Below are positions 1 through 64,000 of a stretch of 64,000 nt of DNA, in pieces. The notes under the pieces are model-generated. The model was not told where the DNA came from, did no database searches, and was given only the letters and a program-made list of their open reading frames with translations. Source of the DNA: Sphingopyxis fribergensis (GTDB lineage: Bacteria; Pseudomonadota; Alphaproteobacteria; Sphingomonadales; Sphingomonadaceae); assembly GCF_000803645.1 (NCBI RefSeq), contig NZ_CP009122.1, forward strand, positions 410,501-474,500, given 5' to 3'. The translations under genes and the position numbers were made by a program. Position 1 is the first letter of the stretch. Each line of letters begins with the position of its first letter.

Positions 1-515
1 GGGGCGTCGCCGATGTCGCGCCCTCCTCCAAGGTGCCATTTGCCGAAATGGCCTGTGGCATAGCCCGCCTGCTGCAACAGGCGGGGCAGCACCGGGAGCG
101 AGGGATCGAGCCAGTCGGCCTGACCGAACGCCTGGTTGCGCTTGCGGTCGTGGATATAGGTGACGAAGCGATCACGCGCCGGGAAGCGTCCGGTCATGAA
201 GCCCGCTCGCGAGGGCGAGCAGATCGGCGCGGCGTCGTAGAACTGGGTCATGACCATGCCGTCGCGGGCAAGCGCGTCGATGTTCGGCGTTGCGACTAGG
301 CGATTGCCGGTGAGCGACAGGTCGGCAAAGCCCATATCGTCGATCAGGATGAAAAGAATGTTGGGCTGCGCCGCGGCGCGCGGCGCCGGTTTCACAGGCG
401 CGGGTGCGGACGCCTCGGAAGCCCAAGCGCTCGATAGCCCTGCGCTCCCCATTGCAAAAAGGGCGGCCGCCGCCACCCCGATCAGCGCACGCCGCGAAGG
501 CTTCACCGATTTCAT
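1..515 (-). CDS. S1 sulfatase, N-terminal part (cut by window edge)
   Basis: This frame is open from the ATG at 515 to base 1, so only about 171 N-terminal residues are present and the C-terminus lies outside. A GGGAGG ribosome site precedes the ATG. The first ~32 residues form a signal peptide (KPSRRALIG then an Ala-rich stretch), so it should act in the periplasm. Sulfatase features follow: PNILFILIDDMGF supplies the first metal-binding aspartates, C99-SPS-R103 is the formylglycine motif, and GKWHLGG lies near the right place. It closely resembles the sulfatases at 26293-27789 and 34256-35734, which carry CSSSR and CSASR instead. It is divergent from the glycoside hydrolase at 642, with a shared motif at 558-572 between them. 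Type-I sulfatase is secure; the substrate is inferred from context. Confidence 0.9.
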   Translation of the reverse strand, partial: MKSVKPSRRALIGVAAAALFAMGSAGLSSAWASEASAPAPVKPAPRAAAQPNILFILIDDMGFADLSLTGNRLVATPNIDALARDGMVMTQFYDAAPICSPSRAGFMTGRFPARDRFVTYIHDRKRNQAFGQADWLDPSLPVLPRLLQQAGYATGHFGKWHLGGGRDIGDA

Positions 516-557
516 TCTTTCCTCCCTTGCTTGGTCTCGTGCCATCGTTATATCTGT

Positions 558-572
558 ATTATCGTATAATTA
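558..572. promoter_or_regulatory. AT-rich candidate operator, copy 1
   Basis: ATTATCGTATAATTA lies between the divergent sulfatase (start 515, minus) and glycoside hydrolase (start 642, plus). It matches the ATC-n-TAT core shared by the other promoter regions of this locus. Binding by the FadR-type regulators encoded here is an inference. An AT-rich -10 region is the alternative. Confidence 0.5.
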
Positions 573-641
573 AGATGAGTCAAGTTTTGCTGATGGCGAT
601 CCCTGTTTGAAGGGCTGCCGCTGATCGGGGAGGGGAATGAA

Positions 642-1766
642 ATGCGAATGAGACGGATTTTGGCGATGGGTGCCGCGATGCTCAGCCTGCCCGCCGCCGC
701 TGCGGCACAGGGCGCCTTGGGCGCCAATTTCAACGAACATTTCGAGGATGTGAGCTACCGTGAACTCGAACAGGCCCAGGCGAAGTGGATTCGCCTGTTC
801 GTCCCGATGCCGCAACTCGATCGCGGCGCCGCGGAGCATGGCGCGGTCAAGGCGATCCTTGATGCTGGCGACCACGGCTACAATACCATCTTCACGCTCA
901 AATGGCCGTATAGCGACCGCGATTTCCCAAAGGCGGGCAGCGCCGAATTCCAGCGTGAGCTGGTCCGGCTCGATGCCTTACTGCCGCTGGTGATGGGCAA
1001 GGTCGACATATTGGTGATCGGTAACGAACCCTATTTCGAAACGCGCGAGAAGGACCGCGATCTCGACCTCAACGCCTTTTACGAAGTGATGGCGGCGCGG
1101 GTGATCGCGTATCGCAAGGCGCACTGCGGCGCGAACTGCAAAACCAGGCTTTATATGGGCGCGCTAAACCGTCTCGACCTCAAAAAGAATATCACCCCGT
1201 CGACCGAGCGCTGGCTGGCTTATGTGAAAGCGACGCCCGAGATCGAGGGCGTCAACATCCACCCCCATGTTCCCAAGATCGAGCTGTCGAAAGCATTTCT
1301 CGACTATATCCTGCCGCGGATGCGTCCCCAGCAGACGTTCATCGTCACCGAATTCTCGCTCGTCGGCTGGTGGCAACAGAATTTGCAAAAGCCGGTCGCT
1401 CCCGCCTTTGCCGATAAATATGGCGCGCCGCGCGATGCGCAGAATTGGCAGATCATCAAGGCGGCGCTGGAAACACCTTTTCCGAAGCAGCAGTGGGACG
1501 ACTTCCTGCGGATGAGTCCGTGGTTCGAAGGCCGCAAACATTATCTGGCGAACCAGATGAAGATGTTCCGCGACACCGGTCGCCTCGCGGTCGCGACCTA
1601 CGGCTTCAAACAGGGCAGTTCGATGTCGAACAATTTCGGCCCCGACAAGACGCCCTGGCTGCTCAACAGCGTCTATGCGGGACGCACCATAAAGCCGAAC
1701 CCCGATGGCACGACGGCATTCAACTATGCGTGGATCGACGATTTCCGGCGCTTGCAGACGAAGTGA
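642..1766 (+). CDS. Secreted clan GH-A-like glycoside hydrolase, family not recognised (copy 1)
   Basis: The product is 374 residues with a signal peptide ending about AAAAQG. GAGGGG precedes the ATG at a good distance. The pattern fits a clan GH-A TIM barrel. E129 in DILVIGNEPY looks like the general acid/base after strand 4, and E237 in TFIVTEFSLV looks like the nucleophile at strand 7, 108 residues later. WIRLFVPM and VNIHPHV fit other barrel strands. I cannot place it in a named family. A close paralogue (373 residues) lies at 3457-4578 with a sulfatase between them. Because no classical endo-galactanase is recognised in the locus, this pair is the best candidate for backbone cleavage of the sulfated polymer. 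Glycosidase fold is likely; specificity is unknown. Confidence 0.8.
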   Translation: MRMRRILAMGAAMLSLPAAAAAQGALGANFNEHFEDVSYRELEQAQAKWIRLFVPMPQLDRGAAEHGAVKAILDAGDHGYNTIFTLKWPYSDRDFPKAGSAEFQRELVRLDALLPLVMGKVDILVIGNEPYFETREKDRDLDLNAFYEVMAARVIAYRKAHCGANCKTRLYMGALNRLDLKKNITPSTERWLAYVKATPEIEGVNIHPHVPKIELSKAFLDYILPRMRPQQTFIVTEFSLVGWWQQNLQKPVAPAFADKYGAPRDAQNWQIIKAALETPFPKQQWDDFLRMSPWFEGRKHYLANQMKMFRDTGRLAVATYGFKQGSSMSNNFGPDKTPWLLNSVYAGRTIKPNPDGTTAFNYAWIDDFRRLQTK

Positions 1767-1795
1767 TCGCTACTCGAACGGCGCGTGTCGCTTGC

Positions 1796-1808
1796 ATTAT
1801 ATGATAAA
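1796..1808. promoter_or_regulatory. AT-rich candidate operator, copy 2
   Basis: ATTATATGATAAA (reverse TTTATCATATAAT) lies in the 90-base gap between the glycoside hydrolase ending at 1766 and the TTG-start sulfatase at 1857. It agrees closely with the other copies. It implies that the sulfatase / hydrolase / propeller operon starting at 1857 has its own promoter. Confidence 0.5.
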
Positions 1809-1856
1809 TACTATATCGATTTTGATCGACGAGAACCATGGTGAGAGGATGGGCGG

Positions 1857-3434
1857 TTGAATTTTGCATTGTCACGGCGGGCGGCGCTGCTTGCGGGCGC
1901 GGGGGCTGCCGTTCTGCCCCGCGTTGCGACCGCGTCGACCGCGCGGGGCAAGCCCAATATCATCATCATCTATGCCGATGATCTCGGCTATGGCGATCTG
2001 GGCTGTTACGGTGCCACGGGGCTCCGTACACCCAATGTCGACAAGCTCGCGGGGCGCGGGACGCGCTTCGTCAACGCGCATTCACCGTCGGCGACCTGTA
2101 CCCCGTCGCGCTATGCGTTGCTCACCGGCGACTATGCGTGGCGCGCATCGGGTGTCCAGATATTGCCCGGCGACGCACCGGCGCTGATCCGGCCGGGGCA
2201 GTTCACGCTGCCGCATATGCTGAAAAAAGCCGGCTATGCGACGGGCATCGTTGGCAAATGGCATCTTGGCCTTGGCGACGGCGAGGTCGACTGGAACGGC
2301 GAGATTGCGCCCGGCCCGCTCGACGTTGGATTCGACTATGGCTATTTCATGCCCGCGACGCTCGACCGCGTCCCCACCGTGCTGATCGAGAATAGGCGGG
2401 TGGTGAACCTCGATCCCGCCGACCCGATCCACGTCGATTATCGCACCAAGGTCGGCGACGAGCCAACGGGTGCCGAACATCCCGATCGGTTGAAATTCGG
2501 CGCCGATCCCGAACATTCGAACACGATCGTCAACGGTATCAGCCGCATCGGCTATATGACCGGCGGCCGCTCGGCGCGCTGGAAGGACGAGGATCTGACC
2601 GACCAGCTGCTCGGCAAGGCGATCGATTTCGTGGCGGCGCGCAAGGATGCGCCCTTCTTCCTCTATTTCGCCATGAACGAACCGCATGTGCCGCGTGCGC
2701 CGCATCCGCGCTTTGCCGGCAAATCGGAGATGGGACCGCGCGGCGATACGATCCTTCAGTTCGACTGGACTGTCGGCGCGCTGATGGACAAGCTCGAAGC
2801 GCTGGGCATCGCCGACGATACGCTGGTGATCCTCAGCAGCGACAATGGTCCGATCCTGTTCGACGGATATCAGGACCGGGCGGTCGAACTGGCGGGCGAG
2901 CACAAGCCGTCGGGCCCGTTTAGCAGCGGCAAGTACAGCATTTACGAAGGCGGTACGCGGGTTCCGATGATCGTTAGCTGGCCGGGTCATGTCCGCGAAG
3001 GTCATATGTCGAAAGCGCTGGTCGATCATGTCGATGTCGTCGCATCGCTTGGCGCGCTGGTCGGGCAGGGGCTGCCTCGGGATGCCGCAGTCGACAGTTT
3101 CGACATGCTGGTGCCCTTGATGGGCCGCAGCGAGCGCGGCCGCGACTATGTGATCGAAGATACCAAGCTGATGGTGACGACGGGGACGAAGGTCGCGAGC
3201 AGCGGAGCGCGCATCCTGGCGATCCGGTCGGGCGACTGGAAGTTGATCCGCGGCAGCGTCGAACCCCATGAATTCCACGGCAACGCGATCGGGACGCTGC
3301 CGACGCATCAGCTCTATAACCTGGCCCGCGATCCGGGCGAGCGCCAGAACCTCGCCGATACAATGCCCGATCTGACCCGAAAGCTGGCGGACTGGCTCGA
3401 CAAAATCGAAAAGGATGGCCGCAGCCGGCCGTGA
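1857..3434 (+). CDS. S1 sulfatase with Tat-like signal, TTG start
   Basis: The product is a 525-residue type-I sulfatase. The start is TTG at 1857 with AGAGG at 1844-1848. The only upstream ATG (1849) opens a frame that stops at 1860. The N-terminus LSRRAALLAGAGAAV resembles a twin-arginine signal, which would suit a cofactor-containing enzyme folded before export. Family features are IIIYADDLGYGD (metal aspartates), C81-TPS-R85 (formylglycine site), GKWHLG, and SSDNGP followed by K for the second metal and sulfate site. The paralogous GH-A-like hydrolase follows at 3457, so both products probably act on the same sulfated oligosaccharide. Its sequence differs clearly from the paralogous trio at 1, 26293 and 34256, so a different sulfate position is likely. 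The exact position is unknown. Confidence 0.93.
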   Translation: MNFALSRRAALLAGAGAAVLPRVATASTARGKPNIIIIYADDLGYGDLGCYGATGLRTPNVDKLAGRGTRFVNAHSPSATCTPSRYALLTGDYAWRASGVQILPGDAPALIRPGQFTLPHMLKKAGYATGIVGKWHLGLGDGEVDWNGEIAPGPLDVGFDYGYFMPATLDRVPTVLIENRRVVNLDPADPIHVDYRTKVGDEPTGAEHPDRLKFGADPEHSNTIVNGISRIGYMTGGRSARWKDEDLTDQLLGKAIDFVAARKDAPFFLYFAMNEPHVPRAPHPRFAGKSEMGPRGDTILQFDWTVGALMDKLEALGIADDTLVILSSDNGPILFDGYQDRAVELAGEHKPSGPFSSGKYSIYEGGTRVPMIVSWPGHVREGHMSKALVDHVDVVASLGALVGQGLPRDAAVDSFDMLVPLMGRSERGRDYVIEDTKLMVTTGTKVASSGARILAIRSGDWKLIRGSVEPHEFHGNAIGTLPTHQLYNLARDPGERQNLADTMPDLTRKLADWLDKIEKDGRSRP

Positions 3435-3456
3435 CTATCGTCAAGGGAGAATGTTG

Positions 3457-4578
3457 ATGCGGGGATTATGGACTGCCGTGGCGGCGATCGCATGTCTGCC
3501 GGGCACGGCACAGGCGCAGAGCGCGCTTGGCGTCAACTATAACGAACATTATGAGGACGTCGATTATCGCGACCTGGAAAAAGCCGATGCGCGCTGGATC
3601 CGGCTGTTCGTGCCCATGCCGCAGGTCGATCGCGGCGCTGCTGAGCATGGCGCGATCAAGGCGACGCTCGATGCGCATGCACGCGGATACAAGACGATCC
3701 TGTCGTTGAAGTTCCCTTATAATCGCGGCGATTTTCCCAAGGCGGGCACGCCGGCATTCCAGCGCGAACTGGCGCGCGTCGATGCGGTGCTGGCGCTGGT
3801 GATCGGCAAGACCGATATCCTCGTGATCGGAAACGAGCCCTATATCGAGAGCCGCGAGGGCGATCGCGATCTTGATCTGAACGCCTTTTACGAAGCGATC
3901 GCACGGCATGTGATCGCCTATCGCGCCAAGGCCTCTTCCGGGAGGTGCAAGACCAGCCTCTACATGGGCGCGCTCAACAGGATCGATCTGAAGAAGAACC
4001 GGACGGCGTCGACCCAACGCTGGATGGAATTCGTCAAGGCGACGCCCGAAATCGACGGGGTCGACATCCACCCGCATATCCCGGCGATTCAGGCGTCGAA
4101 GCCCTTCCTCGACTATATCCTGCCGCGCATGCGGCCCGAGCAGACCTTCCTCGTCACCGAATTCTCGCTGGTCTGGTGGTGGCAGCAGAATATGAAGGGG
4201 ACCGTGCCGGCGATGTTCGCGAACAAATATGACGCGCCGAAGGACGCGCAGAACTGGCAGATCATCAAGGCGGCGCTCGAGACGCCTTTCCCGAAGGAAC
4301 AGTGGGATGATTTCTTGCGGATGAGTCCGTGGTTCGAAGGCCGGAAGCATTATCTGCGCAACCAGATGAAGATGTTCCGCGACTCCGGTCGCCTCGCGGT
4401 CGCGACCTATGGCTTCAAACAGGGCAGTTCGATGTCGAACAATTTCGGCCCCGACAAGACGCCGTGGCTGATCAACAGCGTCTTTGCGCCCGCGACGATC
4501 CGCAAGAATCCGGACGGTAGTGCCGCGCCCAGCTATGCATGGTTCGACGATTTCAAAGCGCTTCAAAAGGGTAAATGA
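3457..4578 (+). CDS. Secreted clan GH-A-like glycoside hydrolase, family not recognised (copy 2)
   Basis: The product is 373 residues, a close paralogue of the protein at 642-1766 with most positions identical and only short substitutions. The ATG at 3457 is chosen because AAGGGAG (3443-3449) sits correctly for it and is too close to the ATG at 3451. The frame is open back to 3415, but that would overlap the sulfatase. The signal peptide ends near TAQAQS. The probable catalytic pair is E127 (VIGNEPY) and E235 (VTEFSLV). Position 237 onward differs from copy 1 (WWW against GWW), which may alter the -1 or +1 subsite. The stop overlaps the next start as ATGA. A duplicated pair in one locus suggests related but different linkages or sulfation patterns; this is inference. 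Confidence 0.8.
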   Translation: MRGLWTAVAAIACLPGTAQAQSALGVNYNEHYEDVDYRDLEKADARWIRLFVPMPQVDRGAAEHGAIKATLDAHARGYKTILSLKFPYNRGDFPKAGTPAFQRELARVDAVLALVIGKTDILVIGNEPYIESREGDRDLDLNAFYEAIARHVIAYRAKASSGRCKTSLYMGALNRIDLKKNRTASTQRWMEFVKATPEIDGVDIHPHIPAIQASKPFLDYILPRMRPEQTFLVTEFSLVWWWQQNMKGTVPAMFANKYDAPKDAQNWQIIKAALETPFPKEQWDDFLRMSPWFEGRKHYLRNQMKMFRDSGRLAVATYGFKQGSSMSNNFGPDKTPWLINSVFAPATIRKNPDGSAAPSYAWFDDFKALQKGK

Positions 4579-6482
4579 CCGTGAAGATGAAAAGCTGGAT
4601 CACCGGCCTGACGCTGGCAGCGCTGTCTCTGGCGCCCTCGGCCGGCGCGCAGCAGAAGCTCAAGGCCGCGGTCGCCGACGACATTTTCGCCGACCATCCG
4701 TCGATGGACAAAAATGCGACGGTCATGCCCGCCGCCGACGCGAAGCCCGTCGCGCCCGTCTTTTCCGAACGGCCGATCGGCGATGCGTCGGTCGCGCGAC
4801 TAACCGGTGGCGGCTGGATTCTCACCGGAACCCAGCTGCGCAGCGGCGCGCGCCACGGCGTCGAATTGTGGACGTCGGCCGATGGCAAGGCATGGAAGGG
4901 GCTGGGCCCGGCCAAGATCTCGGGCGCGGGGATCGTGCCCGGCGATGTGTCCGAACGCTATCTCGCGCCGTCGGTGACGGTCGCCGGGGACAAACTCTAT
5001 CTCGCCTTTTCCGACAAGACGGGCTGCGCGCGGATTGCGACGGGTTCTGCCGCGCAGCCCGGCGCTGGCTTCGCGGCTTCGCCCTGCTTGGTCGAGGATG
5101 CGTCCGACGTGGCGTTGTTCGTCGACAAGGACGGGACTGGCTATCTGCTGTGGGGCGGGGGCACTATTGCCAAACTCCATCCCGGTTTCGCCAAGCTCGC
5201 CGAGGCGCCGCGTTTCCTGAAACCCGATCAGGCGTTGTTCGCCAAGCATCCGCCGGTCGGGAAGGACTGGCCGGTGCGGACGCGCGTCGGCATGCGCGGC
5301 GCGGCGATGGTCCGCGACGGCGACCGCTATATCCTCGCCGCGAGCGAGGTCACGGGGCGGATGCGCACGGCGACCGAGGATCTGTTCGTCGCCGAGGCGC
5401 CGACGCCATATGGCCCGTTCACAATGCGCGCGCTCGCGGTGCCACACGCGGGCCGCGGGTCGCTGGTGATGCTCGATGACGAGCGGCTCGCCGCAGTCTA
5501 CAACCCCAAATGCGACGACGGCTTCGCGATGTTCTGCGAACAGGTCGGGCTGGTGCCGCTCGAACGCGCGCCCGACGGGCGGCTGCGCCAGGCCGCGTCG
5601 GTGATTACCGAGGACAGCGCGGTCGCGGCGCGCAAGGCGCTGATCACCAGCGAGACGATGCGCGATCCGTCGGTGACGCTCGGCGGCGACGGCTTCTACT
5701 ATCTCGTCGGGACGCTCGACGGTTATGGCTATCACAAGCCCGACGGCGGTGTGAAATTGTGGCGATCGGCCGACCTCAAAAAATGGGACGAGGTCGGCTT
5801 CGTCTGGAAGTGGGAGGGCATGGGCTATGATTTCGGCAAGAATATCGCCGAACTCTGGGCGCCCGAGATCATGTGGTCGGCGCGCGACAAGACCTATTAT
5901 CTTGCCTTTTCGGTGATGGAGAAGGGCGTCGGGGGCAAGACCTGGCTCTACCGCTCGACGACCGGCAAGGCCGATGGGCCTTATGAAAATGTCACCAAAA
6001 GCTTCTTCGTCAAAGGCATCGACGGCTTTCCGTTCGAGGATGATGATGGCCTATATTTCCTATGGGGCGGCGGCAGCATCGGCAAACTCAACGGCGCGCG
6101 GAGCGGCTTCGAGGGACCGGTGCATACCCTTGTCGACGCCGACGGCGACCATGTCGGTTATGAGGGCAACGGCTTGATCAAGGCGAACGGCGTCTATTTC
6201 CTGACCGGCGCCGAATGGCACGGGCCGCTGCGCACGCACGGCACCTACGACATGATGTACGGCACGTCGAAGAGCCTGTTCGGTCCCTATACGCAGCGCC
6301 GCATGGGGGCGCCGCACGGCGGCCACGGCACCGCGTTCCGCGATAAGCAGGGCCGCTATTGGTACACGATGTTCGGCAATGACCCGACCGCGCCCTGGCG
6401 CATGCAGTTCGGGCTGGTGCCGATCGATATCGGCGACGCTGCTTCCATCGGCATCCCGCGGTCCGACAGCGTTCGCGACTGA
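4575..6482 (+). CDS. Secreted tandem GH43-like double beta-propeller protein
   Basis: The product is 635 residues with a signal peptide ending near AGAQQ. The start overlaps the previous stop (ATGA), so translation is probably coupled. Two similar halves are visible. The first has GGWILTG, YLAPSVTVAGDKLYLAFS and YLLWGGGTIAKL. The second has MRDPSVTLGGDGFYYLVGT, LWAPEIMW, YYLAFS and YFLWGGGSIGKL. This is the GH43/GH-F propeller pattern repeated twice, about twice a normal GH43 domain. The RDPS aspartate in the second half fits the GH43 base. The equivalent position in the first half reads LAPS, so that half may be non-catalytic. It ends an operon of sulfatase and GH-A-like enzyme and is followed by a strong terminator. 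Likely role is exo-glycosidase or glycan binding; family assignment is approximate. Confidence 0.7.
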   Translation: MTVKMKSWITGLTLAALSLAPSAGAQQKLKAAVADDIFADHPSMDKNATVMPAADAKPVAPVFSERPIGDASVARLTGGGWILTGTQLRSGARHGVELWTSADGKAWKGLGPAKISGAGIVPGDVSERYLAPSVTVAGDKLYLAFSDKTGCARIATGSAAQPGAGFAASPCLVEDASDVALFVDKDGTGYLLWGGGTIAKLHPGFAKLAEAPRFLKPDQALFAKHPPVGKDWPVRTRVGMRGAAMVRDGDRYILAASEVTGRMRTATEDLFVAEAPTPYGPFTMRALAVPHAGRGSLVMLDDERLAAVYNPKCDDGFAMFCEQVGLVPLERAPDGRLRQAASVITEDSAVAARKALITSETMRDPSVTLGGDGFYYLVGTLDGYGYHKPDGGVKLWRSADLKKWDEVGFVWKWEGMGYDFGKNIAELWAPEIMWSARDKTYYLAFSVMEKGVGGKTWLYRSTTGKADGPYENVTKSFFVKGIDGFPFEDDDGLYFLWGGGSIGKLNGARSGFEGPVHTLVDADGDHVGYEGNGLIKANGVYFLTGAEWHGPLRTHGTYDMMYGTSKSLFGPYTQRRMGAPHGGHGTAFRDKQGRYWYTMFGNDPTAPWRMQFGLVPIDIGDAASIGIPRSDSVRD

Positions 6483-6524
6483 GAATAGCGGGCGTGTCGT
6501 TACGCGCCGTGGTCTCTCCCAAAT

Positions 6525-6559
6525 GCCCGCCACCGCCAGTCGGTGGCGGGCCTTTTTTT
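6525..6559 (+). terminator. Rho-independent terminator
   Basis: An 11-bp perfect stem (6525-6535 with 6541-6551, GCCCGCCACCG) with a 5-base loop is followed by CTTTTTTT. It closes the operon ending at 6482 and separates it from the convergent esterase gene. Confidence 0.92.
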
Positions 6560-6561
6560 GT

Positions 6562-7425
6562 TCAGCGCGCGCGGTCGGCGTAGGCGGTCAAGATGCGGAG
6601 CCATGCGTCGGCGAAAGCACGCTGGCCCGGCCCGTCGAAATGGCAGCGGTCGTAGCGGTCCCCGGGCGGTACGAGCAAATTGGTTTCAGGGCCGAGGAAG
6701 ATGCCTTTCGCCGGATCGACAAGGCCGCGCTGCGCGGTCGTGATCGCGTCTTCATCCTTCCAGTCGCCGGGCTGGCCGCACCGGCTCGCCACCGAAATGA
6801 AGACCGGCGCATCGACCTTTGCGGCGCGCAACGTCGCGACGAGCGACGTGAAACTCGCGGCATAATCGGTGCTGGAGGTTTTCAGAGCAAAATCGCGTTC
6901 GCCCTGGTGCCAGAGGAAATGGGTGACGCGGTATCGGCTGCGGAGGTCGCCCACGACGCCGAGCAACATGCGATTGAGGTCGCCGCCTTCCTGCCACCGT
7001 CCGATCTTGGTGCCGCCGATCCCCGTTGTCGCGATGACGACCCGGTCATAGAGTCCCAATTCGATCAGCCGGTCGGCGAGCGGCGACCAGCTCTCGCCGC
7101 GCATCCCCGTCGCGCCGAGCAATGGCGAAGCGACCGGATAGCAATGGCCTGCGAAATAATTGACCGTCTTGCCCGAATGCTTGCTCGAAAAGCGCATCCC
7201 CCCGTGATTGGCGGAGTTGCTTTGGCCGGCGATCAGCAGGACGGCGGTTCGGTCAGTCTGCTTTGGACATTTTGTTGCTTTCCGGCCCGCAACCTCGACG
7301 ATGCGGCCAAGTTCGTCCTTGCGGTATTCGCTCGACGGCGCGGGCACGGGGTCGGCGGCGTGCGCGATCGTCACGCCGGCCGCAGCGACAAGCGCCAGAG
7401 CCAAGGCTTTGTTTGCGGTACGCAT
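6562..7425 (-). CDS. Secreted SGNH-type carbohydrate esterase (sialate O-acetylesterase / CE6-like)
   Basis: The product is 287 residues. The ATG at 7425 has a signal peptide right after it (ALALALVAAAGVTIAHA) and GGAG seven bases upstream, so the longer frame back to 7476 is not used. LIAGQSNS is the block I nucleophile serine, FLWHQGERD resembles the block III region of acetyl-xylan and sialate esterases, and DRCHFDGPGQ carries the Asp-x-x-His of the catalytic pair. It should remove acetyl or similar esters from glycans in the periplasm. It lies directly after galactose dehydrogenase, whose stop overlaps its ribosome site, so the two are co-transcribed. The target ester group is unknown. 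Confidence 0.8.
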   Translation of the reverse strand: MRTANKALALALVAAAGVTIAHAADPVPAPSSEYRKDELGRIVEVAGRKATKCPKQTDRTAVLLIAGQSNSANHGGMRFSSKHSGKTVNYFAGHCYPVASPLLGATGMRGESWSPLADRLIELGLYDRVVIATTGIGGTKIGRWQEGGDLNRMLLGVVGDLRSRYRVTHFLWHQGERDFALKTSSTDYAASFTSLVATLRAAKVDAPVFISVASRCGQPGDWKDEDAITTAQRGLVDPAKGIFLGPETNLLVPPGDRYDRCHFDGPGQRAFADAWLRILTAYADRAR

Positions 7426-7438
7426 GTCGCTGCTCCAA

Positions 7439-8356
7439 TTAAAACTGGAACGGCGCGGCGACACGCCGCTCGGCAACGAGGAAGGCGTCGGCGACGAGCT
7501 GGAGCGGGCGAATGTCTACATCGCTCTGCCCGGTGGCGACCAGCTCGGCGAAGCGCGCGTAGAGGTGCGGATATTCGCTGTCTTCGCCCGTGACCGGATC
7601 GGCTCCCGGCAGTTGGAGGACGCTTCCGCCCATCGACAGGCGCAACGTGCCGGCATCGGTGTCGACCTCGATATCCCAGCTCTGCGGCCCGGTTTGCAGG
7701 AAGTCGAGATCGGCATCGACCGCCGCTTCGCCGCTGCGCATCGCCATCGTCGCGGCGATTGGCGAGCTGCGGCCCTCGGGAACGTCCATCGTTGCCGAAT
7801 CGAGCAATAACGGGGTGGGGAGGATGGCGGTCATGATTGAAAGGGCATTGATGCCGGGGTCGAAGACGCCGAAGCCGCCCGCCTCGAGGATCCACTCCTG
7901 CCCCGGATGCCAGCGGCGGATATCCTCTTTCCACCGGATGCGCGCGGCGCGAATTTCCTTGTCGCACAGCCAGTCGCGCGCCGCCGCAACGCCCGCGGCC
8001 TCGCGCGAATGCCAGGTGGCGAAGAGCGTGACACCCCGCGTGCGCGCATGCTCAGCGAGCGCGGTGATTTCGCTCGTCGTGGCGGCAGGCGGCTTTTCCA
8101 GCATCACATGGAGTCCGGCATCGATCGCCGCCATCGCAATGACTTGACGACCCACCGGCGGCGTGCAGATCGAAACGGCGTCCAGATCATTATCGCCCGC
8201 GATCATCGCGCCAATCTCTGCATATCCCGGCAAACCGTCGAGCTGGGCGTGGCGGCTGGCCGTCGCCGCAAGCGTATATCGCTTGTCGGCGGCAATCGCA
8301 GGAAGATGCTGGTCGCGGGCTATTTTTCCGATGCCCACCAGGCCCAAACGAATCAT
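7439..8356 (-). CDS. gal: D-galactose 1-dehydrogenase (Gfo/Idh/MocA family)
   Basis: This 305-residue NAD(P)-dependent dehydrogenase should oxidise D-galactose to galactonolactone in the cytoplasm, the first step of the De Ley-Doudoroff route. The Rossmann motif GLVGIGKIA is at residues 5-13 and the family EKP motif at 87-89 (K88). RRWHPGQEWI and GGFGVFDPGINALSI closely match Pseudomonas fluorescens galactose dehydrogenase as I remember it. Related enzymes also oxidise L-arabinose and D-fucose, so arabinose is a possible second substrate. No signal peptide is present. It is divergent from the dehydratase gene at 8472, with the shared AT-rich motif 19 bases upstream of its start. Confidence 0.9.
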   Translation of the reverse strand: MIRLGLVGIGKIARDQHLPAIAADKRYTLAATASRHAQLDGLPGYAEIGAMIAGDNDLDAVSICTPPVGRQVIAMAAIDAGLHVMLEKPPAATTSEITALAEHARTRGVTLFATWHSREAAGVAAARDWLCDKEIRAARIRWKEDIRRWHPGQEWILEAGGFGVFDPGINALSIMTAILPTPLLLDSATMDVPEGRSSPIAATMAMRSGEAAVDADLDFLQTGPQSWDIEVDTDAGTLRLSMGGSVLQLPGADPVTGEDSEYPHLYARFAELVATGQSDVDIRPLQLVADAFLVAERRVAAPFQF

Positions 8357-8375
8357 GAAATTAACCCCTACTCCA

Positions 8376-8394
8376 ATTTATCTGATATATATGC
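8376..8394. promoter_or_regulatory. AT-rich candidate operator, copy 3
   Basis: ATTTATCTGATATATATGC (reverse GCATATATATCAGATAAAT) sits between the divergent galactose dehydrogenase and sugar-acid dehydratase genes. Read in reverse, its first half is the same as the copy at 30867-30887. One base of the ATC-n-TAT core differs (ATCAGAT). It would let one regulator control both arms of the galactose pathway. Confidence 0.5.
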
Positions 8395-8471
8395 TTCCTA
8401 TCTGCCACGGTCCGCTGTATCAACGCTTCACTGAGCATATGGCGTGAATTTTGTGCATCGAGAGGAATTAT

Positions 8472-10283
8472 ATGGGAGAGGGGGCGAAAACGTCGTCGGA
8501 AGGCAAGACGGCGCTACGGTCGCGTGCCTGGTTCGACAATCCGGAAAATCCGGACATGACGGCACTCTATCTTGAGCGTTATTTGAATTACGGCTTCAGC
8601 ATCGACGAGCTTCAATCGGGCCGGCCGATCATCGGTATTGCGCAGACCGGCAGCGATTTGACCCCGTGCAACCGCCATCATCTCGAGCTCGCGAAGCGCG
8701 TGCGCGACGGGATTCGCGACGCGGGCGGCATCGCGATCGAGTTTCCGACGCACCCGATCCAGGAAACAGGCAAGCGTCCGACCGCCGGGCTCGACCGTAA
8801 CCTGCAATATCTGAGCCTCGTCGAGGCGATCCACGGCTATCCGCTCGACGGCGTGGTGCTGACGATCGGCTGCGACAAGACGACGCCTGCTTGTCTGATG
8901 GCCGCGGCGACGGTCAATATTCCCGCGATCGCGCTGTCGGTCGGCCCGATGCTCAACGGCTGGTTCAAGGGCGAGCGCACCGGATCGGGCACGATTGTCT
9001 GGAAAGCCCGCGAAATGATGGCGGCGGGCGAGATCGATTATAAGGGTTTCCTCGAACTTGTTGCCTCGTCGGCGCCGTCGACCGGCTGGTGCAACACGAT
9101 GGGCACCGCGACGACGATGAACTCGCTGACCGAGGCGCTCGGCATGTCGTTGCCGGGATCGGCTGCGATCCCCGCCCCCTATCGCGATCGGCAGGAGTGC
9201 GCCTATCGCACCGGCGTGCAGATCGTCGAGATGGTTCATGCCGACCGCAAGCCCAGTGATATCCTGACCCGCACCGCGTTCCTCAACGCGATTCGCGTCA
9301 ATTCGGCAATCGGCGGGTCGACGAACGCGCCGATCCATCTCAACGCGATCGCGCGCCATATCGGGGTTGAGTTGACGCTGGAAGATTGGGAGACGCAGGG
9401 CGCCGACGTGCCGCTGATCGTCAATCTGCAGCCCGCAGGCAGCTATCTGGCGGAGGACTTCTATCGCGCGGGCGGCGTGCCGGCGGTGATGGGCCAATTG
9501 GTGCGCGCGGGACTGATCGATGGCGACGCGCTGACCGCGAATGGACAGACGATCGCGGCGAATATTGGCGATGCCGATACGCAGGACACCGATGTCATCC
9601 GGACGCTCGATGCGCCGTTGAAGCCGGCGGCGGGTCTGACCGTGCTGCGCGGCAATCTGTTCGACAATGCGGTGATGAAGCTCAGCGTGATTTCGCCCGA
9701 GTTCAGGGCGCGTTATCTCAGCAACGCCGCAGACCCCGATGCTTTCGAAGGCACCGCGATCGTGTTCGACGGACCCGAGGATTATCATAGCCGCATCGAC
9801 GATCCGGCGCTTGGCGCCGACGCCAATTCGATTCTGATCATGCGCGGGGCGGGACCGATCGGCTATCCCGGCGGCGCGGAGGTCGTGAACATGCGTCCGC
9901 CCGCGGCGCTGATCCAGGCCGGCCTGCACGCGCTGCCGTGCATCGGCGACGGCCGCCAGTCGGGGACTAGCGGCAGCCCGTCGATCCTGAACGCGGCGCC
10001 CGAGGCGGTCGTCGGCGGCGGACTCGCGCTGGTGCGCACCGGCGACCGCATTCGCATCGACCTCGGCAAGCGGACCGCCGACATGCTGGTGGATGCGGCC
10101 GAACTCGATCGCCGGCGGGCGGAGCTTAAGGGCAATCCCGATTATATGCCGCCGCCGCAGACGCCGTGGCAGGAAATCCACCGCGCGCTCACCGGCCAGT
10201 TCGACGGGGGCGCGGTGCTTGAAATGGCGGTCAAATATCAACGCGTGGCGCAGACGCGCGGGCTGCCTAGAGATAGCCACTGA
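8472..10283 (+). CDS. IlvD/Edd-family sugar-acid dehydratase (probable D-galactonate dehydratase)
   Basis: The product is 603 residues from the ATG at 8472, with GAGAGGAA at 8460-8467 before it; the frame is open from 8451 but that TTG has no ribosome site. Three conserved cysteines that hold the [2Fe-2S] cluster are C66 (TPCNRHH), C134 (GCDKTTPA) and C207 (WCNTMGT). The protein belongs to the arabinonate/xylonate/galactonate branch of the IlvD/Edd family rather than to the branched-chain enzyme. Expected reaction: D-galactonate to 2-keto-3-deoxygalactonate, which the downstream dgoK and dgoA products use. L-Arabinonate is an alternative substrate. The lactonase gene follows with a TGATG overlap. 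Confidence 0.88.
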
Positions 10284-11137
10284 TGAGCGGCGTGCGGGTG
10301 ATTGCGCGCGACCGGCGTGACCGGCTGGGCGAGGGGCCCTTGTGGTCCGCCCGGCACGATGCTTTGCTGTGGGTCGATATCATGGGGCGCCGGATCAACC
10401 GCATGGCGCTGGCCGACGAAAGCGTCGAAAGTTTTGAGCAGCCGCATTATTCGGCGTGGATTATCGAACGCGAAGCCGGCGGCTTCGTCGCGGGGATCGG
10501 CCGCGATATCGTCCGGATCGATCTCGACGCCGATACGCGCGAGTTGATCGCGTCGGTCGATCAGGGCAATGCCGCAAATCGCCTTAACGACGCGAAGGCC
10601 GACGGGGCGGGGCGGATCTGGGCAGGTACGATGCCCGTCACCTGCGACCGTCCCTCGGGCGCCTTCTACCGGCTCGATCCCGATGGTACGCTGGCAAAGG
10701 TCGATGCGCCCTATACGATTGCGAACGGCCCGGCGATCGACCCGGCCGGTACCTTCTTGCTCCACACCGACACGGCGCGTGCGACGATCTTTCGCTTCGA
10801 CATCCATGACGATGGCTCGCTCGGCGAGGCAGCGCCGTTCATCGTCTTCGAAGAGGCGTGGGGCAATCCCGACGGGATGACCTTCGACGCCGACGGCGGT
10901 TTGTGGGTTGCATGCTGGGGCGCATCGCGCGTCACACGCTTCGCGCCCGATGGCCGGCCCGACCGTCATATCGCGCTTCCGGCATCGCAGATTACAAGCT
11001 GTACCTTTGCGGGTGCCGGGCTCGACCGGATGTTCGTCACCTCGGCCGCCGACGGCGTGAACGAGGAGCATGGCGGCGCGTTGTTCGAGGTGGACCCCGG
11101 ATGCCGCGGGCTGCCGACACAAAAATACAAGGGTTAG
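10283..11137 (+). CDS. SMP-30/gluconolaconase-family lactonase (probable galactonolactonase)
   Basis: The product is 284 residues, a six-bladed propeller lactonase of the SMP-30/regucalcin family. Metal ligands of the family are visible: E17 in LGEGPLW, the asparagine of NRLNDAK, and the aspartate of GNPDGMTFD. It should open galactonolactone made by galactose dehydrogenase. The start overlaps the dehydratase stop (TGATG), so translation is coupled, and the order dehydratase / lactonase / mutarotase fits one pathway. No signal peptide is present. An L-arabinolactonase role cannot be excluded by sequence. Confidence 0.88.
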   Translation: MSGVRVIARDRRDRLGEGPLWSARHDALLWVDIMGRRINRMALADESVESFEQPHYSAWIIEREAGGFVAGIGRDIVRIDLDADTRELIASVDQGNAANRLNDAKADGAGRIWAGTMPVTCDRPSGAFYRLDPDGTLAKVDAPYTIANGPAIDPAGTFLLHTDTARATIFRFDIHDDGSLGEAAPFIVFEEAWGNPDGMTFDADGGLWVACWGASRVTRFAPDGRPDRHIALPASQITSCTFAGAGLDRMFVTSAADGVNEEHGGALFEVDPGCRGLPTQKYKG

Positions 11138-11150
11138 AGGAGTGAATAAC

Positions 11151-12299
11151 ATGTCAAAACTGGCTTTGGGAGCGGCCGCGGCGGCCCTGGTTGCGGCGAC
11201 GCCCGCGCTGGCGGCGGAAGCTGCGCAGTCGACTTTTGGTACGATGCCTGACGGGCGCAGCGTCCCGGCAGTAAAGCTGAGCAACGCAAACGGTATCGAG
11301 ACGACTGTTATCGCCCTGGGTGCGACGCTGCAGTCGGTGATCATGCCCGATCGCGACGGCAAGAAGGCGGATGTCGCGCTCGGCTACGATAACCTCGATG
11401 ATTATTTGAAGCAGCCGCAATATTTCGGCTCGACGGTCGGACGCTTCGCCAACCGGCTCGCGGGCGGACGCTTCACGCTCGACGGCAAAACCTGGCAGAC
11501 GCCGATCAACAATGGCGCGAACGCGCTGCACGGCGGGACGCTCGGCTTTGACAAGGTGTTGTGGGAGGTGACGGCGGTGAAAAGCGGGCCGACCGCGTCG
11601 GTCACGCTTCGCTATGTCAGCCCCGACGGCGACCAGGGCTATCCCGGCACGATGACGATCGACGCGACCTATTCGCTGAGCGACAAGAATGAATTGACGA
11701 TCGAATATGTCGCGACGAGCGACCGGCCGACGATCGCCAACATCACCAACCACGCCTATTGGAACCTCTCGGGCGAAGGGTCGGCGAACGGCGCGATGGG
11801 CCATGTCGTGACCATCCCGGCGGAGAGCTATCTGCCGACCGACTCAGGTGCCATTCCGACCGGCGAATATCGCCCCGTCGAAGGCACGGTGTTCGATTTT
11901 CGCAAGCCCGTCGCGGTCGGCGACCGGGTGCGCGACGCCAGCGACGAGCAAATCCGCTTCGGGCGCGGCTATGACCATAATTGGGTGATCGGCCGCAGCG
12001 TGACCGCCGACGAACATCTGATGGCAAAGGTCGAGGATCCGGCATCGGGCCGCGGTTTCGAGCTTTGGTCGAACCAGCCGGGGCTGCAGATGTATTCGGG
12101 CAATTTCTTCGACGCGACGACGCACGGAAAGGCGAAGAAAATCTATCGCATCGGCGATGCGATCGTCATGGAGCCGCAGATTTTTCCCGACGCGCCGAAC
12201 CAGAAGGATTTCCCGAACGCGCGACTTGCGCCCGGCGAGACCTATCGCAACGTGATGACCTATCGCCTGACGACGGGAAAAAAGGGTGCGAAGCGTTAA
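11151..12299 (+). CDS. galM: Secreted aldose 1-epimerase (galactose mutarotase)
   Basis: The product is 382 residues from the ATG at 11151, with AGAGGAG at 11136-11142; a longer frame exists but lacks a ribosome site. The first ~22 residues (KLALGAAAAALVAATPALAA) are a signal peptide, so this mutarotase is periplasmic. Family motifs are GRFANRLAGGRF, NALHGG (catalytic histidine), TNHAYWNLSG and DHNWVI. It interconverts alpha and beta anomers of galactose released by exo-glycosidases, which may matter because transporters and the dehydrogenase prefer one anomer. It is the last gene of the 8472 operon and converges on the regulator gene at 12322. Confidence 0.9.
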   Translation: MSKLALGAAAAALVAATPALAAEAAQSTFGTMPDGRSVPAVKLSNANGIETTVIALGATLQSVIMPDRDGKKADVALGYDNLDDYLKQPQYFGSTVGRFANRLAGGRFTLDGKTWQTPINNGANALHGGTLGFDKVLWEVTAVKSGPTASVTLRYVSPDGDQGYPGTMTIDATYSLSDKNELTIEYVATSDRPTIANITNHAYWNLSGEGSANGAMGHVVTIPAESYLPTDSGAIPTGEYRPVEGTVFDFRKPVAVGDRVRDASDEQIRFGRGYDHNWVIGRSVTADEHLMAKVEDPASGRGFELWSNQPGLQMYSGNFFDATTHGKAKKIYRIGDAIVMEPQIFPDAPNQKDFPNARLAPGETYRNVMTYRLTTGKKGAKR

Positions 12300-12321
12300 A
12301 GTCCGACCGAGGCGCCGTCGT

Positions 12322-13062
12322 TCAGGTGGCGCCGTCGGGCTTTGCGGCGTCGATCAGGTCGAGCACGTCGCTGATCAGCGCGCGCATCGCCTTGCGCGCT
12401 TTGTCGGCATTGCCCTTGACGATCGCGTCGCGCACTGCGGCGTGATCGCCGACATTGGCGGTCCGCCCCTTGACCCGGTTGGTGAAGCGGATCGACGTGC
12501 GCAGCGCCGTGCCGACCACGTCGCGAAACTGCGCGTAAAAGGGATTGCGCGACGCGCGAAGGACCGCAACGTGAAAGGCGATGTCGCTGTCGAGCGGATC
12601 GTCCTCGCCGCGCTCGGCCTTTTCCATTCGCGTCAGGCCAGCGTTGATCCGGGCGATGTCGTCGTCGGTCGCGACGCGCGCCGCGAGTGCGGCGGCTTCC
12701 GGTTCGATCGCGACGCGCAGTTCGTTGAACTGACGGAGGAGGTCGATCGAAAATTTGCGTTCGAGGAGCCAGCGCAGGACATCGGTATCGAACAGGTTCC
12801 ACGAGGTGGTGGGCTGGACAATCGTTCCCTGGCGCGGACGCGCGCTGAGCAGCCCCTTGGCGGTCAGCATCTTCACAGCCTCGCGCGTTACCGAGCGGCT
12901 GACACCATGTTGCTTGGCAAGTTCCGCCTCGGTCGGAAAAATCGATCCGTCATATTCGCCGATCACGATCGATCGCCCGATGGCGTCGAGCATTCCATAA
13001 GTCAGATTGCGGCCCAATTGCGGCCGCGCATCCTCGATTCCCAGCGCCGACATGTTCACCAC
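12322..13062 (-). CDS. FadR-type GntR transcriptional regulator (copy 1)
   Basis: The product is about 246 residues. An N-terminal winged helix (FPTEAELAKQHGVSRSVTREAVKMLTAKGLLSARPRQGT) is followed by an FCD ligand-binding domain with the family DIAFHVAVLRAS and DHAAVRDAI histidines. The start is uncertain. GTG at 13062 is chosen because GGAG lies six bases upstream and the paralogue at 27930 also starts at GTG; GTG 13059, ATG 13053 and TTG 13074 are alternatives. It is divergent from the Na+/galactose symporter, with the AT-rich motif between them. It probably senses a sugar acid or keto-acid intermediate and controls the locus. The paralogue at 27930-28664 is very similar throughout the DNA-binding half. 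Confidence 0.92.
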   Translation of the reverse strand: MVNMSALGIEDARPQLGRNLTYGMLDAIGRSIVIGEYDGSIFPTEAELAKQHGVSRSVTREAVKMLTAKGLLSARPRQGTIVQPTTSWNLFDTDVLRWLLERKFSIDLLRQFNELRVAIEPEAAALAARVATDDDIARINAGLTRMEKAERGEDDPLDSDIAFHVAVLRASRNPFYAQFRDVVGTALRTSIRFTNRVKGRTANVGDHAAVRDAIVKGNADKARKAMRALISDVLDLIDAAKPDGAT

Positions 13063-13128
13063 GCTCTTCTCCAATTGTCATTTTTACCCGCCTTATCACT
13101 TATGTCGCACAGGAAGCTAGACAAGCTG

Positions 13129-13145
13129 TTTAAATAAGATAAATG
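13129..13145. promoter_or_regulatory. AT-rich candidate operator, copy 4
   Basis: TTTAAATAAGATAAATG (reverse CATTTATCTTATTTAAA) lies between the regulator gene and the symporter gene at 13182. A second, weaker half-match (TTATCACTTAT, 13093-13103) is nearby. Two sites would suit both autoregulation and control of the symporter operon. Confidence 0.45.
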
Positions 13146-13181
13146 TGATTTCAAATTGTACATAGAGAGGGGAGAGTCCGC

Positions 13182-14780
13182 ATGACGGGCCTGTCGCAGA
13201 TCGATATCATCGTCATCGTCATATATGCCATCGGCATTTTCGGCCTGGCGCAATGGGTAAGCCGCGAAAAGGCCGGCCATGCGAAAAACACGTCCGACTA
13301 TTTTCTCGCCTCGAAATCGCTTCCCTGGTGGGCGATCGGCGCATCGCTGATCGCGGCGAATATTTCGGCCGAACAGATCGTCGGCATGTCAGGGTCGGGC
13401 TATGCGCTGGGTCTCGCCATCGCTTCCTATGAATGGATGGCGGCGCTCACCTTGCTGATCGTCGGCAAATATTTCCTGCCGATTTTCCTCAAGAACCACA
13501 TCTACACGATGCCGCAGTTTCTGGAGCAGCGGTACGGCAAGACGCTGCCGGTGATCATGGCCGTGTTCTGGCTCGCGCTTTATATTTTCGTGAATCTGAC
13601 CTCGATTATCTGGCTCGGTTCGATCGCCGTCAACAAGGTTGCCGGCGTCGACCAGAATGTCGCGCTGATCGTGCTCGGTGCCTTCGCGCTGCTCTATCAG
13701 CTTTATGGTGGGCTGAAGGCTGTCGCGCTTACCGATATCGTCCAGGTGACCCTGCTCGTCATGGGCGGCCTCATCATCTCCTATCTGACGCTCAACGAGA
13801 TCAGCGGCGGGCAGGGCGTGCTCGCGGGCTTCTCGATCCTGACCGAACGCGTCCCCGGCCATTTCGACATGATCCTCGAGCCGGGTCATCCCTTTTACAA
13901 GGATCTGCCTGGCATCGCGGTGCTCGTCGGCGGGATGTGGATCGCGAACCTCAGCTATTGGGGCTTCAACCAATATATCATCCAGCGCGCGCTCGCGGCG
14001 AAGGATCTGGGCGAGGCGCAAAAGGGTGTGATTTTCGCGGCGTTCCTCAAGCTGTTGATGCCCGTGATTATCGTCCTCCCCGGCATCGCCGCGGTCGTGC
14101 TCGCGCCCGACCTCGCCAAGCCCGATGAAGCCTATCCGATGATGATGCAGTTGCTGCCGCCGGGGCTGCTCGGCCTCGTCTTTGCCGCTTTGATCGCCGC
14201 AATCATCGCGTCGACCGCGTCGAAGATCAATTCGATCGCGACGATCTTCACGCTCGATCTCTATGCCAAAGCGCGCGGCATCAGCACGCGCGCCGAGGAT
14301 GAGGCCGGCTCGACCGGTCAGGAAAAGCATCTGGTTCTCGTCGGCCGCCTCGCTGCGGCCCTCGCGGTGGTCGTCGCGCTGCTAACGGCGCGTCCGCTGC
14401 TCGGCAATTCGGATCAGGCGTTCCAGTTCATTCAGGAATTCTCGGGCTTCTTCACGCCCGGAATTACGGTGATCTTCCTGCTCGGTCTGTTCTGGAAACG
14501 CGCGAACGAAGCCGGCGCCATCGCCGCGGCGATCGCATCGGTGCTGCTATCCTACGCGTTCAAGATCGGCATGCCCGACTTTCCCTTCATGAACCGCATG
14601 GGCCTCGTCTTCCTGATCAGCCTCGCGCTCGCGGTCGGGATCAGCCTGACCTTCAAGGCGCGCGGCGATGCCAACCGCATCTCGATGCAGGGCGTCACCT
14701 TCGCGACGCCGACGACCTTCAATGTCGCGGGCGTCGGCGTGATCCTGATCCTGATCGCGCTGTACGCGACCTGGTGGTGA
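13182..14780 (+). CDS. Na+/galactose symporter, SSS family (vSGLT-like)
   Basis: This 532-residue sodium:solute symporter is strikingly like Vibrio vSGLT. Shared blocks include SLPWWAIGASLIAANISAEQ, SYEWM, VGKYFLPIF, LYIFVNLTS, YWGFNQYIIQR and AFQFIQE. Residues matching the vSGLT galactose pocket are conserved: N60, Q65, E84, the asparagine of GFNQY, the lysine of AFLKL and the glutamine of FIQE. It should import D-galactose across the inner membrane. It heads an operon with dgoK, dgoA and a sulfatase, and its stop overlaps the dgoK start. AGAGGGGAG precedes the ATG. Confidence 0.93.
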   Translation: MTGLSQIDIIVIVIYAIGIFGLAQWVSREKAGHAKNTSDYFLASKSLPWWAIGASLIAANISAEQIVGMSGSGYALGLAIASYEWMAALTLLIVGKYFLPIFLKNHIYTMPQFLEQRYGKTLPVIMAVFWLALYIFVNLTSIIWLGSIAVNKVAGVDQNVALIVLGAFALLYQLYGGLKAVALTDIVQVTLLVMGGLIISYLTLNEISGGQGVLAGFSILTERVPGHFDMILEPGHPFYKDLPGIAVLVGGMWIANLSYWGFNQYIIQRALAAKDLGEAQKGVIFAAFLKLLMPVIIVLPGIAAVVLAPDLAKPDEAYPMMMQLLPPGLLGLVFAALIAAIIASTASKINSIATIFTLDLYAKARGISTRAEDEAGSTGQEKHLVLVGRLAAALAVVVALLTARPLLGNSDQAFQFIQEFSGFFTPGITVIFLLGLFWKRANEAGAIAAAIASVLLSYAFKIGMPDFPFMNRMGLVFLISLALAVGISLTFKARGDANRISMQGVTFATPTTFNVAGVGVILILIALYATWW

Positions 14781-15649
14781 GTGGGTCCGCATCCTTTATC
14801 GCCGTCGACTGGGGCACGACCAACCGGCGCATCTTCCGGTTCGACGGCGGCGCGGTCGCGCATACCGAACACGACGACCGCGGCGCCGCGTCGGTCACCG
14901 ACTTCGCGGGCGAGGTCGCGGCGATCCGCGAACGGTTCGGCGATCTGCCGATGCTGCTCGCCGGCATGGTCGGTTCGACCGTCGGCTGGCGCGTCGTACC
15001 CTATGTCGCGGCGCTGGCGGGGGTCGACGATCTGGTAGCGGGACTCGGCTGGATCGATGATCGTACCGCGATCGTGCCGGGCGTTTCCTGTTCGAAGAAT
15101 GGCCGCGGCGATGTGATGCGCGGCGAGGAAGTGCAGTTGCTCGGCGCGGTGGCGGGCTGGATGGTGCCCCCCGACGCGCTGCTCGCGCAGCCCGGAACGC
15201 ATTGTAAATGGGCGACGATGACCGGCGGGCGAATCGCCGGCTTCACCACGGCGATGACGGGCGAGTTGTTCGCGCTGCTGCGCGGGCATAGCCTGCTCGC
15301 CGGATCGCTGACCGCCGACGTGACCGACAGCGAGGCGTTTCGCGAAGGGCTCGCCGAGGGGGCACGGCGCGATCTCGCCGCGTCGCTGTTCGGTATCCGT
15401 GCGGCGTCGGTGCTCGGCCTGCGCGACGATGCCGATGCGGCCTCCTTTGCAAGCGGCGTGCTGATCGGGGCCGACGTTGCCGCGCGGATGGACGATTGCG
15501 CGTTCGAGCAGGTCCATATTCTCGCCGACGCTGCGCTCGGCGATCTTTATGCCGCGGCGGTCGCGGCGACCGGCCGCGAGCCGGTCATCGTCGACAGCCA
15601 CAGTGCTTTCGCACGCGGCATCCTCGCCATCGGAGACAAAGCTCTATGA
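14777..15649 (+). CDS. dgoK: 2-dehydro-3-deoxygalactonokinase
   Basis: The product is 290 residues. GTG at 14777 overlaps the symporter stop (GTGA); GTG at 14774 is also possible. FIAVDWGTTNRRIF is the phosphate-binding start of the kinase, and QPGTHCKW and LAGMVGSTVGW are typical of DgoK proteins. It phosphorylates 2-keto-3-deoxygalactonate to the 6-phosphate with ATP in the cytoplasm. It lies between the galactose symporter and dgoA, with start/stop overlaps on both sides, so the three are tightly coupled. No unusual features are seen. Confidence 0.93.
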   Translation: MSGSASFIAVDWGTTNRRIFRFDGGAVAHTEHDDRGAASVTDFAGEVAAIRERFGDLPMLLAGMVGSTVGWRVVPYVAALAGVDDLVAGLGWIDDRTAIVPGVSCSKNGRGDVMRGEEVQLLGAVAGWMVPPDALLAQPGTHCKWATMTGGRIAGFTTAMTGELFALLRGHSLLAGSLTADVTDSEAFREGLAEGARRDLAASLFGIRAASVLGLRDDADAASFASGVLIGADVAARMDDCAFEQVHILADAALGDLYAAAVAATGREPVIVDSHSAFARGILAIGDKAL

Positions 15650-16275
15650 CCCACCTTGCCGCCTTCGACGCCGCCTTCGCGCGTTGCCCGCTGATCGCGA
15701 TCCTGCGCGGGGTGAAGCCCGACGAGGTCGAGGCGATCGGCGAGGCGCTGGTCGAATCTGGTTTCACGCTGGTCGAGGTCCCGCTGAACTCGCCCGATCC
15801 GTTGGTTAGTATCGGGCGTCTTGCCGAGCGACTGAAAGGGCGCGCGGTGATCGGCGCCGGTACCGTTTTGACGGTCGCGAATGTCGCCGCGGTGCAAGCC
15901 GCTGGTGGCACCATGATCATTTCCCCCAACACCAATGTCGATGTAATCGCGGCGACCGCCAAGACGGGCCTTGTGTCGCTGCCCGGCTTTGCGACGCCCA
16001 GCGATGCCTTTGCGGCGCTCGGTGCGGGCGCTACCGCGCTGAAGCTCTTTCCCGCCGAGGCGGCGAGCCCGGCAGTGCTCAAGGCGATGGGCGCGGTCGT
16101 TCCGGCCGGGACACGGCTGCTGCCCGTCGGCGGCATTGCGCCGGATAATATGGACCCATGGCTCGCGGCGGGCGCTGCGGGCTTTGGATTGGGCTCGGCG
16201 CTTTACCGGCCGGGCCTGGATGCGGCCGAGGTCGCCGCGCGCGCAAGCGCATTCATTTCGGCGCTTGGGCGCTGA
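15646..16275 (+). CDS. dgoA: 2-dehydro-3-deoxy-6-phosphogalactonate aldolase
   Basis: This 209-residue class-I KDPG/KDPGal aldolase starts in the ATGA overlap with dgoK. E44 (TLVEVPLNSPDP) and the Schiff-base lysine K133 (ALKLFPAE) are present, with IGAGTV and PVGGI as further barrel motifs. The PLNSPDP form is typical of DgoA rather than Eda. It splits KDPGal into pyruvate and glyceraldehyde-3-phosphate and completes the De Ley-Doudoroff route. Confidence 0.94.
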   Translation: MTHLAAFDAAFARCPLIAILRGVKPDEVEAIGEALVESGFTLVEVPLNSPDPLVSIGRLAERLKGRAVIGAGTVLTVANVAAVQAAGGTMIISPNTNVDVIAATAKTGLVSLPGFATPSDAFAALGAGATALKLFPAEAASPAVLKAMGAVVPAGTRLLPVGGIAPDNMDPWLAAGAAGFGLGSALYRPGLDAAEVAARASAFISALGR

Positions 16276-16300
16276 CAGTTTTCGATCGAGGAGTTTTTCG

Positions 16301-17722
16301 ATGTCGCAATCCATTCGCCGCGGCCTGACGCTCGCATCCGCCGTCCTTGCCATGGCGGTCGCTTCCGCTACCCCCGGCCACGCCCGCGATGCCGAAACCG
16401 CGCCGCGCAAGCCCAATATCGTAATATTCCTCGCCGATGACCTGAGCTATGCCGACGTTCCGAACGGCGGCGATGCGAATGTCCGCACCCCCGCGTTGCA
16501 GCGGCTGACGTCGGAAGGCATGACGTTCGACCGTGCCTTTGTTGCATCGCCCGCCTGCGCGCCCAGCCGTGCCGCCTTGCTGACCGGCATGATGCCGGCA
16601 CGCAACGGGGCAGAGGCCAACCACGACCGCGCGAATGCGGCGATCCGCAAGCTTCCCTCCTATCTGCAGGAACAGGGGTATCAGGTCGTCGCCTTCGGCA
16701 AGGTCGCGCACTATCAGCACACCGGAACCTATGGTTTCGATTATTATGCGAACGACACCTTCCACGATCACAAGGGCATTCCCGCCGCCGCCGAATGGCT
16801 GAAGGAGCGCAAGGACAAGCGCCCGCTGGCGCTGTTCGTGGGCAGCAACTGGCCGCATGTGCCGTGGCCGCGGACGACCGAAGGCTATGATCCCGCGGCG
16901 ATGAAGCTGCCGCCGAAGACGGTCGACACGCCGATCACCCGCGACGCCCGCGCGCGTTTTTATGCCGCGGTCACGCGGATGGATCAGGATCTCGCATCGA
17001 CGATGGACGCGGTCGATGCGGTGCTTGGGAAGGACACGTTCGTCCTTTATTCGACCGACCATGGAACACAGTGGCCGTTCGGCAAGTGGAACCTCTATGA
17101 CACCGGAACGCGCGTGCCGATGGTCGTGCGCTGGAACGGTCATGTGAAGGCGGGAACGCGGACCGACGCGATGGTCAGCTGGGTCGATGTCCTGCCAACG
17201 CTCGTGCAACTCGCAGGTGGCAAAGCGCCCGAAGGCATCGACGGCATTTCCTTTTCCAGCCTCTTTGGCGTGGGGACGGGGGCCGCGGGCCGGAAGGAAA
17301 TTTTCACGACGCACAACAACGACGGCCGGGTGAATGTCTATCCGATGCGCAGCATCCGCACCGACCGCTGGAAATATATCGAGAACCTGCATCCCGACTG
17401 GACCTATACGACGCACATCGACTTGAAGGTGATGCGCACGGACTCGGGCGCCTATTTCCCGTCGTGGCGCGACGCGGCCGAAAAAGATCCAGCTGCGAAG
17501 GCGATCGTCGACAGCTATTACACTCGTCCTGCCGAAGAACTTTACGACCTTCAGGCCGATCCGGACGAACAGGTCAATCTCGCGGGCGACCGCCGCTATG
17601 CCAAGGAACTCGCCGGGCTCCGCACGCGTCTCGCCGCCTGGCGCAAGGCACAGGGCGACACCGGAAAAGTACCGGTGCAACCGCGGTTCGAACGCGGCCC
17701 GATGGAAGGCGAAGGCGACTGA
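16301..17722 (+). CDS. S1 sulfatase (sulfamidase-like subgroup)
   Basis: The product is 473 residues from the ATG at 16301 with GAGGAG seven bases upstream; longer open sequence to 16136 overlaps dgoA and is not used. The signal peptide ends near PGHARD. Active-site features are VIFLADDLSYAD, C86-APS-R90 (formylglycine), SNWPHVPWP and YSTDHGTQWPFGKW. The compact length and STDHG motif resemble the heparan N-sulfatase-like subgroup. It is the last gene of the symporter/dgoK/dgoA operon, so desulfation is tied directly to galactose uptake. It is followed by a strong terminator. The sulfate position attacked cannot be told from sequence. Confidence 0.92.
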   Translation: MSQSIRRGLTLASAVLAMAVASATPGHARDAETAPRKPNIVIFLADDLSYADVPNGGDANVRTPALQRLTSEGMTFDRAFVASPACAPSRAALLTGMMPARNGAEANHDRANAAIRKLPSYLQEQGYQVVAFGKVAHYQHTGTYGFDYYANDTFHDHKGIPAAAEWLKERKDKRPLALFVGSNWPHVPWPRTTEGYDPAAMKLPPKTVDTPITRDARARFYAAVTRMDQDLASTMDAVDAVLGKDTFVLYSTDHGTQWPFGKWNLYDTGTRVPMVVRWNGHVKAGTRTDAMVSWVDVLPTLVQLAGGKAPEGIDGISFSSLFGVGTGAAGRKEIFTTHNNDGRVNVYPMRSIRTDRWKYIENLHPDWTYTTHIDLKVMRTDSGAYFPSWRDAAEKDPAAKAIVDSYYTRPAEELYDLQADPDEQVNLAGDRRYAKELAGLRTRLAAWRKAQGDTGKVPVQPRFERGPMEGEGD

Positions 17723-17765
17723 TCCCCAAACGGGACGTGCTATCGCGTTCCGTCTTCCCGAAATG

Positions 17766-17807
17766 AAAAACACCGCGCCGGGACGCCGTTCCGCTGCGGT
17801 GTTTTTT
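17766..17807 (+). terminator. Rho-independent terminator
   Basis: An 11-bp stem (17766-17776 AAAAACACCGC with 17796-17806) is followed by a T run. It ends the symporter/dgoK/dgoA/sulfatase operon before the TonB receptor promoter. Confidence 0.88.
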
Positions 17808-17879
17808 GTGCTCCTCGGGCAGCCGCGGCACATCGCAAAAGCGATGTCGCCAGAAAAAGCGCGTTGATCATTTTGCAGT

Positions 17880-17898
17880 TTTATAATATTTATCTTTT
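17880..17898. promoter_or_regulatory. AT-rich candidate operator, weak copy 5
   Basis: TTTATAATATTTATCTTTT upstream of the TonB receptor keeps TTTATC but loses the TAT of the core. TTGATCATTTT at 17864-17874 resembles the copy at 32211. Either could be a degenerate site, or simply an AT-rich promoter. Confidence 0.25.
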
Positions 17899-17963
17899 CA
17901 AGAATCGCCGGTCTGTAGGAGGCTAGGCGAACATGCGCGAAAGCGCCTGAAAAGGAGGGGATT

Positions 17964-20762
17964 ATGCGGTTGAATCTGCTTGGCGCCGTGTCGCTCACAG
18001 CGGTGTTTGTTTCGATGCCTGCTGTCGCTCAGGAGAGCGCGGCACCCGCTGTACAAGAGAGCGCGGGGCAAACCGATAATCTGGAAGGCGACATTATCGT
18101 CACTGGCGTTCGCCAGTCACTCGAGCGTGCCGCCGAGGTAAAGCGCAATGCGGTCCAGGTCGTTGATTCGATTGTAGCGACCGATATCGGCAAGCTGCCC
18201 GACCCCACCGTTGCCGCCGCGTTGCAGCGCGTGCCAGGTATTCAGGTGCAGAACGACCGCAACAATGAACTGTCGAGCGTGCGTATCCGGGGCCTGACCG
18301 ACATTCTGACGACCGTGAATGGCCGCGAGGTCGTCACGACGACCGGGCGTGGGTTCGACCTTCAGGACGTGCCCGCCGAAGCGCTCGCCCGGATCGACGC
18401 GTTCAAGTCGCAGACAGCCGATCAGATCGAGGGCGGCGTTGCCGGTACATTGGACCTGCGCCTCAATCGCCCCTTCAGCTTTCGCGACCCGACACTGGTC
18501 CTGACCGCACGCCAAAATTACGCGACTATCGCCGATGCGAGTAATCCGCAGTTCGGCGCTCTCGCGGCCGCCAAGACCGATTCATCGATTGGCGAGATCG
18601 GCGCGCTGGTCAATGTGACCTATTCGCAAGCTCAGAATATCCGCAGCGTCACCAATTTGGGCGAGCGTCGCTTCGTCTCGGGGGCGCCGTTCGGCACCGC
18701 CGACATCCTGATGCCGCAGGTGCTGCGCAACATGCCCGATGTCGGCGACATCAAGCGTTTCCAGGCCAATGCCGCGCTGCAATGGCAGGCGACCCCGTCG
18801 CTGCAATTCTATGCCGACGGCCTTTACACCTATTTCAACAGCACCACGGGCTTCGCCGGTTTCAACCCCCAGCCTTTCACCAATAATTCGCAGATCGCCG
18901 AGGTCACGCTGAGCGATTATTGCATCGACGCGCGCGTCAACGCCGCTGGGACCAATCCGCAGATCGTGACCAATGCCGATGGCACTCAGTCGCTTCAGCC
19001 GGCGACTGTCAGAACTATGTGCGAGCCCACAAGCGCGCGTTTCAACAATGTCGTGATCAACCAGAACAGCTCGTCCGAAGAAGTGACGCAGCGGAACAAG
19101 ATGGTCGCGGGCGGCCTGATTTTTGAGCAGGATCGGGGTGTGCTCAAGGTCGACGTCGCCTATCAGACGTCGCGAGCGGTGACCGAGAATTTCAACGCCG
19201 AGGTAGGGCAGCGCGTGCCCACGATCTTCGTCGAATTCGACGACAATGATGGCCCGTCGTTCACGATCGACCCGTCGATCCCGCTCAGCTCCGAAAATGT
19301 CTCTCTGCGCAATTCGATCAACCAGAATTTCTCAACCGGCAGGGGCAGCTTGTTCCAGGCGCGGATGGACAGCGAATATGAATTCGACGGCATATTAACC
19401 AAGCTTCGCGGTGGCCTGCGATATGCCAAGCGCGAGGCGCTGTTCCAGGAAGTGCGCCAGACCAACACTGTACAGTCGATTGGTTTCGGCAATATCGGCA
19501 CGCCGACGGAGGCCAACGCACGGCTGATTTCTTCGCTACCGCTGTCGCCCGATTTCCTCGGCGTGATCGGCGTCGCGCCGCGGCTCAATGGCGGGCGGGC
19601 GTTCCTGGGCGTGAACCCCGCCTATCTGCGGTCCGAACGCGGGCGGAACGAACTGCGCGACCTGTTCGGCCTCCCGATGGAGGCGCCGCCCTACGATCCG
19701 ACAAAGGAATTCAACGCCAGCGAGGAAACCTTGGCCGCCTATCTGGAGGGCAGCTATGAGATTCCGATCGGCGCGCTTACCCTTGACGGCGTGGTGGGCA
19801 CGCGCGTCGTCAAGACCGACCGCACCATCTCCGGCTTCGAGCGTGTCGAAGGCACCAACAGCTTCAGCCCGATTGTCGCCAAACGGTCGGATGTGGATAT
19901 CCTGCCGTCGGCGACCGCGCGCCTGAAATTTCCAGGCTCGTTCCAGACGCGCCTGACTTACTCGCGTTCGATGCGCCGCCCCGATTTTGGCTCGCTCAAC
20001 CCTTCCGAATCGCTGACGGTCGTCGGCAACGTGTTCCTGATCAACAACGGCACGCGGGGCAATCCCGACTTGCGCCCGCAAAAGTCGGACAGCATTGACC
20101 TGACCGCCGAATATTATTTCGACAGCGGTTATGTCGCGGTCACCGGCTATTATCGTTCGATCAAGGATCGCGTCGTGACATCGAACCGGCAGGAGGAGAT
20201 CGGGGGTGAAAATTATCTGATCTCCACCCCGCGCAACATCGGGTCGGTCGACCTCAAGGGCATCGAGGTCAGTGGACAATATTTCTTCGATTTCCTGCCG
20301 GGCGCGCTTTCGGGGTTCGGCGTGCAGGGCGCGTTCACGCTGGCGGATTCGAAGATCAAGGGCGACGATACGCTCGCGGGCAACCCGCTGGTCGGCGTGT
20401 CCAAATATAATTACACCGCCGGGCTGCTTTATGACAAAAAGGGCCTGAGCGGGCGCCTGATCTGGACCTTCCGGTCCAAATATATCAACGGCGACAACAC
20501 CGGCGGCGTCGCAGTGCGCCCCTATGATGAAACGCGGCCGGTCCAGGATCCCTATATCCCGGTATTCCTGTCATATGTCCGGCCGGCCGGGCGTCTCGAC
20601 TTCAGCGTCGGATATGACGTGACCGATGCCCTGCGGCTGGATATTGGCGGCACAAACATCCTGCGCAACAAGACGTCGATCTATTGGGGCGACGAACGGG
20701 TCGTCTTTCAGCTGAACGGCGATGAGACGGTGTACAGCATCGGCGCCCGCGTAAAATTCTGA
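17964..20762 (+). CDS. TonB-dependent outer-membrane receptor (copy 1)
   Basis: The product is 932 residues with a signal peptide ending near PAVAQE and a strong ribosome site, AGGAGGGG. The TonB box region is GDIIVTGVR, followed by a plug domain (IGKLPDPTVAAALQRVPGIQV, VRIRGL, TVNGREV). A 22-strand barrel ends in the aromatic-terminated GARVKF. There is no STN domain and no SusD partner, as usual for sphingomonad glycan receptors. It should import oligosaccharides too large for porins. It is similar to the receptor at 35820-38639, especially in the plug and the last 150 residues. A hairpin separates it from the downstream sulfatase gene. Confidence 0.94.
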   Translation: MRLNLLGAVSLTAVFVSMPAVAQESAAPAVQESAGQTDNLEGDIIVTGVRQSLERAAEVKRNAVQVVDSIVATDIGKLPDPTVAAALQRVPGIQVQNDRNNELSSVRIRGLTDILTTVNGREVVTTTGRGFDLQDVPAEALARIDAFKSQTADQIEGGVAGTLDLRLNRPFSFRDPTLVLTARQNYATIADASNPQFGALAAAKTDSSIGEIGALVNVTYSQAQNIRSVTNLGERRFVSGAPFGTADILMPQVLRNMPDVGDIKRFQANAALQWQATPSLQFYADGLYTYFNSTTGFAGFNPQPFTNNSQIAEVTLSDYCIDARVNAAGTNPQIVTNADGTQSLQPATVRTMCEPTSARFNNVVINQNSSSEEVTQRNKMVAGGLIFEQDRGVLKVDVAYQTSRAVTENFNAEVGQRVPTIFVEFDDNDGPSFTIDPSIPLSSENVSLRNSINQNFSTGRGSLFQARMDSEYEFDGILTKLRGGLRYAKREALFQEVRQTNTVQSIGFGNIGTPTEANARLISSLPLSPDFLGVIGVAPRLNGGRAFLGVNPAYLRSERGRNELRDLFGLPMEAPPYDPTKEFNASEETLAAYLEGSYEIPIGALTLDGVVGTRVVKTDRTISGFERVEGTNSFSPIVAKRSDVDILPSATARLKFPGSFQTRLTYSRSMRRPDFGSLNPSESLTVVGNVFLINNGTRGNPDLRPQKSDSIDLTAEYYFDSGYVAVTGYYRSIKDRVVTSNRQEEIGGENYLISTPRNIGSVDLKGIEVSGQYFFDFLPGALSGFGVQGAFTLADSKIKGDDTLAGNPLVGVSKYNYTAGLLYDKKGLSGRLIWTFRSKYINGDNTGGVAVRPYDETRPVQDPYIPVFLSYVRPAGRLDFSVGYDVTDALRLDIGGTNILRNKTSIYWGDERVVFQLNGDETVYSIGARVKF

Positions 20763-20779
20763 GAATCCCGTCCTCCGTC

Positions 20780-20813
20780 GAGAGAGCGTCGCGTGAAAAG
20801 GCGGCGCTCCCTC
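20780..20813 (+). other. Intercistronic mRNA hairpin without T run
   Basis: Bases 20780-20792 and 20801-20813 form a 13-bp stem with one mismatch and one G-U pair, and an 8-base loop (GTGAAAAG). No T run follows, so it is not a classical terminator. It lies between the TonB receptor stop and the sulfatase start and may protect the receptor mRNA 3' end or lower downstream expression. Confidence 0.6.
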
Positions 20814-20839
20814 GGGCGCATGAATGAAGGAGAATCCTG

Positions 20840-22555
20840 GTGAGGAAGAAGCGCGTCGCCGGGTTTTTGAATCGCGTGACCTGGGCGGTGGCCGCCTTTT
20901 CGGCGGCCCTACTGCCGCTTGGCGCCCAAGGCGCCGAATCTGCGTCTGCCAAGCCCCAGCCGGTTCGCCCGAACATCGTCGTGATCCTGCTCGACGACGT
21001 CGGATTTTCGGACATCGGCAGTTTTGGCAGCGAAATTCCCACGCCCAATATCGATGCGCTTGCGAAGGACGGCCTCGCCTTCACGCAATTCTACAATAAC
21101 GCGCGCTGTAGTCCGTCGCGCGCCGCGCTGCTCACGGGCACCTATCCGCACCAGGCGGGTCTTGGGCATCTGGAAGGCGTCGAAGTGCCGGGATCGCGAG
21201 GCTTTCTGAGCAAGCTTTCCGATCGCGTCGTCACCTTGGCCGAGGTATTGAAATCAGACGGCTATTTCACCGCGATGGCGGGCAAATGGCACGTGGGCAT
21301 TTCGCGGGGCGTCGGGCCGTGGAACCGCGGTTTCGACCGCTCTCTCACCACGCCGTTCGGCGAGCTTTATTATCCCGACCAGCCGCAGCCGAATGCGAAG
21401 ACCGTCTATATCGACGGCGAAAAACTCCCCGCCAGTTCGCCGCGCGTCGGCGAAGGCTATTGGTATTCGTCCGACATGTTCGTCGATTGGCAGAGCAAGT
21501 TCGTGCGCGAGGCGGAGGCGCAGCGCAAACCTTTCTTCCTCTATATGCCGTTCACCGCCGCGCATTTCCCGCTGATGGCGCCTGCCGAAGATGTGGCGAA
21601 GTTCAAAGGCAAATATATGCGCGGCTGGGATGCGATCCGCCGCGACCGGTTCGAGCGACAGAAGAAACTCGGCATCATCGCGCCCGATGCCGAACTGCCG
21701 GCGGCGTTGTCGGGCAGCTATGACTGGGACAAATTGTCGGCCGCGGACAAGGATCGGTTCGACACGCTGATGGCGGTCTATGCCGCGATGATCAGCCGTG
21801 TCGACCGTTCGATCGGCACGCTGGTCGACCGGCTCAAGCAATCGGGCGAGCTCGACAATACGATCATCCTGTTGATGAACGATAATGGCGGGACGGCCGA
21901 AAGCGGCCCCGATGGCCGGCTGAAAGGCGAGGGGCTGCCGGGCAGTGCTCAGTCGGTCGTGTGGACCGGAATGAACTGGGCGATGCTGCAAAACACGCCC
22001 TTCCAATATTTCAAGCACCACACGCAGGAGGGCGGGATCGCGACGCCGCTGATCGTCCACTGGCCGCGCGGGATCGACCCCAAGCTGCGCGGGACATTGG
22101 TGCGCGAGCCGGGGCATCTGATTGACGTCATGCCGACGCTGGTTGAGGTCAGCGGCGTAACCTATCCAAAGACCTTCAACGGACACCAAATCCTCCCGAT
22201 GCAAGGGCGCTCGATGGCACCGGCGTTCCATGGCCAGCCGCTGACCCGCGACAAGCCGATTTTCTGGGAACATGAGGGCAATCGCGCCGTTCGCGACGGA
22301 AAATGGAAGCTCGTGGCGCGGTTCGAACAGCCGTGGCAGCTCTTCGACATGGCGGCCGACCGGACCGAGATGCACGATCTCGCCGCCCGTCAGCCCGAGC
22401 GCGTGCGCGCCATGGCACGGCAATGGGACGCGTGGGCGGCGAGCAGCGACGTCGATGCGTGGAGAGAAAGCTATGACATGCATCTCAAGGGCCGCACACG
22501 CCAAATCTGGGGCGGCGCGGAATTGCCCGAGCGGCCCGAAGCGATGAAGAAGTGA
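20840..22555 (+). CDS. S1 sulfatase (arylsulfatase AtsA-like, large form)
   Basis: The product is 571 residues, starting at GTG with AAGGAGA at 20827-20833. A signal peptide (about residues 1-32) is followed by IVVILLDDVGFSD, C90-SPS-R94 with the TGTYPHQAGLGHLEG continuation, GKWHVG and LMNDNGGTAESG. The long insert between the active-site half and the C-terminus, and the motif HQEGGIATP-like HHTQEGGIATPL, resemble the large Pseudomonas AtsA-type arylsulfatases. The GH43 gene follows within 25 bases. It probably desulfates oligosaccharides brought in by the receptor just upstream. The specific sulfate ester is unknown. Confidence 0.92.
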   Translation: MRKKRVAGFLNRVTWAVAAFSAALLPLGAQGAESASAKPQPVRPNIVVILLDDVGFSDIGSFGSEIPTPNIDALAKDGLAFTQFYNNARCSPSRAALLTGTYPHQAGLGHLEGVEVPGSRGFLSKLSDRVVTLAEVLKSDGYFTAMAGKWHVGISRGVGPWNRGFDRSLTTPFGELYYPDQPQPNAKTVYIDGEKLPASSPRVGEGYWYSSDMFVDWQSKFVREAEAQRKPFFLYMPFTAAHFPLMAPAEDVAKFKGKYMRGWDAIRRDRFERQKKLGIIAPDAELPAALSGSYDWDKLSAADKDRFDTLMAVYAAMISRVDRSIGTLVDRLKQSGELDNTIILLMNDNGGTAESGPDGRLKGEGLPGSAQSVVWTGMNWAMLQNTPFQYFKHHTQEGGIATPLIVHWPRGIDPKLRGTLVREPGHLIDVMPTLVEVSGVTYPKTFNGHQILPMQGRSMAPAFHGQPLTRDKPIFWEHEGNRAVRDGKWKLVARFEQPWQLFDMAADRTEMHDLAARQPERVRAMARQWDAWAASSDVDAWRESYDMHLKGRTRQIWGGAELPERPEAMKK

Positions 22556-22578
22556 CGCCGGATAGGAGAGGGAAGCGC

Positions 22579-23634
22579 GTGACGGTTGGGCAAAGGCAGG
22601 GAACGGCAAAGTTGCTCGCGGTGTTGTTGTTGTTGGGTGGGCTGTCCGGTCCTCCGCTTCAGGCGACCGTCGCCGAGGCGCCGTCGGCCGGTGCCACCTT
22701 CACCAACCCGCTTCTGCGCTCGGGTCCCGACCCGTGGATCACCCAGCGTGAGGGCGTCTATTATTACATGCACACGCTCGGCAACCGGATCGCGCTGTGG
22801 CGTACCGAGAATATCGCCGACCTTGCCGATGCCGAGCAGCGCGTGGTCTGGAAAGCCCCCGCCAGCGGACCCAACGCGCACAGCATATGGGCGCCCGAGT
22901 TGCACCGCCTCGACGGGAAATGGTATCTCTATTATTCGGCGACCGCGAGCGGGTTCAAGGATGACAAGCATCGTGCGGTCTTCGTGCTCGAGAATGCGGG
23001 TTCCGACCCGATGCAGGGCGAATGGGTCGATCGCGGGCGCGTGAACACCGAGCATGCCGGGATCGACGGCACCGTCTTCGATCACGGCGGCAAGCGCTAT
23101 TTCGTCTATTCGCCGTATCTCGGCGCGGACAGCGGGCTGGCGATCGCCGAGATGGAAAACCCCTGGACGCTGACAGGGCAGGAACGCGTGATCGCGCGTC
23201 CCGACCGATCATGGGAAAAGCAGGGCGGGCGCCAGATCCTCGAAGGTCCCGAATTCCTGCTCGGACCGAAAGGCGACCTGTTCCTCACCTATTCGGCGAG
23301 CGCCTGCTGGTCCGACGATTATGCGCTCGGACTGCTGCGCGCCTCGGCCGGCTCCGATCCGCTCGATCCCGCGGCGTGGGTCAAGACGGCGCAGCCCGTC
23401 TTCAAGCGCGCCAACGGGGTCTATGCGACGGGGCATAACGGCTTTTTCATGTCGCCCAACGGCAAGGAAAACTGGATCGTCTATCACGCCAACCCCGGCC
23501 CCGACATGAAGTGCACGCCCAAGCGCGCGCCGCATATGCAGCGTTTCGGATGGAGCGCCGAGGGGTGGCCCGAATTTGGCGACCCGGTCGCCGAGGGGAC
23601 GCCGTTGCCCGTGCCATCGGGAAAAGGGCGATAA
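22579..23634 (+). CDS. Secreted GH43-family glycosidase
   Basis: The product is 351 residues from GTG 22579, with AGGAGAGGGA at 22564-22573. GTG 22552 is in frame but overlaps the sulfatase and lacks a site. The signal peptide is hydrophobic (LLAVLLLLGGLSG). The three GH43 acids are visible: base D51 (SGPDPW), pKa-modulating D163 (GIDGTVF) and acid E222 (ILEGPEF). The family covers alpha-L-arabinofuranosidases, beta-xylosidases and exo-beta-1,3-galactanases. In this locus either galactan trimming or arabinose side-chain removal is plausible. It ends the receptor/sulfatase operon and converges on the gene at 23709. Confidence 0.88.
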   Translation: MTVGQRQGTAKLLAVLLLLGGLSGPPLQATVAEAPSAGATFTNPLLRSGPDPWITQREGVYYYMHTLGNRIALWRTENIADLADAEQRVVWKAPASGPNAHSIWAPELHRLDGKWYLYYSATASGFKDDKHRAVFVLENAGSDPMQGEWVDRGRVNTEHAGIDGTVFDHGGKRYFVYSPYLGADSGLAIAEMENPWTLTGQERVIARPDRSWEKQGGRQILEGPEFLLGPKGDLFLTYSASACWSDDYALGLLRASAGSDPLDPAAWVKTAQPVFKRANGVYATGHNGFFMSPNGKENWIVYHANPGPDMKCTPKRAPHMQRFGWSAEGWPEFGDPVAEGTPLPVPSGKGR

Positions 23635-23655
23635 CAACCAGCCATGGCTAAAAAG

Positions 23656-23683
23656 AAAGGCCGCAGAGCAATCCGCGGCCTTT
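23656..23683. terminator. Bidirectional terminator
   Basis: AAAGGCCGC (23656-23664) pairs perfectly with 23675-23683 around a 10-base loop. T-rich sequence flanks it on both strands, so it can end both the GH43 transcript and the convergent sulfatase transcript. Confidence 0.85.
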
Positions 23684-23708
23684 CGCTTCCGGGGGAAAGC
23701 GCTTGTCC

Positions 23709-25277
23709 CTATTTTCCCGCGCGCGGCCGGCCGGCGATCGGACGCGCCGCCGGCTGACTGTCGAGGATCGCTTCCAGCCGCTGGCGCACTGCGGGCAGGG
23801 CCGCCGCCTGATTGCGCGTCTCTTCGGGATCGCCGACAAGGTCGTAGAGCTCATAATCGCGCGCGCCCGTCTTTTCCTGCGTCCAGCGAACGAGGCGATA
23901 GCGGTCCGTGCGGATCGCCTGGCCGATCCGGCCCGGACGCGGATAGGCGTGATAGGCATAATCGCGCACCCGCGCGCTGGTGCCGCGCAGCACCGGCGCC
24001 AGCGAGGTGCCGTCGATCGGCTGCGGGCCGGTGGGTGCCGGCAGCGCGGCGAGCGCGGCGAGAGTCGGATAAATATCGACGGTCTCGGCAAGCTGGCCGG
24101 TCCCTTGCCCGCGAACGATGCCGGGCCCCGCGAAGATCAGCGGGATGCGCGTCGCCTGCTCCATATTGGTGTGCTTGGTCCAGATGCCATGGTCGCCCAG
24201 ATGCCAGCCATGATCGCCCCACAGGATGACGATCGTGTTTTCGGCGAGGCCATCGCGCTCAAGCGCGTCGAGTACCTTGCCGATCTGCGCGTCGACATAG
24301 CTGACCCCGGCATAATAGCCATGGATCAGCTGGCGCTTCAGTTCGGGCGGAAATTTGTCGCCGCGAACGCCTTGGGGTGGTTCGCGATAGGCATTGATTT
24401 CGCCCCCCTGCTTGTCGGTATAGGCGGGCGCGCCCTCGGCCAATTGTTCGAATTGCGGCATCGGCAGTCGCGCCGGATCATACATGTCCCAATAACGCTT
24501 GGGGACTGAGAAAGGCAGGTGGGGGCGCGCGAAACCGACGGCGAGGAAGAAGGGCTTCCTATCTTGCTTGAGCGCAGCCAGCCTTTCGGTCGCGCGCGCT
24601 GCGGTGCGACCGTCGGCATAGGCTTCGTCGGCGACATCGGGCATTTCCCAGGCCGCGCCGCGCGCGAGCGTGCGGGCAAAGGCGAACGGGTCACCCTCGG
24701 GCAGCGGGATTTCTTCGAACAGCGCTTCTTCCTGCGTCGGAACCCCGCCGGTGCTGGCGGGATCGACATATTCGACCACCTTGTCCTTGTGATGCGGAAC
24801 CGACCAGCCGGCGGTGTCGCCGACGGTGCCATGGCCTATATGATAGACTTTGCCCATGCTCTCGGTATGATAACCCGCGCGCATGAAATAGTCGGGCAGC
24901 GTCACCGCGTCGGGCATATAGTCGCGCAGGTTCATCCCGAAATTATAGATGCCGCTGCTCGTCGAGCGCGCGCCGCTCATCAGGTTGATACGGCTCGGCG
25001 CGCATACCGCCTCATTGGCATAAGCGAGATCGAAGCGGACGCCGCGCTGCGCAAGGCGGTCCATATTCGGGGTGATCGCGGTGCGGTCGCCATAGGTACC
25101 GAGCGCGGGCTTGAGATCGTCGACGAGGATCAGCAGGATGTTGGGACGCTTCGCCGCGACGGGTGCGGGGGTCGGCGCCAATGCGGTTTTCAGAGCCGGG
25201 GTCTGGGTGCAGGCCGACGTCGCAGCGACCAGCAGGCTGAGTAGCGCGCGGCGGGTCCAGTGGGCGGTACGTCGCAT
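23709..25277 (-). CDS. S1 sulfatase (iduronate-2-sulfatase-like subgroup)
   Basis: The product is 522 residues from ATG 25277, preceded by GGGGAG. The N-terminus RRALLSLLVAATSAC is a signal peptide; the Cys at 23 could be a lipobox cysteine but -3 is not Leu. LLILVDDLKPALGTYG, VCAPSR (C92-R96), GKVYHIGHG and ILWGDHGWHLGDHG are the signature of the iduronate-2-sulfatase-like group, clearly different from the other sulfatases here. It is the third gene of a minus-strand operon (sulfatase, formylglycine-generating enzyme, sulfatase), starting one base after the preceding stop. The substrate is inferred to be the same sulfated glycan. Confidence 0.92.
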   Translation of the reverse strand: MRRTAHWTRRALLSLLVAATSACTQTPALKTALAPTPAPVAAKRPNILLILVDDLKPALGTYGDRTAITPNMDRLAQRGVRFDLAYANEAVCAPSRINLMSGARSTSSGIYNFGMNLRDYMPDAVTLPDYFMRAGYHTESMGKVYHIGHGTVGDTAGWSVPHHKDKVVEYVDPASTGGVPTQEEALFEEIPLPEGDPFAFARTLARGAAWEMPDVADEAYADGRTAARATERLAALKQDRKPFFLAVGFARPHLPFSVPKRYWDMYDPARLPMPQFEQLAEGAPAYTDKQGGEINAYREPPQGVRGDKFPPELKRQLIHGYYAGVSYVDAQIGKVLDALERDGLAENTIVILWGDHGWHLGDHGIWTKHTNMEQATRIPLIFAGPGIVRGQGTGQLAETVDIYPTLAALAALPAPTGPQPIDGTSLAPVLRGTSARVRDYAYHAYPRPGRIGQAIRTDRYRLVRWTQEKTGARDYELYDLVGDPEETRNQAAALPAVRQRLEAILDSQPAARPIAGRPRAGK

Positions 25278-25278
25278 G

Positions 25279-26253
25279 TCATTCTCCCCTTTTTCGCGAG
25301 ACGCAGCGAAAGCCGATGTGGCTTGTCGCGCTGTCGATCTGTTGCGGATGCCGTGCCGCCGGGCGGTATCGCTGGCAATAATTGACGGCGCAAAGATGCG
25401 ACCCACCCTTCAGCACTTTGCGGCCGATGCGCGAACCGGGTGCGCCGCTCTCATAGCTTTGCGCCAGCGTCGCGCCGCGTGGATTGGGGATGGCGCAGCA
25501 GGGTGATCTGGTCTTCGCAGCCTGCGCCGCGGCGTACCAGTCGCGCGTCCATTCCCAGACATTGCCGATCATATCGACAAGGCCGTGTCCATTCGCGGGG
25601 AAGCTGCCGACCGGAGTCGTGCGGTAGTTTCCATCGGCCTTGATCGTCGAAACGGGAAAAAGGCCCAGCCAGTAATTGGCGAGGATCTGTCCATCGGGGG
25701 AAAGCTCGTCGCCCCAGGCATATTCCTGCCCATCGGCGCCGCCGCGCGCCGCATATTCCCATTCGGCCTCGGTCGGAAGCGACTTGCCCGCCCATTTGGC
25801 ATAGGCCTCGGCATCGCAATGCGCGACGTGGACGACCGGATGCTGTTCGAGCCCCTCGATCGAGCTGCCGGGGCCGGTCGGATGCCGCCAATCGGCGCCC
25901 TCGATAAAGGCCCACCATTGCGATGGATCGTCGAGATCGACGAGCCCGGCTGCCTTTCGAAACACGAGCGATCCGGGCTGAATTCCTTCGAGATCCGCTC
26001 CGGGATACAGCTTGGGGTCGGGCGGCAGCTCGGCGAGGGTGCGATAGCCGGTCGCGGCGACAAACGCGGCGAAAGCGGCGTTGGTCACCGGCGTCTCGTC
26101 GATCCAGAAGCTGTCGACCTTGACGCGGCGCGCGGGCCGCTCCTCGGCATAGAAACGATCCGAGCCCATGGCGAAGGCGCCGCCCTCGATATGCCGCATG
26201 CCGCCCAGCGATGGCGTCGGGGCGGGGGCTCCGCGGTGCGATGCAGCTTTCAT
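25279..26253 (-). CDS. Formylglycine-generating enzyme (sulfatase-modifying factor)
   Basis: The product is 324 residues of the FGE-sulfatase family. GGAFAMGS, FWIDETPVTNAAF, LPTEAEWEYAARGG, DMIGNVWEWTRDWY and a C-terminal KGGSHLC(288)-x4-C(293)-QRYRPAARH are present. C288 and C293 match the two copper-binding catalytic cysteines of aerobic FGE (human C336/C341). The TSHIGFRC ending is also kept. It converts the cysteine of C-x-P/A-x-R sulfatase motifs to formylglycine, with O2, and is needed for all seven sulfatases. No clear signal peptide is seen, which fits modification before export. The ribosome site is weak. It lies between two sulfatase genes in one operon. Confidence 0.95.
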   Translation of the reverse strand: MKAASHRGAPAPTPSLGGMRHIEGGAFAMGSDRFYAEERPARRVKVDSFWIDETPVTNAAFAAFVAATGYRTLAELPPDPKLYPGADLEGIQPGSLVFRKAAGLVDLDDPSQWWAFIEGADWRHPTGPGSSIEGLEQHPVVHVAHCDAEAYAKWAGKSLPTEAEWEYAARGGADGQEYAWGDELSPDGQILANYWLGLFPVSTIKADGNYRTTPVGSFPANGHGLVDMIGNVWEWTRDWYAAAQAAKTRSPCCAIPNPRGATLAQSYESGAPGSRIGRKVLKGGSHLCAVNYCQRYRPAARHPQQIDSATSHIGFRCVSRKRGE

Positions 26254-26292
26254 GGTGCGGGTTTCACTTCATATTCCGGGCTTGCTGCGCGC

Positions 26293-27789
26293 TCATTTCG
26301 GCAACTGGGCGAGCCATTTTTTGAGCTTTGCGAGCAGGCGCCCGCGCACCTCGGGTTCGCTCGCCGCCAGATCCTGTTTTTCCATGGGATCGCGCACGAG
26401 ATTATAGAGTTCGACGTCCGCGCCGCCGTCGTTCGCGAGCAGTTTCCAGTCGCCTTCGCGGACCGCGAAGCGCGGCGAGACGTCGATCGGCTGGCTGGGT
26501 TTGCCCAGCATCGGTCGGCCTTCCTTGCCATAGGCCCAGAACAGGTCGGGCCGCCGCGTAACCGGCTGGCCCTGCAGCGCGGGCGACAGGTCGATGCCTA
26601 CGCTGCCCGCGGGCTTCTTTGCGCCGATGATGCTGGCGAAAGTCGGCAGCAGGTCGACGCCCTGGCCGACGGTCTGCTCGTCGCGCGTCCCCGCCTTCAT
26701 ATGGCCGCGCCAATGCATGATCAGAGGCTGGCGGATGCCGCCTTCGTAGAGGCTGAACTTGCGGCCGCGCAGGCCCTCGGTGCTGCCCGGCGCGGTCTCT
26801 CCGCGCTCGTGATAGCGCGCGAGCGGCGAAGGGCCGTTGTCCGACGTGACGAGGATCAGCGTATTGTCGAGCTCGCCCATCTGGTCGAGCCGGTCGAACA
26901 GGCGGCCGAGGGTCTTGTCCATCTTGACCAGCGAAGCGAGCATCCGGTCGTCGTCGGACGATGTGCCTTTGCCCATCACGTCGGCGAGCGTTTCGTCGTC
27001 GGGCGCCCAGGGATCGTGAATGTCGTTGAGCCACAGGTTGACGAACCAGGGCTTGTCCGAATGCTGCGCAACAAAATCGACCGTCATGTCCGCATAAAGG
27101 CCGGTGAGATTGGTTTTGAGTTCCCAAAAGCGCGGCCCTTGGCCAAGCGTGTCCGATTGCTGGGCGAGGAAGCGTTCCTCGTCGGATACAAGCACACGCG
27201 GGCCCAGCCCCTCGAAGGTCGTAAAGCTGCGGTCGAATCCATAGGCGGTCGGCCACGGCGCATCGCCGATGTCGCGCCCGCCGCCAAGGTGCCATTTGCC
27301 GATATGCGCGGTCGCATAGCCGGCGTCGTCAAGCAGCCGGGCGATCGTCGGCAGCTTGGGGTCGAGCCAGTCGACCTGGCCGATTTCCGCGTTTCGCGCA
27401 CGGCCCGCCGTGATGCCGACGAAGCCGACATCGGCCGGAAAGCGTCCGGTCAGGAAACCCGCGCGCGACGATGAGCAGATGGGAGCAGCGTCATAGAATT
27501 TCGTGAGCAGCACCCCCTCGCGCGCCAGCCGGTCGAGATTGGGGGTCTGGACCTTTTTGTTGCCCATCACCGACAGGTCGCCGAATCCCATGTCGTCGAC
27601 GAGCACGAACAGGATGTTAGGCCGGCGTTCGGCTTCCCGCGCGGGGGCGGGGGCGGGCGCTTCCTGCGCGCTGTGCGCCAGCGCTGCCGGGACCGGCAGC
27701 GTCGCGATAGCCGTGAGCGTCATCGCCGCTGCCGCCGTCAGATGTGCGGCGGCTCGAAATTTCGGGGCGATTTGCGACGAAATGGACAT
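26293..27789 (-). CDS. S1 sulfatase with unusual CSSSR active-site motif
   Basis: The product is 498 residues. GGGAGAG precedes the ATG and the signal peptide runs to about residue 40. FVLVDDMGFGDLS, GKWHLGGGRDIG and VTSDNGPS are normal sulfatase motifs. The formylglycine site reads C105-S-S-S-R109, with serine where the FGE consensus has proline or alanine. Its close relatives carry CSPSR (1-515) and CSASR (34256-35734), and otherwise share long blocks such as NKKVQTPNLDRLA and WELKTNLTGLYA. It heads the operon that continues with the formylglycine-generating enzyme. It is divergent from the second FadR-type regulator across an AT-rich motif. Confidence 0.92.
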   Translation of the reverse strand: MSISSQIAPKFRAAAHLTAAAAMTLTAIATLPVPAALAHSAQEAPAPAPAREAERRPNILFVLVDDMGFGDLSVMGNKKVQTPNLDRLAREGVLLTKFYDAAPICSSSRAGFLTGRFPADVGFVGITAGRARNAEIGQVDWLDPKLPTIARLLDDAGYATAHIGKWHLGGGRDIGDAPWPTAYGFDRSFTTFEGLGPRVLVSDEERFLAQQSDTLGQGPRFWELKTNLTGLYADMTVDFVAQHSDKPWFVNLWLNDIHDPWAPDDETLADVMGKGTSSDDDRMLASLVKMDKTLGRLFDRLDQMGELDNTLILVTSDNGPSPLARYHERGETAPGSTEGLRGRKFSLYEGGIRQPLIMHWRGHMKAGTRDEQTVGQGVDLLPTFASIIGAKKPAGSVGIDLSPALQGQPVTRRPDLFWAYGKEGRPMLGKPSQPIDVSPRFAVREGDWKLLANDGGADVELYNLVRDPMEKQDLAASEPEVRGRLLAKLKKWLAQLPK

Positions 27790-27834
27790 GTCATCTCTCC
27801 CGACCGCCGATTCCAGTCAGCGTGACGAATGTTC

Positions 27835-27850
27835 ATTTATCGTATTAATT
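27835..27850. promoter_or_regulatory. AT-rich candidate operator, copy 6
   Basis: ATTTATCGTATTAATT lies between the CSSSR sulfatase (start 27789, minus) and the second FadR-type regulator. It matches copy 1 in the ATCGTAT core. The position suits autoregulation plus control of the sulfatase/FGE operon. Confidence 0.5.
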
Positions 27851-27929
27851 AGTCTTGTCTAGATGATTGTTCAGATTAACAATGCGGGTGGGTAGCCCTA
27901 TGGCCGCCGTGGGCAGAGAAAGGATTGCC

Positions 27930-28664
27930 GTGTCGTTGGAACAACCGCATCTGGGGCAGGATGGGGCGCCTGCATCGCTCGGTCGCAACCTGACTTATGG
28001 GCTTCTCGACAATCTGGGGCGCGCGATCGTCACCGGGCAGTTCGACAGCGAAGCCTTTCCGACCGAGGCCGAGCTTGCGAAGCGCCACGGCGTCAGCCGA
28101 TCGGTGACGCGCGAAGCGGTGAAGATGCTGACCGCCAAGGGCTTGCTCAGCGCGCGGCCCCGGCAGGGCACGGTGGTGCAGCCGACCTCGTCGTGGAACC
28201 TGTTCGATACCGACGTGCTGCGCTGGCTGCTCGAACGGCAATTCTCGGTCGACCTGCTCAAGCAGTTCAACCAGCTGCGCGTCGCCATCGAGCCCGAAGC
28301 GGCGGCGCTGGCCGCCCAGTTCGCGACGCCCGACGAGCTGAAACGAATCGGCGAGGGGCTCGACCGCATGGCAGCGGCCGAGCGCGGCGAGGACGACACG
28401 CTGGAGGCCGACATCGCCTTTCATGTCGCGGTGCTGCGCGCGTCGAACAATCCCTTTTACGCGCAGTTCCGCGATGTCGTTGGCACCGCGCTGCGTACCT
28501 CGATCCGCTTCACCAACCGCATCAAAGGCCGCACCGCAAGCGTCGCCGATCATGCCGCGGTCCGCGATGCGATCGATGCCCGCAATCCCGATGCGGCGCG
28601 CACCGCGATGCGCCACATCATCGGCGATGTGCTGACGCTGATCGACGACGCCGAAAAGACCTAG
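27930..28664 (+). CDS. FadR-type GntR transcriptional regulator (copy 2)
   Basis: The product is 244 residues from GTG 27930, with GAGAAAGGA upstream; ATG 27900 is an alternative without a clear site. The winged helix FPTEAELAKRHGVSRSVTREAVKMLTAKGLLSARPRQGT is nearly identical to that of the regulator at 12322-13062, so the two should recognise the same DNA. The FCD domain (DIAFHVAVLRASNNPFYAQFRDV, DHAAVRDAI) differs more, hence possibly different ligands. Its stop codon shares the CTAG at 28661-28664 with the convergent GH43 gene. It probably represses or tunes the desulfation genes. Confidence 0.92.
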   Translation: MSLEQPHLGQDGAPASLGRNLTYGLLDNLGRAIVTGQFDSEAFPTEAELAKRHGVSRSVTREAVKMLTAKGLLSARPRQGTVVQPTSSWNLFDTDVLRWLLERQFSVDLLKQFNQLRVAIEPEAAALAAQFATPDELKRIGEGLDRMAAAERGEDDTLEADIAFHVAVLRASNNPFYAQFRDVVGTALRTSIRFTNRIKGRTASVADHAAVRDAIDARNPDAARTAMRHIIGDVLTLIDDAEKT

Positions 28665-29599
28665 CGCATTCCGATCGGGATAATCGTGCCATCGGCGCGA
28701 TACTCGATCGGCTGAACCGCGACGCTGCGGCTGCCCTTGTAGGGGCCTGGGCCCGTCTGCCCCTCCCAGCGGTGATAGGCGATATACCAGCGGCCGTCGG
28801 CCGTATCGTGCAGGAAGGCGTGATGCCCCGGCCCCTTGAAGCGCGCGTCGCTCTCGACGATCTTGCCGCGATAGGCCCATGGGCCGGTCGGCGACGGCGC
28901 GGTCGCATAATGGACCTGATAGCTGTCATGCCGGTAACTTCCCGAGGAATAGGAAAGATAATAGGTGCCGCCGCGTTCGTGCATGAACGCGCCTTCGGTG
29001 AAGTGCGGCGGAGTTTCGACGGGAACTTCCCGGTCGATCGTCACCATGTCGGGTTTCAATATCCAGACCCGCAATTTCGCGCCCGCGCTGCCGCCGGCGT
29101 ATAGATAGGGCGTCTTGCTGGCGGGATCGACGAAGACTGCGGGATCGATCGCCTCGAAGCCATTGCCCCCGGTGACGAGCGGCTTGCCGCTGTCGGTGCA
29201 GGGGCCTTCGAAGCCGGCGCAGCTCGCGACGCCGATCCGGCTCGGCGTCGGATTCTGCGGCCCGACCGAGAAATAGAGATAGTGGCGGCCGTTCGCGACG
29301 ACCATGTCGGGCGCCCACAACGCATGGCGCGGGGCGCCGTCGTCGCCGATCCAGCCGATCTGGTCGAGCCGGATCAGTTCGGCGCCCTTCTGCCAATGGT
29401 CCCGGTCGGCCGAGGTCCAGACGTGCAGGCTCGATGTCCCGCCCGAATTGGTCGGATAGATATAATAGCGCCCGCCGGCGGCCTCGATATCGGGGTCGGC
29501 GCCGTCGAACGAAAGGGGCGCCGGCGCATCCGCTGCGACCGCCGTCGAGCTGATCAGCAGCGCGGCGAACAGCGCACGAATCGCCGGCACCCGGGTCAT
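28661..29599 (-). CDS. Secreted GH43-family glycosidase
   Basis: The product is 312 residues with a signal peptide ending near AVAADA. GH43 acids are present: D35 (GADPDIEA), D152 (EAIDPAVF) and E202 (FTEGAFM). WAPDMV and YYLSYSSGSY are typical propeller motifs. The start overlaps the stop of the GH5-like gene upstream (ATGA on the minus strand), and no separate ribosome site is obvious, so translation is coupled. It ends the operon; its TAG stop and the TAG of the regulator on the other strand share the four bases CTAG. Arabinofuranosidase, xylosidase or galactanase activity cannot be separated here. Confidence 0.88.
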   Translation of the reverse strand: MTRVPAIRALFAALLISSTAVAADAPAPLSFDGADPDIEAAGGRYYIYPTNSGGTSSLHVWTSADRDHWQKGAELIRLDQIGWIGDDGAPRHALWAPDMVVANGRHYLYFSVGPQNPTPSRIGVASCAGFEGPCTDSGKPLVTGGNGFEAIDPAVFVDPASKTPYLYAGGSAGAKLRVWILKPDMVTIDREVPVETPPHFTEGAFMHERGGTYYLSYSSGSYRHDSYQVHYATAPSPTGPWAYRGKIVESDARFKGPGHHAFLHDTADGRWYIAYHRWEGQTGPGPYKGSRSVAVQPIEYRADGTIIPIGMR

Positions 29600-30750
29600 T
29601 TCGCGTTCGCCATCGGGACGACGCCCTTGGGCGCGGCGGCGAGGCGCTTGATCAGGTCGACTTCGGCCTGACGATAGGGTTTGCCGTCGGCGCGGAAAAC
29701 CTCGTGGAACCAGATCGTCGGTTCGTCATAGGTATAGGGCTTTTTCCAGCTGTCCCATGGCAGGCGCGTCTGCGTCTTTCCGTCGGCGAAGCCCCAATTA
29801 TACATGCCGATATTATATTTCTTGCCCAGCGGCAGCGAGCCGTCGAAGGTCGAACCGTTACCGCGCGCCATATATTCGGTGCACAGCACCGGGCGGCCAT
29901 AGCTCAGCATCTGCTTGGCGCGTTTCTCGAAGGTTTCGGGCCAGCTGTAATCGTGGAAACTGTTGATGTCCGACTGGGTCAGCTGGGTGCGCTCGACCGC
30001 ATCGACCTTGTCCAGCTTGTCCCAATTGTCGCCGATCCATACGCCCGAGGTCAGCGGCTGGGTCGGGTTCGCGCTGCGCGCCCATTCGAAGACCTGCGGC
30101 AGTAGAAGGGCGACATATTTGTTCTTGTCAGGAATATGCTCGTAATTGCCGCCGCCCTTGTTGTTCGGCTCATTCCACACGTCCCATGCGACGATACGCG
30201 GATCATTGGCAAAGGTGCCGACGATGTCCTTCACATAGCCTTCCAGCTTGCCATACTGGCTTGCGTCCTTCAGCCGGGCTTCGCCCGGCGCCTGGACCCA
30301 GCGCGAGTTATGGACCCCGGGGATCGGCGGGCTTTGCAGGCCATAGACGGGGTTCGGATCCCACACGCTGTCGAACAACACGAACATGATCTTGATCTTG
30401 TGCTTGTCGGCGATGGCGAGGAACTCGTTCATCCGCTTTTTCGTGCCTTCCGGATCATTTTCCCACAGCAGGTTGTGCAGGAACACGCGCATCGTATTCA
30501 TCCCGATGCTCGACGCCCAGCCGAGTTCCTTGTCGATCGTCGCGGGATCGAAAGTCGGCTCGTGCCACATTTCCAGCTCGTTCACGGCAGAGCCGGGGTT
30601 ATAGTTGGCGCCAACCAGCCAGGGCTGTTTGCCATACCATTTATTGGCCTGTTCCTTGGTCCATTGCTCGCGCGCCATGGCCGGCTGGGCTGCGGTGGCG
30701 GCGATGGTCAGCGCCGCGGTGGCGGCAAGCAGGAAGCTCCGTCGAATCAT
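29596..30750 (-). CDS. Secreted GH5-like (clan GH-A) glycoside hydrolase
   Basis: The product is 384 residues with a signal peptide to about AMARE and GGGAGAAG before the ATG. WDVWNEPNN carries the acid/base E194 and PVLCTEYMA the nucleophile E292, with NTMRVFLHN and SFHDYSWPE as other clan GH-A strands. The pattern resembles cellulase-type GH5 proteins annotated in many marine glycan loci. It is not closely similar to the GH-A-like pair at 642 and 3457. It heads a two-gene operon with the GH43 at 28661. A beta-galactosidase or exo-galactanase role is possible, but substrate is not determined. Confidence 0.82.
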   Translation of the reverse strand: MIRRSFLLAATAALTIAATAAQPAMAREQWTKEQANKWYGKQPWLVGANYNPGSAVNELEMWHEPTFDPATIDKELGWASSIGMNTMRVFLHNLLWENDPEGTKKRMNEFLAIADKHKIKIMFVLFDSVWDPNPVYGLQSPPIPGVHNSRWVQAPGEARLKDASQYGKLEGYVKDIVGTFANDPRIVAWDVWNEPNNKGGGNYEHIPDKNKYVALLLPQVFEWARSANPTQPLTSGVWIGDNWDKLDKVDAVERTQLTQSDINSFHDYSWPETFEKRAKQMLSYGRPVLCTEYMARGNGSTFDGSLPLGKKYNIGMYNWGFADGKTQTRLPWDSWKKPYTYDEPTIWFHEVFRADGKPYRQAEVDLIKRLAAAPKGVVPMANAK

Positions 30751-30866
30751 CTATCTTCTCCCTCAACTTTTCTTTGGCGCGGAGATTTCCGCATCCAATC
30801 CCCGCGATTGCCTCCTTTTCCGGCAACCGATGATACGTTGATAGAATCCATTTTTGCCGATAGGAA

Positions 30867-30887
30867 GCATATATATCATATAATAAT
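30867..30887. promoter_or_regulatory. AT-rich candidate operator, copy 7
   Basis: The sequence from 30869 reads ATATATATCATATAATAAT and lies between the divergent GH5-like gene and the MFS gene at 30900. It ends directly before the GGGGAAG ribosome site of the MFS gene, so for that gene it would sit in or next to the leader, as expected for a repressor site. Confidence 0.55.
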
Positions 30888-30899
30888 GGGGAAGAGAAT

Positions 30900-32204
30900 A
30901 TGGACGGCATCGGCAAGGCCACGATCCGGCGCGTCACATGGCGGCTCATGCCGCTGCTTTGCCTGCTGTATCTCGTCGCCTATATCGACCGGCAGAATGT
31001 CGCTTTCGCCAAACTTCAGATGGTCGGCGACCTCGGGCTCAGCGAAGCCGCCTATGGGCTGGGGTCGGCGTTATTCTTCCTCGGCTATTGCATCTTCGAG
31101 ATTCCGAGCAACCTGATCCTCGAACGCGTCGGACCGCGGTTGTGGTTCGCGCGGATCATTGGGGCGTGGGGTCTTGTCACGCTGGCGCTTGGCTTCGCCT
31201 GGACTCCGACGAGCTTCTATATCCTTCGCTTCCTGCTCGGTGTCGCCGAGGCCGGCTTTTTTCCGGGCGTACTCTATCTGCTTACCCTGTGGTTTCCGCA
31301 GACAGAGCGCGCGCGAGCAATCGGGCTGTTCCTGATCGCGAGCGCGTTCGCCAATGCCGTCGGCGCAGCGATTGGCGGCCTGCTGCTCGAACTCGACGGG
31401 GTGGCCGGGCTGCGCGGATGGCAGTGGGTTTTCATCGCAACTGCGATTCCAGCCTTGCTGCTGGTCCCGGTCGTTCTCGCGCGCCTGCCGCGTGGCCCTG
31501 CGGAGGCGCGGTGGCTGACCGCCGAACAAAAGGCTTGGCTCGCGGCGACGCTCGCCGAAGAAGGCGGCGCAAGGGAACATGCGAATCCCTTGCGTGCGCT
31601 TGGCGACCGGCGCGTGATCCTGCTCTGCATCGCTTTCCTCGGCTTCCCGCTTTCGGCCTATGGGCTGAGCTATTGGCTGCCGACGATCGTGCGCGGCTTC
31701 GGCGTGGGTGACGCCGCCAACGGTCTGCTCAACATCATTCCATGGCTCGCCGTCGCGGCCGCCTTGTGGTGGCTTCCGCGATGGGCGGCGGGCCGCGCCG
31801 GGGTGCGCCGCTTCATCGTCGGCCCGGCTTTTGTTGGCGCCACCTGTCTGGTGCTTGCGACCATGCTGCCGTCGCCGCCGCTTCAATTCGCAGCGCTGTG
31901 CATCGCCGCCGCCGCCATCTTTGCCGGCCAGCCCTTCTTCTGGGTGTTGCCCGGCCGGTTCCTTACCGGCGCGGCGGCGGCGGCGGGTTTTGCGGCGATC
32001 AACTCGGTCGGCAATCTCGGCGGCTTCGTCGCGCAGGCGGTAGTCCCGAAAATCCACGACGCGACGGGCAGCGACCTTGCGCCGATGCTCTTCCTCGCCG
32101 CGATGCTCGCTCTCTCGGCGGCCGCGATTTTCCTGATCGAACGAAGGATTCCGCGGGGCGACGCCGACCGATTTCCGGTTGCCACGGCCGCCGACTCTTT
32201 ATAA
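30900..32204 (+). CDS. MFS permease, anion:cation symporter type
   Basis: The product is 434 residues with 12 predicted membrane segments. YLVAYIDRQNVAFAKLQM after helix 1 and the GVAEAGFFPGVLYLLTLWFP block are typical of the ACS family, which includes galactonate (DgoT), hexuronate and tartrate permeases. It may import galactonate, uronates or another acidic product of the polymer, complementing the Na+/galactose symporter. It lies between the GH5-like gene and the GH2 gene, each side having an AT-rich motif. A sugar-acid substrate is inference from family. Confidence 0.88.
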   Translation: MDGIGKATIRRVTWRLMPLLCLLYLVAYIDRQNVAFAKLQMVGDLGLSEAAYGLGSALFFLGYCIFEIPSNLILERVGPRLWFARIIGAWGLVTLALGFAWTPTSFYILRFLLGVAEAGFFPGVLYLLTLWFPQTERARAIGLFLIASAFANAVGAAIGGLLLELDGVAGLRGWQWVFIATAIPALLLVPVVLARLPRGPAEARWLTAEQKAWLAATLAEEGGAREHANPLRALGDRRVILLCIAFLGFPLSAYGLSYWLPTIVRGFGVGDAANGLLNIIPWLAVAAALWWLPRWAAGRAGVRRFIVGPAFVGATCLVLATMLPSPPLQFAALCIAAAAIFAGQPFFWVLPGRFLTGAAAAAGFAAINSVGNLGGFVAQAVVPKIHDATGSDLAPMLFLAAMLALSAAAIFLIERRIPRGDADRFPVATAADSL

Positions 32205-32210
32205 AACACA

Positions 32211-32224
32211 TTGATCATATAAAT
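32211..32224. promoter_or_regulatory. AT-rich candidate operator, copy 8
   Basis: TTGATCATATAAAT lies in the 31-base gap between the MFS stop and the GH2 start, directly before the GGGAGGG ribosome site. Core ATCATAT is identical to copies 2, 7 and 9. It implies that the GH2/sulfatase pair can be controlled separately from the MFS gene. Confidence 0.5.
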
Positions 32225-32235
32225 GGGAGGGTCAG

Positions 32236-34239
32236 ATGAATCATATTTCGAAGCTGCTGGTCGGCGCCGCGCTTTTGGCAAGCAGCGCCAGCGTCGCCGC
32301 CTATGCGCAGACCGCTGCGCCGCCGCCAAAGAAACCCGCCAATTCAACTGCTAACACAGCAGGCTACACTGCGCCCGGCACCACCGAGGGCGGGCCCGCC
32401 TATGTCGGCCCGATCATGAGCGAATGGGGCCGCAGGGTGACCCCCGAGAATGCGTGGCGCAGCTATCCGCGCCCGCAGATGGAACGCGACACCTGGATGA
32501 ACCTCAACGGGCATTGGGATTATGCGATCCGCCCCGCAAACGAAGCGCAGCCCACGGCGATGGACGGCAAGATCCTCGTCCCCTTCGCGGTCGAATCGAA
32601 ACTGTCGGGGGTCGCGCGCAAGCTGATGCCCGACGACCGGCTCTGGTATAAGCGCAGCTTCACGCTGCCCGCGAAATGGCCGGGCCAGCGCACGTTGCTG
32701 CATTTCGGCGCGGTCGATTATGAATCGACCATATTGGTCAACGGCGCGGTCGTTGGAAGCCATAAGGGCGGTTCGGACCCGTTCAGCTTCGACGTCACCG
32801 CCTATCTGCGACCCGGCGCGAACGAACTCGTCGTGCAGGTGACCGACCCGACCTCGACCGGCGACCAGCCGCGCGGCAAGCAGACGCTCGAACCGCGCGG
32901 CATCTGGTACACGGCGGTCAGTGGTATCTGGCAGACGGTATGGCTCGAGCCGGTGTCCGATCTTCATATCGCCGACGTTCGCGCGGTGCCCGACATCGAC
33001 AAGGGCGAACTGACGGTCGATGTCGCGCTCAGCAACACCGCGACCCCCGCCGATGCGGTGCGCATCACCGCGCGCGACAAGGGCAAGCTGATCGCGAGCA
33101 CGATCATACGCGGCAACCGGCAGGGCGTGCTCAAGATCCCGAAAGCGCGGCTGTGGTCACCCGACGACCCCTATCTCTATGACCTGACCGCCGAACTGGT
33201 GAAGGTGACCCCGCCGCAGGGCGCCGGCAACGACCGGACGGGGCTACCGCCGATGACCGATCGCGAGGTTCAGGCCTATGCCGCCGCGACGGTTGTCGGC
33301 AGCCCCGTCGACAGCGTCAAAAGCTATTTCGGGATGCGCAAGATCTCAACCGGCACCGATCCGAAGACCGGCAAGCTCGCGTTGCTGCTCAACAACAAGC
33401 CGCTCTTTCACAACGGCACGCTCGATCAGGGCTGGTGGCCCGAAAGCCTGCTTACCCCGCCGTCGGAGGAAGCCGCGCGCAGCGATATCGTGTTCCTGAA
33501 AAAGGCCGGCTTCAACATGCTGCGCAAGCATATCAAGGTCGAGCCCGCGCAATATTATCACGACGCCGACCGGCTCGGCATCCTGATCTGGCAGGACATG
33601 CCCTCGGGCGCGTTCGGCGATCAGGCGGTGCGGCGGCAGAGCGACCGCGAGGCGACCTTCTCGTCGGCGGGCATGGCGCAATATCAAAGTGAATTGTCGC
33701 GCATGATCGGCGCGCTGCGCGCTTTTCCGTCGATCGTGATGTGGGTGACGAACAACGAGGGCTGGGGCCAATATGACGTCAAGACCGTTGGCAGCATCGC
33801 CAAGAATATGGACCCCAGCCGGCTCGTCAATAACGCCAGCGGCTGGTTCGACGTGCCCGGAAGCGGGTCGGACGTCTATGACATCCACACCTACGACGAA
33901 GTGCCCGTCGCGCCCGCACCGCAGGCCGATCGCCCGATCGTGACCGGCGAATTCGGCGGCGTCGGCCTGCCGATCCCTGGGCATCGGTGGTTCACCGACC
34001 GCGACGCGCGCATCTATCAGTTTGCGACCGACAAGGAAGATTATCGCCGGCGCTACAAGATCAAGTTCGACGAGATCATCCGCCAGGCAAAGGAAATCGG
34101 ACTCGCGGCGTCAGTCTATACCGAAACCAGCGACGTCGAGGGCGAACTCAACGGCCTGCTCACCTATGATCGCGCGGCGTCGAAGCTGCCGGTCGAAGAT
34201 TTCGCCAAGATCGCCAAGCCTTTGTTCGAAGATAAATAG
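32236..34239 (+). CDS. Secreted GH2-family glycosidase (beta-galactosidase-type)
   Basis: The product is 667 residues with a signal peptide to about AYAQT. Domain order is GH2: jelly-roll sugar-binding domain (about 60-240, with MNLNGHWDY, WYKRSF, GAVDYESTILVNG), an immunoglobulin-like domain (about 245-320), and a TIM barrel. The barrel has FNMLRKHIKVEP, the acid/base E508 in TNNEGWG and the nucleophile candidate E572 in VTGEFGG. There is an Ala/Pro-rich linker after the signal. The sulfatase at 34256 follows in the same operon. A beta-galactosidase acting on desulfated galacto-oligosaccharides fits the pathway. The shorter length and the TNNEGW motif differ from LacZ, so other GH2 specificities remain possible. 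Confidence 0.87.
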   Translation: MNHISKLLVGAALLASSASVAAYAQTAAPPPKKPANSTANTAGYTAPGTTEGGPAYVGPIMSEWGRRVTPENAWRSYPRPQMERDTWMNLNGHWDYAIRPANEAQPTAMDGKILVPFAVESKLSGVARKLMPDDRLWYKRSFTLPAKWPGQRTLLHFGAVDYESTILVNGAVVGSHKGGSDPFSFDVTAYLRPGANELVVQVTDPTSTGDQPRGKQTLEPRGIWYTAVSGIWQTVWLEPVSDLHIADVRAVPDIDKGELTVDVALSNTATPADAVRITARDKGKLIASTIIRGNRQGVLKIPKARLWSPDDPYLYDLTAELVKVTPPQGAGNDRTGLPPMTDREVQAYAAATVVGSPVDSVKSYFGMRKISTGTDPKTGKLALLLNNKPLFHNGTLDQGWWPESLLTPPSEEAARSDIVFLKKAGFNMLRKHIKVEPAQYYHDADRLGILIWQDMPSGAFGDQAVRRQSDREATFSSAGMAQYQSELSRMIGALRAFPSIVMWVTNNEGWGQYDVKTVGSIAKNMDPSRLVNNASGWFDVPGSGSDVYDIHTYDEVPVAPAPQADRPIVTGEFGGVGLPIPGHRWFTDRDARIYQFATDKEDYRRRYKIKFDEIIRQAKEIGLAASVYTETSDVEGELNGLLTYDRAASKLPVEDFAKIAKPLFEDK

Positions 34240-34255
34240 CGGAAAGGGAGAGCCG

Positions 34256-35734
34256 ATGGCACGACGCTTCGCGGCGACCCGCTGGGTCACGACAACCATA
34301 CTGGCGACGCTCATGGGTGTCGCCGCACCCCCGGCCTTCGCCGCGCCGGCGGCCGCGCCATCGGCTCCGGCCTCCGCGGCGGCGGGCAAGCCCAATATCC
34401 TGTTCGTCCTCGTCGACGACATGGGGTTCGGCGACCTGTCGGTCATGGGGAACAAGAAGGTCCAGACCCCCAATCTCGACCGGCTGGCGCAGGGCGGCGT
34501 GCTGATGACGCAATTTTACGATTCCGCGCCAATCTGTTCGGCTTCGCGAGCGGGGCTCCTGACGGGGCGTTTTCCCGCCGAGGTCGGCTTCATCAACTAT
34601 GTCAGCGACCGCGCCTATAATGCCTCGATCGGCCAGGCGGACTGGCTCGATCCGAAGCTTCCCACCGTGGCGCGCCTTCTGAAAGGCGCCGGATATGAAA
34701 CGGCGCATATCGGGAAATGGCATCTCGGCGGCGGACGCGACATCGGCAACGCCCCATGGCCGACCGCTTATGGTTTCGACCATAGTTTCACGACCTTCGA
34801 GGGGCTGGGGCCGCGCGTCCTCGTGTCCGACGAGGAGCGCTTCCTTGCCGAGCAATCGGACGAACTGGGCGAGGGGCCGCGTTTCTGGGAACTCAAGACC
34901 AACCTCACCGGCCTCTATGCGAACATGGCGGTCGATTTCGTCGCGCAGCATTCGGACGAGCCCTGGTTCGTCAACCTGTGGCTCAACGATATGCACGACC
35001 CGTGGGCGCCCGACGACGAAAGCCTGTCGGATGTGATGGGCAAGGGCGAATCTTCGGACGATGACCGGATGCTTGCCTCGCTGGTGAAGATGGACAAGAC
35101 CCTCGGCCGCCTGTTCGACCGGCTCGACCAGATGGGCGAGATGGACAATACGCTCGTCATCGTGACCAGCGACAACGGACCCTCATCGGCACAGCGCTAC
35201 TATAAGGGAGACGAGGTCGCGCCGGGCAGCACCAACAATCTGCGCGGGCGCAAATGGAGCCTCTATGAAGGCGGTATCCGCCAACCGCTGATCCTCTATT
35301 GGCGCGGCCACACCAAGGCCGGCCATCGCGACGAGCGGACCGTGGGGCAGGGCGTCGACCTGCTGCCGACGATCGCCCGCATCGTCGGCGCCAAGACGCC
35401 AGCCGGGGTCGACGGGATCGACCTGTCGCCGGTGATCGGGGGCGCCGCCGTCGCCAATCGACCCGACCTTTATTGGGCCTATGGCAAGGAAGGCGCACCG
35501 AAGGAACCGCCCCAGCCGGCGATGGAGCGCGATCAGGCGCCGCCTTTTGCGATCCGCGAGGGTAACTGGAAATTGCTTGCCGAGGCCGGCGGTGCAAATC
35601 CTCAACTCTTCGATCTGGCGAGCGACCCCACCGAAGCCACCGATGTCGCCGCCGGCCAGCCCGCGATCCGCGACCGCCTGCTCGGCAAGCTCCAGGCGTG
35701 GATGGCGAAGCTTCCCAAATATCGGGCGCAATAA
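34256..35734 (+). CDS. S1 sulfatase with CSASR active-site motif
   Basis: The product is 492 residues from ATG 34256 with GGAAAGGGAG at 34241-34250; upstream open frame overlaps the GH2 gene. A signal peptide ends near PAFAAP, followed by an Ala/Pro linker. FVLVDDMGFGDLS, C94-S-A-S-R98, GKWHLGGGRDIG and VTSDNGPSS are sulfatase motifs. It is a close paralogue of the CSSSR enzyme at 26293-27789 across its whole length. It follows the GH2 gene and is closed by two terminators. Likely exo-acting on the same sugar residue as its paralogues, with a changed sulfate or linkage preference; this is inference. Confidence 0.92.
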   Translation: MARRFAATRWVTTTILATLMGVAAPPAFAAPAAAPSAPASAAAGKPNILFVLVDDMGFGDLSVMGNKKVQTPNLDRLAQGGVLMTQFYDSAPICSASRAGLLTGRFPAEVGFINYVSDRAYNASIGQADWLDPKLPTVARLLKGAGYETAHIGKWHLGGGRDIGNAPWPTAYGFDHSFTTFEGLGPRVLVSDEERFLAEQSDELGEGPRFWELKTNLTGLYANMAVDFVAQHSDEPWFVNLWLNDMHDPWAPDDESLSDVMGKGESSDDDRMLASLVKMDKTLGRLFDRLDQMGEMDNTLVIVTSDNGPSSAQRYYKGDEVAPGSTNNLRGRKWSLYEGGIRQPLILYWRGHTKAGHRDERTVGQGVDLLPTIARIVGAKTPAGVDGIDLSPVIGGAAVANRPDLYWAYGKEGAPKEPPQPAMERDQAPPFAIREGNWKLLAEAGGANPQLFDLASDPTEATDVAAGQPAIRDRLLGKLQAWMAKLPKYRAQ

Positions 35735-35735
35735 C

Positions 35736-35768
35736 AAAGGCCCCGTCGCGATCTCGCGGCGGGGCCTT
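35736..35768. terminator. Bidirectional terminator (first of two)
   Basis: AAAGGCCCCG at 35736-35745 pairs with the bases ending at 35768 around a GC-rich, partly paired loop, and T residues follow on both strands. It lies just after the sulfatase stop. Confidence 0.8.
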
Positions 35769-35781
35769 TCCTTAACAGGAT

Positions 35782-35815
35782 AAAGGGCGGCGGCAGATCG
35801 ATGCCGCCGCCCTTT
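35782..35815. terminator. Bidirectional terminator (second of two)
   Basis: A perfect 14-bp stem (35782-35795 with 35802-35815) has the self-complementary loop GATCGA. It lies five bases from the stop of the convergent TonB receptor and should end that transcript. Confidence 0.85.
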
Positions 35816-35819
35816 CTCG

Positions 35820-38639
35820 TCAGAATTTGACGCGGACACCGACCGAATAGGTCGTCTCGTCATACGCCATCTCGTTGTTGATATTGGAATATCCCGGATA
35901 GTCGTAATAGGTCGATGTGTTGCTTCCGAGGATATTGGTGCCGCCGACATCGACGCGGATTTTGTCGGTGATGTCGTATCCGATGTTGAAGTCGAGACGT
36001 CCCGCTCCGCGCGCATAGGTGACGAGCGCCGGCACCTCGAGCGAAGCGATCGTTTCTGCGGTCATCGGCCGCAACGTCGGCTCGCCGCTCGCGTCGAGCG
36101 AAAGATATTTCGAGCGATAGGTATATACGAGCCGTGCGCTGACCCCGCTCTTTTCGTACAACAGGCCGACAGTGTAATTATATTTCGACACGCCCTGCAG
36201 CGGATATCCCGCGAGCGGATCGTCCCCGCCAACCTTTGAATCGGCGAGGGTGAAGGCGCCCTGCACGCCAAGTCCCGACAGCGCGCCGGGGAGGAAGTCG
36301 AAGAAATATTGGCTGCTGAGTTCGATACCCTTCAGCGTCGCCTGCCCGACGTTGCGCGGGCGCGAAACCGCATAATCGACGCCATCGATCGCCTCGACCG
36401 CGCCGCTGGTGATGACGCGGTCGCTGATGTCGCGATAATAGCCGGCAATCGCGACATAACCGCTGGGGAAATAATATTCGAAGGTCGCATCGAGGCTCTC
36501 GGACTTCTGCGCCTTGAGGTCCGGATTGCCCGCATTGCCTGTGCTCTGAACCAGAGGATTGTTTGACTGGTTGAGCGTGATCGCCGGATTGAGCGAACCG
36601 AAATTCGGGCGGCGTAGCGACTTGGCATAGCCGAAGCGGATCTGAATATCGTCGCCGATCCGGAAACGTGCGGTCGCGTTCGGCAGCCAGTCATGGTCGA
36701 CCGTGTCGGCGGTCAGCCGGTCATACTCGCCCCCCCCTGCGGGTATGAACGTGCCGATCGTCCGGCTCGTGCGGATATAGCGCACGCCGACGACGCCATC
36801 CAGCGTGATGCTGTTCGATAGATCGGCTTCATATTTGCCCTGCACATAAGCGGCGAGCGTGTCTTCCTTGGCATCGAACGCGCGCCCGGGATCATAAGCT
36901 GGCCGCCCGGCAGGCAGCCCGAAATAGGCCCGCGCGGCGTCGAGACCTTCTTCGGAAAGCAGAAAGTCGGGGTTGGGGATGTAGAAGCGCGAACCATTGT
37001 TGAGGTCGGGTGCACGCGACCCGAGTGCAAGGAAGTCGTCGGGCAGGCCGGTGTTAGAGACAAGCACTGCTGCCGCGTCGTTTCCGGTGCCGATATTGCC
37101 GCCCGGCGTCGCCTTGTTCAGATTGACCGATTGTTCCTCGGCTGAACGATGCGCGTAACGAACGCCGACAGCGACGTTCGACAGAAAACCGTCCAGATCA
37201 TAATCGACATCGCCCTTCGCTTGGAACAGCTTGCCATGGTTCTCGGTGAAATTCTGGATCAGCGCATTGCGGATATAGAGATTGTCGCGGCTGAGCAGCG
37301 CGTCGCCGGGTACCGTATATTCGGCATGGCCATCGACATCCATCGTCACGGTTAGGCTCGGCAGTCGTTGTCCGATGTCCGATGTGATATTCTGCAGTTC
37401 GTATTTCGAGGTTTGATACGCGACATCGAGCACCGCGTTCAGCCGGCCCTCGTCATATTTCAGCCCGCCGGCGAATTGCTTGTTGTTCTGGTTGAGGTCG
37501 CGGGCCTGGGTCGTCTGGTTCGACACAAGGTTGGCGAAGGTCATGCTTTCGGGCTGGCACAGCTCGACAGGGTTGGCGAGTTGCGGCGCGGTCAGCGTCC
37601 AGGACTTGTTGCCGTCGGCGTCGGTCTGGATGACCGGATTGTTGCCGTTCGAGCGGACATAGGTGCTGATGCAGCTGGTGCCGGGCTTGATGTCGGTGAT
37701 CGTCGTGCCGTTGGTGAACGGCTGGATATTGGCGCCGTTACGGCTGCCGCGATCGCGGAAATAGGTGTAGAACCCTTCGACATAGGCTTCGAGAGACGGC
37801 GACGCCTGCCACTGCAGCGCGCCGTTGAGCTGGTGGCGCTCGATATAGCCTTGCTGCGGGAAATTCTGGAGGATGCCGGGGATGACATAACCCGGCGTGT
37901 TGAATGGCGCCGTGTTGGTGCTGCGCCGCTGGAACAGCACTGTCGTTGCGCGATAATAATCCGACTTCGAATAGGTGCCGTTGATCAGCGCGCCGATTTC
38001 GCCGATCCCGGTGTCCCAGCGATCGGTCGCGAGCAGGCTGAACTGCGGATTGATCTTGTCGACGCGGTCGCCGTAATTGGCGCGCCCGCCCAGCACGACG
38101 GTCGGATCCTTGAAATTGAACGGACGGTTGAGCTGAAGGTCGATGACCCCCGCGAGCCCGCCTTCGGTCAGGTCGGCGGTCTGGGATTTGAAGACGTTGA
38201 CGCGCGACAAGGCTTCGGCCGGCATGTCCTGCAAATCGAAATTGCGGCCGACCGTCGAAAACACCTCGCGTCCGTTCACGGTGGTCAGCACGTCGGGAAG
38301 GCCCCTCACGCGAACGTCGCCCAACTCGTTGTTGCGGTTGGTCGACACCTGCACACCGGGCACGCGCTGGAGCGCCGCTGCGGTCGTGGGGTCGGGAAGC
38401 TTGCCGATGTCCTGTGCGACGATCGCGTCGACTACCTGCACCGAATCGCGCTTGATATCGGCCGCGCGTTCAAGTGAACGGCGGATGCCCGTCACGACGA
38501 TGGCCTCATCGGTATCCTGCGGCGCTTCTGCGGCCGACGCGCTCTGCGCCGGGCCGGTCGGATCTGCGGATTGCGCCCAAGCCGCCTGGCTCGCGACGAT
38601 CGCGGACGCCGCGACGGACAGACCGATTTGCCTCTTCAT
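35820..38639 (-). CDS. TonB-dependent outer-membrane receptor (copy 2)
   Basis: The product is 939 residues from ATG 38639, where the signal peptide (SVAASAIVASQAAWAQS) begins directly; the frame is open to 38720 but lacks a site there. A TonB box EAIVVTGIRR is followed by the plug (IGKLPDPTTAAALQRVPGVQV, VRVRGLPDV, TVNGREV) and a barrel ending VGVRVKF. There is no STN domain. It is a paralogue of the receptor at 17964. Two receptors suggest uptake of oligosaccharides that differ in size or sulfation. The gene is monocistronic, bounded by the tandem terminators, with the AT-rich motif about 90 bases upstream. Confidence 0.94.
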   Translation of the reverse strand: MKRQIGLSVAASAIVASQAAWAQSADPTGPAQSASAAEAPQDTDEAIVVTGIRRSLERAADIKRDSVQVVDAIVAQDIGKLPDPTTAAALQRVPGVQVSTNRNNELGDVRVRGLPDVLTTVNGREVFSTVGRNFDLQDMPAEALSRVNVFKSQTADLTEGGLAGVIDLQLNRPFNFKDPTVVLGGRANYGDRVDKINPQFSLLATDRWDTGIGEIGALINGTYSKSDYYRATTVLFQRRSTNTAPFNTPGYVIPGILQNFPQQGYIERHQLNGALQWQASPSLEAYVEGFYTYFRDRGSRNGANIQPFTNGTTITDIKPGTSCISTYVRSNGNNPVIQTDADGNKSWTLTAPQLANPVELCQPESMTFANLVSNQTTQARDLNQNNKQFAGGLKYDEGRLNAVLDVAYQTSKYELQNITSDIGQRLPSLTVTMDVDGHAEYTVPGDALLSRDNLYIRNALIQNFTENHGKLFQAKGDVDYDLDGFLSNVAVGVRYAHRSAEEQSVNLNKATPGGNIGTGNDAAAVLVSNTGLPDDFLALGSRAPDLNNGSRFYIPNPDFLLSEEGLDAARAYFGLPAGRPAYDPGRAFDAKEDTLAAYVQGKYEADLSNSITLDGVVGVRYIRTSRTIGTFIPAGGGEYDRLTADTVDHDWLPNATARFRIGDDIQIRFGYAKSLRRPNFGSLNPAITLNQSNNPLVQSTGNAGNPDLKAQKSESLDATFEYYFPSGYVAIAGYYRDISDRVITSGAVEAIDGVDYAVSRPRNVGQATLKGIELSSQYFFDFLPGALSGLGVQGAFTLADSKVGGDDPLAGYPLQGVSKYNYTVGLLYEKSGVSARLVYTYRSKYLSLDASGEPTLRPMTAETIASLEVPALVTYARGAGRLDFNIGYDITDKIRVDVGGTNILGSNTSTYYDYPGYSNINNEMAYDETTYSVGVRVKF

Positions 38640-38948
38640 GCCTTCCACTCCCACCTGTTCGGGCTCCAGGCATTTTTGCCCCGTTGGCCTCGTGGGAAGA
38701 CGATGATTGGATGCTGTCACGAAGTCAATATATATATGATATATACGACTGCTGAATATTGGCCGTCGGCTTTCCGGCCACCGTTGTTCCGATGTCGCGC
38801 TTCATCGTGCCTCGGCGAGGACCTTCGATAGCTGGATGGGGTCGGCCTTTCAGCTTCGGTAGCGTCCTGTGCCGAACAGATGATGGAACCCGCCGGCCGG
38901 TCGGTACCATGCGCCGCGTGTCGTCTGGCGTCGCGTCCAGTGAAGCGG
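38640..38948. other. Intergenic region at the right border of the glycan locus
   Basis: This is the longest gene-free stretch. Its right part (38640-38760) is the upstream region of the TonB receptor and holds the AT-rich motif. I see no gene, repeat or terminator in 38761-38948. It separates the glycan locus from ordinary chromosomal genes. Confidence 0.6.
38728..38747. promoter_or_regulatory. AT-rich candidate operator, copy 9
   Basis: ATATATATATGATATATACG (reverse CGTATATATCATATATATAT) lies upstream of the second TonB receptor. On the minus strand it begins with TATATATCATAT as in copy 7. It is the last copy seen when reading rightwards. Confidence 0.5.
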
Positions 38949-40241
38949 TCAGGTGGCCCATTCGGCAGGATCGGATTCCTCGCCGATCAGCGCGAGCCCG
39001 TGGGCGATCGAGGTCAGTTCGCCGCCGGTTGCGATGCGTTCTTCGCCGAAGCGGCGGTCGAACAGCGCGCGGATTGCAGGGATCAGCGACGAGCCGCCGG
39101 TCAGGAAGACGCGATCGATCTTTGCCGGCGTGACAGACGCCCGCGCGAGGGCCTGGTCCATCGCCGCCTCGATGCGGCGAAGATCGTCGGCAATCCATTG
39201 CTCGAAATCGGCGCGGCGCACTTCGGCGCCGATTTCGATGCCGCCGCCGGTGAAATGAAATGGCGCGTGCTTGCTGCTCGACAGCGCGCGCTTGAGCTTG
39301 CCCACGGCATCATAGAGCGGAAATCCCTGCTCATGTTCGATCAGCGCGATCATGCGGCCGATCAGATCGGGGCGCTCGGCATCGCGTTTCAGCCGTCGGA
39401 TTTCGTCGAGGGTGCGCCGGTTGCGCATCATGGCCAGCCGCGACCAGTCGCCGAAATCGGCGAAATAGCCGCCCGGAATCTCCAACAGCTTATCGAACGA
39501 ACGATATCGGCTTCCTTTGCCGAGCAAAGGCAACACCAGCCGGTCGACGATGCGATAGTCGAAACGGTCGCCCGCGATGCCGATCCCCGATGAGGCAAGC
39601 GGCACACAGCGGCGCGGCGCACCCGGTTCGGCGACACGGACGATCGAAAAGTCGGTCGTCCCACCGCCGAAATCGGCGACGAGGATCGTCGTGGGCTCAG
39701 TCAGGCGCGAGGCATAGCTGTGCGCGGCGCCGAGCGTTTCGTGGACATAATAGATTTCGGTACCGAAGGCCGCGAGCATCGCGTCATAGCGCTGGCGCGC
39801 GAGTTCGGGATCGGGCCGCGCGCCCGCATATTCGACCGGCCGGCCGACGATGATGCGGCGCGGCCGTTCGTCGAGCGCACCGCCGGCGTGGGCGACAAGT
39901 CGCTGAAGGAACAGCCGCCCCATATCTTCGAAGCGGAACGGCTTGTTGAATATCATAGCGCGCTCGAACAACGGGCTCGCGGCGACGCTCTTGAACGACT
40001 GGATGAAGCGGCTGTCGAGCGGCGATTGCAGATATTCGTCGATCGCCCATGGGCCCGCTTCGTGCGCAATACCGTTCCAGCCGCGCTCCTCTTCCCAGAA
40101 GCAGAGCGCCGAGCGGAACACCGCATCGCCCGCGTCGCCGAATGTGACGAGCCGGGTGCCGCCCTGCCCATCGGCTAGCGCGACGACGCTATTCGTCGTG
40201 CCGAAATCGAGCCCGAGCGCGCTCGCGGCCGCCTTGTCCAT
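38949..40241 (-). CDS. Hsp70-like ATPase (YegD type)
   Basis: The product is 430 residues from ATG 40241, with CAGGAGC upstream; open sequence to 40529 overlaps the TetR gene and is not used. GLDFGTTNSVVALAD (phosphate 1), VADFGGGTTDFSIV (phosphate 2) and FLTGGSSLIPAIRALF (adenosine) are actin/Hsp70 ATPase motifs. There is no C-terminal peptide-binding domain, so length and form match the short YegD group of Hsp70-like proteins rather than DnaK. It is cytoplasmic with an unknown client. The neighbours give no functional hint. Confidence 0.88.
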   Translation of the reverse strand: MDKAAASALGLDFGTTNSVVALADGQGGTRLVTFGDAGDAVFRSALCFWEEERGWNGIAHEAGPWAIDEYLQSPLDSRFIQSFKSVAASPLFERAMIFNKPFRFEDMGRLFLQRLVAHAGGALDERPRRIIVGRPVEYAGARPDPELARQRYDAMLAAFGTEIYYVHETLGAAHSYASRLTEPTTILVADFGGGTTDFSIVRVAEPGAPRRCVPLASSGIGIAGDRFDYRIVDRLVLPLLGKGSRYRSFDKLLEIPGGYFADFGDWSRLAMMRNRRTLDEIRRLKRDAERPDLIGRMIALIEHEQGFPLYDAVGKLKRALSSSKHAPFHFTGGGIEIGAEVRRADFEQWIADDLRRIEAAMDQALARASVTPAKIDRVFLTGGSSLIPAIRALFDRRFGEERIATGGELTSIAHGLALIGEESDPAEWAT

Positions 40242-40324
40242 GACATGCTCCTGTGCTGGGGATCCCCGGTGGGGGCGGCGCCTATTGCACGGCAGGGCGG
40301 GCGGAGCAAGTTTGGGCAGGGCTC

Positions 40325-40969
40325 TTAGGCTTCGGGACCCCAGGCGCGATAGAAGGTGTCGACCGCGGAGTCGATTTCGTCCTGCAAGCGGCTGAGGTCG
40401 CGGCTTTCGGGAAGATTGAGGACTGCAAATTGATAAAGGCCCGACTGGAGCAGGCCAGAAAATTGCTGCATCGCGCGCATCGGATCGCCCATCCTGATCT
40501 CGCCGCGCACCATCTTTTCGGCGACCCAATCGGCCATGCGTGCCTTCCCGCGGCGCGGGCCGCGGTCATAGAAGGTCTCGGCGAGATGCGGGAAGCGATC
40601 GGCTTCACCGACGACGAGACGATAGAGCGACAGCAAGGGCTTCGCGGTCAGCTTGGTCATCAATATGTTGCCGAACCGGCGGAGGACGTCGGTCACGGGC
40701 TCGTCGAGCGGCAGCTCGATCGTCAGCGCGTCGCCATATTGTTCGACGATGCCGTCGACGACCGCGGCGAACAGATCCTCCTTCGACGGGAAATAGGTCC
40801 ACAGCGTCGTTTTTGATCCGCCGACCTTGCTGGCGATCGACGACATTGTCGTCCCGGCATAGCCGTTGGCGAAGAACAACTCGCGCGCGGCATCGACAAA
40901 GGCTTTGCGGCGCATCGCCGTCGCATCGTCCAAGGCTGCCGTACTATCTGGTATCATTTCGATTGACAA
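40325..40969 (-). CDS. TetR/AcrR-family repressor of the adjacent efflux operon
   Basis: The product is 214 residues. An N-terminal helix-turn-helix (FVDAARELFFANGYAGTTMSSIASKVGGSKTTLWTYFPSKEDLF) is followed by an all-helical ligand domain. TTG 40969 is preferred because GGAG lies six bases upstream; ATG 40957 has no ribosome site. The gene is divergent from the efflux operon at 41023. Two near-identical 19-base operators flank the intergenic space; one lies over this gene's own first codons, so it very probably represses itself and the pump. The inducer is unknown. Confidence 0.9.
   Translation of the reverse strand: MSIEMIPDSTAALDDATAMRRKAFVDAARELFFANGYAGTTMSSIASKVGGSKTTLWTYFPSKEDLFAAVVDGIVEQYGDALTIELPLDEPVTDVLRRFGNILMTKLTAKPLLSLYRLVVGEADRFPHLAETFYDRGPRRGKARMADWVAEKMVRGEIRMGDPMRAMQQFSGLLQSGLYQFAVLNLPESRDLSRLQDEIDSAVDTFYRAWGPEA
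40939..40957. promoter_or_regulatory. TetR operator copy in the repressor's first codons
   Basis: On the minus strand it reads ATGATACCAGATAGTACGG and differs at three positions from the copy at 40995-41013. It spans codons 5-11 of the repressor if TTG 40969 is the start. Confidence 0.7.
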
Positions 40970-40994
40970 CGCATTCTCCGGGGCTCATTGGCGC

Positions 40995-41013
40995 ATGATA
41001 CCAGCTAGTATCG
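40995..41013. promoter_or_regulatory. TetR operator copy before the efflux operon
   Basis: ATGATACCAGCTAGTATCG contains the inverted repeat GATAC-n6-GTATC. It lies ten bases before the start of the outer-membrane factor gene, over its leader region. Confidence 0.75.
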
Positions 41014-41022
41014 TGGGAAGCC

Positions 41023-42450
41023 ATGCCCCGTTTGATTTTTGCCACAACCGCTGTTTTCGGCCTGCTCGCGGGCTGCGCAACCGTCCCCGACGTCGGGCCG
41101 AAGCCGGTTCCGGCGGCGGCCGAGTCGCTTGAATCGCGCACGACTTTCGTCGGGGCAGAGGGCCAATGGCCCGCCGAAGGCTGGTGGCGAGGCTTCGGCG
41201 ATGCCCAGCTCGATACGCTGATCGCCGAGGGGCTGAAGGGCTCGCCCGGCGTCGTGATCGCCGCCGCGCGTGTCCGCGCCGCCGATGCGGTGGCACAGCA
41301 GGCGGGGGCCGCGCTGCTGCCGCGTGTCGGCGCCGAAGGCAGCGTCGGGGGAACCCAGCAGAGCAAGAATATGGGCATCCCGCCCGATTTCGTGCCCGAT
41401 GGCATCCGAGACACCGGCCACATCGCCGCGACCTTCAGCTTCGATCTCGACCTATGGGGCCGTAACCGCGCGGCGCTCGCGGCGGCGACATCTGAGGCCG
41501 AGGCGGCGCGCGTCGACGAGGCGCAGGCGCGGCTGATGCTCACGACCGGGATCGCGTCGGCCTACGCCGATCTGGCGGGCTATTATCATGCGCGCGACGT
41601 CGCCAATGACGCGGTGCGCGTCCGCACCGCGAGCGCCGACCTGTCGGGCGAACGGGCGCGGGCGGGCATCGAGAATCAGGCGAGCCAGCGGCAGGCCGAA
41701 AGCCGCGCCGCGTCGGCGCGCGCCGACGTCGTCGCGCTCGAGGAAGCGATCGCGACGACGCGCAACCGGCTCGCCGCCCTCATCGGTGCCGGCCCCGATC
41801 GCGGCCTGTCGATCGCGCGCCCGCAGATGGCACGGCCGTTGCTCGGTCTGCCCGCAAATGCAGGAATCGACCTGATCGGCCGCCGGCCCGATATCGTCGC
41901 GGCGCGGCTGCGCTCCGAGGCTGCCGCCAAACGTATCGACGTCGCGCGCGCCGATTTTTACCCGAATATCAGCTTGTCGGCGCTCGTCGGGCTCCAGTCG
42001 CTCGGCCTGTCGAACCTGTTCAAATCGGGGTCCGAATATGGCAGTGGCGGCGCTGCGATCAGCCTCCCGATCTTCGAGGGTGGGCGGCTGCAAGGGCGTT
42101 ATCGCGGATCGCGCGCTGACTATGATGTCGCGGTCGCAACCTATGACCGCACGCTGATCGGCGCACTGCGCGATGTCGCCGACATCGTCGCGCAACGCGC
42201 CGCGACCGAACGCCAGCTTGTCGGGCGGCGCGAGGCACTGACCGCCGCGGCCCAAGCTTCGAAGCTCGCCCGGCTGCGCTACCGTGCCGGGCTCTCGAAC
42301 CAGATCGTCCAGCTCACCGCCGAGGACAGCATGGTCGCATTGAGCCGCGCCGTCGCCGACCTCGAAACGCGCCAGATGACACTCGATATCGCCCTGATCC
42401 GCGCGCTCGGCGGCGGATACCGGGCGAGCAATATGACAGGAGACGAATGA
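41023..42450 (+). CDS. Outer-membrane efflux lipoprotein (NodT/OprM type)
   Basis: The product is 475 residues. The lipobox LLAGC places the acylated cysteine at about 18. Two repeats of the OEP domain are seen, with DLDLWGRNRAALAAA and SLPIFEGGRLQGRYRGSRADYDVAV typical of RND/EmrAB-type outer-membrane channels. It forms the trimeric exit duct for the pump encoded downstream. Its stop overlaps the next start (ATGA). Expression is probably controlled by the divergent TetR protein. Confidence 0.92.
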   Translation: MPRLIFATTAVFGLLAGCATVPDVGPKPVPAAAESLESRTTFVGAEGQWPAEGWWRGFGDAQLDTLIAEGLKGSPGVVIAAARVRAADAVAQQAGAALLPRVGAEGSVGGTQQSKNMGIPPDFVPDGIRDTGHIAATFSFDLDLWGRNRAALAAATSEAEAARVDEAQARLMLTTGIASAYADLAGYYHARDVANDAVRVRTASADLSGERARAGIENQASQRQAESRAASARADVVALEEAIATTRNRLAALIGAGPDRGLSIARPQMARPLLGLPANAGIDLIGRRPDIVAARLRSEAAAKRIDVARADFYPNISLSALVGLQSLGLSNLFKSGSEYGSGGAAISLPIFEGGRLQGRYRGSRADYDVAVATYDRTLIGALRDVADIVAQRAATERQLVGRREALTAAAQASKLARLRYRAGLSNQIVQLTAEDSMVALSRAVADLETRQMTLDIALIRALGGGYRASNMTGDE

Positions 42451-43598
42451 TGGCCGACGAAACGGCTGCTGCCGAAACTGGCGCTCCCGAAGCAACTCCC
42501 GAAGCCAACGGCGCCAAGCGCAAGAAGCTGCTGCGCATCCTCGCGATCGTCGTGGTGACGGTCGCGGTCCTGTGGGGCCTCTGGTATTTCCTGACGCAGG
42601 CGGGGCGCGTCCACACCGACAACGCCTATGTCGGCGCCGACTCGGCGCAGGTCACCGCGCTGGTTTCCGGTCCCGTCAAAGAAGTCCGCGTCAGCGGCAC
42701 GCAGGCGGTGAAGAAGGGCGACATCCTCGTCATCCTCGACGACGCCGACCAGCGCATCGCGGTCGCCGATGCCGAAGCCGCGCTGCGCCTAGCGCGCCAG
42801 CGTTACGGACAGGCGAGCGCGACCGCCGACGCCGCCCGCGCCCGCGTTTCGGCGCGCGGCGCCGACATCGCGCAAGCGCGTGCCCGGCTGCGCGACGCCA
42901 ATGCGACGGTCGAGCGCGCCCGCGCCGAACTCGCGCGGCGCGAAAGCATTGCGGGCACCGGCGCCGTGTCGGGCGAAGAGCTGACCTCGGCGCGCGCAGC
43001 GCTCGCGTCGGCTTCGGCAGCGCGCGACCTTGCCGCCGCCGGCATCGCCTCGGCCGAAGCGACGCGCGGATCGGCGAGCGGCGATCTTGGCGCCGCCGAA
43101 GCCGTCGTGCGCGGCACGACGGTCGACACCGCCCCCGACGTCGCGGCCGCCGAGGCGCGGCTCGAAAAGGCGAAGCTCGACCTTGCGCGCACCGTGCTGC
43201 GCGCGCCCGTCGACGGCATCGTCACCAATCGGCAGGTGCAGGTCGGCCAGCGGATCGCCGCGGGCGCGCCGATCATGATACTCGTCCCGATCAGCACCGC
43301 CTATGTCGACGCCAATTTCAAGGAAAGCCAGTTTGAGGACATCCGCATCGGCCAGCCGGTCGAGCTGGTGTCCGACTATTATGGCGGCGACGTCGTCTTT
43401 CGCGGCAAGGTCGTCGGCGTCGCCGGCGGAACCGGCGCAGCCTTCTCGCTGATCCCCGCGCAGAATGCGACGGGCAATTGGGTCAAGGTCGTCCAGCGTC
43501 TGCCGGTGCGCATCGCGCTCGACCCGAAGCAGCTCAAGGAGCATCCGCTGCGCGTCGGGCTGTCGATGGAAGCCACGATCGACACGCGCGGCAACTGA
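42447..43598 (+). CDS. EmrA/HlyD-type membrane fusion protein
   Basis: The product is 383 residues. One N-terminal membrane helix (LLRILAIVVVTVAVLWGLWYFL) is followed by TDNAYVGAD and the biotinyl-lipoyl half (VSGTQAVKKGDILVILDD). A long Ala/Arg-rich coiled coil (about 105-225) comes next, then the second lipoyl half (VLRAPVDGIVTNRQVQVGQ) and a beta-barrel. This is the periplasmic adaptor joining the MFS pump to the outer-membrane factor. ATG 42447 or 42450 may be used; both overlap the preceding stop. Confidence 0.93.
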   Translation: MMADETAAAETGAPEATPEANGAKRKKLLRILAIVVVTVAVLWGLWYFLTQAGRVHTDNAYVGADSAQVTALVSGPVKEVRVSGTQAVKKGDILVILDDADQRIAVADAEAALRLARQRYGQASATADAARARVSARGADIAQARARLRDANATVERARAELARRESIAGTGAVSGEELTSARAALASASAARDLAAAGIASAEATRGSASGDLGAAEAVVRGTTVDTAPDVAAAEARLEKAKLDLARTVLRAPVDGIVTNRQVQVGQRIAAGAPIMILVPISTAYVDANFKESQFEDIRIGQPVELVSDYYGGDVVFRGKVVGVAGGTGAAFSLIPAQNATGNWVKVVQRLPVRIALDPKQLKEHPLRVGLSMEATIDTRGN

Positions 43599-43601
43599 CC
43601 C

Positions 43602-45152
43602 ATGGCCAGCGCCGCTCTCCCTCCATCCGCTATCTCGGCAGAACCGCAGCCACTGACCGGTGTTCGGCTGATCGTGGCGGCCTTCGCGCTCGCGCTCGCC
43701 AATTTCGTCGTCGTGCTCGATACCACGATCGCGAATGTGTCGGTGCCGCATATCGCGGGCGGGCTTGCGGTGTCGCCCACCCAGGGAACATGGGTGATCA
43801 CCAGCTACGCGGTCGCCGACGCGATCAGCGTGCCGCTCACCGGCTGGCTCGCGATGCGCTTCGGCACGGTGCGCTGGTTCATGATCTCGATCATCGGCTT
43901 CGGCATCTTCTCCTTCCTCTGCGGCGTATCGCGCACGCTCGATGCGCTGGTGCTTTTCCGCGTGCTGCAGGGCCTCGCCGGCGGCCCGCTGATGCCGCTG
44001 TCGCAGATCCTGCTGCTGCGCATCTTTCCCAAGGAAAAGGCTGGGATCGGCCTCGCGATCTGGGCGATGACGACGACCACCGCGCCGATCCTCGGGCCGA
44101 TCCTCGGCGGCACGATCAGCGACAACTGGACCTGGCCGTGGATCTTTTTCATCAACCTGCCCGTCGTTGCAATCTGCGCCTTTGGCGTGTTCACGTTGCT
44201 GACGCCGTTGGAGACGAAGCGCGCCAAGGCGCGGATCGACGTCATCGGCCTGATCCTGCTCGTCGTCTCGGTCGGCGCGTTCCAGATCATGCTCGACACC
44301 GGACGCGAGCATGACTGGTTCGGATCGGTGTGGATCATCGGGCTCGCGGTCGTCGCCGCGATCAGCTTTGCCGCCTTCGTAATCTGGGAACTGACCGAAG
44401 CCAATCCCGTGGTCAACCTGCGCATCTTCCGCTTTCGCGGCTTCACCTTCGCGACGATGGCGATCTCGCTCGGCTTCGGCGCCTTTTTTGCGCAGGTCGT
44501 GCTGACGCCCCTCTGGTTGCAGCAAGTCGCCGGCTATACCGCGACCGAGACAGGCTTCATCGTCGCCTGGCTGGGCGTCTTCGCGGTGCTGTTGTCGCCC
44601 GTCGCCGCGGGGCTGATTACGAAAATCGACGTCCGCATCACCATCTGCGCCGGGATCCTCTGGATGGCCTTCATGTCGATCCTGCGCGCGAGCTGGAACG
44701 CCGATGTCGGCTATTGGACGCTGGCGATGCCCCATATCCTGCAGGGGATCGGCATGCCGTTCTTCTTTGTGGGGCTCACCGCGCTTGCGCTGAGTTCGGT
44801 GCCGCCGCATCTGCAGACCTCGGCGGCCGGTTTGATGAGTTTCCTGCGTACCTTATGCGGAGCGATCGGCACCGCGGTGGCAACGACAGCGTGGGACGAT
44901 GCCAGCCGGACCTCGCGATCCGAACTGGTGTCGGCGCTCAACAATCCCGAAGCGGCGATGACTTCGCTGCAAAGCGCCGGCCTCACGCTCGAACAGGCGC
45001 GCGCCGCGATCGAACGGCTGGTCGAGGTGCAGGCCTCGACATTGGGGGTGCTGCACTTGTTTCTCGCGTCGGGCGTGGTCTTCGTGATCGCCGCGATCTC
45101 GGTATGGTTCGCGCCGCGCCCGAAACAGATTTCGATGGGCGGCGGGCACTAG
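43602..45152 (+). CDS. EmrB-type drug:H+ antiporter (MFS, DHA2, 14 helices)
   Basis: The product is 516 residues. LDTTIANVSVPHIAGGLAVSPTQGTWVITSYAVADA (helix 1 to 2) and GLAGGPLMPLSQILLLRIFP (motif C region follows as GPILGG) are typical of DHA2 proteins. With the two preceding genes it forms a tripartite pump expected to export hydrophobic toxic compounds across both membranes. No good ribosome site is seen, so translation may follow from the upstream gene three bases away. It converges on the VOC gene, whose stop is two bases on. Confidence 0.93.
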   Translation: MASAALPPSAISAEPQPLTGVRLIVAAFALALANFVVVLDTTIANVSVPHIAGGLAVSPTQGTWVITSYAVADAISVPLTGWLAMRFGTVRWFMISIIGFGIFSFLCGVSRTLDALVLFRVLQGLAGGPLMPLSQILLLRIFPKEKAGIGLAIWAMTTTTAPILGPILGGTISDNWTWPWIFFINLPVVAICAFGVFTLLTPLETKRAKARIDVIGLILLVVSVGAFQIMLDTGREHDWFGSVWIIGLAVVAAISFAAFVIWELTEANPVVNLRIFRFRGFTFATMAISLGFGAFFAQVVLTPLWLQQVAGYTATETGFIVAWLGVFAVLLSPVAAGLITKIDVRITICAGILWMAFMSILRASWNADVGYWTLAMPHILQGIGMPFFFVGLTALALSSVPPHLQTSAAGLMSFLRTLCGAIGTAVATTAWDDASRTSRSELVSALNNPEAAMTSLQSAGLTLEQARAAIERLVEVQASTLGVLHLFLASGVVFVIAAISVWFAPRPKQISMGGGH

Positions 45153-45154
45153 CC

Positions 45155-45577
45155 TTATTTGGCGAAGAGTTGTCCGAGGTCGGCGAACGCCTTGAACTCG
45201 AGCGCGTTGCCGGCGGGATCGCGGAAGAACATCGTCGACTGTTCGCCCGGCTGACCCGGAAAGCGCGTGTGCGGTTCGATCACGAACTCGGTGCCTGCGG
45301 CATTGAGTCGCTCGGCGAGCGCCCGCCATTCGGCGGGCGGCAGCACGACGCCGAAATGCGGCACCGGCACCGCATGGCCATCGACCGGATTATGCGCGGC
45401 GGCGGCGGGCGAAGAGTCGACGCGGTGCGCAACGATCTGATGCCCATAAAGGTTGAAGTCGATCCAGTCGGGATCGCTGCGTCCTTCGGGGCAGCCCAGG
45501 ACGGTGCCGTAAAAATGTCGCGCGGCGTCCAGATCGTCGACGGGAAAGGCGATGTGAAAGGGGGCAAGACCGGTCAT
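45155..45577 (-). CDS. VOC-family (glyoxalase/dioxygenase-fold) protein
   Basis: The product is 140 residues, one pair of VOC beta-alpha-beta modules. Metal-ligand positions of the family are visible as the histidine in [10 protein letters not shown], the histidine in VPHFGVVL and the glutamate in [21 protein letters not shown] is a common ending in this family. The reaction is not predictable from the fold. It is divergent from the ABC-F gene at 45658. Confidence 0.85.
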
Positions 45578-45657
45578 GCACCCTATTTGCCGTACCTGCG
45601 CGCGGAATGCCAGTCCGGGACTTGGGTTGTGCGCCGCAACATGCTAGGCGCGCGGCC

Positions 45658-47532
45658 ATGCTGACGATCAACGGAATCACTGTACGCCTTGGCGGGCGCG
45701 CCATCCTCGAACGCGCCACCGCGAGCCTGCCGGCGAAAAGCCGCGTCGGGCTGATCGGGCGCAACGGCGCGGGCAAATCGACACTGATGAAGGTGATGAT
45801 CGGCCAGCTCGAAGCCGACGAGGGCAGCATCGACATGCCGCGCAAGACGCGCGTCGGCTATATCGCGCAGGAAGCGCCGAACGGCACCGCGACGCCTTTC
45901 GATACCGTGCTCGCCGCCGATACCGAGCGGGCCGAATTGCTCGCCGCATCGGAGACCGAACAGGACCCCGACAAGCTTGGCGACATTCACGAGCGGCTGA
46001 TCGCGATCGACGCCTATACCGCTCCCGCGCGCGCCGCGCGCATCCTGATCGGGCTGGGTTTCGACGAGGAAATGCAGGCTCAGCCGCTCGACAGCTTCTC
46101 GGGCGGGTGGAAGATGCGGGTCGCGCTCGCGGCGCTGCTGTTCTCTGAGCCCGACCTGCTGCTGCTCGACGAACCATCGAACCACCTTGACCTCGAAGCG
46201 ACCTTGTGGCTCGAAAATTTCCTGCGCGCCTATCCGGGGCAGCTCGTCGTCATCAGCCACGAGCGCGACCTGCTCAACAATGTCGTCGACAATATCCTGC
46301 ATCTTGAGGGCGGCAAGGTGATGCTCTATGCGGGCGGCTATGACGCGTTCGAACGCCAGCGCGCCGAACGCGCGGCGCAGCTCGCCGCGGCCAAGGCGTC
46401 GCAAGATGCACAGCGCGCCAAACTCCAGGACTATGTCGCGCGCAACAGCGCGCGCGCCTCGACCGCGAAACAGGCGCAGTCGCGCGCCAAGATGCTCGCG
46501 CGGATGCAGCCGATCGCCGCCCTCGCCGAGGACCAGACGCTCGCATTCGATTTTCCGAGCCCCGACGAACTCAAGCCGCCGCTGATCACGCTTGATTTGG
46601 CGAGCGTAGGTTACGCCGATAAGCCTGTGCTCCAGCGGCTCAACCTCCGCATCGATCCCGACGACCGGATCGCGCTGCTCGGCCGGAACGGCAATGGCAA
46701 GACGACGCTCGCACGCCTGCTCGCGGCGCAGCTCGCGCCGATGGCGGGTGCGATGGCAGCATCGGGCAAGATGCGCGTCGGCTATTTCACCCAATATCAG
46801 GTCGAGGAACTCGACGGCAGCGACACCCCGCTCGCGCATATGACGCGCGTGATGGAGGGCAAGACGCAGGGCGCCGTCCGTGCGCAACTCGGTCGCTTCG
46901 GCTTTTCGGGCAACAAGGCGGTGACGCAGGTCGCGAAACTGTCGGGCGGCGAACGCGCGCGGCTCGCGCTCGCGCTTATCACGCGCGACGCGCCGCATCT
47001 CCTCATCCTCGACGAACCGACGAACCATTTGGACGTCGATGCGCGCGAGGCTCTGGTGCAGGCGCTCAACGGCTTCGAGGGCGCGGTGGTTCTCGTCAGC
47101 CACGACCGCCACATGCTCGAACTCACTGCCGACCGGCTCGTGCTCGTCGATGACGGCACCGCGCGCGAATATGACGGCAGCATGGACGACTATGTCGACA
47201 TGATCCTGGGCAAAGGGCCGCAGAAGGACCGCGTGTCGAAAGCCGACAAGAAGGAAGATCGCAAGGCCGCCGCCGCGGCGCGCGAGGCCGCCGCGAAGAT
47301 CAAGAAGGACGTCTCGGACGCCGAGGCAGATCTCGCCAAATATGAGGTCGTCCTGTCCGCCATCGACCGCGCGATGTTCGACCCGCAGGGCGCCGCGAGC
47401 GAATACAAAGGCCTGACGATGAGCGAGCTGTCGCAGCGCCGCGGCAAGATCGTCGCCGCGCAGGAAGCCGCCGAAGCACGCTGGGTGGCAGCGAGCGAAG
47501 CGCTGGAGGCGTTTGAGAAAGCGGCGGCCTAG
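45658..47532 (+). CDS. ABC-F family ATPase (Uup/EttA-like)
   Basis: The product is 624 residues with two ATP-binding domains and no membrane segments. Domain 1 has GRNGAGKST, FSGGWKMRVALA and LLLLDEPSNHLD; domain 2 has GRNGNGKTT, LSGGERARLALAL and LLILDEPTNHLD. The linker between them is charged and helical (residues ~220-310). A C-terminal coiled coil rich in Ala/Lys/Glu (about 530-624) resembles Uup/YheS proteins. These act on ribosomes rather than in transport. ATG 45658 starts at the first residue of domain 1; a longer frame to 45607 has no support. Confidence 0.92.
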   Translation: MLTINGITVRLGGRAILERATASLPAKSRVGLIGRNGAGKSTLMKVMIGQLEADEGSIDMPRKTRVGYIAQEAPNGTATPFDTVLAADTERAELLAASETEQDPDKLGDIHERLIAIDAYTAPARAARILIGLGFDEEMQAQPLDSFSGGWKMRVALAALLFSEPDLLLLDEPSNHLDLEATLWLENFLRAYPGQLVVISHERDLLNNVVDNILHLEGGKVMLYAGGYDAFERQRAERAAQLAAAKASQDAQRAKLQDYVARNSARASTAKQAQSRAKMLARMQPIAALAEDQTLAFDFPSPDELKPPLITLDLASVGYADKPVLQRLNLRIDPDDRIALLGRNGNGKTTLARLLAAQLAPMAGAMAASGKMRVGYFTQYQVEELDGSDTPLAHMTRVMEGKTQGAVRAQLGRFGFSGNKAVTQVAKLSGGERARLALALITRDAPHLLILDEPTNHLDVDAREALVQALNGFEGAVVLVSHDRHMLELTADRLVLVDDGTAREYDGSMDDYVDMILGKGPQKDRVSKADKKEDRKAAAAAREAAAKIKKDVSDAEADLAKYEVVLSAIDRAMFDPQGAASEYKGLTMSELSQRRGKIVAAQEAAEARWVAASEALEAFEKAAA

Positions 47533-47556
47533 ATTATCGGTCCTAGCTTCGTCACC

Positions 47557-47615
47557 CCGGACTTGATCCGGGGTCCAGACCTCCAAAGCGGCCAAGGATG
47601 CCGGATCAAGTCCGG
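47557..47615. repeat. REP-like inverted repeat, type A
   Basis: CCGGACTTGATCCGG (47557-47571) and CCGGATCAAGTCCGG (47601-47615) are exact reverse complements 29 bases apart. The element lies in the gap between the ABC-F and dioxygenase genes and can fold as a large hairpin. Confidence 0.8.
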
Positions 47616-47673
47616 CATGACCAAGTTGTTGTGGGCTCACCCGCATTGACTCCCACACTCCATTCCATCATAA

Positions 47674-47691
47674 TAGTTTCAATTGAAACTA
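47674..47691. promoter_or_regulatory. 18-bp perfect palindrome before the dioxygenase gene
   Basis: TAGTTTCAATTGAAACTA is a perfect 9+9 palindrome 14 bases before the start of the 4-hydroxyphenylpyruvate dioxygenase gene. The form and place fit a dimeric repressor of aromatic amino-acid breakdown, possibly MarR-type; the protein is not in this window. Confidence 0.7.
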
Positions 47692-47705
47692 GATGGGAAT
47701 GCGAC

Positions 47706-48791
47706 ATGGCCGACCTTTTCGATAATCCGCTGGGCCTCGACGGCTTTGAATTCGTCGAATTTTCGGCGCCCGAAAAGGGCATTCTCGAACCCGTGTTCGC
47801 AGCGATGGGCTTCACGCAAATCGCGCACCACCGTTCGAAGGACGTCCAGCTGTGGCGCCAGGGTGGGATCAACCTGATCGCCAATTACGAACCCAAATCG
47901 CCCGCAGCCTATTTCGCCGCCGAGCACGGCCCGTCGGCGTGCGGCATGGGCTGGCGCGTCCGCGACGCCGCGAAAGCCTATAGCGAAGCCATCGAGCGCG
48001 GCGCCGAGCCGGTCGAGGTAAATCCCGGCCCGATGGAGCTGCGGCTGCCCGCGATCCGCGGTATCGGCGGCTCGATCATCTACCTGATCGACCGTTACGG
48101 CGACGACCTCAGCATTTACGACATCGATTTCGTTTATGAGGATGGCGTCGATCGCCACCCGGTCGGCGCGGGGATGCAGCTGATCGATCACCTGACGCAC
48201 AATGTCTATGGCGGCCGCATGGCGCATTGGGCAGCCTTTTATGAGCGGATCGCGGGTTTCCGCGAGATCCGCTATTTCGACATCAAGGGCGAATATACCG
48301 GCCTGACTTCGAAAGCGATGACCGCCCCCGACGGCAAGATCCGCATCCCGCTCAACGAAGAGGGCGCGGGCGGCAAGGGCCAGATCGAGGAATATCTGCG
48401 CGCCTATAATGGCGAGGGCATCCAGCATATCGCGTTCAGCTGCGACGATCTCTACGCCGCGTGGGACAAGCTCAAGGCACTCGGCAACCCCTTCGCCCCC
48501 GCACCGCCGGCGACCTATTATGAGATGCTCGAAGAGCGCCTCCCGGGCCATGGCGAGTCGGTCGAGGGCCTCCAGTCGCGCGGCATCCTGCTCGACGGTT
48601 CGACCACCGAAGGCGACCCGCGCCTGCTGCTCCAGATTTTCGGCCAGACCGTCATCGGCCCCGTCTTCTTCGAGTTCATCCAGCGCAAGAAGGATGAAGG
48701 CTTCGGCGAGGGCAATTTTACGGCGCTGTTCAAATCGATGGAAATGGACCAGATTCGCCGCGGAGCCTTGGAAATCAAAGAGAACGCTTGA
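47706..48791 (+). CDS. hppD: 4-Hydroxyphenylpyruvate dioxygenase
   Basis: The product is 361 residues from ATG 47706. Two VOC halves are present. The iron triad is complete in the C-terminal half: H162 (DHLTHNV), H241 (IQHIAFSC) and E323 (FFEFIQR). The C-terminal ends [20 protein letters not shown] as in most HPPDs. It converts 4-hydroxyphenylpyruvate to homogentisate in tyrosine catabolism. A perfect palindrome at 47674-47691 probably controls it. A second VOC protein follows at 48897 after a repeat element. Confidence 0.95.
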
Positions 48792-48799
48792 CCCCTTCA

Positions 48800-48885
48800 C
48801 CGTTCGCCCTGAGCTTGTCGAAGGGCTGTCTTTTTCTTTGCGCGAGGGAAGAAGAACGGTGCTTCGACAAGCTCAGCACGAACGG
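48800..48885. repeat. Inverted repeat, type B (GAGCTTGTCGAAG family)
   Basis: A 27-base arm (48800-48826) and its near reverse complement (48859-48885) flank about 32 bases. The core GAGCTTGTCGAAG is a widespread small intergenic repeat in high-GC proteobacteria. It separates the dioxygenase gene from the following VOC gene. Confidence 0.82.
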
Positions 48886-48896
48886 AGTTTGGTAGA

Positions 48897-49448
48897 ATGA
48901 CCAGCCAATCCCCCATCAAACTCGGCGGCGTCCACCACGCCGCCTATCGCTGCAAGGATGCGAAGGAAACGGTCGATTGGTACGAGCGCATGCTCGGCAT
49001 GACCTACACCACCGCCTTTGCCGAGGATCATGTGCCGTCGACCGGCGAATATGACCCCTATATGCACGTCTTCCTCGAGGCGGGCAACGGCAACATCCTC
49101 GCCTTTTTCGAGCTGCCGAACCAGCCCGTCATGGGCCGCGACGAGAATACCCCGGCGTGGGTCCAGCATCTCGCATTCAAGGTCGGCAGCTTCGACGAGC
49201 TCGTCGCGGCGAAGGCGCATCTGGAAAGCGAGGGCGTCGACGTGCTCGGCCCAACGCACCACGGCATCTTCAAGTCGATCTATTTCTTCGACCCCAACGG
49301 CCACCGCGTCGAACTGGCGTGCGACATCGGCACGGCGGCGCAATATGCCGAGCTGAAGCGCGTCGCGCCGCTGATGCTCGAAGAATGGAGCCAGACCAAA
49401 AAGGCCCCGCGCCACGCCGACTGGCTTCATACCGCGGCGAACGAGTAA
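48897..49448 (+). CDS. VOC-family protein next to hppD
   Basis: The product is 183 residues, a two-module VOC protein. VHHAAYRCKD, WVQHLAFKV and HRVELACD hold possible metal-binding residues (His, His, Glu). It follows the 4-hydroxyphenylpyruvate dioxygenase gene in the same direction, with a repeat element between, so a role in aromatic or tyrosine breakdown is possible but unproven. Length and motifs differ from true extradiol dioxygenases. No ribosome site is strong; GGAG at 48884-48887 lies 9 bases before the ATG. Confidence 0.82.
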   Translation: MTSQSPIKLGGVHHAAYRCKDAKETVDWYERMLGMTYTTAFAEDHVPSTGEYDPYMHVFLEAGNGNILAFFELPNQPVMGRDENTPAWVQHLAFKVGSFDELVAAKAHLESEGVDVLGPTHHGIFKSIYFFDPNGHRVELACDIGTAAQYAELKRVAPLMLEEWSQTKKAPRHADWLHTAANE

Positions 49449-49456
49449 AAGGCTGC

Positions 49457-49561
49457 GTGCCCCTGCGAAGGCAGGGGCCCATCTCCCGCCGTCAACTTTT
49501 TAAACCACCGTAGCTGAGAGCGTATAGCTCCGGTGATGGACCCCTGCCTTCGCAGGGGCAC
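49457..49561. repeat. Palindromic repeat, type C, copy 1
   Basis: Two arms (49457-49480 and 49538-49561) are nearly exact reverse complements, and each arm itself forms a hairpin CCCCTGC-GAAG-GCAGGGG. It lies between convergent genes and may end transcription. The same GCGAAGGC core recurs at 55028 and 63180. Confidence 0.82.
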
Positions 49562-49572
49562 AAGTGGCTTGA

Positions 49573-50253
49573 TTATTTCCTGTCGAGCCCGATGCTCTCC
49601 AGCGTCGCGCCGCTGCACTTATCGGCTTCCTTGCTCTTGCCGTCACCCGACAGCGCGCCGATCGCTAGGAAGCCCGCGACCACCGCGACCAGAAACGCGG
49701 CGGTGACCCAGATCAGATATTTGTCGATAAACGCCTTGATCGGTGCCCCGAACAGCCGGAACAAAATGCCGACGAGCATGAAGGAAAAGGCCCGGCTGGC
49801 AAGGCTCGCCCACAGGAAGGTCCAGAAATTCATGTGGATGAAGCCGGCGGTGATCGTCAGCAGCTTGAACGGGATTGGGGTCGCCCCCTTGATCAGGATG
49901 ATCTCGGCGCCGAATTCGCGAAGATAGCAGGCGGCCGGCGGGAAGGCATCGGTAAGCCCGAGCACGCCGAGCAGCCACAGCCCGACGCTCTCGTACAGGA
50001 AGAAGCCGATTCCATAACCGAGCATCCCGCCCAATACCGAGGCGAGGGTGCAAATGATCGCATAGCGCACCGCCTTCTTCGGATTGGCCAAGCACATCAG
50101 CCCCAGCATCGGGTGCGGCGGGATCGGGAAAAAGCTTGCTTCGACGAAGGACACCAGCGCCAGCCAGAACTCGGCGTGCGGATGCGCGGATTTCTCCATG
50201 GTCCAGTTATACAGATTCTGGATCATGGATTTGTTACGCGGTGTGGCGGTCAT
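49573..50253 (-). CDS. YqaA-type VTT-domain inner-membrane protein
   Basis: The product is 226 residues. Several membrane helices and the VTT/SNARE-associated motif are present: FVEASFFPIPPHPMLGLM, GGMLGYGIGFFLYE and FGAEIILIKGATPIPFKLLTITAG with the conserved acid and glycine-proline turn. YqaA/DedA-like proteins act as lipid scramblase or flippase-type membrane proteins; a precise role here is not known. ATG 50253 has AAGG upstream; ATG 50226 is an alternative. The C-terminal tail is polar. Confidence 0.88.
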   Translation of the reverse strand: MTATPRNKSMIQNLYNWTMEKSAHPHAEFWLALVSFVEASFFPIPPHPMLGLMCLANPKKAVRYAIICTLASVLGGMLGYGIGFFLYESVGLWLLGVLGLTDAFPPAACYLREFGAEIILIKGATPIPFKLLTITAGFIHMNFWTFLWASLASRAFSFMLVGILFRLFGAPIKAFIDKYLIWVTAAFLVAVVAGFLAIGALSGDGKSKEADKCSGATLESIGLDRK

Positions 50254-50336
50254 GCTGGTCCTTGCGGTGGCGACGTCGACCTCCCTATGCCGCTCACGTC
50301 ACGCGAAGTCGAGCCGAAGCCGGTCATGCCGTGATC

Positions 50337-50372
50337 AAAACGCCGAAGCCGCTCGCGAACGGCTCCGGCGTT
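50337..50372 (-). terminator. Rho-independent terminator of the UrcA gene
   Basis: On the minus strand AACGCCGGAGCCG pairs with CGGCTTCGGCGTT around an 8-base loop, and the last T residues continue as TTTT. It is 63 bases after the UrcA stop codon. Confidence 0.8.
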
Positions 50373-50435
50373 GCTCCCATCAGAGACGGGAGCAAGGGAC
50401 ATCATCGTGTCCGCGCCATCCGCGGACCAGCGGGT

Positions 50436-50792
50436 TCAGCGCCGCGAGATCATGATCGCGCTGGCCAGCGTCAACGGCGCGCCGGTCCGTTGCGCCGCGA
50501 CAATCTCCTTGCCGGCTTCGCGGCCCCTCGAAAGCGCACTCCGGAAGCAATGGCCGGTGGCTATTTCGCGCACGGTCGATTCGAATTCGGGGCGGACGTC
50601 GCACACCGAGCGCGCTGCGGCGCGCAGGCGGCTGTCGAGCCGCGCCCAGCCGGCATCGGTGTCGAGATTGAGGTCGGCATAGCTGACTTTTACGACCTCG
50701 ATTTCACCTGCCGGTGCGGTCGCGACGATGGGCTGGGAAAAGGCGGGGGCTGCGCCGAGCAGCAACAGGGGAAGAGCCATGAAGATACGCAT
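50436..50792 (-). CDS. UrcA-family secreted protein
   Basis: The product is 118 residues from ATG 50792, with AAAGGGAGT before it; the frame is open further upstream without support. A signal peptide (MALPLLLLGAAPAFS) is followed by VSYADLNLDTDAGWARLDSRLRAAARSVCD and a second cysteine in GHCFRSAL, the UrcA pattern with two cysteines that may form a disulfide. UrcA proteins are common in sphingomonads and have no established function. It is divergent from the SARP-type regulator at 51018. Confidence 0.88.
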   Translation of the reverse strand: MRIFMALPLLLLGAAPAFSQPIVATAPAGEIEVVKVSYADLNLDTDAGWARLDSRLRAAARSVCDVRPEFESTVREIATGHCFRSALSRGREAGKEIVAAQRTGAPLTLASAIMISRR

Positions 50793-51017
50793 CGAATTAC
50801 TCCCTTTCATCATGTTCCAGCCGAACGGCAGGCTGGGATGTGATGGGAGTAGCGGCGGCACATGCGGGCCGCCGTGATAAGAGCGTCAATTCTGTATTAA
50901 AAATACGTCAAAATACATAATGTTGAAATTTATTGTTCGTTGATCCGTCAAAAAGATGTTATTTCGGTCTTCGGGAAAAACATACGGCCGCTATCCCTCG
51001 ACTCAGGAGGTCGCGCC

Positions 51018-53372
51018 GTGAATTCTGTATTCACCAAAAACGAGCGGTGGCCGGTCGCCGCCGCGATGCCGGTAGTACGGCTCCTCGGCGACTTCGCTGT
51101 CGAGCCGTCCGGCCTGTTCCCCACCGGCCGCAAAGCGCGCGCCCTTCTGGCCCGGCTCGTCCTTGCCGACGCACCGCTGGCGCGCGACCGGCTGAGCGCG
51201 CTGCTGTGGAGCCGCCGCCCCGACGCGCAGGCGCATGCCAGCCTGCGGCAATGTCTCGTCGAGCTGAAGCCCTGGACGCGCGCGATGCCGCCGTTGCTGC
51301 ACGCCGATCGCGAAACCATCGCGCTCGATCGCACGCAAGTCGCCGACGATATTTCGCTACTTCACGCCGCCTGCGCGGTCGACGACGTCGCGGTGGTCCT
51401 GGACCGGCTGCCGGCCCATGACGTCGGGTTGCTGGCCGATCTCGACGGCATCGACGAGGCGTGGGACGACTGGCTGGCGGTCGAACGCACGCGTCAGGGC
51501 GAAGCGATCGTTCGCGAGGTGCTCGCCATGGCCGAAAGGCGGCTGCAGGCGGGCGATGCCGAACAGGCTCTCGCAGTGGCGGACAAGGTGACACGCTTCG
51601 ATCCCTGCAGCGAACATGCCGCGCGGCTGGTGATGAGCGCGCGCTGGGCGGTGGGCGACAGCGATGGCGTCCGTCATGCCTGGCAGCGGATCGAAGATGC
51701 GCTCGCGCGCGGAATCGACGGCAGGCCTTCGGTCGAAACCGCCGAGCTGTATAAGCGCCTGTCTATCGGGCCCTGTCCGCTCGATCGTCACGCAGCCGCC
51801 GCGCCTTCCATGGCGGCCAGTCCAGCCGCCAGCCTGTCGCCGCGGCGCGCACTGTTCCTCGGCATAGCCGCGCTGGCCCTCGCGCTGACGGGCGCCGATG
51901 CGCCGCGGTCGCGATCTGCCGTTGCGGCCTTCGACGCGCCGATGGTCCGCGTCGAACCGATCGAGTTGCGGGGGAGCGATCCGGCCGAGGACCGTTTTGC
52001 CGATGCGCTGGCGGGCGATTTCGCGCGCTTTGCCAAGGCGTCGGGGGGTGCGGTCCGCGTCCTTGACGGGAAAGTGCCGGGACGCGTGGGCGATTTTGTC
52101 GTCCGTGTTGCGATCGAACGCGACGGCGGCCAGTTCATCAGCGAGTCGCGGATCGTGGACAGTTTGAACGGGGCGATCCTGTGGTCCAGCCGGTTCGCTG
52201 CGCCCGTCGACGATCTCAGCCGGCTGCGCGAACGGACCGCGCTCGCAGTGGCAGGGTTGGTCAATTGCGCCTTGACGCTGAACGGCCGGAACGACCTGTT
52301 GGCCGCCGATGCTGATCGGCGATCGCTGATCTTTGCGATCTGCGATGCGGATACGGCGTTTGACGGCCCCCGCGCGATCCGGTTGATGGAGGAGCTCGTT
52401 CGGCGCTGGCCGGGCGATGCTGACACGCTGGGATTGTTGGCGCAGGCCCGCGTCAAACATCTCTCGCACGATATGGATGCCGCCAAATTGCGGGTCGAGA
52501 GCGCGAGGGCGGTCGAAACGGCGCGCCGCGCGCTTGCGATCGATCCCGACAATGCCCCCGCCCTGACGGCCTTGTCGCAGACGAGCGGCGGCGAATTGTT
52601 CATGGTCGAGGCGCTGCCGCTGCTCGATCGCGCACTTGCGATCGACCCCGAATATCCGGCCGCATTGATGACGAGCGCGGTCGGGCTGTTCCAGGCCGGC
52701 TATGTTCATGCCGGTGTAGAACTGGCGGAACGAGCGGCACGCGCCGACCCGACGTCGATCTACAAGGCCTTGGGGGTCGTCCGGCGTTATGCGGCGGCGG
52801 GACAGATGCGCGAGGCGATGGAGCGGTTCGCAGAAGTGGAGGCGATCTGGCCGGGGCATCCCGACCTGGCCGAGCATCGCCAACGTCTCGCGGTTGAACT
52901 CGGCCGGGACGAGGCCGCCGAAGTCTATCGCATCGCGGCGCCCGAGGAGCAGCGCGAATTCGACATGCTGCTCGTCCATCAATTCGCCGACCCGTCGATC
53001 GGATCGCGCGAGGTCGACGCCGCCGCCGAAGCCGAGTTCGCGCGCTATCCGTCGATCGCCTACTTGATGGCCGCGCATTTTACCCGGCTCGGCGACCTGC
53101 CCAGGGCGCGCTCATGGTTGGCGCGCGCGCCGATCCGCAAAACTGACGGCCAATGGTCGCTTCTCTATTGGCCTTCGGTCGCCCCGCTCCGCCGCGACCC
53201 TCAGTTTTTTGCCAAGCTGGCGCGGATCGGGCTCGTTGATTTCTGGCGGCGCCAGGATCGCTGGCCCGATTTCTGCAACGAGCCCGGACTTCGGTACGAC
53301 TGCAAAAGCGAGGCCGAACGGCTGGTCCGTCTCGGCCGCGCTGTCAGTGGCGGAAGTGTCGCATCCCGGTGA
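51018..53372 (+). CDS. Membrane-anchored SARP/BTAD-type regulator with TPR domain
   Basis: The product is 784 residues from GTG 51018, with a perfect AGGAGG seven bases upstream. Approximate domains are: winged helix (20-85: [49 protein letters not shown]), BTAD-like helical domain (110-245), one membrane helix (278-294), a mixed domain (310-430), and TPR-like helices (450-690). The topology recalls CadC: DNA-binding half in the cytoplasm and sensing half in the periplasm. It overlaps purH at the 3' ends by 29 bases. The target may be the divergent UrcA gene. GTGAAT-n5-ATTCAC spans its own start codon. Confidence 0.8.
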
Positions 53373-54936
53373 AGACCATCGCGAGGTTCGCTTCATTCGC
53401 TGCCGCGATCACCTCGTCGTCGCGGATCGATCCGCCCGGCTGGATCACACAGGTCGCGCCCGCCTCGACCGCCGCCAGCAGGCCGTCGGCGAAGGGGAAG
53501 AAGGCGTCGCTGGCGACTGCGCTCCCGACGGTGCGCGGCTGCGTCCAGCCGTGGTTCTCGGCAGCTTCGCGCGCCTTCACCGCGGCGATGCGCGCGCTGT
53601 CGCGGCGGTTCATCTGGCCGGCGCCGATGCCCGCGGTCGAACCGCCCTTGGCATAGACGATCGCGTTCGATTTCACATGCTTGGCGACCGTCCACGCGAA
53701 CAGTGCGTCGGTCAGTTCTTCCTCGGTCGGCGCGCGGTCGGTCACGACCTTCAGGTCGGCGCGGGTGATGCGGCCATTGTCGCGGCTCTGCGCGAGCCAG
53801 CCGCCGGCGATCGTCTTCATCACCAGGCCGCCGCGCGCCGGATCGGGCAGCTCGCCGGTCAGCAGCAGGCGCAGGTTCTTCTTCTTCGCGAACACCGCGC
53901 GCGCATCGGCGTCGGCGTCGGGGGCACAGACGACTTCGGTAAAGATGCCGCTGATGAGTTCCGCCGTCGCGCCGTCGAGCGGCCGGTTGACCGCGATGAT
54001 GCCGCCGAAGGCCGAGACATCGTCGCACTTTAGCGCCGCGTCATAGGCTTCGGCGATCGTCGCCGCGCTCGCGACGCCGCAGGGGTTGGCGTGCTTGACG
54101 ATGACGCAGGTCGGATCGGCCTCGCGGAATTCGGACACCAGTTCCAGCGCGGCATCGGCGTCGTTGATATTGTTGTAGGAGAGTTCCTTGCCCTGCACCT
54201 GTTCAGCCTGCGCAATCCCGCGCGACGCGGGGCCGGCGGGCAGGTAGAGCGCTGCCTTCTGGTGCGGATTCTCGCCATAGCGCAGCTCGGTCGCCAGCTT
54301 CGCGGTCAGCGGCAGCGTGTCGGGGAACAGCTTGCCCTGGTCGGCAAAGGCGAACCAGCTTGCGATCATGCTGTCATAGGTCGCGGTGTGCGCGAAGGCG
54401 GTTGCGGCGAGGCGCTTGCGCAACGCCAGCGTGGTCGCGCCGCCATTGGCGTCCATCTCCGCGATCACCGCCGCATAATCCTCGGGCTCGGTGACGATGC
54501 CGACGAAGGCATGATTCTTCGCCGACGAGCGCACCATCGCCGGGCCGCCGATGTCGATATTCTCGATGATCTCATCACGCGCCGCGCCCTTGGCGACCGT
54601 CGCGGCGAAGGGGTAGAGGTTGACGACCACCAAATCGATCGCGCCAATGGCATGTTCCGCCATTGACGCGACATGCGCCGCATCGTCGCGCACCGCGAGG
54701 ATGCCGCCGTGCACGGTCGGGTGCAGCGTCTTGACGCGGCCGTCCATCATCTCGGGAAAGCCCGTGAGGTCGGAGACGTCGAGGACCGTGTGCCCCGCTT
54801 CGCGTAGCGCCTTTGCGGTGCCGCCGGTCGATACCAGTTCGACGCCGTGGCGGACGAGCGCGGCGGCAAGCTCGGCGAGCCCCGCCTTGTCGCTGACGGA
54901 CAGAAGGGCGCGGCGGACGGGAATCAGGTCGGTCAT
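53344..54936 (-). CDS. purH: Bifunctional AICAR formyltransferase / IMP cyclohydrolase
   Basis: The product is 530 residues. The N-terminal MGS-like domain ([38 protein letters not shown]) is the IMP cyclohydrolase. The C-terminal part ([45 protein letters not shown]) is the formyltransferase. It carries out the last two steps of IMP synthesis. Length and motifs are normal. It converges on the SARP regulator with a 29-base overlap of coding ends. Confidence 0.97.
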
Positions 54937-55027
54937 GGAGGAGGGCCTCGGCTGGCGATGGGATGACGCGGCCCCCCTAGGCGGGTGCGCGCGCTATCGC
55001 AAGCGGCGTCGAACCTTAAAAGCGCGG

Positions 55028-55110
55028 TGCACCCGCGAAGGCGGGTGCCCATCACCGGCCTGTGCAAAATAGAGCCGGCCGGAGATGTGTCCCCGCCTTC
55101 GCGGGGACAC
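55028..55110. repeat. Palindromic repeat, type C, copy 2
   Basis: CACCCGCGAAGGCGGGTG (55030-55047) and the arm ending at 55110 (CCCCGCCTTCGCGGGG inside) form two hairpins facing each other. It lies upstream of purH and downstream of the phytase gene. Confidence 0.8.
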
Positions 55111-55133
55111 GATGCTCCAAATTTGCGCTCTAT

Positions 55134-56153
55134 CTAAAGCCCCAGCGCCGCCGCGATCTGGTCCCAGCGCACCAGCTTGAAATTCTGCGCCTGCGCACCG
55201 TTGTCGCCGTCCTGCGCGAGGAAGAGGCCGTCGGGCCAGGCTGCGCCGAAATTGCCTGCGACGGCTTCGATCCCATCGGTCTCGCTGGTTGCACCGAAGG
55301 CGCCGGCGGCAACGGCAAAGCGTCCGACATAATCCATCGAGGGCAGCTTGAAGACTGCATAGGCATTGTCACCCTGGCTCGATACGAGCAGATAACGCTG
55401 GCCCTTGTGATCGATCGTCGCAAGGCCCTCGACATCGGCGACGAGGCGCTGGTTGTCGACCGGCGCGACCATGCGCGCGGTCGCGGTCTTGCCGTTCGGT
55501 TTCAATTCCCAGACGCCGGCATTTTCCTCGCCGACATAGAGCGTGTCGCCATCGAAGACGCAGCCTTCGGACTGGGTCGGGATCTTATATTCCCACTCGA
55601 TGGCGAAGCTCGGCGTGCCGTCGACGGTCAGCGTGCCGACGCGCACCGTGCCGTCCTTGACGATCAGCGCCGCGGTGATTGGTTCGCCCGGCGCGGTCTT
55701 CTTGAGGCAGAGACCATAGGCCTCGCCAGTGCCCGCCGCCGCGCGGCCGAGTGCGACGATCGCCGGCTTGTCGGCGTCGAGGCGGAACACCGCGAGGTGC
55801 GCGTTCACCCCGTCGTTGCGATCGCTCGCGACGATGATGTTGCCCGCGACGTCGACATTGTTGACGAGGCCCGCCTGGGTAAAGGTGATATCCTTGCCGG
55901 TCAGGTCATAGACGTGCAGCCCGGCCTTCTTGTCGGTCGCGACGATCAGCGCGCGGTTCGGATTGGCGGGATCGATCCAGATTGCCGGATCGTCGGCGGC
56001 GTCGGCGCGGTTGGTGCCGACGGGCTGCGTTTCGCCGCTGGCGGTGACCTGCGTCGGCGGCAGGCCGGTGATGACCGGCTCGCTGGCCGCGCAGCCGGAA
56101 AGCATTGCGGCGAGTGCCGCAGCGGTGAGCAGTTTCGAAATGCGGTTCATCAT
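55134..56153 (-). CDS. Beta-propeller phytase, lipoprotein
   Basis: The product is 339 residues, similar in size to other beta-propeller phytases. The lipobox MLSGC anchors it. RADAADDPAIWIDP, IVASDRNDG, SEGCVFDGDTLYVGEE and VSSQGDNAYAVF are the calcium- and phosphate-binding motifs of the family. It hydrolyses phytate and should supply inorganic phosphate at the cell surface. ATG 56153 is possible, but ATG 56150 has the better distance to AAGGGG. It is the last gene of an operon with a TonB receptor and a metallophosphatase. Confidence 0.9.
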   Translation of the reverse strand: MMNRISKLLTAAALAAMLSGCAASEPVITGLPPTQVTASGETQPVGTNRADAADDPAIWIDPANPNRALIVATDKKAGLHVYDLTGKDITFTQAGLVNNVDVAGNIIVASDRNDGVNAHLAVFRLDADKPAIVALGRAAAGTGEAYGLCLKKTAPGEPITAALIVKDGTVRVGTLTVDGTPSFAIEWEYKIPTQSEGCVFDGDTLYVGEENAGVWELKPNGKTATARMVAPVDNQRLVADVEGLATIDHKGQRYLLVSSQGDNAYAVFKLPSMDYVGRFAVAAGAFGATSETDGIEAVAGNFGAAWPDGLFLAQDGDNGAQAQNFKLVRWDQIAAALGL

Positions 56154-56168
56154 TACCCCTTTTGACCT

Positions 56169-57581
56169 CTATTTGCCCCGGGCGACGCAACGCCCGCCAT
56201 CGGGGCCGATTTCGCCCGAACAGCGCCTGGCGGCAATCGTCGGTTCGTCGATCTCGCTGAGCCTGTTGCCCTGCGCCGTTCGATCGAGATCGAAGCCGTC
56301 GTAGAGTTTGCCCGAGGCGGTAAATGTCCGGAATTTGATCCGCCGCGGCTCGACATCGACGATCTGATAGAGTTCGGTCGCCTCGGCGACCTTGTCGGGC
56401 TGCGTCGCCGCGCGGTCGTTGAGCGCATACATTTTCGACCCCGTCACCGACACGAGATAGACCGGGCCCTGCACCTTGCCGTCGGCGCGCGCCTTGGCGC
56501 TCGCCTCGCGCCCCGCGTCCGACGTCAGCCGGCTGTAACAATGGTCGTGGCCCTGCAGCACCAGATCGACCTTACGCTTTTCGAACACCGGCTTCCACGC
56601 CGCCTTGATTTCCTGGGTGTCGTTAGGCCGCGCGCAGGTGAACACGGGTTGGTGGAACAAGACGACGTTCCAGTTCGCCTTCGACGACGCGAGCGTCGCG
56701 TCGAGCCAGTCGGTTTGTGCCTTCATTGTCCCGAGGTCGATCGCGGCGGTGCCGTCGAGGACGATGAAACGCACGCCCTGATAATCGGTGTAATAGGTCG
56801 TCGCCTTGACCGGATCGGCACCGTTGGAGGGGAGTGCAAACTGCGCGGGCCAATAGGGACCGAGCTTGCGGCTTTCGCTGCCGTCCGCCTTCAGCACATC
56901 GACATATTCATGGTTGCCCGTCGCGGGCACCTGCGGGACGATCGCATAATTATAGCTGCCGGCCTGGTTCCACTCGCCCCATTCGTCATCATGGTCGAGG
57001 TCGTCGCGCTGGGCGACGAGATCGCCGGCATGGACGACAAGCCGGATATCGCCATTGGCGTGGAACGCCTGACGGATCACGCGGCTGGCGTAAGTGAGAA
57101 TGCCATTCTGGATGTCGCCGAGGTAGAGGAAGCGGAAAGGCTTGGCCTCTGCCGCAGCGGTGCGGAACTGATACCATTCGCTCCAGCCCGCCGCACCCTT
57201 GACGCGATAGGCATAGACGGTGTCGGGGGCGAGGCCGGTGAAGCGGATCTGGTGATAGAGCGCCGGGCCATAGCTGCTGGCGACCGGCATCGCTTTGCCG
57301 GTGACCAGCACCGCCTTTTCCTCCAGCGTCGGCCCATCGACCGACACCGCGAGCTGGGCCTGGGACTCGGCCTGCGCGGTGTCGGTGCGATAGGCGACCG
57401 CCATCTCGCGCGCCGGGTCGGCCCCGGGCGAAAGGACAATGCGGTCGGGCAGATTTTTCGGCGCGTAGGGAAGGCCGGGCGAACGCGGGATGGGGCCGCT
57501 TTCTGCCTGTGCGTGCGCCGCAAGCGTGCCCGAAAGGGCCAGCCCTGCTGCCAACGGCAGCAGGGCGATCCGGTAACGCAT
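56169..57581 (-). CDS. Secreted purple-acid-phosphatase-like metallophosphoesterase
   Basis: The product is 470 residues from ATG 57581, which overlaps the receptor stop (TGATG). A signal peptide ends near AAHAQA, then a fibronectin-like domain (about 45-140) and a metallophosphatase domain. That domain has LGDIQNG, HAGDLVAQ, TGNHEY, LFHQP and QGHDHCYSR, which hold the two-metal ligands. It removes phosphate from organic esters in the periplasm. Between the receptor and phytase genes, a joint role in phytate or organophosphate use is likely. Confidence 0.9.
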   Translation of the reverse strand: MRYRIALLPLAAGLALSGTLAAHAQAESGPIPRSPGLPYAPKNLPDRIVLSPGADPAREMAVAYRTDTAQAESQAQLAVSVDGPTLEEKAVLVTGKAMPVASSYGPALYHQIRFTGLAPDTVYAYRVKGAAGWSEWYQFRTAAAEAKPFRFLYLGDIQNGILTYASRVIRQAFHANGDIRLVVHAGDLVAQRDDLDHDDEWGEWNQAGSYNYAIVPQVPATGNHEYVDVLKADGSESRKLGPYWPAQFALPSNGADPVKATTYYTDYQGVRFIVLDGTAAIDLGTMKAQTDWLDATLASSKANWNVVLFHQPVFTCARPNDTQEIKAAWKPVFEKRKVDLVLQGHDHCYSRLTSDAGREASAKARADGKVQGPVYLVSVTGSKMYALNDRAATQPDKVAEATELYQIVDVEPRRIKFRTFTASGKLYDGFDLDRTAQGNRLSEIDEPTIAARRCSGEIGPDGGRCVARGK

Positions 57582-60427
57582 CAGAACTTCACCCGCGCGC
57601 CGAACTTCATCGTCCATTTATATTGCTCGAACTGGAGAAGGTTTTGGCGGGCGCCAACATTGTTATAGGCGTAATATTTGGCGTTGTTGATGTTTACCCA
57701 TTCGTAGAAGACCTGAACCTGCTTGGTGACATCATATTTGGCCGACAGGTCGAGCTGGAAGTGATTGTCGATGATCCGGTCTTCTTCCGCCGTATCGCCC
57801 AGCTCGTCGAGATATTTCGACCGATAAGTGCCGGCGAGGCGCAGCGAGATGGGGCCTTTTTCATAACCGAGCGCCGCATTGAACGTATGTTTCGACGCCG
57901 CCGGCAGGTTGATCTTCCGCAGGTCGGTGATGTCGCCGTCGGTCGGCACGTCGCCGGTCGCGTCGGTATAGGTGTAGTTCGCGTTCACAAGGAACCCGTC
58001 GAGCGGCGAAGGCAGGAAGCGCAGCGCCTGCGTATAACTGAGTTCGAGGCCCCAAATCTTGGCGCTGTCGCCGTTGATCGGGATCGTCGCCTCGTCGAAC
58101 GCGATGCCATTATATTCGCCCGCATCCTCCAAATTGGTATCGACGATGAAATTCTTGATGTCCTTGTAGAAGATACCCGCGGACAGCGCGCCATTGTTCG
58201 GCAGATAATATTCGACCCCCGCGTCGAAATTCCACGCTTCATAGGGCTTGAGATCGGGGTTGCCGAATTCGCCTTCGCGCTCGCCGTCTTCATTCTGCTC
58301 GATGCTGAACCGCGGCGCCAGCTTCGACAGCTTGGGACGAACCAGGCTCTTCGATGTTGCGGCGCGCAGCACGAGGTTCTGCTGCGGCTCCCAGCGGATC
58401 GTCAGGCTCGGCAGCCAGTCGCCATAGCTGCGCTTGAACTGGTTGGGCACGATGCTGTCGACCGTGTCATCGTCGGCGATCGAACCATCGGACAATTCTC
58501 CATCCTCGGTCACGACCGTCACGGTATTGGCGCGGATGTCGTTCTTGGTGTGCTCGTAGCGCACGCCGCCGATGACGCGCAGCGTATCGCTGTCCCAGCG
58601 GCCGAGTAGATAGCCGGCCATGACGTCTTCGCTGACCGAATAATCTTCGACGTTCGAATCGAAGATCGAGTCGAATTCGTTGAGTTCAAAGCCGTCGCGG
58701 TTCGCGTTGAAAAAGGCGCGCACGCTCTTTTTGTCGGGAACCGGCGAAATATCGGTGAGCCGATAGGTCTGGGAACCCACGAAGTCCGCGAGCGTCAGAT
58801 CGTCCATTTCCCAATATTGCGTTTCGAGGTTGTAGCTCTTGTCGCGCCAGCGGCCCTTGGCGCCGGCCTGGACGGTGAAAGTGCCATTGCTCATCGCGAA
58901 TTCGCGCGCGAGGTCGAGCTTTGCGCCCCATTCCTCGTCCTGCGCGTCCGACAGGCCGGTGACCTGGATGCTGTCGAGTTCATAGGCGTCGGGGTCGGAG
59001 AAATCGGCAATCGCGCCGGCATCGCCGCCGACCGTGTAGAGCGGCCGCCGCGGATCGGCGAAATCGAGGCCGAGGAGCAGGCCATTGTCTTCAAAGCTCT
59101 GTTCGAAATTGGCGGGGTCGATGGACCCGTTCTCGCGCTCGGTCGACTTGGCGTAGCTGACCGAATATTTCGCGTGCCAGCCATCGCTGTCGGTCTCGCC
59201 GCCCAGCGTGAGGCTGCGGATACGCTGACGCTCGAAACGATCCTTGAGCGACCGCTGGACCTGCAATTCGCCGTCGGCGTCGCTGTAGACCAGGTCGGCG
59301 CCGTCGCCGGTGACCTCGCCCGCATCCTCGAGCTTGAGGCTCGTTTCGCGGCGATATTCCTGGTCGTCGAACTGGCTGTAGAGGCCGCGCGCATAGAGCT
59401 TGGTCGACGAACCAAGACGGAAATCGAAGTTCAAATTCGCCGAGAGACGCTTCCGTTCGACGTCATAGTCGCGGTAGTTGACCTCTTCGGTCGTGATCTG
59501 GCCGTCGTCTTCATTCCACCCGTCGGCTTCGACATTATCGGTTTCGAACTTGCGCTGATAATAGGAAATGCCGCCCGACACGCCGACATTGTCGCCAAGG
59601 CGCTGCGCGAAATCGATGCTGCCTTTGGGCGTCAGCTTTTCCGAATAATCATTGTAGCTGCCCTCGATCTTCGCGGTCAGCAAATTCTTGCGGCGTTCGA
59701 ACGCGCTCGTCGTGTGGATCTCGATCGATGCGCCGATCGTATCGGCGTCCATGTCGGGGGTCAGCGATTTCTTGACCTCGATCGATTCGATGCTGTCGCT
59801 CGAAATCACGTCGAGCGCGACCGAGCGGACGTCGCTTTCGGGGGCGGGCAGGCGGACGCCGTTGACCGACGTCGCGTTGAGTTCGGGGTCGAGACCGCGG
59901 ACCGAAACGAAGCGGCCCTCGCCCTGGTCGTTCAGGATGTTCACGCCGGGCAGGCGGCGCAGCGATTCGGCGACATTCTGGTCAGGGAACTGGCCCACTG
60001 CGTCGCGCGTCAGCACGCTTTCGACGCCGTCGGCGGCCTTTTGGCGTGACAGCGCGCTTGCCTGGTTCGCCGACTGGCCGATGACGAGGATGCTGTCGTC
60101 GGTGCCGAGGATGACCTTTGCGGTCACATTGCCGCTTTCGGGCACGGTGATCGTCTGGGTGCGCGGTTCGGCACCGACATAGCGGGCTTCGAGCGTATAG
60201 GTACCGGCGGGAACGTCGGCGAACCGGAAGGTGCCGTCGCGGTCGGCCTCAGCCACGCGGTTCAGCTCGACGATGCGCAGCTGAGCGCCCTGGAGCGCAC
60301 GGGTGTCGGTGGCGTCGGTCACCGTGCCGGTGAGGTCGCCGGCATAGGCCGCGGTCGGAACGGCGGCGGCGAGCGAGAGGCAGGTGCCGATCAGGATGCG
60401 CGAACGGACGGTACGAAGTCGGTGCAT
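57581..60427 (-). CDS. TonB-dependent receptor with N-terminal carboxypeptidase-like domain
   Basis: The product is 948 residues. A signal peptide to AAYAGD precedes a carboxypeptidase-regulatory-like beta domain (about 30-105: GTVTDATDTRALQGAQLRI, GTFRFADVPAGTYTLEARYVG). A plug follows (FPDQNVAESLRRLPGVNI, VRGLDPELNATSVNG) and then a barrel ending FGARVKF. The added N-terminal domain sets it apart from the two receptors in the galactan locus, and no AT-rich motif precedes it. It heads the phosphatase/phytase operon, so it probably takes up phytate-like or other phosphorylated compounds. Confidence 0.92.
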   Translation of the reverse strand: MHRLRTVRSRILIGTCLSLAAAVPTAAYAGDLTGTVTDATDTRALQGAQLRIVELNRVAEADRDGTFRFADVPAGTYTLEARYVGAEPRTQTITVPESGNVTAKVILGTDDSILVIGQSANQASALSRQKAADGVESVLTRDAVGQFPDQNVAESLRRLPGVNILNDQGEGRFVSVRGLDPELNATSVNGVRLPAPESDVRSVALDVISSDSIESIEVKKSLTPDMDADTIGASIEIHTTSAFERRKNLLTAKIEGSYNDYSEKLTPKGSIDFAQRLGDNVGVSGGISYYQRKFETDNVEADGWNEDDGQITTEEVNYRDYDVERKRLSANLNFDFRLGSSTKLYARGLYSQFDDQEYRRETSLKLEDAGEVTGDGADLVYSDADGELQVQRSLKDRFERQRIRSLTLGGETDSDGWHAKYSVSYAKSTERENGSIDPANFEQSFEDNGLLLGLDFADPRRPLYTVGGDAGAIADFSDPDAYELDSIQVTGLSDAQDEEWGAKLDLAREFAMSNGTFTVQAGAKGRWRDKSYNLETQYWEMDDLTLADFVGSQTYRLTDISPVPDKKSVRAFFNANRDGFELNEFDSIFDSNVEDYSVSEDVMAGYLLGRWDSDTLRVIGGVRYEHTKNDIRANTVTVVTEDGELSDGSIADDDTVDSIVPNQFKRSYGDWLPSLTIRWEPQQNLVLRAATSKSLVRPKLSKLAPRFSIEQNEDGEREGEFGNPDLKPYEAWNFDAGVEYYLPNNGALSAGIFYKDIKNFIVDTNLEDAGEYNGIAFDEATIPINGDSAKIWGLELSYTQALRFLPSPLDGFLVNANYTYTDATGDVPTDGDITDLRKINLPAASKHTFNAALGYEKGPISLRLAGTYRSKYLDELGDTAEEDRIIDNHFQLDLSAKYDVTKQVQVFYEWVNINNAKYYAYNNVGARQNLLQFEQYKWTMKFGARVKF

Positions 60428-60642
60428 GGAAGTCCCCCGAGGAGTGCGAGAAAATCGCCGGGTCCTCTTGGCTCCCGGCGAGTCGAGGGCGCACTGGCAG
60501 CGGTCTGTGACCGCTGTGTTACGGAGGTGTCACACTATTGAAACAGAAGGAAAACGGTGTCGGTCAAGCCCAAGGGATTGCACCGGAACTTGTGTCGAAA
60601 CTGTAATCGTAAATTTTTCTGACGATCGAGCCGTCGCGGCCA

Positions 60643-62421
60643 TCAGCCGATATGCTTGAAAATCCACCCGATGCTCGCCCCGCCCGCAGGCGTGGTGCCG
60701 GTGACGACGAGTTGTTCGGTCGGGTGCGGGCGGCCCTCGCCGTCGACCCACAGGCTCTGCTCGATGTCGAGCCCGCCCTCGGAGGTGCGGAACTGCCATA
60801 GCGGGCCGCCGCCCACGCGCAGCAGCGCGCCCAATTTGTCGGCGGTCAGGCTCGCCGAGATATGCGGGCCGAGGTGGAAACGCAGCGCAAAGCCCTTGTC
60901 GCCCTTGCGCCGCGTGCGCGGGGCGGGAAGCAACATGTCCTCGCCGCGCAGCTCGCGCCCGTTGGGTGACAGAATCAGCAGGCGGCGGTGGATCAGCCCG
61001 TGGCGCCGCGCATAGCCGTCGTGGCTCATCTCCAGCCGACTTCCCTGCGGCGTCTCGCGTCGGTCGAGCTCGACCTCGGTCACACCCTTGCCCAGCGATC
61101 CGTTCGACAGGATGGCGGTCGAATTGCTGTCGGCGAGGATCAAAGTCGAATGCGCGGCGGTGGTGCGGAGCCCGCGCGCGAGATCGGCGGGGATCGTCGC
61201 GCCGGCCAGCGCGGCGCCGCCGCAATTGACGACGATCCGCTCGGCGCCATCGCTGAGTTCGAAGGCGAGGGTCGACGCGCAGCCCGCTTCGGTCACCCGG
61301 GCGATCGGCGGCGGTGCGGCGTCGGCGAGCAGCACGACCTTGTTCGCGACGAGCCGTTGATAGCCCCAGTCGCGCGCCTGCTTGAGCGGCCGCGTGCGCA
61401 CGCCGCTGGCATCGACGATCGCCTGCACATAAGCGGCCGACGTCGCGCCGCTGCCCTGCCAGCTGCCCATGCCGCCGTCGCTGTGGATGAGGCCGAGTAG
61501 CGCCGGAACCGCGCGCGCCAGGACTTCCTGGATGAAGGGCGGCACCTCCATGCGGCGCATGTCGTATATTTTAACGAGCATCGACAGCGCCATGACGGCG
61601 TCGAGCTGTGCCTGCGGCGAGCGCGAGATATTGCCGCCGTCGGCGTAGAAGCTGGTTTCGAGGACTTTGCGGAGGCCGGCTTCGCCGAAGACCTGCCGCG
61701 GCTCGCCGCCGGGCATCAGCAGCGACGCGGCGACGATGCCGACCCATGCGACCATCTGGCCGGTGCCGGGGCGCGTCTTGTCGGCGACGCGGTCGAGGTG
61801 GCGCGCCGCGCGCGCGAGGTGGTTGAGCACCGCCGAGCGATAGACAAGGTCGCTCGACGACAGGATCAGCGGCGCGTGGCTCGCCCAGAACAGGATGCGC
61901 CACGCCGTATTGTCGGCTTTCCATGCGGGTTCGTTGACCGTCTCGCCATGCGTGCCGAGCCAGTGGCGGACGACGGCCTCGGCGATCGGGGTGCTGTCGG
62001 CGCGCGAGCCGGTCGCGGCGAGGTCGCGCAGCCAGGCAAAGCTGTGCAGATAGTCGGCAAAGGTCGGCGCGACATTGAGCGCGGCGAAGTCGAGCTCGCC
62101 GAGCGGCAGCTTTAACCCGCGGTGCAGGAAATGGCCCGCGCGGATCGCGGTGCCGGCGCGCGCGTCGCCCGGAACGGGATCGGTCGGAACACCTAGCAGC
62201 TTGAGCGGGAAGCGTCCCTTCAGCCGCAATGCGTGGAGCGGCGTGCGCCAGGTCAGCCGCGTGATCGCGTTGGCGACCCGGTCGCCGAGCGAGAGGCCCT
62301 TGTCGGCAGGGAGACGGATCAGGCGCTTGCCGGGCTCGATCGTGTCGTCGAGCGTCGCGGCATCGTCACCGGGATCGAGCGGCGGGTCGGCAGGGGCAGC
62401 GGTCAACGGTCTCCCCTTCAT
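60643..62421 (-). CDS. Heparinase-II/III-family protein
   Basis: The product is 592 residues. An (alpha/alpha) barrel region (LHRGLKLPLGELDFAALN, WRILFWASHAPLILSS, ETSFYADGGNISRSPQAQLDAV) is followed by a beta-sandwich domain (HSTLILADSNSTAIL, MSHDGYARRHGLIHRRLLIL). This matches the heparinase II/III-like family. No signal peptide is seen, so polysaccharide lyase action outside the cell is doubtful. Such genes lie beside rpe and purH in many alphaproteobacteria; the role there is uncharacterised. It starts four bases after the rpe stop. Confidence 0.85.
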   Translation of the reverse strand: MKGRPLTAAPADPPLDPGDDAATLDDTIEPGKRLIRLPADKGLSLGDRVANAITRLTWRTPLHALRLKGRFPLKLLGVPTDPVPGDARAGTAIRAGHFLHRGLKLPLGELDFAALNVAPTFADYLHSFAWLRDLAATGSRADSTPIAEAVVRHWLGTHGETVNEPAWKADNTAWRILFWASHAPLILSSSDLVYRSAVLNHLARAARHLDRVADKTRPGTGQMVAWVGIVAASLLMPGGEPRQVFGEAGLRKVLETSFYADGGNISRSPQAQLDAVMALSMLVKIYDMRRMEVPPFIQEVLARAVPALLGLIHSDGGMGSWQGSGATSAAYVQAIVDASGVRTRPLKQARDWGYQRLVANKVVLLADAAPPPIARVTEAGCASTLAFELSDGAERIVVNCGGAALAGATIPADLARGLRTTAAHSTLILADSNSTAILSNGSLGKGVTEVELDRRETPQGSRLEMSHDGYARRHGLIHRRLLILSPNGRELRGEDMLLPAPRTRRKGDKGFALRFHLGPHISASLTADKLGALLRVGGGPLWQFRTSEGGLDIEQSLWVDGEGRPHPTEQLVVTGTTPAGGASIGWIFKHIG

Positions 62422-62424
62422 CGA

Positions 62425-63096
62425 TCAGGCGCCGCGCAGCCGCCGGATATTGTCGGCGTAAGCGTCGGGTCCGCCCTTGAAGGTCGCGGTGCCCGCAACG
62501 AGCACATCGGCGCCCGCAGCGATCGCCAGCGGGGCGGTGCCCGCGTCGATGCCGCCATCGACCTCCAGCCGGATATCGCGGCCGGTCTTGTCGATCATCT
62601 TGCGGACCGCCTCGATCTTGCGCAGCTGGCTGGTGATGAAGCTCTGACCGCCGAAACCCGGATTGACGCTCATGATCAGCACCAGGTCGATGTCGTCGAT
62701 CAGATAGTCGAGCATCTTCGCCGGCGTCGCCGGGTTGAGCGACACGCCCGCCTGTTTGCCCAGCGACTTGATGTGCTGGACGGTGCGGTGGATATGCGGC
62801 CCGGCTTCGGGATGGACGGTGATGATGTCGGCGCCCGCTGCGGCAAAGGCGTCGAGGAAATGATCGACCGGCGAGATCATCAGATGCACGTCGAAGGGCA
62901 GGGTCGAGTGTGGGCGCAAGGCCTTCACCACCGCCGGGCCGATCGTCAGATTGGGGACATAATGGCCGTCCATCACGTCGATATGGACCCAGTCGGCGCC
63001 CGCAGTCTCGATCGCGCGCACTTCCTCGCCCAGCTTCGCGAAATCGGCGCTCAGGATCGAAGGGGCGATACGGACGGGAGATGGCGCGGCGGTCAT
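62425..63096 (-). CDS. rpe: Ribulose-phosphate 3-epimerase
   Basis: The product is 223 residues. [51 protein letters not shown] and LEVDGGI hold the metal-binding histidines and aspartates of the TIM barrel. It interconverts ribulose- and xylulose-5-phosphate in the pentose phosphate pathway. It is co-oriented with the heparinase-like gene, four bases apart. Confidence 0.97.
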
Positions 63097-63179
63097 GGAC
63101 CGGCCTTAACCATCAAGCGAGTCGGGGGCAAGCGGGGCGGAGGCGCTATTTATGCCTTCGCTGCGAATTATAAACTGCC

Positions 63180-63264
63180 GTGTCGCCGCGAAGGCGGGGA
63201 CCCATCTTCTGCCCGTGCTCAATTGCGCCTTCCGGAGATGGGCCCCCGCCTTCGCGGGGGTGCG
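63180..63264. repeat. Palindromic repeat, type C, copy 3
   Basis: The arms carry CCGCGAAGGCGGGG (63186-63199) and CCCCCGCCTTCGCGGGGG (63243-63260) about 43 bases apart, each a small hairpin with a GAAG or CTTC turn, together a larger inverted repeat. It lies between rpe and the small membrane protein gene. Confidence 0.8.
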
Positions 63265-63284
63265 CCTATGTAGGGTTGGATAAG

Positions 63285-63527
63285 CTATCGCCAGCGCCAG
63301 CCGCCCTCGGTCTTGGCGCGATAGATCGGCATCGGGGCGAGCGCCCCGAGTATAACCGCGATCGTCATCGCCACCGGCCGACCCTGAAGCGCGACGGCCA
63401 GCCCGGCGATCATCGCGATGTGCAGCGCCAGGAAAAACCAGCCTTCCCAGACGAACGGCAGGCCGGTCCCATAACCGCGGCGCTTGGCGCGAAACCAGGA
63501 ACTCTTTCGCATGAACAGGTGCAGCAT
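63285..63527 (-). CDS. Small membrane protein, function unknown
   Basis: The product is 80 residues. A basic N-terminus (RKSSWFRAKRRGYG) precedes two hydrophobic helices (WFFLALHIAMIAGLAVAL and AMTIAVILGALAPMPIY). GAGGAAGG lies before the ATG. It starts one base after the stop of the ribbon-helix-helix gene and is probably co-transcribed with it and the SPFH gene. I do not recognise a named family. Confidence 0.72.
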   Translation of the reverse strand: MLHLFMRKSSWFRAKRRGYGTGLPFVWEGWFFLALHIAMIAGLAVALQGRPVAMTIAVILGALAPMPIYRAKTEGGWRWR

Positions 63528-63528
63528 A

Positions 63529-63732
63529 TCAGCCTTCCTCTTTCGGTGGCCGACCGCGCTTCGCGGGAACCGGTGTTTTGACGCTTACGCCGCGCCGCCC
63601 CAGCGCCTCGCGCAACAACATCTCGATCTCGGCATTGGCGCTGCGCAGTTCCGCGGCCGCCATCCGCTCGATCGCCGCATAGAGCGCGGGATCGAGACGG
63701 AGGGCAAAGGCTTTTTTCGACGATGCAGCCAC
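63529..63732 (-). CDS. Ribbon-helix-helix (Arc-type) DNA-binding protein with AT-hook-like tail
   Basis: The product is 67 residues from a GTG start. FALRLDPALYAAIERMAAAELRSANAEIEMLLREAL is the beta-strand plus two helices of Arc-like repressors. The tail KRGRPPK resembles an AT-hook, which would contact the minor groove. It lies between an SPFH gene and a small membrane protein, so it may regulate them; it is not paired with an evident toxin. Confidence 0.82.
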   Translation of the reverse strand: MAASSKKAFALRLDPALYAAIERMAAAELRSANAEIEMLLREALGRRGVSVKTPVPAKRGRPPKEEG

Positions 63733-63741
63733 CGGGCGAAC

Positions 63742-64000
63742 TCAGTAAAGCGACCCGGCGTTCACCACCGGCTGCGTGTCGCGCTCGCCGCACAGCACGA
63801 CCATCAGGTTCGACACCATCGCCGCCTTGCGCTCGTCGTCGAGCTCGACGACGCCCTTTTCGGACAGCAGGTTCAGTGCCATCTCGACCATCGTCACCGC
63901 GCCCTCGACCAGCTTCTTGCGCGCCGAAATCACCGCCTCGGCCTGCTGGCGGCGGAGCATCGCACCGGCGATTTCCTGCGCATAGGCAAGGTGCGTCAGC
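63742..64000 (-). CDS. SPFH/band-7 protein, C-terminal part (cut by window edge)
   Basis: The frame is open to the right edge, so only the last 85 residues are seen; ATG 63960 is internal. [38 protein letters not shown] and [20 protein letters not shown] match the C-terminal coiled region and ending of SPFH/prohibitin-like proteins. These form membrane-associated oligomers linked to membrane quality control. The N-terminal anchor lies outside. Confidence 0.8.

Follow-up and report, generated by a model that had tools for sequence, protein, structure and literature searches.

A conserved Sphingopyxis gene block predicted to degrade a sulfated galactose-containing glycan, with a candidate glycoside hydrolase family

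Sulfatase genes and a full set of galactose-oxidizing enzymes lie side by side in Sphingopyxis fribergensis (NZ_CP009122.1), raising the question of whether they form one unit and which polymer this unit would degrade. We addressed this question in a stretch of 64,000 nucleotides (the window), of which positions 1 to 38,760 had been proposed to be a sulfated-galactan utilisation locus.

Extent and gene content of the block

The conserved block consists of 30 genes over ∼44 kb, from window position -5,636 to 38,720. The original prediction is in accordance with this on the right, as 38,720 is the end of the last conserved gene, and was too short on the left, where the sequence beyond the window edge completes sulfatase A and the block runs on for ∼5.6 kb. 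Pfam and NCBIfam profiles identified 8 sulfatases, a formylglycine-generating enzyme (FGE), 3 TonB receptors, 7 glycosidase-type proteins and the De Ley-Doudoroff set (Table 1), and all gene classes originally named are present. Receptors, glycosidases, sulfatases with their FGE, a transporter and regulators are contiguous, a hallmark of polysaccharide utilization loci (PULs). The seven predicted sulfatases correspond to seven PF00884 proteins in the window, and the two TonB receptors, the FGE and the esterase were likewise found. The glycosidase-type proteins had been counted as six; we count seven, i.e. two without Pfam match (ASL-a and ASL-b), three GH43 proteins, a GH5-like and a GH2 protein.

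The block is more than a chance grouping: Sphingopyxis JAI108 and S. italica each retain 29 of its 30 genes as a single block, with 28 of them in unchanged order. In these two relatives, sulfatase D closes the block on the right, unlike in the window, and receptor 4 is the last shared gene ahead of it. The SASA esterase is missing from the two syntenic Sphingopyxis loci and present in locus L018. Genes for KduI, a CehA-like protein, a receptor and a regulator further left lie outside the conserved block of the two relatives. A compact version of the locus, found in genome G160, comprises ASL, GH43_a, five sulfatases (B-F), FGE and a receptor; the galactose cassette is absent from it and is therefore separable.

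Table 1. Features of the block within the window
Feature	Position	Strand	Supporting match or remark
Sulfatase A (S1)	1..545, 3' part in window; full gene -942 to 545	-	495 aa; PF00884 E 9.8e-52 (complete protein), motif CSPSR
ASL-a, secreted putative glycoside hydrolase	642..1766	+	uncatalogued clan GH-A-like family
Sulfatase B (S1_15-like)	1857..3434	+	PF00884 E 1.2e-52
ASL-b, paralogue of ASL-a, 73% identical	3415..4578	+	same uncatalogued clan GH-A-like family
GH43_a, two-domain GH43	4575..6482	+	PF04616 E 8.7e-36, 2 stretches
SASA-type carbohydrate esterase, accessory	6562..7476	-	PF03629 E 7.9e-12
Gfo/Idh/MocA sugar dehydrogenase, galactose 1-dehydrogenase predicted	7439..8356	-	PF01408 E 4.5e-16
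IlvD/EDD sugar-acid dehydratase, galactonate dehydratase predicted	8451..10283	+	PRK13017 subfamily 1010.8 bits, cut-off 684
SMP-30/SGL sugar lactonase	10283..11137	+	PF08450 E 8.3e-72
Aldose 1-epimerase, signal-like N-terminus	11070..12299	+	PF01263 E 1.4e-82
FCD/GntR-family regulator 1	12322..13074	-	PF07729 E 1.1e-23, PF00392 E 9.8e-12
SSF sodium/sugar symporter, galactose predicted	13182..14780	+	PF00474 E 7.7e-64; PRK10484 335.6 bits, below cut-off 401
2-keto-3-deoxygalactonate (KDGal) kinase	14774..15649	+	PF05035 E 2.4e-74, 250.3 bits, cut-off 25
2-keto-3-deoxy-6-phosphogalactonate (KDPGal) aldolase	15646..16275	+	PF01081 E 3.9e-29; PRK09140 262.3 bits, cut-off 207
Sulfatase C (S1_8-like, weak)	16301..17722	+	PF00884 E 1.4e-37; ORF opens 16136, start 16301 inferred from relatives
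TonB-dependent receptor 3	17964..20762	+	PF00593 E 5.6e-37, PF07715 E 6.4e-15
Sulfatase D (S1_4-like)	20840..22555	+	PF00884 E 9.9e-54; nearest solved 7all E 9.1e-100
GH43_b, alpha-L-arabinofuranosidase-like	22552..23634	+	PF04616 E 4.8e-53
Sulfatase E	23709..25277	-	PF00884 E 4.2e-45; ORF opens 25406, start inferred
FGE	25279..26253	-	PF03781 E 1.7e-82
Sulfatase F	26293..27789	-	PF00884 E 5.3e-49; C-S-S-S-R at formylglycine site
FCD/GntR-family regulator 2, paralogue of regulator 1	27867..28664	+	PF07729 E 9.3e-25; clusters with regulator 1
GH43_c, xylosidase/arabinofuranosidase-like	28661..29599	-	PF04616 E 6.3e-48; 3qz4 6.5e-26, 4nov 9.9e-24
GH5-like TIM-barrel glycosidase	29596..30750	-	PF00150 E 1e-06, above cut-off
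MFS transporter	30900..32204	+	PF07690 E 1.1e-42
GH2 protein, beta-galactosidase-like predicted	32236..34239	+	PF02837 E 2.6e-17, PF02836 1.5e-10
Sulfatase G, paralogue of F and A	34256..35734	+	PF00884 E 1.5e-51, motif CSASR; ORF opens 34022, start taken as in database entry P0288
TonB-dependent receptor 4, block's right end in window	35820..38720	-	PF00593 E 1.1e-39

Sulfatases and the galactose route

The whole genome contains 12 PF00884 matches, 11 of them above cut-off, and 8 of the 12 lie inside the block. The C/S-x-P/A-x-R site is found in seven of the eight block sulfatases, sulfatase F being the exception. Subfamilies were assigned from the best PDB match. Among solved structures, the best matches to sulfatases B and D are S1_15 and arylsulfatase entries: for B, 7oze (1.2e-161) and 9bas, 'S1_15A sulfatase' (2.4e-158), and for D, 7all, which we take to be BT4683. 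In the available part of PMC10154612, S1_15 enzymes are described as acting on 6-sulfated Gal/GalNAc, and BT4683, of S1_4, as acting on 3-sulfated Gal. By similarity, sulfatase B is predicted to be a 6-O-Gal/GalNAc sulfatase and sulfatase D a 3-O-Gal sulfatase. The others are not close to any galactose sulfatase of known role: sulfatase C is a distant relative of 9bb9, 'S1_8A sulfatase' (E 3e-37), sulfatase E resembles 6hhm (E 9.2e-86), presumably a ulvan sulfatase, and iduronate-2-sulfatase, and A, F and G form a group, with 3ed4 (3.6e-58) as the nearest solved structure of F.

In sulfatase F, C-S-S-S-R replaces C-x-P/A-x-R, so that the Pro/Ala at the third motif position is missing. This variant is kept in all three sulfatase F orthologues of syntenic or core loci and occurs in 68 of the 120 best-scoring relatives listed (F itself included). 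The sulfatase F clade is a natural group that deviates from the canonical motif at its activation site. The FGE carries HLCAVNYC at residue 286, i.e. two Cys five residues apart, and no signal peptide was seen by eye. Inspection by eye also revealed a Tat-like SRRALIG at the N-terminus of sulfatase A.

As in the De Ley-Doudoroff pathway, a dehydrogenase, a lactonase, a dehydratase, a KDGal kinase and a KDPGal aldolase are all found in the block. However, the dehydratase belongs to the IlvD/EDD type (PRK13017) and is not the enolase-type DgoD, the classical galactonate dehydratase, and the genes form part of a polysaccharide locus. The claim that every enzyme of the route is present holds in that families cover all steps, and is worded too strongly: the dehydrogenase has no equivalog-level NCBIfam match, and dehydrogenase and dehydratase fit the route at family or subfamily level only. 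IlvD-type dehydratases can serve L-arabinonate too; PRK13017 has three matches in the genome, of which the enzyme of the block alone exceeds the cut-off. Similarly, the predicted symporter is present, its galactose label being weaker, with a PRK10484 score below cut-off. Galactose as a product of the locus is well supported.

ASL, a candidate glycoside hydrolase family

ASL-a and ASL-b gave no significant match in Pfam, NCBIfam or PDB sequences. Structure models describe ASL proteins as single-domain TIM barrels of 374-387 aa, and DSSP analysis of the modelled (beta/alpha)8 fold places Glu129 after strand 4 and Glu237 after strand 7, residues present in 60 and 61 of 64 alignment rows, respectively. 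The modelled fold and the two Glu positions, following strands 4 and 7, are those of clan GH-A, whereas identity to clan members (GH1, GH5, GH10, GH53, GH164) is just 8-12% among the rows listed. Some UniRef entries of ASL relatives carry the name GH128/Asl1-like, a TIM-barrel likeness by annotation only; PF11790 has no match to ASL (E≤0.1) and none genome-wide at E≤10. The pair probably represents sugar-cutting enzymes of an uncatalogued family, a point that the original prediction did not make.

ASL is found in 9 of 80 Sphingopyxis genomes, always as a tandem pair. Among 199 genomes of the family, three carry ASL; the same three carry GH43_a and two of these sulfatase B, and the remaining 196 have neither GH43_a nor sulfatase B, so these core genes are linked. 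The GH5-like protein occurs in 19 of 20 ASL genomes vs 18 of 199 in the family sample. We compared 51 ASL loci (23 proteobacterial, 28 actinobacterial), all counts referring to the DNA stretch examined around each. Sulfatase B is present at 19 of the 51. The 23 proteobacterial loci include a sulfatase in 19 cases, a relative of the window's GH43 in 18, a receptor in 22, the galactose dehydrogenase in 10 and the IlvD-type dehydratase in 9. Locus L034 has GH115 and GH43 beside ASL, with corresponding clusters in L029 and L038, and three Sphingomonas genomes have a second, GH115-bearing ASL locus. GH51-like, GH2 and sulfatase genes occur at actinobacterial loci. Taken together, these neighbours point to pentose- and uronate-bearing galactoglycans. 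Counting against this reading, no sulfatase was found at 25 of the 28 actinobacterial loci, and a scan of 7 proteins from 5 of these loci gave no glycosidase.

The polymer and its proposed breakdown

These data support the view that the polymer is sulfated and yields galactose, and that the conserved block encodes a complete route for galactose oxidation. We think it probable, with some reserve, that the block is a PUL for a sulfated galactose-containing glycan with pentose or galactofuranose side groups. Arabinose, xylose or galactofuranose as a constituent of the polymer is suggested by the three GH43 proteins and by the genes next to ASL elsewhere; therefore, sulfated arabinogalactan and green-algal polymers fit best among the substrates initially listed. 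As stated there, no recognised 3,6-anhydrogalactose enzyme is found in the block by Pfam match.

A plain sulfated galactan, be it carrageenan of the lambda type or a galactan of seagrass or animals, with GH43 proteins acting as exo-galactanases or being incidental, seems an unlikely target. It would suit the complete galactose route, the sulfatases with S1_15 and, distantly, S1_8 likeness, both known from the lambda-carrageenan cascade, and the GH2 protein, whose NCBIfam matches are beta-galactosidases and beta-glucuronidases, none above cut-off. However, GH43_b and GH43_c resemble arabinofuranosidases and xylosidases, the former being related to 9nxj (2.4e-65) and 3akf, 'alpha L-arabinofuranosidase II' (1e-62). 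Moreover, GH43_a, with no PDB match at E≤1e-5 and D364, D483 and E530 invariant in 13 of 13 aligned proteins, retains the Asp at the base position that, to our knowledge, exo-beta-1,3-galactanase subfamily GH43_24 lacks. The lambda-type option is further weakened because the known lambda-carrageenan cascade, in the available part of PMC12549532, needs a GH150 endo-hydrolase and GH110 alpha-galactosidases, and no block gene fits either, judged by Pfam families (every block gene except the two ASL, modelled as single-domain TIM barrels, is assigned to another family). The PUL of Pseudoalteromonas distincta U2A, as presented in that part of PMC12549532, shares with the block S1_15-related and distantly S1_8-related sulfatases, GH2, several sulfatases per locus and galactose as end product, although the S1_8 likeness of sulfatase C is distant. 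Compared with that PUL, the block lacks GH150/GH110 and adds three GH43 proteins, the ASL pair, the GH5-like protein, an S1_4-like and three A/F/G-type sulfatases and the oxidative galactose route.

It is improbable that the block joins two independent neighbours, a general galactose cassette (7,439-16,275) and a desulfating locus yielding mainly a pentose or other sugar. The G160 locus is a core without the cassette, and the dehydrogenase was not found at 13 of the 23 proteobacterial ASL loci within the stretch examined. However, three Sphingopyxis genomes have the cassette within the block, with core genes on either side, dehydrogenase and IlvD-type dehydratase are also neighbours of ASL at loci of Sphingomonas and Stakelama, and the IlvD-type enzyme is the sole member of its subfamily above cut-off in the genome. 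Sulfated polymers other than galactans, e.g. ulvan or animal glycosaminoglycans, are suggested by the relatives of sulfatase E and by KduI and a receptor directly left, but are very improbable targets, as Pfam detects neither polysaccharide lyases nor GH88/GH105 or rhamnose genes in the block and KduI and its neighbours are not part of it in the two relatives.

In the favoured reading, a PUL for a sulfated galactose-containing glycan with side groups, oligosaccharides would be taken up by the TonB receptors. A cytoplasmic FGE would convert Cys to formylglycine in the sulfatases before their export. In the periplasm, galactose would be desulfated at O6 by sulfatase B and at O3 by D and the eighth sulfatase, in the flank, and sulfatases A, C, E, F and G would act on other positions. 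GH43 enzymes may remove side groups, and backbone cleavage may fall to both ASL proteins together with the GH5-like and GH2 enzymes. Galactose would enter via the SSF symporter and be converted to pyruvate and glyceraldehyde 3-phosphate through the successive action of the dehydrogenase, lactonase, IlvD-type dehydratase, KDGal kinase and KDPGal aldolase, the two FCD regulators probably sensing a sugar acid of the pathway.

Freshwater green-algal xylogalactoarabinan is a concrete, unproven candidate substrate; the available part of PMC5694217 describes a sulfated freshwater alga polymer of 43% Ara, 27% Gal and 17% Xyl with 6-linked 3-sulfated galactose. Our most tentative joint proposal, possible rather than likely, is that ASL is a new clan GH-A family cutting the backbone of sulfated galactose/pentose polymers (e.g. 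freshwater Cladophora xylogalactoarabinan), that the GH115-bearing Sphingomonas locus attacks a uronate-capped, unsulfated form of the same backbone, and that the sulfatase F clade uses a formylglycine site with Ser for Pro/Ala. If ASL indeed cuts Cladophora-type xylogalactoarabinan, this block would be the first locus reported to act on a polymer of this kind. As a candidate new glycoside hydrolase family, ASL has neighbours that narrow the possible linkages. According to record titles, the block recurs in Sphingopyxis and Sphingomonas genomes of several settings, e.g. a lake-bloom metagenome and a plant-root isolate. Sulfated polymers are mostly discussed as marine, and the block offers a defined gene set for sulfated glycans of freshwater and soil.

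Extent and conservation of the locus

The block is of an ordinary kind, a sulfated-glycan utilisation locus, as the original prediction had rightly recognised, and the genes it had listed were borne out one by one by family matches. At its core stands what appears to be an uncatalogued family of putative glycosidases (the tandem genes ASL-a and ASL-b); the block also shows a conserved departure from the formylglycine motif. The window covers positions 410,501-474,500 of a 4.99-Mb contig in a 5.20-Mb genome of two contigs, and its proteins have their closest relatives in Sphingopyxis. When the left flank (L010) was read to position 392,001, the block was found to go on leftward, so that the predicted locus stands and its left limit at the window edge does not. 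The block totals 30 genes, encoding eight sulfatases, a formylglycine-generating enzyme (FGE), three receptors, the ASL pair, three GH43 proteins (GH43_a, GH43_b and GH43_c), a GH5-like protein, a GH2 protein, an esterase, SSF and MFS transporters, an aldose epimerase, two FCD regulators and five enzymes for the oxidative breakdown of galactose. We found no open-licence paper on a Sphingopyxis sulfatase PUL or on sulfated arabinogalactan with sulfatase and GH43, and none linking Asl1-like proteins with sulfatases or CSSSR with formylglycine.

Coordinates of features in and around the block
Feature	L010	Window	Remark
Mrr-type restriction endonuclease	276-986		left of block
Large serine recombinase	2509-4272		left of block
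KduI unit	5734-12578	-12,766 to -5,922	separate from block
Flank sulfatase	12864-14645	-5,636 to -3,855	left start of block
TonB receptor of flank	14738-17476		between flank sulfatase and sulfatase A
Sulfatase A	17558-19045	ends at 545	
ASL-a		642-1766	
ASL-b		3415-4578	
Sulfatase F		26293-27789 (-)	
TonB receptor 4		35,820-38,720	right end of block
tRNA-Arg (ARAGORN call)		43010-43104 (+)	within HlyD-type ORF 42447-43598; probably false
Phytase cluster		55134-60427 (-)	
Heparinase II/III-like protein (PF07940)		60643-62421 (-)	next to ribulose-phosphate 3-epimerase

Two syntenic relatives, Sphingopyxis sp. JAI108 and S. italica (DSM 25229), have every gene of the block except the SASA esterase, 29 of 30, at 76-95% identity (tblastn). 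The order of 28 genes is collinear in both; sulfatase D has moved, lying at the right end there and behind receptor 3 here. Because the block in both genomes begins at the flank sulfatase, the left neighbours seen here (KduI, receptor 1, regulator 0 and a CehA/McbA-like protein), which those blocks lack, were dropped as members. They form a separate unit of 5-dehydro-4-deoxyuronate isomerase (KduI), a CehA/McbA-like metallohydrolase of 718 aa that matches no Pfam family, an FCD regulator and a TonB receptor. On its right the block is followed by genes for an Hsp70-like protein, an efflux system and a TetR regulator; these were not found next to it in JAI108 or S. italica. Further right, a phytase (PF02333), a purple acid phosphatase and a TonB receptor together make up a phytate or organophosphate uptake cluster. 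Elsewhere in the genome, at 816-838 kb (L011, L012), three GH92, a GH125, a GH43, two sulfatases and a second FGE-like protein form a sulfated or decorated mannoside locus.

The serine recombinase farther left would fit acquisition of the block as a unit. In an empty-site comparison, a left-flank protein of JAI108 had its top match in the window genome at 58%, at 804 kb, and a right-flank protein had none at E<=1e-40, a result that points to neither insertion nor loss. A megablast search of plasmids with window 1-12,000 as query found no plasmid copy of the locus; the 10 records that matched covered at most 16% of the query, mostly the IlvD gene.

The ASL core in other genomes

ASL occurs in 9 of 80 Sphingopyxis genomes, as a tandem pair in all nine. 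When genome contigs were scanned with the ASL alignment, 51 loci came up, of which 23 (L016-L038) are proteobacterial and 28 (L039-L066) actinobacterial. Clustering placed sulfatase B in 19 of them, and receptor 2 and GH43_a in 18 and 17 respectively, Proteobacteria in every case. By a looser count, the 23 proteobacterial loci include a sulfatase in 19, a relative of the three GH43 proteins in 18, a receptor in 22, a galactose dehydrogenase in 10 and an IlvD-type dehydratase in 9; the 28 actinobacterial loci have sulfatases in three, GH2 relatives in two and none of the other counted genes. Across 199 genomes sampled evenly from the family, ASL was found in three, GH43_a in the same three and sulfatase B in two of those; neither of the latter two genes was present in the other 196 at E<=1e-60. 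The GH5-like gene is more widespread (18/199, all three ASL genomes included) and occurs in 19 of 20 genomes having ASL loci, which cover 21 of the 51 loci.

A compact version of the block in one genome (G160) comprises GH43_a, ASL, sulfatases E, B, D, C and F, a receptor and FGE; two genes scanned beyond it were a receptor and one without a match. In another (G047), GH43_a, the GH5-like gene and ASL adjoin. Outside Sphingomonadales, Steroidobacter agaridevorans (L020:10001-18718) carries sulfatase B (82% identity) and a relative of sulfatase D, along with ASL and a more distant relative of it (35%).

Sulfatases and the formylglycine site

The closest solved structures (PDB) are S1_15 entries for sulfatase B, 7all (which we take to be BT4683) for D, 6hhm (presumably an S1_7 ulvan sulfatase) for E, S1_8 entries, distantly, for C, and for F 3ed4 and then, less closely, S1_16 carrageenan sulfatases. 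By clustering, sulfatases A and G group with F, and the flank sulfatase with D. As far as the source describes them, S1_15 enzymes are 6-O-Gal/GalNAc, the S1_4 enzyme BT4683 is 3-O-Gal and S1_16 is 4-O-Gal/GalNAc (PMC10154612).

The FGE gene adjoins sulfatase F in 4/4 loci. Its product has two Cys five residues apart in the C-terminal stretch, as human FGE does. Ala instead of Pro is tolerated in the FGE site. At this site, given as CXPXR in the source (PMC4505483), sulfatase F has C-S-S-S-R. The Ser is retained in the JAI108, S. italica and G160 orthologues, and among the best 120 homologues listed, query included, a regular expression found C-S-S-S-R in 68, CSPSR in 29 and CSASR in 23. Since the Ser is kept in this way, the motif is the trait of a clade departing from the formylglycine motif, not a sequencing error.

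Galactose route and candidate polymer

The predicted KDGal kinase and KDPGal aldolase assignments are secure, and the block's dehydratase is the sole IlvD/EDD protein in the genome over the PRK13017 subfamily cut-off. The predicted dehydrogenase, lactonase and symporter fit at family level only.

The original prediction had included a lambda-type galactan among the possible polymers. The U2A cascade for lambda-carrageenan, as described in the source, uses GH150, GH110, S1_8, S1_15 and GH2 (PMC12549532), whereas no gene fits GH150 or GH110 by family matches within the block, which argues against this option. The structure model of GH43_a (pLDDT 69.5, pTM 0.52) was judged too weak for a fold search. 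The GH5-like protein has 7,998 scored relatives, all significant, the named ones being cellulase or 1,4-beta-xylanase, too broad a set to assign a substrate.

On a tree of 64 ASL rows, the sulfatase-associated label requires at least five changes, so this association was gained or lost several times. In each of three Sphingomonas genomes (R-74633, HITSZ_GF and S. kyeonggiensis S00224) ASL is present at two loci, one type (L033, L032, L036) with sulfatase B, GH43_a and galactose enzymes, the other (L029, L034, L038) without sulfatase and with GH115 and GH43 genes (scanned in L034, by cluster in the others). In the GH115-bearing loci, the second tandem copy (L029:8934, L034:8943, L038:11175) carries Asp in the two catalytic positions and Gln instead of His207, which marks it as an altered or dead paralogue. 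Actinobacterial loci L039-L041 and L064 hold varying sets of a GH51-like protein, sulfatase, GH2, sugar-uptake genes and a LacI regulator. Judged by gene content, these ASL neighbourhoods seem to share a galactose and pentose theme, the acidic group being sulfate or uronate. The other 24 actinobacterial loci, mostly Streptomyces, showed no such neighbours (seven proteins scanned, from five loci), which counts against such a theme.

GH43_a has an intact-looking Asp/Asp/Glu, which we take to be the GH43 triad, in 13/13 aligned sequences. Because of this triad, of GH43_b and GH43_c, and of the neighbours at ASL loci, a pentose-bearing sulfated galactoglycan is favoured. A candidate polymer, still unproven, is the xylogalactoarabinan of the freshwater green alga Cladophora, which we propose as a test substrate; none of the results links the organism to this particular alga.
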